From: a virus
IMG/VR virus record: IMGVR_UViG_3300027911_000040
Coordinates: 1 to 34,702 of that record
Direction: 5' to 3' (one strand)
Length of the DNA stretch: 34,702 nucleotides
The notes under the pieces were generated by a model. The model saw only the letters and a program-made list of their open reading frames with translations. It was not told where the DNA came from and did not search any database. The number at the start of each line of letters is the position of its first letter. The stretch's first letter is position 1. Shown here one piece after another: positions 1-34,702 of the stretch. A program made the position numbers and the translations under genes.

Positions 1-37
1 TCTCGAAAACGATCTGGTGTTCGCCGATCACGTCAAT
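1..37 (+). CDS. Major coat protein, last 37 nt of exon 1 (5' part is at the other end of the window)
   Basis: This is the end of coat exon 1, whose start lies at 34551 across the circular seam. The exon ends at T37 with the codons for His-Val-Asn. The last seven bases, CGTCAAT (31-37), pair with GTTGACG (52-58) inside the intron to form P1, with the terminal U opposite G as at group I 5' splice sites. The next codon is TAA, so unspliced mRNA would stop after 30 residues. Confidence 0.85.
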
Positions 38-99
38 TAACTTAAGGTCGAGTTGACGTTAAACCCCGTTAATTGCTGGAAACCCCTTAGAGCCGAAGG
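1..99. repeat. Terminal direct repeat, copy 1 (assembly overlap of a circular genome)
   Basis: Bases 1-99 are identical to bases 34604-34702. The repeat begins and ends inside genes (coat exon 1 and the group I intron), and 99 is a common k-mer size of de Bruijn assemblers. The simplest reading is that the contig closes on itself and the unique genome is 34,603 bp. A true short terminal repeat is less likely because it would cut the coat gene. Confidence 0.9.
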
Positions 100-747
100 T
101 ACGACGAAAGTCGTAAAAATCCTGAGGATTGGGCAATCAGCAGCCAAGACTTGATTTATAATCAAGTAAGGTTCAACGACTAGAGCGCAAGCTCGTACGC
201 ATCAAGCGATGCGGAAACGCGGGGTAGGGTGTGAAGAGATTTTGGGATAAGACTAAGCAGCTAGACAATGGCTGCATTGAATGGACGGCCTGCAAGAACG
301 AATGTGGCTATGGAATTTTTGCGCTGAGTTCAAAGCGTAAAAATGTCTTTGCTCATCGTGCTGCTTGGCTCTTGGCTGGATTAGGCGAAGTTCCTGACGG
401 TTTGATTCTGATGCATGCTTGCGACAACCCAGCATGCGTCAATATCGAACATCTCAGAATTGGAACCCAAGCCGAAAATATTGCCGATAAGGTTTCAAAG
501 AATCGGCAAGCCAAGGGTACTAAGCATGGGAATGCCAAACTCACCGATGAGACGGTGAAAGGCATTCGCGCTTCGACAGGTAAACAGAGAGACATCGCGA
601 AGCAATTCGGTGTTTCTCAAGCAACGGTCCACATGGTCAGATCCCGGAAGTACTGGGCTCACATCTGAAAGATATAGTCTAGTCTCTGGCGAGAGTCAGA
701 GCGCCGAAAGGCGGATTGGGAATAGCGATCTCAATCAAATACATACG
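38..747 (+). ncRNA. Group I self-splicing intron (IA-like) in the coat gene, with an HNH ORF in P8
   Basis: All four conserved core elements are present: P (AATTGCTGGAAA, 71-82), Q (AATCAGCAGCCAAG, 135-148), R (GTTCAACGACTA, 171-182) and S (AAGATATAGTCT, 669-680). Helices can be drawn by hand. P1 is 31-37/52-58 with a terminal U-G pair; P3 is 63-69/219-225; P4 is 73-79/137-143; P7 is GACTA 178-182 with TAGTC 675-679. P5-region hairpins include ACGAC-GAAA-GTCGT (101-114), and P6a is 149-156/160-167. Two extra hairpins lie between P7 and P3 (183-194 with a GCAA loop, and 198-213), the P7.1/P7.2 insertion typical of subgroup IA. P8 is 227-234/659-666. P9-type hairpins follow, one being CGCC-GAAA-GGCG at 702-713. 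The 3' splice site after G747 is inferred because it restores the coat frame and joins Asn to Arg-Gln-Tyr, a junction conserved in this coat family. P10 is weak. Confidence 0.93.
231..668 (+). CDS. Intron-encoded HNH homing endonuclease
   Basis: This 145-aa protein would cut intron-less coat alleles and spread the intron. The HNH-type region runs about residues 38-76: AHR at 41-43, the central MHACDNPAC at 61-69 and Asn71/His74. A spacer containing GTKHGNAKLTDE (96-107) leads to a C-terminal helix-turn-helix (about 112-137), as in the I-HmuI class of phage intron endonucleases. Translation starts at GTG 231. Both gene ends lie in the P8 stem: the GTG pairs with the last two codons and first stop base (659-666), so translation and intron folding should compete. 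The Shine-Dalgarno-like GGGG (221-224) lies inside P3. Base composition is clearly more AT-rich than the coat exons, which fits a mobile origin. Confidence 0.9.
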   Translation: MKRFWDKTKQLDNGCIEWTACKNECGYGIFALSSKRKNVFAHRAAWLLAGLGEVPDGLILMHACDNPACVNIEHLRIGTQAENIADKVSKNRQAKGTKHGNAKLTDETVKGIRASTGKQRDIAKQFGVSQATVHMVRSRKYWAHI

Positions 748-1980
748 CGCCAATATGCTGATCAGTTCGCCCTCTCGGGCGCGAAGATCGGTTACACCTG
801 TAACGTCCGCAAGCCGCCGCGCTTCATCGGCACGACCGGCCCGGCACTCAACATCGAAGACACCAACGAGACGTACATTCCCGTCACGTTGACGACCCAG
901 TTCCACGTCGACGTGCAGTTCACGACTGCCGACTTGGCGACTTCGGTCGATCTCTTCAAGGAGCGCATCATCAATCCGGCGGTCGCGGCGGTCGCGAACA
1001 AGATCGACCGCGACGGTGCGGTCTATGCGTACCAGAACATCCCGAATGCTGTCGGCACGCCCGGTGTGCCTCCCGCGTCGGCACTGGTCGCGAACCTCGC
1101 GAGTGCAGTCCTCGACGGCGAGGCCGCTCCGCGTGACGGTACCCGCGTCCTGATCCTCGATCCGTTCAGCATGGCCTACATGCAGGACGCACTGAAGGGG
1201 CTGTTCAATCCCCAGGTGCAGATCGGTGAGCAGTACACCAAGGGTCTCATCGGCAAGAACACGCTCGGATTCGACTGGTACCTCGACCAGAATGTGGTGT
1301 CCTACGCTGTCGGCAACGGCAACGGTACCGGCACCGCGATCTCGGCTGCGCTGATCAACAATACGTCGAGCGCGTGGCTCGCGTCAGGTTGGGCGCAGAG
1401 CGGTCTCATCCAGTCCAATACCTGGACTGCGTCCGCGAACCCGCGACTCACGGTTGGCGACATCGTCACCGTGACCGGCGTGTACTCGGTGAACCCGCAG
1501 AACCGTGGTGTGTACGGTTCCAACCGTCAGCGGCAGTTCGTGGTGGTCCCGCCGACCGCGACGCTGGCGAACGGAACGTACAACAGCACGACGGGTGTGT
1601 ACTCGTCCACCGCTGGCGGTGCGCTCGACTTCTACGTCGCGAACTGCGGCATCTACGGTGGTCAGTTCCAGAACATCTCGGCGCAGCCCGGCGCGACCGC
1701 GACGATCCAGGTCTGGGGCGTGACGACCGGCGCGTATGCCAATGCGGTTTCGCCGCAGAGCATCGCCATGCACCGCGACTGTCTCGCGCTCGCCTTCGCG
1801 GATCTCGATCTGCCGGGTGGCGTGGACATGGCGGCTCGGGCCGTGGACGAGGAGGCCGGAATCAACTTCCGTGTCGTCCGACAGTACACGATCAACAACG
1901 ACGCTCTTCCGTGCCGATTCGATGTGCTGTACGGCTGGGCGAAGCTGTACCCGGAGCTGGGCGTTCGCGTCGCAGGCTAA
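748..1980 (+). CDS. Major coat protein, exon 2 (P22 coat family)
   Basis: Exon 2 encodes 410 residues; with the 30 of exon 1 the spliced coat protein is 440 aa, close to the 430 aa of P22 coat. It begins RQYADQFALSGAKIGYT, which continues the exon 1 ending and matches the start of many P22-type coat proteins, where a near-identical Asn-Arg-Gln-Tyr run is uninterrupted. The HK97-type fold and an inserted middle domain are expected from the family; the Gly/Thr/Ser-rich stretch about residues 200-330 of the spliced protein probably corresponds to that insertion. The gene follows the scaffold gene directly, as in P22. An upstream in-frame ATG at 610 lies inside the intron and is not the real start. 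Confidence 0.9.
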   Translation, partial: RQYADQFALSGAKIGYTCNVRKPPRFIGTTGPALNIEDTNETYIPVTLTTQFHVDVQFTTADLATSVDLFKERIINPAVAAVANKIDRDGAVYAYQNIPNAVGTPGVPPASALVANLASAVLDGEAAPRDGTRVLILDPFSMAYMQDALKGLFNPQVQIGEQYTKGLIGKNTLGFDWYLDQNVVSYAVGNGNGTGTAISAALINNTSSAWLASGWAQSGLIQSNTWTASANPRLTVGDIVTVTGVYSVNPQNRGVYGSNRQRQFVVVPPTATLANGTYNSTTGVYSSTAGGALDFYVANCGIYGGQFQNISAQPGATATIQVWGVTTGAYANAVSPQSIAMHRDCLALAFADLDLPGGVDMAARAVDEEAGINFRVVRQYTINNDALPCRFDVLYGWAKLYPELGVRVAG

Positions 1981-2003
1981 ATCATAGGGTTTTCCGTTGC
2001 GGG

Positions 2004-2026
2004 TACACGATCAGCAATGATCGGTA
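2004..2026 (+). other. Stem-loop downstream of the coat gene
   Basis: CGATCA-GCAA-TGATCG (2008-2023) is a perfect 6-bp hairpin with a GNRA-type loop. It can extend by three pairs (2004-2006/2024-2026) past one bulged A. No U tract follows, so it is more likely an mRNA-stabilising or processing element after the coat gene than a terminator. Confidence 0.45.
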
Positions 2027-2068
2027 TCCGCAGCGGATCCCTTCACTTCTTTCTCGGGAGATCCTTCA

Positions 2069-2497
2069 ATGCCTTCAGTCAATCCGGGTCCCGCAGTTGC
2101 GACGAGCCTGAACACTCAGCCGCCGCGCTCGACCGACCAGACCATCCAGACGATTGCGGTGTCGATGACTCCGCTGATCGTCGCCACCATCACGACGGCG
2201 GAACAGTCCTTCGGCGCGAACGGTGTGTCTCAGGCCACGGCGGCAACCGGCATCCTGCCGGGCGACGTGATCCTGGGGATCAGTGCCCCCTCGCTCGTCG
2301 CTGGCGTCGGTATCGCTGGCTTCCGCGTGGATACGGCAGTGGCCGACAAGTTCTACGTCACGTTCGTCAACCCGACTGCGGCTGGCGTGACTCCGGCTTC
2401 CGGCATCTACCTGATCACCGTGGCCCGCTTCAACCAGTCCACGTCGGTCACGCCGGGCACGTTCTCGTCGCTGCCGACTTCCGTCACCACCAACTGA
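2069..2497 (+). CDS. Putative head-associated (decoration or fibre) protein
   Basis: I do not recognise a family. The 142-aa product is rich in Thr, Ser, Val and Ala and appears all-beta, with no signal peptide or membrane segment. It starts at ATG 2069 after GGGAGA. The position immediately after the coat gene and before the tail accessory genes is where many phages encode capsid decoration or cement proteins, so that is the favoured role by context only. Stem-loops lie on both sides, so its dose may be set separately from coat. Confidence 0.55.
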   Translation: MPSVNPGPAVATSLNTQPPRSTDQTIQTIAVSMTPLIVATITTAEQSFGANGVSQATAATGILPGDVILGISAPSLVAGVGIAGFRVDTAVADKFYVTFVNPTAAGVTPASGIYLITVARFNQSTSVTPGTFSSLPTSVTTN

Positions 2498-2520
2498 TCC
2501 CCTCGCTGACATCAGCATTC

Positions 2521-2545
2521 GGGGGCGCTCGCGGCCCCCTTTCTT
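2521..2545 (+). terminator. Intrinsic terminator or attenuator
   Basis: A perfect 6-bp GC stem, GGGGGC (2521-2526) with GCCCCC (2534-2539), has a 7-nt loop and is followed by TTTCTT. It lies between two head genes and probably lowers downstream transcription unless antitermination is active. Confidence 0.7.
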
Positions 2546-2557
2546 CAGGAGAACCCA

Positions 2558-2905
2558 ATGCCGGGTGCAACTCGCGTTCAGCAGGGCAACGAAGTAATGG
2601 ATATGGTGCTGCTCTCAGCAGCAGTCACCTACCCAACGCTCGCCGCATCTGCTTCTGGTACGAACACCTTCACGCTTCCGGGTGTTCAGCCTTACGACCT
2701 CGTCACCTTCTCGATGATCAATCCGCCCGCCCACCTCACGCTCGACAATGCCTACGTCTCGGCGAATAACACCATCACCATCCTGTGGGGTACGGACGGC
2801 ACCGGTATCAGCACCGGCTCTGTCACGGTGATGTGGTCGATCTGTCGCTGCGAGAACGCGCAGGCTTTGCCTGCCGGTGCGGCGATTCCTTCGGTCCTTC
2901 AGTAA
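2558..2905 (+). CDS. Putative head-associated protein
   Basis: This 115-aa protein is of unknown family. It starts at ATG 2558 after CAGGAGA and is predicted mostly beta from alternating hydrophobic and Thr/Ser residues, with two cysteines near the C-terminus (SICRCEN). It lies between the coat gene and the gp4-like gene with hairpins on both sides. It resembles the preceding gene product in size, composition and position, but I see no clear alignment between them. A virion decoration role is inferred from place in the operon only. Confidence 0.5.
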   Translation: MPGATRVQQGNEVMDMVLLSAAVTYPTLAASASGTNTFTLPGVQPYDLVTFSMINPPAHLTLDNAYVSANNTITILWGTDGTGISTGSVTVMWSICRCENAQALPAGAAIPSVLQ

Positions 2906-2910
2906 CTTTC

Positions 2911-2928
2911 GCCCCTCGCAAGAGGGGC
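2911..2928 (+). terminator. GC-rich hairpin, weak terminator
   Basis: GCCCCTC-GCAA-GAGGGGC is a perfect 7-bp stem with a GCAA tetraloop just after the stop codon at 2905. The downstream sequence ATCTATTC is only partly T-rich, so this may act as an attenuator or an mRNA 3' stabiliser. Confidence 0.55.
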
Positions 2929-2947
2929 ATCTATTCAAGGAGCGTCG

Positions 2948-3961
2948 GTGGCAGCAACGACCCAGAGCGCGCTCGACATCATCGTGGGCGCGCTTCGCAA
3001 CATCAATGCACTGGAAGCCGGTGAAACTCCGAGTGCCCAGGATGCCAACGACGCGCTCCAGGTCCTCAACGACATGCTGGAGTCGTGGTCTATCGACAAG
3101 TGTCTGGTCTTCGCGCAGACCGAGAACTTCCTGAACTTCACGGCGGGGCAGTACCAGTACACGATTGGCAACGCTCCGGGTGGAACCTTCACGGGAGTGG
3201 CTACCTCCGGTTCTCCGACGATCACCGGAGTGACTGTTCCGAGTGGACTCGCGGTCGGCGCTCCGATCACCGACGCGCAGGGACTGTTTCCGACGAGCAG
3301 CTACTCGTTCCCGGCAGGGACGAGCGTCCTGAGTTACAACTCGGGACTGAACACGGTGACGATGACTCAGAACGCGACTGCGAACAGCATCGGTTCCGAC
3401 ACGTTCACCTACCTGATCCCCGGAAACTTCTACCAGGACGCGCAGAGTCTCGCTCCGATCCAGCGGCCGGTGCGGATCACCAATGCGTTCACGCGCATCA
3501 CCTCATCCGGGAACACCGGACTCGACTATCCCATCGACATCATCACCAAGGACAAGTACACGGTGATCGGTCTCAAGGGTGTCTCGGGGCCGTGGCCGAC
3601 GATGCTCTACTACGACCCGACCTATCCGTGGGGCACGATCTACTTCTACCCCAATCCCTCGCAGGCTGGCGTACTGCACCTCTGGAGCGACACGGTCCTC
3701 GCGGACTTCCAGACCATCAACCAGACGATCCTTCTCCCGCAGGGCTATGCGCGTGCCCTCAAGAAGAACCTCGCTCTGGAGCTTGCCCCGGAGTATGGCA
3801 AGACCGCAGGCGCGCTGCTCGTCAGGCAGGCGAAGGAGTCGAAGGATTCCGTGCGCGCACTCAACTCGATCCCGACCGTCACTGCGTTCTTCGACGCTGA
3901 CATCGTGCGCGGCAAGCGCACTGACGCGGGTTGGATCATGCACGGCGGGTTCGCGAATTGA
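2948..3961 (+). CDS. Tail accessory factor, P22 gp4-like (portal-tail adaptor)
   Basis: The 337-aa product is predicted to bind the portal ring after DNA packaging and extend the neck. The N-terminal helices (about 1-60, with DANDALQVLNDMLESW) and the later part (about 170-335, with LDYPIDIIT, YYDPTYPWGTIYFYP and LALELAPEYG) match gp4-type tail accessory proteins. P22 gp4 is only 166 aa; much of the excess is a beta-rich insertion about residues 78-157. The start is GTG 2948 after CAAGGAGC. It is followed by the gp10-like gene with a 4-nt overlap (TTGA), the P22 gene order. Confidence 0.8.
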   Translation: MAATTQSALDIIVGALRNINALEAGETPSAQDANDALQVLNDMLESWSIDKCLVFAQTENFLNFTAGQYQYTIGNAPGGTFTGVATSGSPTITGVTVPSGLAVGAPITDAQGLFPTSSYSFPAGTSVLSYNSGLNTVTMTQNATANSIGSDTFTYLIPGNFYQDAQSLAPIQRPVRITNAFTRITSSGNTGLDYPIDIITKDKYTVIGLKGVSGPWPTMLYYDPTYPWGTIYFYPNPSQAGVLHLWSDTVLADFQTINQTILLPQGYARALKKNLALELAPEYGKTAGALLVRQAKESKDSVRALNSIPTVTAFFDADIVRGKRTDAGWIMHGGFAN

Positions 3962-5739
3962 GCTTCGAAGGCGCAGATTTTGGCTTCGTCGGAGGCGCAT
4001 ACGAGGCCCCGATGCTGTTGCAGGACGCGCAGCGGCTCATCAACTGGTACGTCGAGTTCGATCCCAGTGAGCATGCGAAGATGCCTGTGGCGCTGCTCGG
4101 GTGCCCAGGACTCAACCCGGTCATCTCGACACAGACCGGACAGGTGCGCGGCGCGTGGGTACTTCCCGGAGGCCAGCAGTGCCTGTTCGTCACCGGGAAC
4201 ACGCTCTACGTCTCGACCGTCACGGTCCCGGCGACACAGTTCCAGGCGGCGCAGTTCTCGACCGTCGCTGTCGGAACGCTGCTGACCAATTCGGGGCCAG
4301 TCTGCATTCGCGACAACGGAGTCACGCAGCAGACGACCTTGGGGTTCGCTGGCGGCTATGCGGTCATCGTTGACGGCAAGTACGGCTACTACTACGCACT
4401 GACCGGGCTTCCAACGTCCACGCAGTTCGTCGGCTCGCTTGCTGTCGGATCGAACGTGATCACTCCGGTTGGGACGGTGAACCCATACCTCGTTGCCGGA
4501 AGCGTGATCACGGACTCGCTCGGTGTGCTGCCAGCCGGTACGACGCTGACGCAGACGAACTTCAACGCCAATACGATCACGATGTCGTACACGTCGGTTG
4601 GTGTCACTCCTTCCGACACGTTCACGGTGACCACTCCGGTATTCGGTCAGATCGTGGATCCGGGATTCCTGCCTGCCGACCGGATTGCGTTCATCGAAGG
4701 CTGGCTGGTGTTCAACTACACCAAGACACGCACGTTCTTCACGACCGGGCCGATTGCCTACACGCTGGCGTTTCCCGGATCGTTCTATTCGCTCAAAGAT
4801 AGCAGTTCCGACAACCTCATCACTCTTTACGAGAATGCACGGGAACTCTGGCTATTCGGCGAGCGAACCACAGAAGTGTGGTTCAACCAGGGAGGCGCGA
4901 ACTTCGCCTTCTCGCGTCTCCCTGGTATCGGCCCGCAAGTAGGCTGCGGCGCGGTCCACTCGATCTCGAGAGCAGGCACCGCACTCATCTGGCTCGCGCA
5001 GAACGAGCAGGGCCAGAACTTCGTCGCCATGACGAACGAGTATTCCTGGGAGACGGTCTCGACCTCCGCGATCAACCATGCAATCACCTCGTATGCGGTT
5101 CGCAACGATGCCATCGGCTACTGCTACGAAGAGGACAACCATGTCTTCTACATGCTCACGTTCCCCACGGCGGACGTGACGTGGTGCCTGGACGTGACGC
5201 TGTACCGGCAGAGCGAGGGCAAGCTCGGGTGGCATCAGCGTGGAAGCTGGGATTCGAATCTCGGTGTCTATCACCGTCACCGCTCCAACTGCTACGCGCA
5301 GTTCGCGGACATGCGGGTGGTGGGCGATTGCCAGACCGGGCAGATCCACCAGATGTCCCGCAGCTACTACACGGATGCGGGCAATGTGCTGCGCTGCCAG
5401 CGGCGGACTCCGCATGTCTGGTCGAAGGAGAACCGCGAGCGCGTGTTCATGTCGGCCCTTCAGGTCGAGTTCACGCCGGGCGTCGGACTCGCGACCGGGC
5501 AGGGATCGAACCCACAGGTGATGCTGCGCTGGTCGAATGACGGCGGGCAGACGTGGTCGAACGAACACTGGACGACCATCGGCGCGACCGGCATGACCAA
5601 GAACCGCGCCATCTGGCGCAGGCTCGGGCGTGCGCGTGACCGGGTCTACGAGGTCACCTACACCGATCCGACGCAGCGTGACATCATCGGCGCGACACTC
5701 TGGGGCCAGGGTAACGAGCAGGAGCCGGAAGTGGCATGA
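3958..5739 (+). CDS. Tail accessory factor, P22 gp10-like (DNA stabilisation)
   Basis: This protein is predicted to close the neck below gp4 and carry the distal tail. The N-terminus, FGFVGGAYEAPMLLQDAQR, is the hallmark opening of gp10-type proteins, followed by a beta-propeller-like body with RIAFIEGWLVFN and LWLFGERTTEVWFNQGG segments. From TTG 3958, which overlaps the preceding stop as TTGA, it is 593 aa; another TTG lies at 3931. P22 gp10 is 472 aa. A beta-rich segment at residues 153-228 interrupts the usual sequence and resembles the insertion in the adjacent gp4-like protein. No ATG occurs before 4012, which would delete the conserved opening. Confidence 0.8.
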   Translation: MSFEGADFGFVGGAYEAPMLLQDAQRLINWYVEFDPSEHAKMPVALLGCPGLNPVISTQTGQVRGAWVLPGGQQCLFVTGNTLYVSTVTVPATQFQAAQFSTVAVGTLLTNSGPVCIRDNGVTQQTTLGFAGGYAVIVDGKYGYYYALTGLPTSTQFVGSLAVGSNVITPVGTVNPYLVAGSVITDSLGVLPAGTTLTQTNFNANTITMSYTSVGVTPSDTFTVTTPVFGQIVDPGFLPADRIAFIEGWLVFNYTKTRTFFTTGPIAYTLAFPGSFYSLKDSSSDNLITLYENARELWLFGERTTEVWFNQGGANFAFSRLPGIGPQVGCGAVHSISRAGTALIWLAQNEQGQNFVAMTNEYSWETVSTSAINHAITSYAVRNDAIGYCYEEDNHVFYMLTFPTADVTWCLDVTLYRQSEGKLGWHQRGSWDSNLGVYHRHRSNCYAQFADMRVVGDCQTGQIHQMSRSYYTDAGNVLRCQRRTPHVWSKENRERVFMSALQVEFTPGVGLATGQGSNPQVMLRWSNDGGQTWSNEHWTTIGATGMTKNRAIWRRLGRARDRVYEVTYTDPTQRDIIGATLWGQGNEQEPEVA

Positions 5740-6077
5740 CCGTCCAACTCACCAACCTTCCTTCTGTCAGCCAGCCGCTCAACGAGAAGGGAACGACTTC
5801 GAAGGTGTGGTATCGGTTCCTGTCGGACCTTCATACCGGCAGGCCGACCGCAAGCGAGTATGCGGTCACTCCGACAGTGTCTCCGTTCACGTTCGTCGCT
5901 CCCATCAAGGGTTCGCTGATCGTCCAGGGTGGGACCGTGTCCCTGATACAGTTCAGTCGCAATGGCACCAACAACTACACGACCGGGCAGACGCAGGGCA
6001 TGTTCGCCCTGAGTGCCGGTGATTCTCTGATCATCAACTACTCAGTGGCACCGTCACTGACCTTCGTTCCACAGTGA
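5736..6077 (+). CDS. Small virion-associated protein, unknown
   Basis: This 113-aa protein begins with a segment rich in small residues and KVWYRFLSDLHTG, then a beta-rich C-terminal half. The ATG overlaps the gp10-like stop (ATGA), so the two are translationally coupled. Proteins of this size with a similar Trp-Tyr-Arg-Phe motif often follow gp10-type genes in podoviruses. It could be a small tail or head-fibre component, but it is too short and not helical enough to be the P22 gp26 tail needle. Function is not established. Confidence 0.5.
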   Translation: MTVQLTNLPSVSQPLNEKGTTSKVWYRFLSDLHTGRPTASEYAVTPTVSPFTFVAPIKGSLIVQGGTVSLIQFSRNGTNNYTTGQTQGMFALSAGDSLIINYSVAPSLTFVPQ

Positions 6078-6083
6078 GGCATT

Positions 6084-6449
6084 ATGGCTTCCGTACCGTA
6101 TAAGTTCACGCTCGCCTCAAGCAACAATCTTCAGCCTGTTCGCGCCGGGCAGGGCGGGAACCTCAAGGGATATTCCGCAGTCGTGATTGCGGCGTATCCG
6201 GTCTTCATCAAGCTTTACTGGTTCGTCCCGACCGCCGCAGCCCCGACGCCTGTCGTCGGAACCACAGTCCCGAACATGACCATCGAGGTCGGCGTGCCAA
6301 GCACTGGCGTCGGTCACAACGAGCAGTCGTGGCCGGATGGTGTCACCGGCAACGGTCAGTTGTGGGTTGCGGTGACCAAGGTCGCGACCGACGCCGACAA
6401 TACCTCCACCACCGCTGGCGACGCTGTCATCACGCTGCTGGTCGAGTGA
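6084..6449 (+). CDS. Small virion-associated protein, unknown
   Basis: This 121-aa protein is beta-rich (VVIAAYPVFIKLYWF near residues 32-46), with an even spread of Thr and Val and no membrane segment or signal peptide. It starts at ATG 6084 after GTGAGG and ends in a GTGA overlap with the cupin gene. The family is not recognised. Its place between tail accessory and ejection genes suggests a virion component. Confidence 0.5.
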   Translation: MASVPYKFTLASSNNLQPVRAGQGGNLKGYSAVVIAAYPVFIKLYWFVPTAAAPTPVVGTTVPNMTIEVGVPSTGVGHNEQSWPDGVTGNGQLWVAVTKVATDADNTSTTAGDAVITLLVE

Positions 6450-6889
6450 ACGAACTCATCTTTCAGCAGGAAGACCCTGTGGCTGCGATCCTGCGGCTAC
6501 AGGCTGTCGTCTCAAAGATGGAGCAATACCAGCCAGAGACGACGCACTACTTCGCTGACGGCATGTATCTGCGCTGGGTGTTTCGAAAGGCCGGGACACT
6601 GGTGATCGGGAAAGTCCACAAAAAGCAGCATTTCTACCTCGTCATCCAGGGCGAGATCGAGATTGCCGGTGGTCCCGATGGTCCTAAACGCATGAAGGCA
6701 CCGGCCATCGTTGTGAGCGAGCCTGGGACGAAGCGTGCGGTCTATGCGCTGCAAGACACCGTTTGCATCACCATTCATCGTACCGACAAGACCGACATCG
6801 AGGAGATCGAGAAGGAACTTGTCGAGGACGATCCCAACTCAATGTATCTCGCAGGGAATACGCTGCGAGCCTTGGAGCATCAAGAATGA
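6446..6889 (+). CDS. Cupin-like protein
   Basis: The 147-aa protein has a single cupin-type barrel at about residues 35-115: the metal-site region GKVHKKQHFYLVIQGE carries two histidines and a glutamate in the usual order, and a second hydrophobic strand set contains ITIHR. The start is GTG 6446, overlapping the previous stop, because the upstream in-frame extension lies wholly inside the preceding gene. Related cupins occur in the tail regions of other podoviruses with unknown role; sugar or metal binding in the virion is a guess. The acidic C-terminus (EEIEKELVEDD) is probably helical. Confidence 0.6.
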   Translation: MNELIFQQEDPVAAILRLQAVVSKMEQYQPETTHYFADGMYLRWVFRKAGTLVIGKVHKKQHFYLVIQGEIEIAGGPDGPKRMKAPAIVVSEPGTKRAVYALQDTVCITIHRTDKTDIEEIEKELVEDDPNSMYLAGNTLRALEHQE

Positions 6890-7971
6890 CTTTCTGGGTA
6901 GCGGGCGCAGTAGTCGTTGGTGCCGTGGTCGGTGCCGTTGGCTCCAATCAGGCTGCGGACACGCAGGCGAGCGCGGCAACCAATGCCGCGAACATGCAGC
7001 TTGGCATGTACAACTCCACGGTTGCACGCGAAGCTCCATTCGTATCCAGCGGAACGTCGGCGCAGAATTACCTCGATTACCTTCTTGGGTTGCCCGGCTC
7101 ACAGGGGGGTGCCGGTGGGGTCACGACCACCGCGCCATCGTACAACTGGGGAGGGAATGGATACGGAACCCTGGGTGGTGGGCCGATTAATGGTGTGATC
7201 CCCGGCGGCACTACGACCTCGCCATCTTCAGGACCGAACTCGGGTTTCGGTTCGCTGCTCTCGCCGTTCACCATCGACACGTTCAAGCAGTTCTCCCCTG
7301 CCTACCAGTTCCAGTTGCAGCAGGGCATCCAAGGGACGATGAACGGAGATTCCGCAGGGGCCGGGTCTCTCTCGGGTGCCGCCCAGAAGGATCTGATCTC
7401 CTTCAACCAGGGTCTCGCGAACACCTCGTTCAACAATGCCTTCAACCAGTGGAACACGCAGCAGAACAACATCTACTCGCGTCTCGCTGGAGTCGCAGGG
7501 ACGGGTCAGGCCGCAGCGTCGAATTCCGCGACCGGCGGATCGTCTTATGGTGGCAGCATCGGCACGCAGATTGCGAACGCAGGCACCGCGCAGGCAGGCG
7601 GCATTGTTGGTGTTACGAACTCACTTGGCGGGGCCGCGAGTTCGTTGCCGTGGCTATTGGGAAGCACTGCCGCAAACAATCCAGCTTCGTTGTCGAGTTC
7701 CAATGCAGGGAGCATGATCTCGACTCCGATTGGACTGCCTTCACCAAGCATGACTTCGGACTGGTCTCAGTCCGACCGCAGGCTGAAGACCGACATCGCA
7801 CGCTTCGGCGCGCTCGCTTCCGGCCTTCCGCTCTACGTCTTCCGCTACATCAGGGATCTTTCGATGTGGCACGTCGGAGTCATGGCCGACGAGGCGAAGA
7901 ATCTATTCCCGGATGCCGTCATCGTCGGTGATGATGGGTACCAGATGGTCGATTACGCGAGGATCTCCTGA
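6886..7971 (+). CDS. Putative internal virion/ejection protein with an S74-like C-terminal segment
   Basis: The 361-aa product begins with a hydrophobic, glycine-rich stretch (VAGAVVVGAVVGAVGS), then an Ala/Asn/Gln-rich helical part and a long Gly/Ser/Thr-rich middle, as in DNA-ejection proteins. The last 70 residues start SDRRLKTDI and contain YVFRYI, HVGVMADEAKNLFPDAV and VDYARIS. This is the signature of the Peptidase_S74 intramolecular chaperone, including the Ser-x4-Lys pair, but shorter than usual. The start is ATG 6886, overlapping the cupin stop. The next two genes look like the rest of an ejection set. Confidence 0.6.
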   Translation: MTFWVAGAVVVGAVVGAVGSNQAADTQASAATNAANMQLGMYNSTVAREAPFVSSGTSAQNYLDYLLGLPGSQGGAGGVTTTAPSYNWGGNGYGTLGGGPINGVIPGGTTTSPSSGPNSGFGSLLSPFTIDTFKQFSPAYQFQLQQGIQGTMNGDSAGAGSLSGAAQKDLISFNQGLANTSFNNAFNQWNTQQNNIYSRLAGVAGTGQAAASNSATGGSSYGGSIGTQIANAGTAQAGGIVGVTNSLGGAASSLPWLLGSTAANNPASLSSSNAGSMISTPIGLPSPSMTSDWSQSDRRLKTDIARFGALASGLPLYVFRYIRDLSMWHVGVMADEAKNLFPDAVIVGDDGYQMVDYARIS

Positions 7972-9344
7972 TGGGCGATCTGGCAGTAGCGGCAGGGGTA
8001 AACGTCAACCCCAATGCCGGTCTCGACATGTATTCGAAGATCCTGGGACTCAAGCAGGCCCAGCAGAACCTTCAGACCGGGCAGTACATCCAGCAGCAGC
8101 AGGCAGCGGCGGCGCAGCAGCAACAGCAGGATGCCACGGAGATGCAGAATCTCATCCCCATCATGCGCGATCCGGTCAAGGCTGGAATCGTTGACGCGCA
8201 GGGGAACGAGACTCCGAACGCCAGGAATATCATTCTCGCTGCTGCCCCGAAGACCGGACTCCAGAAATATGGAGACCTGATTATGGCAATGCGCGGGCAC
8301 ACGCAGCTTGCGAACGACATGCTTTCACTCGGCAGCGCGGAGCGTTCAGCCTTTGGAACAAGGCTTCAGGGGGCTGCGATCAATGCCAAGAATCCTGCCG
8401 ACATCATTGCGGCAGCGCAGTCCACGGCAAAGGAATTCGAGGGAACTCCCAGTGAAGCTGCGGCCCGGCGCATTGCCCAGAACGTCACGGATGGTGTCAC
8501 CGCATCTGCATCGAAGCATGGCCTGGAGGGCGCGCAGACGTTCGTGACTGGGATGGTGCGCGGCAACCTGAGTCCTGCGGAACTCTCTGGCACCGGAGGC
8601 TTGCTGTCTCCAGAACTGGAAGTGAATTCGAACCAGCAACCAATCGCCCGGTCGAGGCTCACCGGGGACGTATCCGGTGTCAGCGGAGTCAATTATCAGG
8701 GTGGTGTCGTTGCGCCTCCGGGATCGACGGTGGCCGGTCTGAGTGGCCGGGCAGTCAGCAGCGGCAACCGCGATTTCGATGCTGCCAAGGAAGTCACGTC
8801 CGCACAGCAGAATGCCTCCAGGCTCCTGCCGCTCACCACCGAGATCGACCGGCTGCGCGACGAGATCGACAACGGCAATATCGCAAAGGGCACCAGCCAG
8901 TTCTTCAACTATGTTGGCGCGTCAGGTGTCAACGAAGCCCGCGCCCAACTCGTCAAGGATCTCGGGCTGGTCGAGGGAACCGTTGTTTCGAGATCAGGAT
9001 CCGACGCCCGCGCAGCGGCGATCTCAAAAGGCTATCCGACCGACACCACTCCTGCGAACACCACTCATGCCGCAATGGACTACATTCGCGGCGCACTGCG
9101 GCAGGATCTTGCTCGCGGCCGTAACCTTTCCGGCCAGAAGGATCCGAACCTGCCGGGATTTGCCGGATCCGACCTCGTCATTCAGAACGCGACCAATCCG
9201 CTTCACCATGAGTACAACGCTCTGAAGACCGACAAGGAGCGCGGTGCGTTCCTGAAGCGTAATTTCGGAGATCGGGAGTCGCGCCAGAACTTTGTCGATG
9301 AGGTTCAGGGGATCAAGCAGCACATGCCGGAAGTCCTGAAGTAA
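7971..9344 (+). CDS. Putative internal virion (ejection) protein
   Basis: This 457-aa, largely helical protein has a Gln/Ala-rich coiled segment about residues 36-60. The rest is Ala-, Asn- and Gln-rich with few cysteines, typical of proteins packed inside podovirus heads and ejected with DNA. Its position matches P22 genes 7, 20 and 16. ATG 7971 shares one base with the preceding stop, and its own stop TAA shares its last A with the next ATG. No enzymatic motif is seen. Confidence 0.55.
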   Translation: MGDLAVAAGVNVNPNAGLDMYSKILGLKQAQQNLQTGQYIQQQQAAAAQQQQQDATEMQNLIPIMRDPVKAGIVDAQGNETPNARNIILAAAPKTGLQKYGDLIMAMRGHTQLANDMLSLGSAERSAFGTRLQGAAINAKNPADIIAAAQSTAKEFEGTPSEAAARRIAQNVTDGVTASASKHGLEGAQTFVTGMVRGNLSPAELSGTGGLLSPELEVNSNQQPIARSRLTGDVSGVSGVNYQGGVVAPPGSTVAGLSGRAVSSGNRDFDAAKEVTSAQQNASRLLPLTTEIDRLRDEIDNGNIAKGTSQFFNYVGASGVNEARAQLVKDLGLVEGTVVSRSGSDARAAAISKGYPTDTTPANTTHAAMDYIRGALRQDLARGRNLSGQKDPNLPGFAGSDLVIQNATNPLHHEYNALKTDKERGAFLKRNFGDRESRQNFVDEVQGIKQHMPEVLK

Positions 9345-11335
9345 TGGGCGAGCGCGCATACAGTCCAGCAGTCCTTGCCGCTGACGACCCGTCAGCCGCC
9401 TCCGATGCCCCTGCCGCGCCTGCGCGCCCCTACAGCCCTGCCGTTCTTGCCGCAGAGGCACCGGAACCGACTCCTCCAGCCCCCCCTGAACCAGATCCGT
9501 ATGCCACCGAGGGGGACGAGGCTCGCGGGCTGGCGGGCGGCGCAGAGGCGCTCCTGCACTGGGGATCATCGAAGGTGGCCGGGATCCTCAGTCATACTCC
9601 CCAAGGGGGCGATTACCCGGAAGTCAGGAATCTCCTGACCTACGAGCCGCGCTCCCCGGAGGGGAAACAGGTCACGGAACTCGGCAAGGCGACCGGGAAG
9701 GTCATCGACTACCCAGGAACATGGGTCACCGAGAAGACCGGAATCCCGGAACTCGGCATGGCGACGAACTTCGCCATCCAGCAGGCTCCATTCCTGCTCG
9801 CCAGAGCGCCTGTGGCGGGCGAGGACGCAGCCGAGGCTGGGATGGCGGGGGTGACGGGAAATCGGTCAGCCGGGTCAGCCGCTGCCGCTACCGACCTGTC
9901 TCGGGTCACTCCTGAACTCCGCGCCGCAGCCCAAGAAGCGCACCAGTCCGGGACGCTCCATCAGGAAGCCCTCGACCGTCAGGCAAGGGCCGAATCCCTG
10001 CCGATGCCCGAAGGGGAGACCCCTCCGAGGCTCACGAAGGGGCAGGCGGCGCGGGACTCCCAGCAGATCAGCGACGAGCGCAACCTCCGCCAGGATCCAG
10101 ACACCGGGGGCCTGCTGACCGACCGCTTCGATGAGCAGAGCGAGAAAGCCGCCCTGAGTCTCGGGGAGATCCGCCGCCGCGCCACTCCCGACATTGTGCA
10201 GCGCAACAACCTCGATCATGGGCAGGCGGCAATCGACTCGATCAAGGCCGAAGACAATGCCCTGGTCACGGCCACGCGGGCGAAGTACAAGGCGCTCGCC
10301 GACCAGAACGGCGGGGCAATGCCTATCGACAAGGGAGCCGCCGCGACGACCGCCGATGCGGCCTTGAAGAAAGGCTATCTCTCCAAGCTGGTCGACGACC
10401 ATCCGGTCCTCGGGCCAATCATGGAGAAGTTGCGCTCTGGCGATCCGATGACTTTCGAGGACTGGGAGTCCGCGACCAAGGCTCTCTCGGAAGTGCAGCG
10501 CAAGGGAAGCTCGGAGGGAACTGCCGCCGGAATCATCCGCGAGCAGTTTGAGAACATGCCGCTGAGTGAGGGCGCGCAAGGACTTCGCGGAATGCTCAAC
10601 GATGCGAAGGCGTCAGCCAAGGAGCGGTTCGACCGCATTAGGCAGAACCCGGCCTACAAGGCGGCGGTCGAGGACAACGTCCCGAAAGACGAGCATGGAC
10701 TCCATGAGATCGGCGCTCCTTCTCCGCTTGCCGACAGGTTCATGGATCAGTACTTCCTGGGTGACGGCAAGAATGCCTCGCGAGCCTACGTCTCTCGCAT
10801 CAAGGGTGTGGTCAAGGATCCTGAGTTCTCAAAAACCATCGAGGCCGCTGCGCTGAACAATCTGCGGGATGCCGCTGGCATCGATCAATTCGGCACGCCG
10901 CGTGCGTCAGGATTCGGGCACGCCTCGTATCGCAACGCCCGCAATGCGCTTGAGCCGAAGGCCGATGTCCTGATGAGTCCAGAGAGTGCCGAACACACGG
11001 CGAATCTTCGCGACTTCTCCAGCGACGTGACGTGGTCTCCTCCAGGCACGGAAATCAATCGGGCAGGGACCGCAGGAACGCTCAACCGTTTCGGGGCGCA
11101 GTTCCCCGCAGGCAGCAGCATGGCTAGAGATCTCGCGAGCATGGGAGGCGACGTGGCGGCAATGCACATGGGTGGCCCGGTGGTTCTCGCCAAGAAGATC
11201 GGTGAGAAGGTCTGGGCGGAGCGGTCTGCTGCGAAGTCCGCAGAATCGATTGCCGCTGCGAAGCGCGCCTTTGCGGAAGACGCTGTCGCGCCCGGCGCGG
11301 GCGTCAACGCAAGAATGCCAGTGCGACAGCCATGA
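9344..11335 (+). CDS. Large internal virion (ejection) protein
   Basis: This 663-aa protein is the last and largest of three consecutive ejection-type genes. The N-terminus carries two copies of YSPAVLA (residues 5-11 and about 29-35) in a Pro/Ala-rich, disordered region. It is followed by amphipathic helices and a mixed Lys/Glu body. Hydrophobic stretches near residues 580-620 (AAMHMGGPVVLAKKI) could contact a membrane. No lytic transglycosylase motif was found. The role is inferred from size, composition and position. Confidence 0.55.
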   Translation: MGERAYSPAVLAADDPSAASDAPAAPARPYSPAVLAAEAPEPTPPAPPEPDPYATEGDEARGLAGGAEALLHWGSSKVAGILSHTPQGGDYPEVRNLLTYEPRSPEGKQVTELGKATGKVIDYPGTWVTEKTGIPELGMATNFAIQQAPFLLARAPVAGEDAAEAGMAGVTGNRSAGSAAAATDLSRVTPELRAAAQEAHQSGTLHQEALDRQARAESLPMPEGETPPRLTKGQAARDSQQISDERNLRQDPDTGGLLTDRFDEQSEKAALSLGEIRRRATPDIVQRNNLDHGQAAIDSIKAEDNALVTATRAKYKALADQNGGAMPIDKGAAATTADAALKKGYLSKLVDDHPVLGPIMEKLRSGDPMTFEDWESATKALSEVQRKGSSEGTAAGIIREQFENMPLSEGAQGLRGMLNDAKASAKERFDRIRQNPAYKAAVEDNVPKDEHGLHEIGAPSPLADRFMDQYFLGDGKNASRAYVSRIKGVVKDPEFSKTIEAAALNNLRDAAGIDQFGTPRASGFGHASYRNARNALEPKADVLMSPESAEHTANLRDFSSDVTWSPPGTEINRAGTAGTLNRFGAQFPAGSSMARDLASMGGDVAAMHMGGPVVLAKKIGEKVWAERSAAKSAESIAAAKRAFAEDAVAPGAGVNARMPVRQP

Positions 11336-11429
11336 ACAGGACGAACGCTCCAGCGAGGAAGTACAGGACCGTCCTGAATCCCTTATGGTAAACCGCCAGC
11401 AGCAGCACAACCGACAGAAACAGCCACAT
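11304..11429 (-). CDS. Possible antisense small membrane protein
   Basis: On the minus strand a 41-codon ORF encodes a protein almost wholly of two hydrophobic helices (MWLFLSVVLLLAVY and VLYFLAGAFVLFMAVALAF) separated by HKGFRT. It fills the 92-bp gap between two plus-strand genes that are otherwise packed edge to edge. GAGAGG lies about 12 nt upstream, a loose Shine-Dalgarno. Its ATG is opposite the start ATG of the fibre gene at 11428. It could be chance, so confidence is low. A 19-codon plus-strand ORF (11332-11391) is a weaker alternative. Confidence 0.3.
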   Translation of the reverse strand: MWLFLSVVLLLAVYHKGFRTVLYFLAGAFVLFMAVALAFLR

Positions 11430-12651
11430 GACGACTGAAGTCCTCTCGCCTGCACCAATCTTCCGCGCCTGGGACCAGAATGGCAACCCTGGCGTCGGCA
11501 TGCAGTTGTTCACCTATCAGGCGGGAACGACCACCAAGCTTTCGAGCTACAAGGACAGCGTCGGCACGGTCAATACCAACCCGGTGGTCCTGAACTCGCG
11601 TGGTGAGTGCAATCTCTGGATCCCGCCGAACGTCTCGTACAAGTACGTCCTTGCGAGTGCGACCGACACGGACCCGCCGACGAATCCGATCTGGACGGTC
11701 GACAGCATCGTCAGTTCGCAGTTGATCACACTCTATGGCGGAGTCGACACCGGCATCGCCAATGCGTATGTCATCAACTTCGTATCGAACTTCAATGCCC
11801 TGACTGACGGCATCGTCATCTACTGGATCCCGGCGCACAACAATACCGGACCCAGCACGATCAACGTCAACAACTACGGCATCACCAACATCGTCCGTCA
11901 GGACGGCACCGCGCTCGCGTCGAACAACATCCTCGCGAACCAGGTTGCGGTGATCATGTACAAGGGTGGGCAGTGGTTGCTGGTCTCTTCCGGCAACGTC
12001 TACCCGTCGCTGTATGGCGGAGTCTCGACCGGCCCGGCGAACACCTATGCGCTGACCTATTCCGCGCAGTACGGCTCCTACAACGACGGCATCGTGATCT
12101 ACTGGGTGCCGAACGTAACGAACACCGGGGCATCGACACTCAACGTCAACGGCATCGGCGCGCTGTCTGTCGTCTATCCCGATGGCTCTCCGCTTCAAGC
12201 CGGTGCGCTCACCAACGGCACCATCGCAACGGTGGTTCAGCAATCGTTGAAGTGGATCCTGCTGACTGCCGGTCAGTCCTCGTTCAGCAGCGGCAGCTTC
12301 AATCCGTCATGGACCGGATTCTCGGTGGCTCCGACAGGAAGCATCCTGTGGACGAAGATCGGCAATCTGGTGACGATGGCCTTCAGCATCAACGGCACCG
12401 GGACCAGCAATTCGACATCGATGACGATCACCAATCTTCCGGCGAACCTCCAGCCATCGACCGGCGGCGGTGCCCGCGTTCCGGTATGGGTGATCGACAA
12501 CAACAATACCGCACTCGGGTCGGTATCATTCGGACTCTCCGGGAACATCACCTTTGGAATCGGCACGGCACCGCCGAACGGTTCCGGGTTCACCAATACC
12601 GGAGTCAAGGGCTTTGGCTTCGGCGCGTCCTTCACCTACCCGTTGATCTAA
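11428..12651 (+). CDS. Tail fibre with anchor domain and two internal repeats
   Basis: This 407-aa receptor-binding or adaptor protein has an N-terminal domain (about 1-95: APIFRAWDQNGNPGVG, LFTYQAGTTTKLSSYKDS, NPVVLNSRGE) of the type that docks fibres and tailspikes to podovirus tails. Two tandem repeats of about 85 aa follow (residues 101-188 and 194-280), each starting LYGGV-TG and sharing DGIVIYW, T-G-STLNVN-type and QWLL/KWIL segments. A distinct C-terminal beta-rich part (about 285-407) may be the trimer tip. The start is ATG 11428. Confidence 0.75.
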   Translation: MTTEVLSPAPIFRAWDQNGNPGVGMQLFTYQAGTTTKLSSYKDSVGTVNTNPVVLNSRGECNLWIPPNVSYKYVLASATDTDPPTNPIWTVDSIVSSQLITLYGGVDTGIANAYVINFVSNFNALTDGIVIYWIPAHNNTGPSTINVNNYGITNIVRQDGTALASNNILANQVAVIMYKGGQWLLVSSGNVYPSLYGGVSTGPANTYALTYSAQYGSYNDGIVIYWVPNVTNTGASTLNVNGIGALSVVYPDGSPLQAGALTNGTIATVVQQSLKWILLTAGQSSFSSGSFNPSWTGFSVAPTGSILWTKIGNLVTMAFSINGTGTSNSTSMTITNLPANLQPSTGGGARVPVWVIDNNNTALGSVSFGLSGNITFGIGTAPPNGSGFTNTGVKGFGFGASFTYPLI

Positions 12652-12652
12652 A

Positions 12653-15235
12653 ATGACCACAGTCGTCTCAGGTTATCTGCCGGTTTGGGCCTTCAAGGAC
12701 AGCAACACCGGAGCCGCGCTCGTCGGTGGCAAGCTGTTCTTCTATCAGGCCGGCACGACGATCAAGCAGAGCGTCTATACCGACAGCACCGGCACGACTC
12801 CCGTCCCGAATCCCTGCATCCTGAACGCTCGCGGCGAGACCGCGAATTCAGCAGGCGCGAGCATCGGCATCTGGATGCCGCCAGGGACTGCGTACAAGAT
12901 CGTCCTCGCGCCATCGACCGACAGCGACCCTCCGACGAACCCGATCTGGAGCGTCGATAACCTGATTGCTCCTGTCGGATCCCTCACGGGACTCGTCACC
13001 GACTCTTCGCTTGCTCCGACATCGGTCATCTACGCAATCGACCAGACGTTCATGCGGAGCGCCACGGAGATCACCGCTGGCGTCACGCCGACGAACTACG
13101 GCTACCCGTATGGAGACCTGAGAAGGTACGGTGCCGATCCGAGTGGTGCCACGGACTCCACGACCGCGATCCAGAACGCATTCAACTCCAATGTCCTGGT
13201 GTATGGCGGAGGCCCGCAATGCACCTACAAGTACAGCGGCAATATCGCGTTGCCGAAGGACATCATCTTCGACGGCCAGGGCTGCGTCATGCGTCCCTCG
13301 GTGGCAGGGCAGCTTTACCGGAACATCGGCGCTCCCGATGCGACGACCAACGTCACGCTTGCGCTCAAGGGAACCCTGTTCGTCACGGTAGCCAGTACTG
13401 CGAGTCTCGCTGTCGGGCAGACGATCTGCATTCAGGGGTCGATTGGCCTGCCGTTCTTCTGGGCGCAGATCAAGCAGATCACCGGGCTGATCCTCACGCT
13501 CGACCGGCCGCTGCCGTTCGACTACATCAGCAATACGAACTCGACCGGCAACTTCAACTGGCAGGCCACGACTGCCTACGTTTACGGTGACTTCGTCACC
13601 AACGGCGGCAACATCTACTTCTGCGCCATACCTGGCACCTCGGCTGGCGCGGGAGGCCCGACAGGCACCACGCCGAACGTCGGCATCTCGGATGGCGGGG
13701 TCGCCTGGATCTACTGGGGAACGATCTCCTGCAACCTCTACAACAACAGCACTACGCTCTGGCAGCGTTGCTGGTTCAGGAACGTGGACTGGGATGGCTC
13801 CCTGTACACGACCCCAGGCTCGCTCGGAATGTGCATTCGCGCCTGCATCTATCGCAGCGTCCTGATGGAGAACATGCGGTTCTTCAACTTCAACGTGAAC
13901 GGAGCGAACCAGCCAGACCTCCTGGGAATTTTCTACGGCATCGACTGCAAGGTCCGCAGTTGCGTTTTCGAGGAGAACATCGGCAATACCGTGGGCGGCT
14001 CTCCTGGAGCGAACATCGACATCCAGGGCTTTCGCTCCGCGACCCTTGAGAACAACTCGATCATGGGGGCGTTTTTCGGCTGCGACATGACCTACTGCGA
14101 GGCCGCTGTCGCGAACGGCAACATCCTCAACGGCACCAAAGCGTGGGAAATCTTCCAGGGAGCCGCAGTCTTTCCGACCCCGCCCTCGCAGCGCGGCATC
14201 AAGATGCAGCGGTGCATGGGCGCGACGTTCACCGGCAACGACTCTCAGGGATACCAGTCTCCGTTGCGCGGCACGGAATGCTTCCGCGCAACTTGGACCG
14301 GCAACAATCTTCGCAACTGCGACCCCATGTCGACGGTCACCTTCACCGGCAACGTCGCCGGACTCACCACCGGCACGCTGTCGGTGGGCGTTCCGAACGG
14401 AACCTATAACACCACCTTCTCGGATGGCGAGACGCGCTCCGTCACGGTCACTACGAACACGACCTGCAACTGGGCTGGCGCATTGTCTGCCGGAACGATC
14501 ACGACCGCATGGATGCAGGGCACGTTCACCAATACCACCGGTCTGGCAATCGACGGAGCATCCGCGTATTGGCCGCTGCAACGCGAGTTCGTCATCACCG
14601 GGAACCGGCTGGAGAATTGCGGCGGACATGGTATCGCGTTCAACAGCGGAGTCGGCGTCTACAGCGGGCGCAACATTTGCGCGAACAACCAGATCATCGG
14701 ATGCAATGGCGCAGGCATCTATTCGTCCGACCGCGACAACATCATCGAGGGCAACCGGATCGAGAACTGGGACCGCTCCGCTACCGGCTGGGGCGCGATC
14801 CACCTTACCGCCGTCTCGCATCAGATCGTCAACAACAGATTCCTGAACAGCGACAATACCCGCTACTGCCTGAACACACTGCCGACCGGTGGTGGTGTCT
14901 ACCCGTACACGATCATCGGCAACGTGGTCGAATACCCATGCACCTGTCCTCTGATCCAGGGCGGATACGATGTCGTCAAGACCGGGGCGACGACGATTGC
15001 GAGCGGCGCAACGTCGCAGACCATCACGCCGAACCTGATTTCATCGTCCTACACGATGGACGCGACGATGGTCTACCTGACTCCGGGAACCAAGACTCCG
15101 ACGAACACTCCGAGGATGGTGAGTGCCGGGGCCTTTGCCGCCAACAGCTTTGCGATCCAGTGCGATTCGGATCCGGGAGCGAGCGGACTCGCGGTTTACT
15201 ACCGCGCCTCAGTTCCGCAGCCATTCAAACTGTAA
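12653..15235 (+). CDS. Tailspike, right-handed beta-helix (putative polysaccharide depolymerase)
   Basis: The 860-aa protein repeats the anchor of the preceding gene (residues 1-105: GGKLFFYQAGTTIKQSVYTD, NPCILNARGE, DPPTNPIWSVDNL). It then has a pectate-lyase-type opening (LRRYGADPSGATDSTTAIQ, about 159-177) and a long parallel beta-helix marked by short Asn/Gly-rich coils such as ITGNRLENCGGHGIAFNSG and IEGNRIENW. This is the architecture of tailspikes that bind or degrade surface polysaccharide. Catalytic residues cannot be assigned by eye. It ends with a small beta domain and is followed by a strong Shine-Dalgarno for the lysis genes. Confidence 0.8.
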   Translation: MTTVVSGYLPVWAFKDSNTGAALVGGKLFFYQAGTTIKQSVYTDSTGTTPVPNPCILNARGETANSAGASIGIWMPPGTAYKIVLAPSTDSDPPTNPIWSVDNLIAPVGSLTGLVTDSSLAPTSVIYAIDQTFMRSATEITAGVTPTNYGYPYGDLRRYGADPSGATDSTTAIQNAFNSNVLVYGGGPQCTYKYSGNIALPKDIIFDGQGCVMRPSVAGQLYRNIGAPDATTNVTLALKGTLFVTVASTASLAVGQTICIQGSIGLPFFWAQIKQITGLILTLDRPLPFDYISNTNSTGNFNWQATTAYVYGDFVTNGGNIYFCAIPGTSAGAGGPTGTTPNVGISDGGVAWIYWGTISCNLYNNSTTLWQRCWFRNVDWDGSLYTTPGSLGMCIRACIYRSVLMENMRFFNFNVNGANQPDLLGIFYGIDCKVRSCVFEENIGNTVGGSPGANIDIQGFRSATLENNSIMGAFFGCDMTYCEAAVANGNILNGTKAWEIFQGAAVFPTPPSQRGIKMQRCMGATFTGNDSQGYQSPLRGTECFRATWTGNNLRNCDPMSTVTFTGNVAGLTTGTLSVGVPNGTYNTTFSDGETRSVTVTTNTTCNWAGALSAGTITTAWMQGTFTNTTGLAIDGASAYWPLQREFVITGNRLENCGGHGIAFNSGVGVYSGRNICANNQIIGCNGAGIYSSDRDNIIEGNRIENWDRSATGWGAIHLTAVSHQIVNNRFLNSDNTRYCLNTLPTGGGVYPYTIIGNVVEYPCTCPLIQGGYDVVKTGATTIASGATSQTITPNLISSSYTMDATMVYLTPGTKTPTNTPRMVSAGAFAANSFAIQCDSDPGASGLAVYYRASVPQPFKL

Positions 15236-15244
15236 GGAGAGACC

Positions 15245-15391
15245 ATGCTGAAGTTCTTCCTCGAAAACCTTCCCGCCCTGCTCGTCGGTGCCGTCATCGG
15301 TGCAGTGGTTGTCGTAACGGTTCCGAAGGCTTTCGCGTTCGTTGCGGCCAAAATCGCATCTGCTCGCGCAAAGGTGGCGAGTAAGGTGTGA
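15245..15391 (+). CDS. Small single-pass membrane protein (possible holin component)
   Basis: This 48-aa protein has one hydrophobic helix (LPALLVGAVIGAVVVVTV, about 9-26) and a C-terminus rich in Lys and Arg. AAGGAG lies 8-9 nt before ATG 15245, one of the strongest ribosome sites in the genome. It overlaps the next gene by one base (TGATG) and opens the lysis cassette, so a pinholin-like or holin-modulating role is likely. It belongs to no family I can name. Confidence 0.6.
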   Translation: MLKFFLENLPALLVGAVIGAVVVVTVPKAFAFVAAKIASARAKVASKV

Positions 15392-15633
15392 TGGAAGAAA
15401 GAGTCCACGATTTGGAGACTCATGTGGCCGATCTCCGAGTTGCCAACGGCAGGCTGTCGGTCAGCGTCGATCACCTCATCGATACCGTGAAGTCCCTGGA
15501 GGATTCAGTTTCGTCCCTCAACGAAACGATTGCCAAGGGTCGCGGAGCGATCTGGGTCATCGGTGGTCTGGGCGTCGGCGTCGGATCGGCTGTCCATTGG
15601 CTGATCGACTTCATGGGCGGCAAGCACCCTTGA
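15391..15633 (+). CDS. Coiled-coil membrane protein, XhlA-like (lysis)
   Basis: The 80-aa product has an N-terminal coiled coil (EERVHDLETHVADLRVAN through SLEDSVSSLNETI, about 2-49) and one C-terminal transmembrane helix (AIWVIGGLGVGVGSAVHWLI, about 53-72). This arrangement is shared with XhlA-type proteins and small phage holin accessories. ATG 15391 overlaps the previous stop; a GTG one codon earlier is also possible. It overlaps the endolysin start (TTGA). Confidence 0.65.
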   Translation: MEERVHDLETHVADLRVANGRLSVSVDHLIDTVKSLEDSVSSLNETIAKGRGAIWVIGGLGVGVGSAVHWLIDFMGGKHP

Positions 15634-16031
15634 GCCGCCTGCTGACCGACCTTCGCCCTGAGATGCGACGCCTCGCAGACCCGTTCCTGGATGACTGTGC
15701 GGCGGCTGGCTACGACATTCTGGTGACCTGTACCCTGCGAAGCGAGGCAGAACAAGCCGCGCTCTACGCGCAGGGCCGCACGGTTCCCGGAGCCATCGTC
15801 ACCAACGCGAAGCCCGGTCAGTCGGCGCATCAGTACGGTCTTGGCATGGACATCGTGCCCATCGTCAACGGCAAGCCGGATTGGTCTGGAACGGACCCGC
15901 TGTGGCTGGAGATCGGCGCGCTCGGTCAGGCTCGCGGACTCCAGTGGCTCGGCGCACCGGACTCGATGTTCCGCGAGGCCGCGCACTTCCAGGTTCCCGG
16001 CTGGCCTGATCTGATCGACAAGGGAGAGTGA
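15630..16031 (+). CDS. Endolysin, M15-type L-alanyl-D-glutamate or D-Ala peptidase
   Basis: This 133-aa enzyme should cut peptide stems of peptidoglycan at the end of infection. The zinc-site motifs are visible: SAHQYGLGMD, giving His67 and Asp74, and EAAHFQ, giving His119. This fits the VanY/Ply500 (Peptidase M15) fold and its usual length of about 130 aa. There is no signal peptide, so export depends on the neighbouring holin candidates. The start chosen is TTG 15630, overlapping the previous stop; ATG 15663 would remove part of the N-terminal helix. Confidence 0.85.
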   Translation: MSRLLTDLRPEMRRLADPFLDDCAAAGYDILVTCTLRSEAEQAALYAQGRTVPGAIVTNAKPGQSAHQYGLGMDIVPIVNGKPDWSGTDPLWLEIGALGQARGLQWLGAPDSMFREAAHFQVPGWPDLIDKGE

Positions 16032-16032
16032 T

Positions 16033-16266
16033 GTGACGTGGGTCTGCCGGTTCTGCGTCGAGGCGCGCAGCAAATGGACGACATGGTTCGCCATGTTCAT
16101 GGCCGCGCTCGCCGGTCTCCCTGATGTCCTGCCGGATGCGTGGGCGTACGTTGCCTACTACATCCCGAAGAGCCATCAGGAACAGGTACACCATCTGCTG
16201 CTGGCGGCTGGCTTCCTGGGCGTGATCTACCTGCGCGTCAGGCGCAAGATGGCGGAGCCACAATGA
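16033..16266 (+). CDS. Putative holin
   Basis: This 77-aa membrane protein starts at GTG 16033 after GGGAGAGTGAT. Two hydrophobic segments are likely (WFAMFMAALAGLPDVL, about 18-33, and HHLLLAAGFLGVIYL, about 53-67), with a basic C-terminus (RVRRKM). Position between endolysin and spanin genes, small size and topology fit a holin. The ATG of the i-spanin overlaps its stop (ATGA). Confidence 0.65.
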   Translation: MTWVCRFCVEARSKWTTWFAMFMAALAGLPDVLPDAWAYVAYYIPKSHQEQVHHLLLAAGFLGVIYLRVRRKMAEPQ

Positions 16267-16715
16267 TCCAGGAGCGGCTGGTGTGGGCGGTGCTGGTGAT
16301 CCTTGCCGTGGGACTCGGCATTGCCTACGAACGTCACCAGGGCGCGCAGAATTGCGTGAGTTCAGACGTGCAGGCAGGGACCAAGCAGGAAGTGAAGATT
16401 GCGGCTGCGGAAGGCAAGGCTTCCGAGGTCGTCAAGGAAGAGGCGAAAACCCATGCTGAAGAGATTGCCGCTCCTGTCGTTGCTCCTCACTACCGGATGT
16501 GCCCTGCTGCCCAGCCATCCCATCCCGGTGAAGTGCTACCAGCCGCCCGCGCCGGATCCGTCGCTGATGCAGGCACCAGACTACGAGAAGCGGATCAGGG
16601 ACAGCCTGCCGAAGACTGGGACAGTCGGCCCACCGTCACCGTAGGCCGGGACGCGGACTCTCAGGTGCGGGCGCTACAGGCTTACATCCGAGACGTTTGC
16701 ACAGTTCGTCCGTGA
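16263..16715 (+). CDS. i-spanin (Rz-like)
   Basis: The 150-aa protein has one N-terminal transmembrane anchor (VWAVLVILAVGLGIAY, about 7-22) followed by a periplasmic Lys/Glu/Ala-rich helix, the Rz layout. It would span the periplasm and join the outer-membrane partner encoded in its own +1 frame to fuse the membranes. The C-terminal 26 codons overlap a converging minus-strand gene. The start is ATG 16263. The call rests on topology and the nested lipoprotein rather than sequence identity. Confidence 0.8.
   Translation: MIQERLVWAVLVILAVGLGIAYERHQGAQNCVSSDVQAGTKQEVKIAAAEGKASEVVKEEAKTHAEEIAAPVVAPHYRMCPAAQPSHPGEVLPAARAGSVADAGTRLREADQGQPAEDWDSRPTVTVGRDADSQVRALQAYIRDVCTVRP
16453..16644 (+). CDS. 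o-spanin (Rz1-like lipoprotein), nested in the i-spanin gene
   Basis: This 63-aa ORF lies wholly inside the i-spanin gene in the +1 frame. It begins MLKRLPLLSLLLTTGC, a lipoprotein signal with lipobox LTTGC, so the mature protein starts at Cys16. The remainder is short and Pro-rich (PSHPIPVKCYQPPAPDP), as usual for Rz1. It should be tethered to the inner face of the outer membrane. The embedded Rz/Rz1 arrangement indicates a Gram-negative host. Confidence 0.85.
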   Translation: MLKRLPLLSLLLTTGCALLPSHPIPVKCYQPPAPDPSLMQAPDYEKRIRDSLPKTGTVGPPSP

Positions 16716-16809
16716 CCTTCTGGAGCCGGTAGGCTTCGTTCCACAGATAAATCACGCGGCGCTCGTAGTCATCGTCCCAGTCCCGCAGCCCGTCGATTAG
16801 GTCACTCAT
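16636..16809 (-). CDS. Small acidic helical protein, unknown
   Basis: This 57-aa protein (MSDLIDGLRDWDDDYERR) is probably helical with a Pro-rich tail. ATG 16809 overlaps the stop of the upstream minus-strand gene (ATGA), and AGAGA precedes it. It ends the leftward operon and overlaps the converging i-spanin gene by 80 nt, so two opposing transcripts share this stretch. No family is recognised. Confidence 0.5.
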   Translation of the reverse strand: MSDLIDGLRDWDDDYERRVIYLWNEAYRLQKVTDELCKRLGCKPVAPAPESPRPGLR

Positions 16810-17248
16810 GCTTCTCTCCCTGAGCAGCGTCCACGGCCTGAGCGAGTCTGATAGCGCGCTTCGGCACGAGCGCCGTCGCGTCTCCCTGGATTGACCGGCA
16901 GCGGCCGGCAAGCCGCACCGTCTTTCCGTCGATCGACCGGATGCGATATCGCTGCGGCGTCTCACCGACGATCACGACCTCTTGCTCCGTGCGCCCGGCC
17001 CATCCGCCAAGGCAGACGAACCCGCGTGGCTCAGGGCTCCAGCGTTCGCCACAGGTACGGCAGACGAGGCCCCCCTTGCGCTCCCGGTCGTTGTCCATCG
17101 GATTACCGCCGTAGTCCTTGCCAGAATCCGAGCAGTCGTGCCACCAGCCGGTCTCTCCGGTGCCTCGGCGCATGTGGACGTGTTTGCCAATCCGGTGCGT
17201 CTCGTGCCACGAAACCAGCGAGTAAGCCTGCCGCATATAAGCGTCCAT
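16802..17248 (-). CDS. Unknown protein with a possible zinc knuckle
   Basis: This 148-aa product contains VCRTCGERW (about 62-70) and a later cysteine, which may form a small metal site, then a beta-rich region with YRIRSIDGKTVRLAGR. The start ATG 17248 abuts the methyltransferase stop. The N-terminal part is rich in His and Trp (SLVSWHETHRIGKH). I cannot assign a family. It belongs to the leftward early operon. Confidence 0.5.
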   Translation of the reverse strand: MDAYMRQAYSLVSWHETHRIGKHVHMRRGTGETGWWHDCSDSGKDYGGNPMDNDRERKGGLVCRTCGERWSPEPRGFVCLGGWAGRTEQEVVIVGETPQRYRIRSIDGKTVRLAGRCRSIQGDATALVPKRAIRLAQAVDAAQGEKHE

Positions 17249-18145
17249 TCACAGACCCTCGTTTACGTTCACGGATGCTCTAACAATTGCTCGACCAAGG
17301 ATCTCAGTGATTTGCGGGACGACCGAGTTTCCCAGGCTTCGCAGACGGTCCACCCGAGCGGGAACCCCATTAGCCACTCGACCCACGTCTGGTTCAACGC
17401 GCCACTGCCGTCCGTCAAAAGCGTTGCCGAGCACAGATTGTCCGGAGGGCGCGTGTCGCGCCTCGCCCGAGACATCCCCTGCCCCTTGTAATCTCTGGCC
17501 ACCGGCGTCGGCCACATCTTGAGCCCGCGAAGGATCTCCGTCCGGTTCGCCCCCGAACTCCGAAGCCCAGAGCACGGCCGCGGCGTCGGCAATAGCGCGC
17601 GGCAACCAGGGTGCTTCATCATGGACGGGGAAAGCTGATTCGCTTTTGTCGTGGGGGTAGCCAACAAGCCAGAACCGATCGCGGCGGTGAGGGGCACCAA
17701 CGGACGAAGCTGGTATGCAGTGCCATTCCGCATCGTACCGGAGCGCGGCCAGATCTCTGAGAACGTCTCCAAGCCCTCGACTAAGCAGTGCTGAGACGTT
17801 TTCCACGATGACGAAGCTGGGTCGTATTTCGCCAATGAGACGGGCGTACTCCGACCATAGGCCGCTGCGTTCTCCAGCAAGGCCGGCACCGTCTCCGGCG
17901 TAGCTGATGTCCTGACAGGGGAACCCTCCGCAGATGACATCGGGAAGCTCTCCGTGGCTGTCCTGAAACAGTCGGTTTGCGTCCAAGGTGCGGATGTCGT
18001 CGTAGCAGATGACGGCAGGCCAGTGCTTGGCGAGGACGGCGCGGCAGAACGGGTCGATTTCGCAGAACGCGACGGTTCGCATCCCGGCTCGCTCGAGGCC
18101 GAGGCTGAATCCGCCGATGCCGGAGAAGAGGTCGAGGACACGCAT
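17249..18145 (-). CDS. DNA (cytosine-5) methyltransferase
   Basis: This 298-aa orphan methyltransferase would transfer methyl groups from SAM to cytosine in phage DNA, probably against host restriction. The C5-MTase motifs are in order: I, DLFSGIGGFSLGLERAG (5-21); IV, GGFPCQDIS with catalytic Cys77; VI, ENV (115-117); VIII, HRRDRFWLVGY (153-163); X, RLRSLGNSVVPQ (267-278). The target-recognition region between VIII and X is only about 100 residues and low in complexity, with repeated Ala-Asp-Ala. No restriction partner is nearby. ATG 18145 overlaps the previous stop (TGATG); GTG 18148 is an alternative. Most of the gene is also open in a second frame. Confidence 0.92.
   Translation of the reverse strand: MRVLDLFSGIGGFSLGLERAGMRTVAFCEIDPFCRAVLAKHWPAVICYDDIRTLDANRLFQDSHGELPDVICGGFPCQDISYAGDGAGLAGERSGLWSEYARLIGEIRPSFVIVENVSALLSRGLGDVLRDLAALRYDAEWHCIPASSVGAPHRRDRFWLVGYPHDKSESAFPVHDEAPWLPRAIADAAAVLWASEFGGEPDGDPSRAQDVADAGGQRLQGAGDVSGEARHAPSGQSVLGNAFDGRQWRVEPDVGRVANGVPARVDRLRSLGNSVVPQITEILGRAIVRASVNVNEGL
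17269..17940 (-). CDS. Overprinted ORF nested in the methyltransferase gene
   Basis: In the +1 frame of the methyltransferase, a 223-codon ORF begins at ATG 17940, and GGAGAG stands 7 nt upstream of that ATG. The product does not read like random shadow sequence. It has Trp/Pro/Thr-rich motifs: SPVRTSATPE, PASSSWKTSQHCLVEG, FSEIWPRSGTMRNGTAYQL, MWPTPVARDYKGQG and LNQTWVEWLMGFPLGWT. From memory, near-identical motifs recur in hypothetical phage proteins; I could not check this. Where the methyltransferase reads Ala-Asp-Ala, this frame reads Pro-Thr-Pro. The open frame runs back to GTG 18141, but that stretch is Ser/Pro-rich and shadow-like. Function is unknown. Confidence 0.5.
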   Translation of the reverse strand: MSSAEGSPVRTSATPETVPALLENAAAYGRSTPVSLAKYDPASSSWKTSQHCLVEGLETFSEIWPRSGTMRNGTAYQLRPLVPLTAAIGSGLLATPTTKANQLSPSMMKHPGCRALLPTPRPCSGLRSSGANRTEILRGLKMWPTPVARDYKGQGMSRARRDTRPPDNLCSATLLTDGSGALNQTWVEWLMGFPLGWTVCEAWETRSSRKSLRSLVEQLLEHP

Positions 18146-18534
18146 CACGCCTTTTCTGGGCCTTGGTAGTCGTCAAACACGCCGTCGCGTTCACTGTCCA
18201 CAGATGGACGCACTGTTGCGCTGGCAGCGGCTCTGTGAATCGCATCATCGCTGACGGCATCGAGCGCAGCCGCAGCTTCCAAGCGCTGCTCGACCAGTCG
18301 CGTGTACCCGATGATGTCGTGCCACGAATCGATGTAGTTCGGGTCTCCGTTGAGGATGCGGCCGATCTTGTGGGCCACCATCTCCAACGCCTCCCGCTGG
18401 TCATCAGACAGGCGAGCGTGCCATGCCCAATGGTTAGCCATCGCACGCTTGATATCCTGAGTGAGCCGCGCATGATCGGCGAAATTGCCGTACCGGGAAC
18501 CGCGCGCCTCAAGTGTTGCGTCGATATTGCTCAC
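18145..18534 (-). CDS. DUF6378-like protein
   Basis: The 129-aa helical protein contains SRYGNFADHARLTQDIKRAM (about 13-32) and ALEMVAHKIGRILNGDPNY (about 49-67) followed by DSWHDIIGY. These are hallmark motifs of a phage family I recall as DUF6378, of unknown function. The conserved Glu, His and Asp residues recall all-alpha NTP-pyrophosphohydrolase folds, but that link is only suggestive. ATG 18534 overlaps the upstream stop. It is coupled to the methyltransferase by TGATG. Confidence 0.7.
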   Translation of the reverse strand: MSNIDATLEARGSRYGNFADHARLTQDIKRAMANHWAWHARLSDDQREALEMVAHKIGRILNGDPNYIDSWHDIIGYTRLVEQRLEAAAALDAVSDDAIHRAAASATVRPSVDSERDGVFDDYQGPEKA

Positions 18535-19157
18535 TTTACCTGACTCCCTGCCGACGAAACAGTTGTGCGCTTTATGCGGATGCCGGCCGCGTTGCGCTTG
18601 AACGGGTGTCGCTTATTGGCGTGAGTCTGCGGCTGGAACTGGAAATCCACCGGCAGGCCGCTCTGCTGCGATAGCCAGCCGGAGATCGCCACCGTGAGGA
18701 TCAGCCAGCGCGGGTCGAACTCCCAGTTGTCGCCAGCGTCTGGGAACAGCTTGGCGAACTCGGCATCCTCCATGATGTAGCGCACGTCCACGTCGCGCCA
18801 ATCCGCGCGATCCAGAGACGAGCCGACCACGTAGCAGCCGTAATGCCCGAACGCTGACCGGAGGTGCTGCAGCGCAAGCTCAAGCGCGAATACGGCAGGC
18901 GCTCCTATGTGGCTGGCCTTGTGTTTGACTGGGGGCAAAGCGGCCGCGCCCCCGCCGGTGCTTTTGGTCGCGGTGGCCGCTTCGCGCCCTGGGGCATTCT
19001 TCAGAGCCTCACGCATTGCGTCCTGCATCGGTTTCCATGCGGCGCGCCAGCGGGCATCTTCGGCTTTCTTGGCCTCGGCGCATGTCATGCCAGCGTGGTC
19101 TACCTGCGAGATACCGCATTTAGGGCATGGGCCGCCGATCTGCATGTCGTCAATCAC
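18531..19157 (-). CDS. Putative nucleotidyltransferase-like protein with an N-terminal zinc finger
   Basis: The 208-aa product starts with CPKCGISQVDHAGMTC (about 11-26), a likely zinc site, then a charged helix and linker. The C-terminal domain has VGSSLDRADWRDVDVRY (111-127) and a later acidic strand LPVDFQFQ (Asp171). The GS...D-x-D...D pattern is that of the pol-beta-type nucleotidyltransferase fold, with Asp122, Asp124 and Asp171 as candidate ligands. Substrate unknown. GTG 19157 is preferred because GGGGAG stands 9 nt upstream; TTG 19166 and ATG 19145 are alternatives. Confidence 0.55.
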   Translation of the reverse strand: MIDDMQIGGPCPKCGISQVDHAGMTCAEAKKAEDARWRAAWKPMQDAMREALKNAPGREAATATKSTGGGAAALPPVKHKASHIGAPAVFALELALQHLRSAFGHYGCYVVGSSLDRADWRDVDVRYIMEDAEFAKLFPDAGDNWEFDPRWLILTVAISGWLSQQSGLPVDFQFQPQTHANKRHPFKRNAAGIRIKRTTVSSAGSQVK

Positions 19158-19186
19158 TTCGCGCAACTCCCCGTAGATGAGCTTCT

Positions 19187-19861
19187 CTAGTCATCTTTGT
19201 GCGACTTGAACGTCGCGCCGCCGTCTTCAGTCATCACTGACTTCCCGCAGCCGGCGCAATGGAAGACGCCATAGGCGCCGTTGCGACCGAAGCCGTTACG
19301 AATGCCGCGATACTGCCCGCGAGGGCACAGCGAGCAAGGCTCCGGCCGTTTGCAACCATCCGAGAACAATCCGCTGTTCTCGAAGTGGCCGAAATAGTCG
19401 CGACCGTTCTTGCCGAACAGATGCAGCTTCAGTTCACGGCGCTTGGCCTCTGGGAACGGCTCAGCGCAGACGCCCGAGCTATCGCCGCCGTACCAGACCT
19501 CGCAGCCTTCGATGTTGGCCTCAAGCCACTCGGCAATGGCGCAGTAAGCGAGGATATCGCCGCGCTCGTAGCCTGGGCCGTAGTAGCGACCAGACAGGCT
19601 GAGTTCCAGCAGACATTCACCATTCTCGGCCGGAACGTCATCGCCGTCCTGTTGATAGACCGACCCCATCGCTGGCGTATCCGCGTCGCGGTATCTGGTG
19701 AGCGTCCTGTCGATCGCGAGTCTCGGCGTAGGCCCTGCCTCCACAAAGAAATGCTCGGCGCCAATGGCCTTGCATAGCTTCCAAGAGGTTTCCTTGAGCC
19801 ATTCGTCCGTGACCGCGATCCTCGGTACACGACGGACAAGCATTTCGGCGTCGATGCCCAT
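19187..19861 (-). CDS. Unknown protein with a C-terminal zinc ribbon
   Basis: This 224-aa protein begins MGIDAEMLVRR. It has a mixed alpha/beta body with several aromatic-rich segments (GRYYGPGYERGDI; EVWYGGDSSG) and a C-terminal region with four Cys in CSLCPRG and FHCAGCGKS that probably forms a zinc ribbon. Similar MGIDAEM-starting proteins occur in bacteria and phages without known function, as far as I recall. ATG 19861 overlaps the upstream stop; GAGG lies 7 nt before it. Confidence 0.55.
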   Translation of the reverse strand: MGIDAEMLVRRVPRIAVTDEWLKETSWKLCKAIGAEHFFVEAGPTPRLAIDRTLTRYRDADTPAMGSVYQQDGDDVPAENGECLLELSLSGRYYGPGYERGDILAYCAIAEWLEANIEGCEVWYGGDSSGVCAEPFPEAKRRELKLHLFGKNGRDYFGHFENSGLFSDGCKRPEPCSLCPRGQYRGIRNGFGRNGAYGVFHCAGCGKSVMTEDGGATFKSHKDD

Positions 19862-20067
19862 CACTTCACCTCAGACTGAGCAAGAGATCCGTAGGACGTG
19901 TGACGCACCATCTCGAGCGGCGTGCCGCGGGACTGCTTGACAGTTACGTCAGGCAGGCGGTCGATCTCCTCCTGCATCTCGTCCCTGACGGCATCGACCC
20001 GGCATAGCGTCGTGCGCGTGCAGGGGCCTCCGTACTGGCAGCCGCAGCGTTGCGTGTGGTGGCTCAC
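19861..20067 (-). CDS. Small Cys-rich protein, unknown
   Basis: This 68-aa protein has an N-terminal cluster (HHTQRCGCQYGGPCTRTTLC) with four cysteines and two histidines that may bind metal, then a helical acidic segment. ATG 20067 overlaps the upstream stop and the gene ends in an overlap with the next. It lies in the chain of tiny early genes, where host-takeover proteins are often found. Confidence 0.45.
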   Translation of the reverse strand: MSHHTQRCGCQYGGPCTRTTLCRVDAVRDEMQEEIDRLPDVTVKQSRGTPLEMVRHTSYGSLAQSEVK

Positions 20068-20240
20068 TTCTGACTCCCTGCCGACGAATCAGACGTGTGC
20101 TCTAAGATCGCTTTCGCGATCTCTACAGATTGCTCTCGCGTTAGGCGGCCGACAGGCATACCTGTCATTTCGGTCACTATTACCAAACACCCATCCTCAA
20201 TGCCGACAGCAAGTTCTGTGGCTAGGATATTTGCTCTCAC
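20064..20240 (-). CDS. Small protein, unknown
   Basis: The product is 58 aa from GTG 20240, which overlaps the exonuclease stop (GTGA) and has AAGG 7 nt upstream. It contains ATELAVGIEDGCLVIVTEM and a short helix with REQSVEIAKAILEH, suggesting a small alpha/beta fold. A longer frame back to TTG 20288 lies entirely inside the exonuclease gene and is not preferred. The stretch is somewhat AT-richer than its neighbours. Confidence 0.45.
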   Translation of the reverse strand: MRANILATELAVGIEDGCLVIVTEMTGMPVGRLTREQSVEIAKAILEHTSDSSAGSQK

Positions 20241-20914
20241 TGCATTACCTTGTGTATCAGTCTCAGGCACCGAACATCTTCCTCGCAATGCGCGACAATG
20301 TCGGCCAGAGATGCCGTCGCCACGTCCGCTCCGCTCGCGAGCGGATCATTGCGCTCAATGCCGAATGCAAGCTCTAGGTCGGTCTGCTTGACGTACTTAC
20401 CATACCCGGACCACTCCTTCATCGTGTCGTAGATGTAGGGGCCTTTCGGATACCGCTCCATAGGCAGCGGGAAGTTGAGTTGCAGACGATGGATGCGGAG
20501 ACGCTGCCACAGGAAGCGGATGTCGAAGTCCTGTATGTTGTGCCCGATCCACTGGGCGCGAGTCCACCACGGACGACCGTAGTCTTCACTGCTCTTGCCG
20601 TGAATCCTGTCGATCTCGATTGCGAGACCGTCAGCCCAGCGAGTGAGCACCTCAAACTCTCCGTCGCCAATCGTCACGTTGACAGGACCGTCATCCACGG
20701 CCCAGCCGATGCAGACGATCTTACCCCAGGTTCCATCGAGCGCGGTCTTCTGCACCGCAGCCTGGAATTCGGTCTGGAAGTTCTCGTCCATCCACTGCTT
20801 GATGCTCTCAGGCTTCTTGTAGTTGCCGGGAGCCTTGATCGTCGCGGCAATGCGCTCGCGGATCTTCTCGTTGTCCGTGGGAAGAGTTTCGATGTCGATG
20901 TAGATGTTGATCAT
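20237..20914 (-). CDS. DEDD-family 3'-5' exonuclease
   Basis: This 225-aa nuclease is predicted to remove 3' nucleotides during phage replication or recombination. Exo I is IYIDIETLP (Asp7, Glu9), exo II is GHNIQDFDIRF (Asp131), and exo III is VAHCEEDVRCL with Asp213. It resembles the PolB-type proofreading exonuclease family rather than DnaQ proper. In exo III the residue four before the Asp is His209 where the DEDDy group has Tyr. No polymerase accompanies it. The ATG is coupled to the HNH gene stop (ATGA). Confidence 0.8.
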   Translation of the reverse strand: MINIYIDIETLPTDNEKIRERIAATIKAPGNYKKPESIKQWMDENFQTEFQAAVQKTALDGTWGKIVCIGWAVDDGPVNVTIGDGEFEVLTRWADGLAIEIDRIHGKSSEDYGRPWWTRAQWIGHNIQDFDIRFLWQRLRIHRLQLNFPLPMERYPKGPYIYDTMKEWSGYGKYVKQTDLELAFGIERNDPLASGADVATASLADIVAHCEEDVRCLRLIHKVMQ

Positions 20915-21342
20915 TTGGGTTTCCGTTGAATCGCTATTTTTCCGTGATGTTCAAGATGATGCTTTCGGCACAGCCAGCGAACGTCCAAAGGCTTTCGGTA
21001 ATCGTCATGGTGGGCTTCTGCGCGATCTCCACACTTCTCGCATGGTTTCCTGACCAATTTTCCATCACGAATTGCATTGCTGACGGCATAGGCCGCTCTT
21101 GCCCTTCCCGGTCTACGCAATCTTCGCTGCTGCTGATATTTTCGGACGCACTCCTTCCTTTTAGGAGTCTGGAAACGCTCGCGATCATATTCAGCGTACT
21201 GATCGCGTTTGGCGGCGTAGTTTTCACGAACATCTTTCTTTGTGCACTGCTTGCATTTGTTCAGATGACCGTCTGCCATCTGAGGATGTTTGTAGAATCT
21301 GTTCAGGGATCTAACTACGCCGCACTTAAAGCACTTTTTCAT
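20911..21342 (-). CDS. HNH-type zinc-binding protein (probable endonuclease)
   Basis: The 143-aa product has an N-terminal treble-clef-like Cys set (KKCFKCGVVRSLNRFYKHP and CKQC, about 3-34), a long basic helix, and a C-terminal HNH-like core: CEKCGDRAEAHHDDY with LDVRWLCRKHHLEHHG (about 101-134). This layout is common in phage HNH proteins of freestanding type. Its DNA is clearly AT-richer than neighbouring genes, which suggests recent gain. It overlaps the exonuclease gene by 4 nt, so it is integrated in the operon. Confidence 0.75.
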   Translation of the reverse strand: MKKCFKCGVVRSLNRFYKHPQMADGHLNKCKQCTKKDVRENYAAKRDQYAEYDRERFQTPKRKECVRKYQQQRRLRRPGRARAAYAVSNAIRDGKLVRKPCEKCGDRAEAHHDDYRKPLDVRWLCRKHHLEHHGKIAIQRKPK

Positions 21343-21398
21343 GTGTTTGTGCCCTATCTTTTGTTACCCAGGCACCTTAACATGAATTAGAAAGGGTA

Positions 21399-22046
21399 TC
21401 AATTAAAAGGGATGTCGTCATCGAGCGCATGCGCCTGCTCTTTCTCGATCTGGGCAGCGCGTTCCTCTACGCTCTTCGCGGCGGCGGTCGGCTCGGATTC
21501 CGGCATCCGCGACTGGATCTTCTCCTTGAGCCACTTCGGCAGGGAATCGAACACCTTCTGATCCGGCTCATGCAGATCGAAGTACAGCGACGGGTTCTCC
21601 TGCTTCGCCGTGACTTGCATGCCACGCGGAATCGGGGCCGCACTGTTGATGTTCGCGTAGGTCTTGCCTCCGCGCTCGTTGTGCGTGACGTTCAGCAGGC
21701 ACTGGCGAGACAGTAGCTGCTTGAACTCGAAAGCCTCTGCGGCACCGTCCGTGGGGAACTGCTTGCCAAACCAGCCCTCGATGAACTTGCGGAGGTTCGC
21801 CTTCTCCGACATCGAAGCGGTGAACGTGCGACCGATGGACATCGGCCCCTCGATGGGCTTGCCGTCCTTCTCGTACTTGATGCGCTCGTTCGACAGTTCG
21901 AAGCGCAGATACACCTCATGCCGTGGTGTCGGATAGATCCCGCGACCGGGCTGAATGCCCAGGTCAACGATCCCGTTCAGAATCGCGACATGGTTTCCAG
22001 CCGGGACGATTTCAAAGTCTACGGAAGTTTTCGCTGCGAATTTCAC
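21399..22046 (-). CDS. Putative single-stranded DNA-binding protein
   Basis: The 215-aa protein has a beta-rich N-terminal half (DFEIVPAGNHVAILNGIVDL, then VYLRFELSNERIKY). A segment follows with NLRKFIEGWFGKQF and LLNVTHNERGGKTYANI, typical of phage SSB-like proteins placed in replication operons. A charged linker ends in DDDIPFN, the acidic tail used by SSBs to recruit partners. GTG 22046 is preferred since GGAG stands 9 nt upstream and the longer frame has no conserved sequence. It overlaps the previous gene by 35 nt. Confidence 0.65.
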   Translation of the reverse strand: MKFAAKTSVDFEIVPAGNHVAILNGIVDLGIQPGRGIYPTPRHEVYLRFELSNERIKYEKDGKPIEGPMSIGRTFTASMSEKANLRKFIEGWFGKQFPTDGAAEAFEFKQLLSRQCLLNVTHNERGGKTYANINSAAPIPRGMQVTAKQENPSLYFDLHEPDQKVFDSLPKWLKEKIQSRMPESEPTAAAKSVEERAAQIEKEQAHALDDDIPFN

Positions 22047-22185
22047 AGTCTTTCTCCATGTTGTCGAGCCACTTTTCAAAAGCAGGGTCTGCCTTGGCGA
22101 CCTTCTGCCACTCAGCCCAGCAGCACTCGAAATCGTCCGTGGACGTATCGGGTTGCTCCTGGGACAGATCCTTCATGCGTCCCAT
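22012..22185 (-). CDS. Small acidic protein, unknown
   Basis: This 57-aa helical protein (FECCWAEWQKVAKADPAFEKW) is Trp-rich and acidic. ATG 22185 overlaps the upstream stop as TGATG; an ATG three codons later is also possible. Its last 35 nt overlap the SSB-like gene start, so the two may be coupled. No family is recognised. Confidence 0.45.
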   Translation of the reverse strand: MGRMKDLSQEQPDTSTDDFECCWAEWQKVAKADPAFEKWLDNMEKDCEIRSENFRRL

Positions 22186-22418
22186 CACGCGGGTCCGTTG
22201 GCTTCGGGAACCGACCCCATCGGCGCGACAGGATCGAACCATTTCGCATCGGGGCCGCAGGTATCCTTGAGATCGTGATTACGCAGGACGCTGCAATAGA
22301 CGTACTTGCTGTACATCTGGCCTCCGCGCACCGGATCGACGGCGATCAGTTTCTCGCACCGGTCGTACTGCGACTCGCTCATTGCGCGATAGTGGGCGCA
22401 ATCCTTGCAGAATTTCAT
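22185..22418 (-). CDS. Small Cys-rich protein, unknown
   Basis: The 77-aa product has CKDCAHYRAMSESQYDRC at residues 4-21, then further cysteines in YCSVLRN and TCGPDAKWF, a pattern fitting one or two zinc sites. GAGGAG stands 6-7 nt before ATG 22418. Similar short CKDC-starting proteins are frequent in proteobacterial phages. It overlaps its neighbours by 1-4 nt on both sides. Confidence 0.55.
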   Translation of the reverse strand: MKFCKDCAHYRAMSESQYDRCEKLIAVDPVRGGQMYSKYVYCSVLRNHDLKDTCGPDAKWFDPVAPMGSVPEANGPA

Positions 22419-22594
22419 CGACGACTCCTCGGAATGTTCCTGGCTACGTTCTCGCGCCAGCGGGCCTCGATGCGAAGGTCGCTGTCGACCTGTCGCGTCA
22501 TGCCGGTGACGATGTGTGGGTCGAGGCGGATCACGCGGGTGTCCTGCCTGCGGAGCGTCTTGCGTGCCCAGCCACGGAGGAGACGACCGATCAT
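22415..22594 (-). CDS. Small basic protein, unknown (59 aa)
   Basis: A 59-codon ORF fills the gap between two minus-strand genes and overlaps each by 4 nt (ATGA at both ends). This is the same spacing as the rest of the operon and strong evidence that it is real. The product is Arg-rich (MIGRLLRGWARKTLRRQDTR; RWRENVARNIPRSRR), so nucleic acid binding is possible. No family is recognised. Confidence 0.5.
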   Translation of the reverse strand: MIGRLLRGWARKTLRRQDTRVIRLDPHIVTGMTRQVDSDLRIEARWRENVARNIPRSRR

Positions 22595-22785
22595 CTGCGC
22601 CTCCTGAACTCGCGCAGCCGCTGGAATGCCGCGTCCGCTTCCTCAAGGCCCGCGAGCAGCAGGAATGCGTCCTGCTTCTCCTTCGCAAGCCTGATGTGAT
22701 CGATGGCGACGCCGATTGCCTTGACGGCATCATCGAAGTCGATCTGGTCCCTGCGAAAGGGAGTGATGTCGATGACCTTGCCCAT
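22591..22785 (-). CDS. Small helical protein, unknown
   Basis: The 64-aa protein starts MGKVIDITPFRRDQIDFDD and continues as a long charged helix ending in REFRRRR. ATG 22785 overlaps the upstream stop (TGATG); the longer open frame upstream is antisense-like, Arg-rich shadow. It is coupled on both sides. Function unknown. Confidence 0.5.
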   Translation of the reverse strand: MGKVIDITPFRRDQIDFDDAVKAIGVAIDHIRLAKEKQDAFLLLAGLEEADAAFQRLREFRRRR

Positions 22786-23162
22786 CACGCGAAGCTCCCG
22801 ATGACGTAACGATCCGTGCGGTTGTGGAAGAGGCGTGCCCACGTTCTGGCATCGTTGCGTGTGCGGAACCACCAGGACGGTCCCGAAGCAGCGCCACCGG
22901 GCGCTATCGGGATGCAGAGCCAGCGGTAGGTCGCGGTGGCGCGATCCGAGGCCCGCAGATCGGTCCTGAGGAAGATGATGTTGGCTTTCGACTGGCTCGC
23001 CACGGTGTCCTCGATGGTGAAGCGGCCAGCGGCGAATCCGATGTTCAGGAGGGCCGCCGAGGCCTTGGCGTTTTCGAGCGCGTTGTAGACACCGGCGACG
23101 GTGCCGCAGCGGTTGTCCCTGACGACGTAGCGGAATCCAGGCGGGGGCGTTTCGACGTTCAT
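22785..23162 (-). CDS. Unknown early protein
   Basis: This 125-aa protein of mixed alpha/beta character contains GFRYVVRDNRCGTVAGVYNA at the start and WWFRTRNDARTWARLFHN near the end. Translation begins at ATG 23162 after GGAGAAAGCAA. Its leader carries an 18-of-20 match to the leader of the next gene upstream. No recognised domain. Confidence 0.5.
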   Translation of the reverse strand: MNVETPPPGFRYVVRDNRCGTVAGVYNALENAKASAALLNIGFAAGRFTIEDTVASQSKANIIFLRTDLRASDRATATYRWLCIPIAPGGAASGPSWWFRTRNDARTWARLFHNRTDRYVIGSFA

Positions 23163-23167
23163 TTGCT

Positions 23168-23187
23168 TTCTCCGGGGTTCGTTGGGG
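23168..23187 (-). repeat. Duplicated gene leader, copy 1 (copy 2 at 23518-23537)
   Basis: The 20-nt blocks at 23168-23187 and 23518-23537 match at 18 of 20 positions and share CCCCAACGAAC followed by a GAGAA purine run (minus strand). Each sits just before the start codon of an early gene. It may be a common translation leader or a remnant of duplication. Confidence 0.6.
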
Positions 23188-23191
23188 TCGT

Positions 23192-23506
23192 TCAGGCGCG
23201 GTGCGCGCGGCGGCTGTCGTTACGGCAGAGCATGAAGTAGTCGTAGGCATCGGCGAGGTAGGTCAGTTCCGCGCGGCGCAGGCCGGTGGTCGAGTTGCAG
23301 CGGATCGTCGGGAAGTAGCCGCCTTCAGCGTTCAGGAGGTCAACGAAGCTTTTGAAGGCCGAGTGCTTGGCGGTGATCTCATCGGCGGCGCGGTCGGCGA
23401 TATAGCGCAGGGTGTTCAGGTTGCCGTCGAAGCCGTAGCGCGAGTAGCCCAGGTTGCCGGTCAGTTCCTGCCGCGTTCCACCGTAGATCTGCTTGAAGGT
23501 TGCCAT
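23192..23506 (-). CDS. First gene of the leftward early operon, unknown
   Basis: The 104-aa product (MATFKQIYGGTRQELTGN) is helical with few motifs; LTYLADAYDYFMLCRND lies near the C-terminus. CGGAG stands 6 nt before ATG 23506. As the promoter-proximal gene next to the operator region it is expected to be expressed first and most strongly, as for host-takeover or anti-defence proteins, but nothing in the sequence shows such a function. Confidence 0.5.
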   Translation of the reverse strand: MATFKQIYGGTRQELTGNLGYSRYGFDGNLNTLRYIADRAADEITAKHSAFKSFVDLLNAEGGYFPTIRCNSTTGLRRAELTYLADAYDYFMLCRNDSRRAHRA

Positions 23507-23569
23507 GATTCGCTCCGTTCTCTGGTGTTCGTTGGGGCGGTTCTTTCGCCGGGGAGTAGCGTTTCATAA

Positions 23570-23587
23570 GTTGCCCCGGCATGCAAC
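23570..23587. promoter_or_regulatory. Operator-like dyad O1
   Basis: GTTGCCCCGGCATGCAAC is an 18-bp dyad with 5-bp arms. It shares GTTG, the CC at positions 6-7 and GCAAC with the site at 23621, and lies 51 bp from it centre to centre. It is upstream of the leftward operon. It is a likely binding site for the repressor encoded at 23658. Confidence 0.55.
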
Positions 23588-23594
23588 AATTATT

Positions 23595-23610
23595 TGTGAC
23601 CTACCTCACA
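23595..23610. promoter_or_regulatory. CRP/Clp/Vfr-type palindrome
   Basis: TGTGACCTACCTCACA matches the TGTGA-N6-TCACA consensus of the CRP family perfectly. It lies midway between the two operator-like dyads and could tie phage development to host cAMP or c-di-GMP signalling. Binding by a host regulator is inferred from the motif alone. Confidence 0.5.
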
Positions 23611-23620
23611 GTCCAGGAAA

Positions 23621-23638
23621 GTTGACCTCCGGGGCAAC
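23621..23638. promoter_or_regulatory. Operator-like dyad O2
   Basis: GTTGACCTCCGGGGCAAC is the second 18-bp site with GTTG and CAAC arms. It covers the candidate -35 element of the repressor promoter, so occupancy would give autorepression. Confidence 0.55.
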
Positions 23639-23651
23639 CCTGTGCTAGAAG
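23622..23651 (+). promoter_or_regulatory. Candidate promoter of the repressor operon
   Basis: TTGACC (23622-23627) and TAGAAG (23646-23651) are spaced 18 nt apart. The predicted start would fall close to ATG 23658, giving a leaderless or near-leaderless message; the same AGAAGG could instead be the ribosome site of a longer transcript. The -10 match is only 4 of 6. Confidence 0.4.
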
Positions 23652-23657
23652 GCGGGC

Positions 23658-23846
23658 ATGAAAGTCATTGCCAAATGGATGAAAGACCAGGGGCTCACCC
23701 AGTCCGAGTTCGCGCGCCTCCTGGGCGTGGACCGGCATCAGGTCAATCGCTGGCTGCGTGGGAAGAAGCGTCCGAACCTCGACACCCTGCGTCGCCTCCA
23801 GAAGGCGACCGGGCTGTCATTGGACGATCTCACCAAGGGTCTGTAA
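23658..23846 (+). CDS. Cro/CI-type HTH repressor (XRE family)
   Basis: This 62-aa single-domain protein has the five-helix XRE fold: LTQSEFARLLGVDRHQVNRW (13-32) holds the helix-turn-helix, with GKKRPNLDTLRRLQKATGLS after it. It has no C-terminal dimerisation or cleavage domain, so it resembles Cro more than CI. It is transcribed away from the early operon with two matching dyads between them, the usual layout of a phage switch. AAGG stands 5 nt before ATG 23658. Its stop shares one base with the next start (TAATG). Confidence 0.85.
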   Translation: MKVIAKWMKDQGLTQSEFARLLGVDRHQVNRWLRGKKRPNLDTLRRLQKATGLSLDDLTKGL

Positions 23847-24643
23847 TGGCAAAGAAGAGTGTCAGGCTTCGCAAGGAGATGTTCCGTGTTCTGTCTTTGG
23901 GGGCAGGAGTTCAGTCTTCTACGATGGCTTTGATGATGGCGAAGGGGGAGATCCCTCCGCCTGACTGTGCCATCTTTGCCGACACTCAATGGGAGCCTAA
24001 GGCTGTCTACGAATGGCTCGATTGGCTTGAGACGCAGCTACCCTTTCCGATTTACAGGGTCTCTGAGGGCAATCTGAGAGATGCTGTGCTGCGTCAGGCA
24101 AACGCCACCGGGGGCCGCTTTGCCTCTGTGCCGTGGCACATGCTGCGTCCCGATGGCGGCGGTGCAATTGGTCGCCGCCAGTGTACCCGCGAGTACAAGG
24201 TCGATCCGCTGCGGCGCAAGATGCGGGAACTGGTCGGTAAGGGAGGGCACGTCGAGGTCTGCATCGGCATTAGCGTCGATGAGGCGCATCGGATGAAGCC
24301 TGCCCGAAACAAGTGGCAGCACCATACGTGGCCGCTGATTGACCTCCGCATGACTCGGGCGGACTGCCTGATGTGGATGGAGCGTAATGGCTACCCACGG
24401 CCCCCGAAATCGTCTTGCCTCGGGTGCCCCTACCACTCCGACCAGCAGTGGCAGGAGATCAAACAGGTTCCCGAGGAGTGGGCTGACGTGGTCGAGATCG
24501 ACGCTGCGATTCGGGTCACTCCGAAAATGCATTCCCGCCAGTTCATGCACCGATCCCTGAAGCCCATTGATCAGGTCGAGTTCGTGAACGAGGCTCAGGT
24601 GGACATGTTTGGAAACGAATGTGAGGGTCTCTGTGGCGTCTAA
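23846..24643 (+). CDS. PAPS-reductase-like PP-loop protein
   Basis: The 265-aa protein belongs to the adenine nucleotide alpha-hydrolase superfamily. The PP-loop is SLGAGVQSS (17-25), followed by CAIFADTQWEP, GRRQCTREYKVDP and a Cys-rich SSCLGCPYHSDQQW segment. The C-terminus FGNECEGLCGV has two more cysteines, so a metal or Fe-S site is possible. Such proteins are common in phages and are usually annotated as PAPS reductase family; true sulphate reduction is unlikely here, and DNA or RNA modification or an anti-defence role is more plausible. ATG 23846 overlaps the repressor stop. It overlaps the next gene by 11 nt. Confidence 0.75.
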   Translation: MAKKSVRLRKEMFRVLSLGAGVQSSTMALMMAKGEIPPPDCAIFADTQWEPKAVYEWLDWLETQLPFPIYRVSEGNLRDAVLRQANATGGRFASVPWHMLRPDGGGAIGRRQCTREYKVDPLRRKMRELVGKGGHVEVCIGISVDEAHRMKPARNKWQHHTWPLIDLRMTRADCLMWMERNGYPRPPKSSCLGCPYHSDQQWQEIKQVPEEWADVVEIDAAIRVTPKMHSRQFMHRSLKPIDQVEFVNEAQVDMFGNECEGLCGV

Positions 24644-24944
24644 AATAGAGCAGATCGACTCGGTGAATACCGCACCCTTTCAGCCGCACAGTCCTCCTTC
24701 CAAGGAGGCTGCGCGTGGGATCGAGAAGGACATGGGCCGGTTGCAGGCTCTCGTCTACGAACTGATCCTGGGTAGGGCGGCCTACGGAGCCACGGACGAG
24801 GAGATCTGCCACGCCCTCAAGCTGAACCCTTCCACGGCTCGTCCGAGGCGCGTGGAGCTTGTGGAGCGCGGCAAGGTGTACGACAGCGGCCTGACCCGCA
24901 AAACCCGCTCTGGGCGGGCTGCGACGATCTGGAGGGCAAGATGA
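24633..24944 (+). CDS. Winged-helix DNA-binding protein
   Basis: The 103-aa product has an N-terminal linker and a winged helix at about 40-103: YGATDEEICHALKLNPSTAR (recognition-helix region) then RRVELVERGKVYDSGLTRKT (wing). It is probably a second regulator of the immunity region or an early-gene activator. GTG 24633 is chosen because GAGG lies 6-7 nt upstream; a TTG at 24609 is less likely. The next gene overlaps by 4 nt. Confidence 0.7.
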   Translation: MASKIEQIDSVNTAPFQPHSPPSKEAARGIEKDMGRLQALVYELILGRAAYGATDEEICHALKLNPSTARPRRVELVERGKVYDSGLTRKTRSGRAATIWRAR

Positions 24945-25132
24945 CCAACGAGCAGCTTGCCGTCTTACTCATGCAGATCGGTCGCCAGATCAACATCGGA
25001 CTCCAAGAGGTTGACGAGGCTCTCGTCAAGGCCGGGATTTCCCCGGAGCGTTGCTGCGACGTGATCTACACGCTGCGGAACGTCGCAGACTCGATGACGC
25101 TGAACTCGCAGAGGATTCTGAAGGGAGAATGA
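24941..25132 (+). CDS. Small helical protein, unknown
   Basis: This 63-aa helical protein (MTNEQLAVLLMQIGRQINIG) has two adjacent cysteines (PERCCDVIY). ATG 24941 overlaps the upstream stop. It is the last gene before the terminator at 25136. No family is recognised. Confidence 0.5.
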   Translation: MTNEQLAVLLMQIGRQINIGLQEVDEALVKAGISPERCCDVIYTLRNVADSMTLNSQRILKGE

Positions 25133-25135
25133 AGA

Positions 25136-25172
25136 ACCCCCGCCTCGGTGGCCTAGCCGGACGGGGGTCTTT
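25136..25172 (+). terminator. Rho-independent terminator of the repressor operon
   Basis: A 7-bp outer stem, ACCCCCG (25136-25142) with CGGGGGT (25162-25168), encloses an inner GGC-CTA-GCC hairpin and is followed by CTTT. It starts 4 nt after the last stop codon. The reverse complement also ends in a T-rich run, so it may work both ways. Confidence 0.8.
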
Positions 25173-25364
25173 GGGACGGCAGGGTTACGCTTTCGGGGTT
25201 CCTGCGCGATACCGGGCTTATACCATAGCGACACTCTATGTCGCAATTGGGATGTCAATAGGTATTTCGGCGGGGTGCGCCAGATCGATGCCGCGCCACG
25301 ACAAGACACTGCATCCGGTGCGCTGTCAGGGCACGATCCAGTGCAGGTAGCATTGCAAAGCAAA

Positions 25365-25385
25365 ACGGACCCGCGTAGGGTCCGT
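25365..25385 (-). terminator. Bidirectional hairpin, best as a minus-strand terminator
   Basis: ACGGACCC-GCGTA-GGGTCCGT is a perfect 8-bp stem. On the minus strand it is followed by TTGCTTTGC after the stem-closing T, a moderate T tract; on the plus strand only by CTTACT. It could end a leftward RNA that starts in the stem-loop region, or protect against read-through. Confidence 0.55.
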
Positions 25386-25482
25386 CTTACTCGGTTGCGC
25401 TTGGCGGGCGCTCCGGGTGGATGTGGTGCCATCGCGACCCCGGCTTCCGATAGGTCGCAATCTACACAAGTCCACCCCTGTC

Positions 25483-25660
25483 CGTCCACGTCCAGCCGCG
25501 TCAGGCTCCGTGGACGCTCACAAGCACCAGCACGGCCCTGCTGTCGCCTCTACTGGGGGATCCGTTCCAGAGGCAGCGCCACGGGGAACCCGGTGAGGGC
25601 GCTACGGCACCGAAAGGTGAAAGCAACACCGGGGCGTCCTGTGGACTCAGGGACAGACGC
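25483..25660. ncRNA. Candidate structured RNA or leader (run of stem-loops)
   Basis: Consecutive hairpins can be drawn: CGTCCACG/CGTGGACG (25483-25490/25509-25516, 8 bp perfect); CAGCA/TGCTG (25528-25532/25539-25543); GCCTCT/AGAGGC (25546-25551/25569-25574); AGCGCC/GGCGCT (25575-25580/25598-25603); CACC-GAAA-GGTG (25608-25619) with a GNRA loop; and GCGT+CTGT/ACAG+ACGC (25634-25642/25653-25660) with one bulged C. Because each stem is its own reverse complement, the strand is not decided. Such density is above what I would expect by chance even in GC-rich DNA, but I could not test it. Confidence 0.4.
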
Positions 25661-25739
25661 TCGTTCCTTCCTCGCTACGGTGGGGATGGGACGGGTGCGC
25701 CACGGGGATCTTGGGACATTGGTTAGGGGTTAATAATCA

Positions 25740-25949
25740 ATGATCTATGCATGGGTTAAGTCTAAGCGAGTACACATCCTGAACGATAATCGCAGGACGT
25801 TGTGTCAGGTTGAGAATGGGTCTCCTGTGTGGCAACCGACGATCAGCGAGACTTTCCCCAAAGATCTGACGTTGTGTGCTAATTGCTGGTCACTGCATCG
25901 AATACCCAAAAGCAACCGCAGTCTGGCGCAGCCAGAAGCTCCGCAATGA
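25740..25949 (+). CDS. Small Cys/His protein, first gene of the late operon
   Basis: The 69-aa protein contains VHILNDNRRTLCQ and LTLCANCWSLH, that is His-x(8)-Cys then CxxC, resembling three other small proteins of this genome (starts 30481, 30696, 33088). A zinc site is likely. ATG 25740 lacks a strong Shine-Dalgarno; the region upstream is AT-richer (GGTTAATAATCA). The gene is AT-rich for this genome. It overlaps the next gene (ATGA). Confidence 0.5.
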   Translation: MIYAWVKSKRVHILNDNRRTLCQVENGSPVWQPTISETFPKDLTLCANCWSLHRIPKSNRSLAQPEAPQ

Positions 25950-26179
25950 GACAGCCCATGCCCAAGGTCTGGGAGAGTCCCGAGGCCCGTGACGCCCGGA
26001 AATCGATGCCCGAGGATCAGGGGCACGTCAAAGACCCGCGCTACGTTCCGCATGAACGTCAGGCGGAGTACATTCGACAGTGGGGCATCTGGATGCGCGC
26101 CCACAAGTACCGGGAACCGTGGATGACCGAGTTCATCGAGTGGATGCGGCGCAAGCAGAAACCGGAGCGCAGGGAATGA
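25946..26179 (+). CDS. Small Trp/Arg-rich protein, unknown
   Basis: This 77-aa product has a central PRYVPHERQAEYIRQWGIWM and a C-terminal helix (EFIEWMRRKQKPERRE). ATG 25946 overlaps the upstream stop and the next ATG overlaps its own stop. Strongly charged and helical; nucleic acid or protein binding is possible. No family is recognised. Confidence 0.5.
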   Translation: MRQPMPKVWESPEARDARKSMPEDQGHVKDPRYVPHERQAEYIRQWGIWMRAHKYREPWMTEFIEWMRRKQKPERRE

Positions 26180-26493
26180 GGCGCGCAGCCAAAGTGGACA
26201 AGTCCCAGGCACTCATCGTGGCCGCATTACGAGCCGCTGGTGCCTTCGTCTATCCGATAGGCAGACCGGTAGACCTCCTCGTCAAGTATCGCGACCCGGA
26301 GACGTTCCAGTGGTTGTGGACGCCAATGGAGTGCAAGACTCCAGGCTACGAGAAGAACCATCTCAAGGAGCGCAAGGAGCAGGGAGAGTTCATCGAACTG
26401 CACGACATCCCGGTGGTCACCACTCCGAGCGAAGCATTGCGTGCGATTGGAGTAGGAACCAAGATTCGCGACAGCTCAGTGCTCAGGGAGTAG
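26176..26493 (+). CDS. Small PD-(D/E)XK nuclease (VRR-NUC/resolvase-like)
   Basis: This 105-aa protein fits a minimal PD-(D/E)XK core: an N-terminal helix, GRPVDLLVKYRD with the first acidic residue, MECKTPG with the Glu-x-Lys pair, then KNHLKERKEQGEFIELHDIP and VVTTPSEALRAIG. Similar short phage proteins are annotated as VRR-NUC or Holliday-junction-resolvase-like. It could resolve branched DNA before packaging. ATG 26176 overlaps the upstream stop. Confidence 0.7.
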   Translation: MRRAAKVDKSQALIVAALRAAGAFVYPIGRPVDLLVKYRDPETFQWLWTPMECKTPGYEKNHLKERKEQGEFIELHDIPVVTTPSEALRAIGVGTKIRDSSVLRE

Positions 26494-26495
26494 CC

Positions 26496-26573
26496 ATGCT
26501 CTGGATCGGATTCTTCTTCGTAATCGCATGGGCGGCGACCTTCCTCTGGGCAATGTGGAAGGGCGACGTATGA
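26496..26573 (+). CDS. Very small membrane protein (25 aa)
   Basis: MLWIGFFFVIAWAATFLWAM forms one transmembrane helix followed by WKGDV. GGGAG lies 6-7 nt before ATG 26496 and the stop overlaps the next start (ATGA), which supports translation. Such micro-proteins may modulate host membrane functions; nothing more can be said. Confidence 0.5.
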   Translation: MLWIGFFFVIAWAATFLWAMWKGDV

Positions 26574-27001
26574 TTCCGGGAGATACACGCAGACGGTTGG
26601 TCGACTGGGGGATATGGTCTGCCGGGTACGGTGTCTCCGGGTTCCCAATGATGTCGGCCTTCATGCGGATCAACTGCGGGAGCCGCTCGACCGCGACGAT
26701 GGAGAACCCCGAGTGCGTCAGGACCGACCAGATCGTCGGCAGGGCGGAACTCCGTCTTCGGAAAATACTGATCCGCCACTTCTGCACGCGGGGATCGGTG
26801 AGGGAGAAGGCGCTGCGTGCCCGCCTAGCGAAATCGACGTACTTCGATCTCCTTGAAGAGGGCGCGTGGTTCGTTCACACCGAGTACGACAAACCGGAAT
26901 TTGCAGTCCCCGGACAGTTGATGTATATCGGAAGTAGCGTGGGCATTTCCTCCCCCGCCCCCTCCCAAACACCTCTCAGGAGCAACGCTAATGGCCGTTG
27001 A
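26570..27001 (+). CDS. Putative late-gene regulator (Q-like antiterminator)
   Basis: The 143-aa product begins with RRRLVDWGIWSAG, has a middle segment with RTDQIVGRAELRLRKILIRH and a helix-turn-helix-like GSVREKALRARLAKSTYFDL. This layout (Trp-rich start, a helix with Arg-x2-Leu repeats, terminal HTH) is that of phage antitermination Q proteins and related sigma-region-4-like activators. Its place at the head of the packaging/morphogenesis genes fits. ATG 26570 overlaps the upstream stop. Confidence 0.5.
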   Translation: MIPGDTRRRLVDWGIWSAGYGVSGFPMMSAFMRINCGSRSTATMENPECVRTDQIVGRAELRLRKILIRHFCTRGSVREKALRARLAKSTYFDLLEEGAWFVHTEYDKPEFAVPGQLMYIGSSVGISSPAPSQTPLRSNANGR

Positions 27002-27314
27002 CCGTCATCCTTCGCGTGCGCCGGGCATGCCGCGCAAGCCTCCTCCGACCTCCAGCACGGACGGTCAGCCGAACACCGTCGCCAAGACCGAGCAGGGTCC
27101 GGGTATCCCGGACATCGTCTACGGTTCCCGCAATGGGAAACTGATGAACCTCAAGATCGTCCACGATCACGGCAGCGAGCGGCACCATGACTTCATGGGC
27201 TTCTCCGAGGGCAAGGCTCCGAAACCCGGCAAGGAGCAGGCGAACGAAGGCCCGATGCGCGGATCGAAGGCCGGTCGCCCCGGCGACGAGCGCAAGTCCG
27301 ACGAGCCTGGCTGA
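26991..27314 (+). CDS. Unknown hydrophilic protein
   Basis: This 107-aa protein is Pro/Gly/Lys-rich and probably disordered, except for a central NLKIVHDHGSERHHDF segment with several histidines. AGGAG stands about 8 nt before ATG 26991, and the gene overlaps the regulator stop by 11 nt in another frame. No family is recognised. Confidence 0.45.
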   Translation: MAVDRHPSRAPGMPRKPPPTSSTDGQPNTVAKTEQGPGIPDIVYGSRNGKLMNLKIVHDHGSERHHDFMGFSEGKAPKPGKEQANEGPMRGSKAGRPGDERKSDEPG

Positions 27315-27583
27315 TGGCTCGTAACCGCAGTGGGATGCAGCACGCCATGCCGACGAAGGCGCAGCAGGCTGCGTACGAGAAAGATCTCGAGAACCACCGC
27401 AACAAGACCGGGCCGTATGCTCCTCGCAAAACAGAAGGCGAAGACTTGGGCGATTATCTGAATCGTCGCGAACGCCCGAATTGGCCGAAGATCACCGGAT
27501 CCAATCACACGCTCCAGATGCATTCTCACGACACCGGCAGCGAGATGCTCGATGGGGTCCACGGACCCAAGGCAGGGAAGTGA
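27314..27583 (+). CDS. Unknown hydrophilic protein
   Basis: The 89-aa product (MARNRSGMQHAMPTKAQQAA) is highly polar and His-rich toward the C-terminus (LQMHSHDTGSEMLDGVHG). The start shares one base with the previous stop (TGATG). It is one of a run of five small polar proteins before the terminase genes. Confidence 0.45.
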   Translation: MARNRSGMQHAMPTKAQQAAYEKDLENHRNKTGPYAPRKTEGEDLGDYLNRRERPNWPKITGSNHTLQMHSHDTGSEMLDGVHGPKAGK

Positions 27584-27840
27584 TGCTCTTCGACAATGTC
27601 GTCGGCGGTCTGCGGCTCATGCCGTCCACCCAGCTACCCAACCAGCCTGCCGCCCCCAACCGGGTTCAGCCCGGTCCCGAGCGCATGCCATTCGATCCCG
27701 GAATGGGTCCGCAGCGCATCATGCCGGGTCCGGTATCTACCCCTGTCGCGCCCGGCCCGACCACCAGTGGCAGGGTGATGACTCCCGGTGACGGCAACCC
27801 GATGGGCGGGCACTGGGGAGTCCGGGGGCCATACGCATGA
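27583..27840 (+). CDS. Pro/Gly-rich small protein, unknown
   Basis: This 85-aa protein is dominated by Pro, Gly and Met (GPERMPFDPGMGPQRIMPGP), with no predicted secondary structure, and is likely disordered. ATG 27583 overlaps the previous stop (TGATG) after GGGAAG. An upstream in-frame extension lies inside the preceding gene and is not preferred. Confidence 0.45.
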   Translation: MLFDNVVGGLRLMPSTQLPNQPAAPNRVQPGPERMPFDPGMGPQRIMPGPVSTPVAPGPTTSGRVMTPGDGNPMGGHWGVRGPYA

Positions 27841-27977
27841 AGGCCGCGAACCGCGCTCTGGCAGTTCCGAGAGTTCCGCCTGTGCGGGCACCGGACGGGA
27901 AGTTCCAGCAGGGAAAGGGAGACCGGCTGGTCGAGGCGCACCGGAAGACCCAGGATGCCAAACCCAAAGCCCCGTGA
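27837..27977 (+). CDS. Small basic protein, unknown (46 aa)
   Basis: The ORF starts at ATG 27837, overlapping the previous stop (ATGA), and encodes a basic peptide (FQQGKGDRLVEAHRKTQDAK). The next gene starts 23 nt before its end. Coupled starts support it; function unknown. Confidence 0.45.
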   Translation: MKAANRALAVPRVPPVRAPDGKFQQGKGDRLVEAHRKTQDAKPKAP

Positions 27978-28104
27978 GACCCTGCACAGCTTCATGTCCC
28001 GCTTCATGGGCAGCAAGGAAGCCGGTGAAGACTTCCCGGACCAGAAGCAGCGTGCCGCAGTCGCCTACAGCAAGTTCCGCAAGCGCAAGAAGGTCAGGAA
28101 GTGA
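27955..28104 (+). CDS. Small basic phage protein (49 aa)
   Basis: The product contains SFMSRFMGSKEAGEDFPDQK and then QRAAVAYSKFRKRKK. The Phe-Pro-Asp-x-x-Gln-Arg followed by Ala-Tyr-Ser is a motif I recall from many small phage proteins near terminase and head genes, often found fused to or beside capsid proteases. The start is ATG 27955; it overlaps the next gene by 4 nt (GTGA). Confidence 0.5.
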   Translation: MPNPKPRETLHSFMSRFMGSKEAGEDFPDQKQRAAVAYSKFRKRKKVRK

Positions 28105-28391
28105 GCGACATCTTTCCCGAGGACACCAACCGGATCTTCCTGGTGTGCCGCTATCACGCCACCGAGAAGCAGTCCCTGTGCATCGGTCGGAGGCGTGGCA
28201 CCGGCTACTATGGCGCTCCGCGCCCGCAGGACGTAGACGGTTGGTACAGGGAGCATGCTGACTGCGGCGGGAACATGGATCACATTGCCCTGAGCTACCA
28301 GAAGACGCAGGACTGGAAGGTCGCGGACGTGGACAAGATCTCGACCGCCATCAATGGCGCATTCCACCCGGAACTACCCAATGCATCTTGA
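28101..28391 (+). CDS. Unknown protein
   Basis: This 96-aa protein has aromatic-rich segments (IFLVCRYHATEKQSLCIG and GTGYYGAPRP) and three cysteines with several histidines, so a metal site is possible. GTG 28101 overlaps the previous stop. It overlaps the GroES-like gene by 11 nt or more, depending on that start. No family is recognised. Confidence 0.45.
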   Translation: MSDIFPEDTNRIFLVCRYHATEKQSLCIGRRRGTGYYGAPRPQDVDGWYREHADCGGNMDHIALSYQKTQDWKVADVDKISTAINGAFHPELPNAS

Positions 28392-28782
28392 GAAGTCCGG
28401 TACCAGCCTCAACCCGAAGCGGGTCGAGTTCGTGGAGGGATCCCTCAAGCCAATGGGCGACCGGATCGTGGTCAGGCCCCTCCCCGTGAAACTCTCCCAG
28501 ATCATCATCGCCGCCAGACAGGGCAACTTCCTGGGCACGGTGATGGCAGTCGGCCCCGGAGAGTACCCGTGGATCTACAACCGAGACCGCAGCAAGCGTC
28601 ACCAGTCCAAGCACTTCCGCCCCACCGAGGTGAAGATCGGTGACGTGGTCGAACTCGGCGGACAGGAACACGACAGCGGCTACGCCTTCACCCGCGTCTG
28701 CCTCAACGGTGAGGACGTGATCGTGGCGAGCGAGAAGGACGTTGCTGCGGTGCATCAGAACGTCGGTGAAATTGCACCGTGA
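28381..28782 (+). CDS. GroES-like co-chaperonin (Cpn10 fold)
   Basis: The 133-aa protein carries the GroES beta-barrel pattern: LKPMGDRIVVRPLPV at the start, a mobile-loop-like LSQIIIAARQG whose hydrophobic III occupies the place of the GroEL-binding IVL tripeptide, then GTVMAVGPGEY, VKIGDVVELGG and GEDVIVASEKDVAAV at the end. It probably redirects host GroEL to fold the coat or other virion proteins, as T4 gp31 does. Its place just before terminase, portal and coat fits. ATG 28381 or ATG 28354 may be the start. Confidence 0.75.
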   Translation: MHLEKSGTSLNPKRVEFVEGSLKPMGDRIVVRPLPVKLSQIIIAARQGNFLGTVMAVGPGEYPWIYNRDRSKRHQSKHFRPTEVKIGDVVELGGQEHDSGYAFTRVCLNGEDVIVASEKDVAAVHQNVGEIAP

Positions 28783-29141
28783 GTACACCGCTTCGCAAGC
28801 TGGACTTCCTCAAGCCTCCTTGGCAGCCCGGCCAAAGCGGCAATCCCGCCGGTCGTCCCAAGGGTTCGCGCAACAAGTTGACCGAGGCATTCCTCCAGGC
28901 GCTCCATGAGGACTTCGAACAGCATGGGGCATCTGTCATTCAGGTCACGCGACTGAGCGAGCCTGCGGCCTACCTGAAGATCGTGGCGTCGCTGTGCCCA
29001 CGCGAGCTTGACGTGAAGCGTCCGCTGGAGGACATGGACGATGCTGAACTCCGCGCTGCCATCGATGCTCTCCAGCGATTCGTCGCTATTGGCCCGCTTG
29101 ATGGGTCAGCTTCAGGCGGAGGCTCAGAGACGACTCAGTGA
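28779..29141 (+). CDS. Terminase small subunit (DUF5681-like)
   Basis: The 120-aa protein has the N-terminal signature WQPGQSGNPAGRPKGSRNKL, then TEAFLQALHEDFEQHGAS and a helix containing PAAYLKIVASLCPRELDVK, as in DUF5681-type small terminases. It should bind the packaging site and load the large subunit. GTG 28779 overlaps the GroES-like stop. Its 3' end overlaps the large subunit by 101 nt in another frame. Confidence 0.75.
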   Translation: MSTPLRKLDFLKPPWQPGQSGNPAGRPKGSRNKLTEAFLQALHEDFEQHGASVIQVTRLSEPAAYLKIVASLCPRELDVKRPLEDMDDAELRAAIDALQRFVAIGPLDGSASGGGSETTQ

Positions 29142-30480
29142 GCGTGCGCTCCAGTCCTATGCTCCGTACCCGAAGCAGGCTGACTTTCACTCCGCTGGAT
29201 TCGCGAACCGTGAGCGACTGCTCATGGCGGGTAACCAGTTGGGCAAGACGCTTGCAGCGGGCATGGAAGTCGCCATGCACGTCACGGGTCAGTATCCCGA
29301 ATGGTGGAATGGCCGTCGCTTTGATCGACCCACTCACTGGTGGGCGGCTGGTGTTACGGGTGAGTCCACCCGCGATAACGTGCAGCGAATTCTTCTCGGT
29401 CGGATCGGGCAGCGTGGTACGGGTTCGATACCGAAATCCACGATCCTTGAAACGACTCCCTCCAGGGGCGTGGCGGAACTCGTTGATACGATCCGTGTAG
29501 CGCACGTCAGCGGTGGTGAGTCCACCATTGCGCTCAAGTCCTACGAGCGCGGTCGAGCGAAGTGGCAGGGCGAGAGCCTCGATGGTGTCTGGTTCGACGA
29601 AGAACCCGACCAGGACATCTACCTTGAGGGTCTGACTCGGACGAACGCGACCGGCGGGCTGGTGATGATGACGTTCACGCCGCTCCTTGGTGTCTCGGAC
29701 ATCGTGCGGCGGTTCATCATCGAGCATGTGCCGGGCACGCACGTCACGCAGATGACCATCTGGGACGCCGCTCACTACACGGAGGAAGAACGCAGTGCAA
29801 TCGTCTCCTCGTATCCTGAATTTGAGAGGGAAGCTCGCACCAAGGGCATCCCGCAGCTTGGGTCTGGGCGGGTATTCCCAGTGGCCGAAGGCTCCCTTAA
29901 GTGCGAGTCCTTTCAGATTCCGCCCCATTGGCCGCAGGGATGTGGAATCGACTTCGGCTGGGACCATCCATCTGCCGCAGTGAGGATGGCCTGGGACCGC
30001 GACTCGGACACGCTGTACGTCACTGCCTGCCACCGGGCGCGGCAGCAGATCCCGACCATGTTCGCCGCTGGCGTCCTGCCGTGGGGCGACTGGTTGCCGT
30101 GGTCGTGGCCGCACGATGGTCTCGCGCACGACAAGGGATCGGGCGAGCAGCTTGCGAAGCAGTACAAGTCCGCCGGTCTCAACATGCTGCCGATTCGCGC
30201 CCAGTTTGAGGATGGCAGCAATGGTGTCGAGGCTGGAATTGCCGAGATGCTGGAGCGCATGGAGACCGGACGCTTCAAGGTGTTCGCGCATCTCCTCGAC
30301 TGGTGGGAGGAGTTTGGTCTCTACCACCGCAAGGACGGGTTGATCGTCAAGGTCAACGAGGATCTGATGAGTGCCACGCGCTATGCGGTGATGATGCGTC
30401 GCTTCTTCAAGGTGAAGGGCGCGAAGCCATCACGCAACGTGCCGCCGCCTCCCCCACGCAACAACGGATGGATGGGCTGA
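29041..30480 (+). CDS. Terminase large subunit
   Basis: This 479-aa packaging motor and nuclease pumps DNA into the prohead and cuts concatemers. Walker A is GNQLGKT (64-70), Walker B VWFDEE (183-188), and the coupling-motif region LVMMTFTPL follows at 207-215. The RNase H-like nuclease begins CGIDFGWDHPS with Asp304 as a candidate metal ligand. The sequence resembles P22-type terminases seen in many proteobacterial phages (YPKQADFHSAG, AAGVTGESTRDN). ATG 29041 is kept because 20-40 residues normally precede the YPKQ segment; ATG 29101 is possible. Confidence 0.92.
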   Translation: MLNSALPSMLSSDSSLLARLMGQLQAEAQRRLSERALQSYAPYPKQADFHSAGFANRERLLMAGNQLGKTLAAGMEVAMHVTGQYPEWWNGRRFDRPTHWWAAGVTGESTRDNVQRILLGRIGQRGTGSIPKSTILETTPSRGVAELVDTIRVAHVSGGESTIALKSYERGRAKWQGESLDGVWFDEEPDQDIYLEGLTRTNATGGLVMMTFTPLLGVSDIVRRFIIEHVPGTHVTQMTIWDAAHYTEEERSAIVSSYPEFEREARTKGIPQLGSGRVFPVAEGSLKCESFQIPPHWPQGCGIDFGWDHPSAAVRMAWDRDSDTLYVTACHRARQQIPTMFAAGVLPWGDWLPWSWPHDGLAHDKGSGEQLAKQYKSAGLNMLPIRAQFEDGSNGVEAGIAEMLERMETGRFKVFAHLLDWWEEFGLYHRKDGLIVKVNEDLMSATRYAVMMRRFFKVKGAKPSRNVPPPPPRNNGWMG

Positions 30481-30696
30481 ATGGGAACGCTAACTTCAGG
30501 AAGAACCGACGGGCCTATCCATTATTCGCATGACCTGAGTACGCCGATCTGCGGCACCAAAGGTGATGCCATGACGAACAATCTTGGAATCCTCTACAGG
30601 CATCCCGCCGGATGCAAGTCGTGTCAGAAGGCTGTTCGCGCACAGTCTGACGCTGATTACGCAGGCGAAGCCGCAGCCGCAAGAAAGGAACGCTGA
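30481..30696 (+). CDS. Small Cys/His protein (paralogue set)
   Basis: The 71-aa protein contains IHYSHDLSTPICGTKGD and YRHPAGCKSCQKAV. The same order (His, Cys-Gly, His-Pro, CxxC) occurs in the next gene, and in part in the genes at 33088 and 25740. A single zinc-finger-like fold is likely. ATG 30481 follows the terminase stop with no gap. Function unknown. Confidence 0.55.
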   Translation: MGTLTSGRTDGPIHYSHDLSTPICGTKGDAMTNNLGILYRHPAGCKSCQKAVRAQSDADYAGEAAAARKER

Positions 30697-30941
30697 TGCC
30701 AAAGAGCAATTCGAAGCGCATGGAGAACCGCAGGATCGGCGTGCAGTCCCAGGCCCGCACCAACGACACCCTGCACTTCGCTCACGACATGAATTCCACG
30801 CTGTGCGGTGAGAGTGGCAAGAGCCTCACCAATCACACCGGAGCGTTCTACTCGCACCCGACTGCCTGCGAAGCCTGCAAGCAGAAGATCACCGAGGCCA
30901 TGCAGGGAAAGACGAAGGGCGCGAAGGACGGTTCTGGCTGA
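30696..30941 (+). CDS. Small Cys/His protein (paralogue set)
   Basis: The 81-aa product aligns with its upstream neighbour: LHFAHDMNSTLCGESGKSLT and FYSHPTACEACKQKITE match IHYSHDLSTPICG and YRHPAGCKSCQKA. The pair looks like a tandem duplication. ATG 30696 shares one base with the preceding stop after AAGGAACGC. It ends overlapping the portal start by one base. Confidence 0.55.
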   Translation: MPKSNSKRMENRRIGVQSQARTNDTLHFAHDMNSTLCGESGKSLTNHTGAFYSHPTACEACKQKITEAMQGKTKGAKDGSG

Positions 30942-33088
30942 TGTCTGCGGTCCTCTCCGACGAGAAAGAGAAAGACACCGACCCACAGGTGATCACCGAG
31001 TGCGCTGCGCGCCTCAAGCTTTCCGCCGACGCCGAGTCAGAGAACCGCAAGGAAGCCCTGTACGACCTTCGCTTCGCCAATGGCGACCAGTGGCCTGTGG
31101 ACATCAAGCGGGACCGCGACAGCGACGCGAGACCGTGCCTGACCGTCAACATCACCGACGCAATGGTGCGCCGCGTGACCAATGCGCTGCGCGAGAACCG
31201 CCCGCGCATCAAGTTCCACCCGGTCAAGGACACCGACATCGAGACCGCCAAGGTCCGTGACGGGTTGATGCGGCACATCGAGACCTCATCGAATGCCGAC
31301 TATGCCTACGACACTGCCGTCGAGTCGGCGGTGCGGTCTGGCTGGGGCTACATCCGGGTCGGCTCGCGCTACATTGACGAGCGCAGCTTCGACCAGGATC
31401 TGACCATCGAGGCTGTCCCGAACCAGTTCACCTACTACCTCGATCCCGCCTCAACGATGCCGGATGGATCGGACGCGCAGTGGTGTGTCGCCTCGCACTG
31501 GATGCGCCGGGACGAGTACAAGCAGCGGTACGGTGACCGTGATCCGAAGGGCTGGCAGTTCGTCGGTGCCGGTGAGGACATCAAGGACTGGTCGAACAAT
31601 GAAGAGATCCGCGTTGCGGAGTACTGGCGCATCAAGCTGGTCCCGGAGCGCCTGTATCTGGTTGGCGACCATCAGGGTGTGTACGGCTCGCTGTACAGCA
31701 GCGAGATGCCGACCAAGGAGCAGATGGCGAAGGACGGTCTGTACGTCATTCGCGAGCGCCCGACGTACCGCAAGAAGGTGCAGTGGTTCCTGCTGTCTGC
31801 CGCGAAGGTTCTCGACAAGCGTGAGTGGCCGGGGAAGTTCATTCCCGTGGTCCCGGTGTACGGTCGCCAGACGAACGTCAATGGGCGGATCGAGCGCAAG
31901 GGCATGGTGCGCGACCTCCGCGACCCGGCGCGCATGTACAACTACGCGACGACTGCCAAGACCGAAGTCTATGCGCTGATGCCCAAGGCTCCCTGGATGA
32001 TTGCCGAGGGGCAGATGGAGGGGCATGAGGATGCGTGGCGCGACGCCAACCGCAAGCCCATCGTCGCGTTGCCGTACAAGCCGGTACAGAACCCGGACGG
32101 CACGATGGCCCCGCCTCCGCAGCGCCAGCCGCCGCCGCAGCCGAACACAGGCTTTGCGGAGTGGGGCGACAGCACCAAGTCGGACTTCCTCGCCGTCGCC
32201 GGAATGCCGAACGATCCCGGCCAGGACGAGCAGGGACAGGTGATTTCCGGTGTCGCCATCAAGAAGCGGCAGGGCATGTCGGACATCTCGCACTTCGACT
32301 TTTCCGACAACCTGTCGCGCTCGCTGCGTCAGGTGGGGAACATCATCAGCGACCTGATCCCGCACTTCTACGACACGGAGCGCATGCAGCGGATCATCGG
32401 TGACGATGGCACTCCGAGGACCGTGAAGATCAACGAGAAGACCGCCGAGGGCAAGGTCAAGAACGACCTGACCGGCGGACTCTACGACAGCGTGGTGGAC
32501 AGCGGGCCTTCGTACCAGACGAAGCGCGAGGAGGGTGCCATCAACATGATGACCCTTCTCGGCACGCCTCTTGGCGAGACTGTGGCTGCGGCTGCGGGCG
32601 ACATCGTGGTGCGTTCGATGGACTTCCCGGAGTCGGACACGATTGCCGACCGCATGGCCGCGAACATGCCCACCGCGCAGATCGACAAGGACAGCGACTG
32701 CCCGCCGAAGTACCAGATGATGATCAAGGGTCTCCAGCAGCAGCTTCAGCAGGAAGGCCAGAAGAGCATGGCCCTGGAACTGGAACTCAAGGGTCGTCAC
32801 CAGAACATCGAGACGCAGCAGAAGGGCGAGACCGACCGGGTGGCTCTCAAGGAAGCTGCGGCCACGCACCGCACGATCATCCAGACCGACGCCAAGAAGC
32901 GCGACACCGACGTGAACGCTCACGTCAAGGTTCACGACACGACCGTGCGTGCGATCACCGCTCACGACGTGGCGGAGATCAATCAGGCCGGGAGCATCCT
33001 CCAGACGCACGTCGCGCAGGCGCATGAGAAGGAAATGACCAGGGAAGCACTCGAGGACGCCGACGTGGCGAGTCACAGGGTGGAATAA
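30941..33088 (+). CDS. Portal protein (P22 gp1-like)
   Basis: This 715-aa protein forms the dodecameric DNA gate at the capsid vertex. The N-terminal half has DLRFANGDQWP, RPCLTVNITDAMVRRVTNAL and VRSGWGYIRVGSRY, typical of P22-type portals (usual length about 700 aa). The C-terminal part (about 590-710) is a long Gln/Lys/Glu-rich coiled-coil, as for the P22 portal barrel. It lies between terminase and scaffold as expected. ATG 30941 shares one base with the previous stop. Confidence 0.9.
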   Translation: MSAVLSDEKEKDTDPQVITECAARLKLSADAESENRKEALYDLRFANGDQWPVDIKRDRDSDARPCLTVNITDAMVRRVTNALRENRPRIKFHPVKDTDIETAKVRDGLMRHIETSSNADYAYDTAVESAVRSGWGYIRVGSRYIDERSFDQDLTIEAVPNQFTYYLDPASTMPDGSDAQWCVASHWMRRDEYKQRYGDRDPKGWQFVGAGEDIKDWSNNEEIRVAEYWRIKLVPERLYLVGDHQGVYGSLYSSEMPTKEQMAKDGLYVIRERPTYRKKVQWFLLSAAKVLDKREWPGKFIPVVPVYGRQTNVNGRIERKGMVRDLRDPARMYNYATTAKTEVYALMPKAPWMIAEGQMEGHEDAWRDANRKPIVALPYKPVQNPDGTMAPPPQRQPPPQPNTGFAEWGDSTKSDFLAVAGMPNDPGQDEQGQVISGVAIKKRQGMSDISHFDFSDNLSRSLRQVGNIISDLIPHFYDTERMQRIIGDDGTPRTVKINEKTAEGKVKNDLTGGLYDSVVDSGPSYQTKREEGAINMMTLLGTPLGETVAAAAGDIVVRSMDFPESDTIADRMAANMPTAQIDKDSDCPPKYQMMIKGLQQQLQQEGQKSMALELELKGRHQNIETQQKGETDRVALKEAAATHRTIIQTDAKKRDTDVNAHVKVHDTTVRAITAHDVAEINQAGSILQTHVAQAHEKEMTREALEDADVASHRVE

Positions 33089-33438
33089 TGGGCGCATACC
33101 GTTCGATCCTTGACCTTCCAGAGACGAGTACTCCCAGACCGCGTTCTGGATATGAGGAGAAGGAGAAGACTTCGCCTGTCGTGGTGCGCCGCGATTCCAA
33201 GGGGATGCTGGAGGATTCCTATGTCCATCATGCGATAGGCATGAGGGATTCCAATGGGGTTCCGAAGAACTCCATCCATGCTACCTGTGGCGTGAAGTAC
33301 GGGTTCCACACAGATGACATTCCCACCTTGCTGGCACACCCGAATGCCTGCCCTAAGTGCAAGCAGAACCACAGTGAGGCACAGCATGAAGAGATGATTG
33401 AGCGCGTGCGATCCAAGTATCGCGAGCGCGAGGATTGA
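33088..33438 (+). CDS. Small Cys/His protein (paralogue set), between portal and scaffold
   Basis: The 116-aa product has an N-terminal tail (MGAYRSILDLPETSTPRPRS) and a core with NSIHATCGVKYGFHTDD and LLAHPNACPKCKQNHSE, matching the proteins at 30481 and 30696 in the Cys-Gly and His-Pro-x2-Cys-x2-Cys parts. It ends in a charged helix. The start shares one base with the portal stop. A 48-nt gap with a CCGGA/TCCGG hairpin separates it from scaffold. Confidence 0.55.
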   Translation: MGAYRSILDLPETSTPRPRSGYEEKEKTSPVVVRRDSKGMLEDSYVHHAIGMRDSNGVPKNSIHATCGVKYGFHTDDIPTLLAHPNACPKCKQNHSEAQHEEMIERVRSKYRERED

Positions 33439-33486
33439 TCACCGCACCGGACGGTATCCGGGGTTTCGATTGGGGGTTCCCAAGTC

Positions 33487-34533
33487 ATGGCTGTCAGAAC
33501 TGTCGATGCGTCGAATGTCGCTGAGTTCATTGCCGAACGGACGGCAAAAGGCTCTCAGATCCTGAATCCCGACCAGCTTGTCGCTGCGGCTGACCGCATC
33601 GAGAACGCGAAGAAGGGCGACAGGACCGAGGCCACTCCGGGTAATCCCGTCATCAAGGATGGGGTAGCAGAGACGAAGGACGCACCGCCGGATCCCGGCA
33701 ACCTCAAGCCTACCGCCAAGGCTCCCTCGAAAGAGGACATCGCGAAAGCGAAAGCGGGTACGGACCCAGGTGTCCAGAAGCGACTTGATGAACTCACCCG
33801 TGCCCGCGAGGAAACGGAGGAGTTCGCACGCGAGGAGTACAACGCTCGCCTGCGTGCAGAGGGTCGCGTCCAGGAACTGGAGAAGGAATTGGAATCGGCG
33901 CGAAACCAGCCGCCGCCGGTCAAGCAGGAAGAGTTGAAGGAGCCGGATCCGAACGATCCGCAGTACAAGACGGTCGGTGATTTCATCAAGGCCGACCGGG
34001 AATACCAGAAGAAGGTTCGCGACAGGGAAATCGCACAGGCTCGCGAGGAGGAGCGCGTTCGTGTCCAGATGGAACGCGAGAACGAACTCCTTGCGGCCCG
34101 AATTGAAGTGGCGAGGGGAGACCTTCCAGACTTCAATGCGGTGATCGAGGCGGCAGACCGGGTGAAGGTCGAGCTTCCGATCTATGTCCAGAACCTGATC
34201 AAGGTATCCGAGGTTGGTCCGCAGATTGCGTATCACCTCGCCAAGTACCCGGATGAGCAGAAGCGCATCCTGGCCCTTCGACCTGAGCTTGCTCTTGCAG
34301 CACTGGGTCGCATCGAAGCGAGATACGAGAAGCAGGCGAAGAAGGAAGGCGAACCGCCGCCACCTCCGCCCGCTGCCAAACCCACAATTGAAACCAGCAA
34401 GGCTCCAGCGCCTGTCCAGTCGCTGCGAACGGGAGAAGCCACAGTCGTGTCTGATTCCGCACAAGCCTCCAACTTCAACGAGTACAAGCGTCTGAGGATG
34501 GAGGAGATTCGCAGGAGCGGTCGCAGGCACTGA
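33487..34533 (+). CDS. Scaffolding protein (P22 gp8-like)
   Basis: This 348-aa, highly charged, mostly helical protein (KRLDELTRAREETEEFAREE, about 98-117; long coiled coil to about 225) would guide coat assembly and leave before packaging. The Pro-rich linker (GEPPPPPPAAKP) leads to a basic terminal helix, NEYKRLRMEEIRRSGRRH, in the place of the coat-binding helix-turn-helix of P22 scaffold. It lies directly before coat exon 1. The start is ATG 33487. Confidence 0.8.
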   Translation: MAVRTVDASNVAEFIAERTAKGSQILNPDQLVAAADRIENAKKGDRTEATPGNPVIKDGVAETKDAPPDPGNLKPTAKAPSKEDIAKAKAGTDPGVQKRLDELTRAREETEEFAREEYNARLRAEGRVQELEKELESARNQPPPVKQEELKEPDPNDPQYKTVGDFIKADREYQKKVRDREIAQAREEERVRVQMERENELLAARIEVARGDLPDFNAVIEAADRVKVELPIYVQNLIKVSEVGPQIAYHLAKYPDEQKRILALRPELALAALGRIEARYEKQAKKEGEPPPPPPAAKPTIETSKAPAPVQSLRTGEATVVSDSAQASNFNEYKRLRMEEIRRSGRRH

Positions 34534-34550
34534 GGGTCCAGGAGACCTCC

Positions 34551-34640
34551 GTGTCGAACAATCTTTTGACCATCGCACAGATCACCAACGAGGGCCTGAT
34601 GGCTCTCGAAAACGATCTGGTGTTCGCCGATCACGTCAAT
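34551..34640 (+). CDS. Major coat protein, exon 1
   Basis: Exon 1 encodes 30 residues, starting GTG 34551 with GGAG about 6-9 nt upstream: MSNNLLTIAQITNEGLMALE and ending FADHVN. P22-type coat proteins commonly start with a similar short helix before Asn-Arg-Gln-Tyr. The exon ends at the group I 5' splice site (after 34640, equal to position 37) and is joined to exon 2 at 748. Without splicing the frame meets TAA at once. Confidence 0.85.
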
Positions 34641-34702
34641 TAACTTAAGGTCGAGTTGACGTTAAACCCCGTTAATTGCTGGAAACCCCTTAGAGCCGAA
34701 GG
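34604..34702. repeat. Terminal direct repeat, copy 2 (assembly overlap)
   Basis: Identical to bases 1-99. It carries the end of coat exon 1 and the first 62 nt of the intron. It should be removed when the genome is circularised. Confidence 0.9.

Follow-up and report, generated by a model that had tools for sequence, protein, structure and literature searches.

In the viral DNA analysed here (34,702 nucleotides, IMG/VR record IMGVR_UViG_3300027911_000040, referred to as a whole as the window) the gene for the major coat protein is interrupted after codon 30. This raises the questions of what the interrupting element is, how a coat protein would be made across it and how it came to lie in a structural gene. 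On the sequence features set out below, the element is very probably a group I intron that is mobile and encodes an HNH_3 homing endonuclease, lodged in the coat gene of a podovirus-like phage of the P22 type.

The interrupted coat gene and its intron

All features of the locus lie on the plus strand. Exon 1 of the coat gene (34551-34640) has a GTG start and comprises codons 1-30, while exon 2 (748-1980) comprises codons 31-440 plus the stop. Exon 2 matches PF11651, P22_CoatProtein (4.3e-22, profile positions 42-423 of 423), and phrog_283 (1.1e-55, positions 32-383 of 385). A scaffolding protein gene (33487-34533; phrog_8865, 8e-32) lies immediately 5' of the coat gene, and a portal gene (phrog_156) is also found upstream. 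When the exons are joined they encode a coat protein of 440 amino acids that is free of stops, which together with the profile matches bears out the assignment of the host gene to the P22 type in a preliminary description of this DNA. The unspliced RNA would read ...DHVN and then UAA, so that the frame closes directly after Asn30.

The same description had the coordinates of the gene wrapping across a circular seam. A 99-base repeat is common to both ends of the window (1-99 being the same as 34604-34702), and the window therefore closes into a circle in which position 37 equals position 34640; the last 37 bases of exon 1 are thus present a second time at 1-37. Since the contig begins and ends within this feature, with a 99-base overlap, it could be argued that the arrangement is an assembly artefact at the seam, or else a broken gene in a defective phage. 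A second contig, IMGVR_UViG_3300006052_000030 (L003), matches the window at 100% identity along 11.2 kb and continues unbroken through the seam. This removes the explanation by a seam artefact and agrees with the wrapped coordinates. A broken gene is also poorly compatible with the data, since both flanks of the interruption keep an intact coat frame and no part of the catalytic core is missing; the artefact or defect explanation as a whole is considered very improbable.

The intron occupies positions 38-747 (710 nt), beginning with the in-frame UAA and ending with G747, and is absent from intronless homologues. The covariance-model search called for in the preliminary description (cmscan against Rfam) returned Intron_gpI (RF00028) at 6-701 on the plus strand with 66.8 bits against a cutoff of 50 (E 5e-15). 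The model was covered in full (1-253), and this was the only Rfam family matched anywhere in the 34702 bases. P1 (30-59) is formed by exon sequence ACGUCAAU (30-37) and the internal guide GUUGACGU (52-59), as seen in the sequence and in the minimum free energy (MFE) fold, and closes at the 5' splice site with the U-G wobble U37-G52. The cmscan alignment places the P element (5' strand of P4) at 71-82, the Q element (3' strand of P4) at 135-145, the R element (5' strand of P7) at 171-182 and the S element (3' strand of P7) at 669-679. In the same alignment P3 spans 64-224, with 64-70 pairing with a strand that ends at 224. This helix covaries in relatives, the partner being present in 63 of 69 cases against 33 in shuffles (maximum 42). 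The first 216 nt of the intron fold with z = -4.0, and the MFE fold has hairpins P7.1 (GAGC/GCUC) and P7.2 (GCAUC/GAUGC) at 183-212, an arrangement that we take to be the layout of IA-type phage introns. A P10 pairing was sought by eye, and nothing convincing was seen. With the open reading frame placed in the P8 loop, the core with P, Q, R and S and helices P1, P3, P4, P7 and P8 is as complete as had been described. The proposed splice sites, after 37 (=34640) and after 747, agree with the P1 U-G pair, the terminal G and the joined coat frame.

In the proposed mechanism the late coat mRNA would be spliced by the intron RNA itself, by guanosine attack after U37 and then attack of exon 1 after G747, to give a continuous message of 440 codons. 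As the unspliced message ends after 30 codons, efficient splicing would be needed for virions. No point was found in favour of an intein or of translational bypassing in place of RNA splicing. An intein is ruled out by the in-frame stop that forms the first intron codon, and an insert of 710 nt with a complete group I core also argues against this reading, which is hardly credible.

In-frame stops at the 5' splice site, or a few codons past it, were observed in the window (38-40) and in three related coat introns (L028, L283 and L030). Among the matches listed from a scan for the intron core, 45 of 75 cases had such a stop within 12 nt of the 5' splice site. Early stops of this kind may exclude ribosomes from the intron core.

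Insertion sites in P22-type coat genes

The extent to which coat genes harbour such introns was assessed by pattern scans of IMG/VR, and the counts that follow are therefore among the matches listed. A pattern from the window intron core, AATTGCTGGAAACYCCTTAGAGCC, was found in at least 118 contigs. When 20 downstream reading frames were sampled, 11 encoded major head proteins (five of phrog_283, the P22 type, four of phrog_1328 and one each of phrog_1357 and phrog_371), and the others included genes for a tape measure protein and a terminase. Beyond the P22-type coat genes, at least six relatives of the core adjoin other major-head-protein families. In all five phrog_283 cases the insertion comes one base into the Tyr codon of an Asn-Arg-Gln-Tyr motif, equivalent to Tyr33 of the window. 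A second scan with the Tyr33 P1 pattern, CGTCAGTRAAN{3,20}GCTGACGT, gave 71 contigs, in 48 of which, among the matches listed, a coat exon 1 ends at that point. The 3' side was confirmed by a terminal G and a restored frame for 32 distinct sequences, a set from which three false positives of the automatic search (L424 at 8626, L238 and L614) had been removed on inspection. In six contigs with Tyr33 P1 and a coat exon 1 (L490, L496, L510, L512, L537 and L544), and in L520, L528 and L529, the 3' side lacked motif confirmation or was absent. The core scan added six contigs with variants of the Tyr33 site, such as CGTGAGT with the compensating guide GCTCACG. In all, Tyr33 is interrupted by an intron in at least 54 contigs. 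The Asn30 site, among the matches listed, is occupied in no contig other than the window and L003, its identical twin.

Some candidates did not survive closer inspection. A TAGTC pattern near a DQF motif in L211-L214 proved by tblastn to be a chance match in uninterrupted genes, and a first loose junction pattern yielded mostly chance matches among those listed. Pattern scans of genome contigs for coat introns gave no matches and then only chance inverted repeats.

Together, a P22-type coat gene interrupted by a group I intron is present in about 60 IMG/VR records, among the matches listed. This figure, with the five P22-type genes among the 11 head-protein exons of the sample of 20, contradicts the view, taken in the preliminary description, that such a gene is an unusual host. 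There are seven distinct sites, six of them inside codons 30-48 in window numbering: after N30 (window and L003), within Y33 (at least 54 contigs, including L410, L424, L430 and L028), after codon 34 (L433), within F37 (L405 and L482), after G45 (L435), within V/C48 (L030) and after D85 (GenBank MW202674). The frame is restored at the related sites; for L405 this was read from the sequence, and L482 has its exon 1 and intron start in common with L405. This list is biased, as one scan targeted Tyr33 and sites late in the gene are more difficult to spot in a listing of first exons. The set recruited without this bias, by coat similarity, has sites at N30, Y33, Y33 and V48, to which D85 was added from GenBank. 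At eight exon/guide pairs the P1 guide tracks the exon: CGUCAGU/GCUGACG, CGUGAGU/GCUCACG, ACGUCAAU/GUUGACGU, UACGAU/GUCGUA, GAUCAGU/GCUGAUC, GAUCGGU/GCCGAUC, UACGGU/GCCGUA and AUGUGGAU/GUCCACAU. These sequence comparisons show that introns of the window lineage repeatedly occupy coat codons 30-48 in diverged phages.

Several of these loci are of interest in their own right. The introns of L028 (190-864) and L283 (3095-3327) share one insertion nucleotide in different coat clades; the former has an endonuclease-like ORF in P6 and the latter has no ORF. On the minus strand of L398 the exact intron core occurs three times within 1 kb (4502-4525, 4983-5006 and 5421-5444), a looser pattern adds a fourth, and each core has its own P1 and an open exon frame, so that several introns apparently lie in one gene. 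In MW202674.1 (16569-18084; L090, 3001-4516) the annotation gives the coat gene as two 'P22 coat protein' fragments that flank a hypothetical protein. The 268-nt insertion in this sequence, which lacks an endonuclease and whose P1 pairs perfectly over 8 bp, accounts for the split annotation. It was counted as an intron on frame restoration, the 8-bp P1 and R/S-like motifs recognised by eye; Rfam gave no match to it, not even when a short stretch was searched at E 10.

The Tyr33 introns resemble that of the window in the Asn-Arg-Gln-Tyr motif, the core family and the terminal U-G of P1, and most of them have HNH ORFs, some having none. They differ in being inserted 7 nt further downstream, in phase 1. 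It is conceivable that the window intron is a local shift of 7 nt from the Tyr33 site in which one guide base was adapted. The CGTCAAT of HVN does resemble the CGTCAGT of RQY, the guides GUUGACG and GCUGACG are one compensated base apart, and over its first ~50 nt the window intron shares 94% identity with several Tyr33 introns. That stretch, however, overlaps the conserved core that served as the search pattern, and a tree of intron cores, with weak support, does not group the window with the Tyr33 introns but places it, again with weak support, beside L030 and introns in other or unidentified genes. On balance a local shift is rather unlikely. A broader reading, put forward tentatively and with less than an even chance of being correct, is that in environmental phages coat codons ~30-48 serve group I introns as a general landing zone, hit independently at adjacent nucleotides by differing intron/endonuclease pairs. 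Independent hits would follow, in this reading, from coat genes being common to co-infecting phages, and the endonuclease may also cut the coat genes of rivals and so favour its carrier in co-infection.

The junction itself had been described as a conserved Asn-Arg-Gln-Tyr sequence and a good homing target. Conservation holds for R31 (92%) and Y33 (100%) but not for N30 (41%), and over nine codons around the junction it is roughly average. The motif does prove to be a strong target for homing, mostly however at the neighbouring Tyr33 site and not at Asn30.

The endonuclease and the empty alleles

The intron ORF (231-668) has a GTG start and encodes 145 amino acids inside the P8 loop. Its match to PF13392, HNH_3 (1.2e-10; 41.3 bits against a cutoff of 24.8), supports the earlier placement of an HNH endonuclease within the intron, and its C-terminal region is HTH-like. 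A search of the solved structures (PDB, phmmer) with the window sequence alone found no relative. A five-member HNH profile did match I-HmuI (PDB 1u3e) with E 6.7e-8 over 87 positions; H62 of the window protein is invariant in five relatives, and its column aligns with the motif His of 1u3e. HNH ORFs in other coat-site introns are 40-47% identical to that of the window. The introns of L028 and L508 carry a different, zinc-finger-like HNH ORF, one copy of which gave no match in a Pfam search; introns at a single RNA site have thus been colonised by different endonucleases. The GC content of the intron (0.48, genome 0.61) and the GC3 of the HNH gene (0.50, coat exon 0.83) are both low, which fits a foreign origin.

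The endonuclease would be translated from its internal start in unspliced RNA and would make its cut close to the insertion point in coat alleles that lack the intron; repair of the break would then copy the intron in. Both this cleavage and the splicing of the window intron are inferred from sequence. Potential targets are plentiful. When the joined coat sequence was searched by tblastn against the fetched loci, 247 had a coat match (duplicates included); most, more than 230, are uninterrupted homologues, as had been anticipated, and they carry nothing in place of the intron, so that the coding sequence that would have spoken against an intron was not found. The contigs recruited by coat similarity include four interrupted ones (L003, L028, L030 and L283), and MW202674, from a phage collection, supplies one more.

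One near-identical pair consists of L028, which has an intron at Tyr33, and the empty allele L010; the two are 99.5% identical over 4.2 kb. They differ at 25 of 4191 positions, six of them no more than 13 nt from the insertion point (-5, +2, +5, +6, +7 and +8) and 19 in the other 4178. A second empty allele, L013, shows the identical six differences from L028. As repair of the break would be expected to copy a few exon bases along with the intron, the clustered substitutions, seen in L028 only, form a co-conversion footprint of recent homing. Beside the insertion point, in L010 and L013, the empty alleles closest to L028, codon 35 is TCG (Ser) and not Asp. The change may mark a variant of the site that is resistant to cutting, or it may be plain pre-conversion sequence.

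For the window coat gene no near-identical empty allele was found, the best full-length homologue being 83% identical and the best partial one (L034) 91%. With no pair comparable to L028 and L010, recent homing of the window's own copy is an inference. The window intron might instead be spliced yet immobile, a vertically inherited copy whose HNH gene is vestigial or has another use. This would suit the restriction of the Asn30 site to the window phage and its identical twin among the matches listed, as well as the introns at the Asn-Arg-Gln-Tyr motif that have no endonuclease gene (L283, L408, L463 and L507). The HNH frame of the window is nevertheless intact, the HNH_3 motif is kept and the invariant positions are common to its relatives, and immobility is accordingly judged unlikely.

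Relation to known systems

Phage group I introns are said to favour genes of nucleotide synthesis and DNA metabolism, a preference that was still described as mysterious in 2025 (PMC12350094). Here one widespread intron lineage is frequently found in major head genes, and a short coat motif is occupied in more than 50 contigs. Natural alleles with and without the intron, among them two that are 99.5% identical outside the insertion, make it possible to test how the host gene is chosen. There is also a consequence for annotation, as coat genes split by an intron enter the databases as two separate 'P22 coat protein' features (MW202674). A full-text literature search of incomplete coverage found no paper that describes introns in coat genes of the P22 type, and within the literature searched the recurrent coat-gene hot spot appears to be undescribed.

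Introns in capsid genes as such are already known. Splicing of the intron in the major capsid gene of mycobacteriophage LittleE has been proven by RT-PCR and protein sequencing (PMC3706429). As in the window, its exon ends in U, its intron ends in G and a homing endonuclease is predicted. LittleE differs in that the capsid is of the HK97 type in a siphovirus and the 819 bp insertion has a LAGLIDADG-like ORF on the opposite strand, whereas in the window the coat is of the P22 type and the ORF, an HNH_3 gene within P8, shares the strand of its host gene. The lactococcal phage Tuc2009 is cited in that paper as having a group I intron in the gene for a capsid subunit (PMC3706429), which is like the window in kind, in another phage and another capsid type. 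I-HmuI (PDB 1u3e), the HNH enzyme encoded in the polymerase intron of SPO1, belongs to the same HNH fold family as the window protein but is only distantly related and has another host gene, and cleavage or nicking by the window enzyme is a prediction. Finally, the intron-encoded endonuclease gp210 of PhiPA3, like that of the window a phage enzyme, offers a model for rivalry between co-infecting phages (PMC11620839), although PhiPA3, unlike the window phage, is a jumbo phage.
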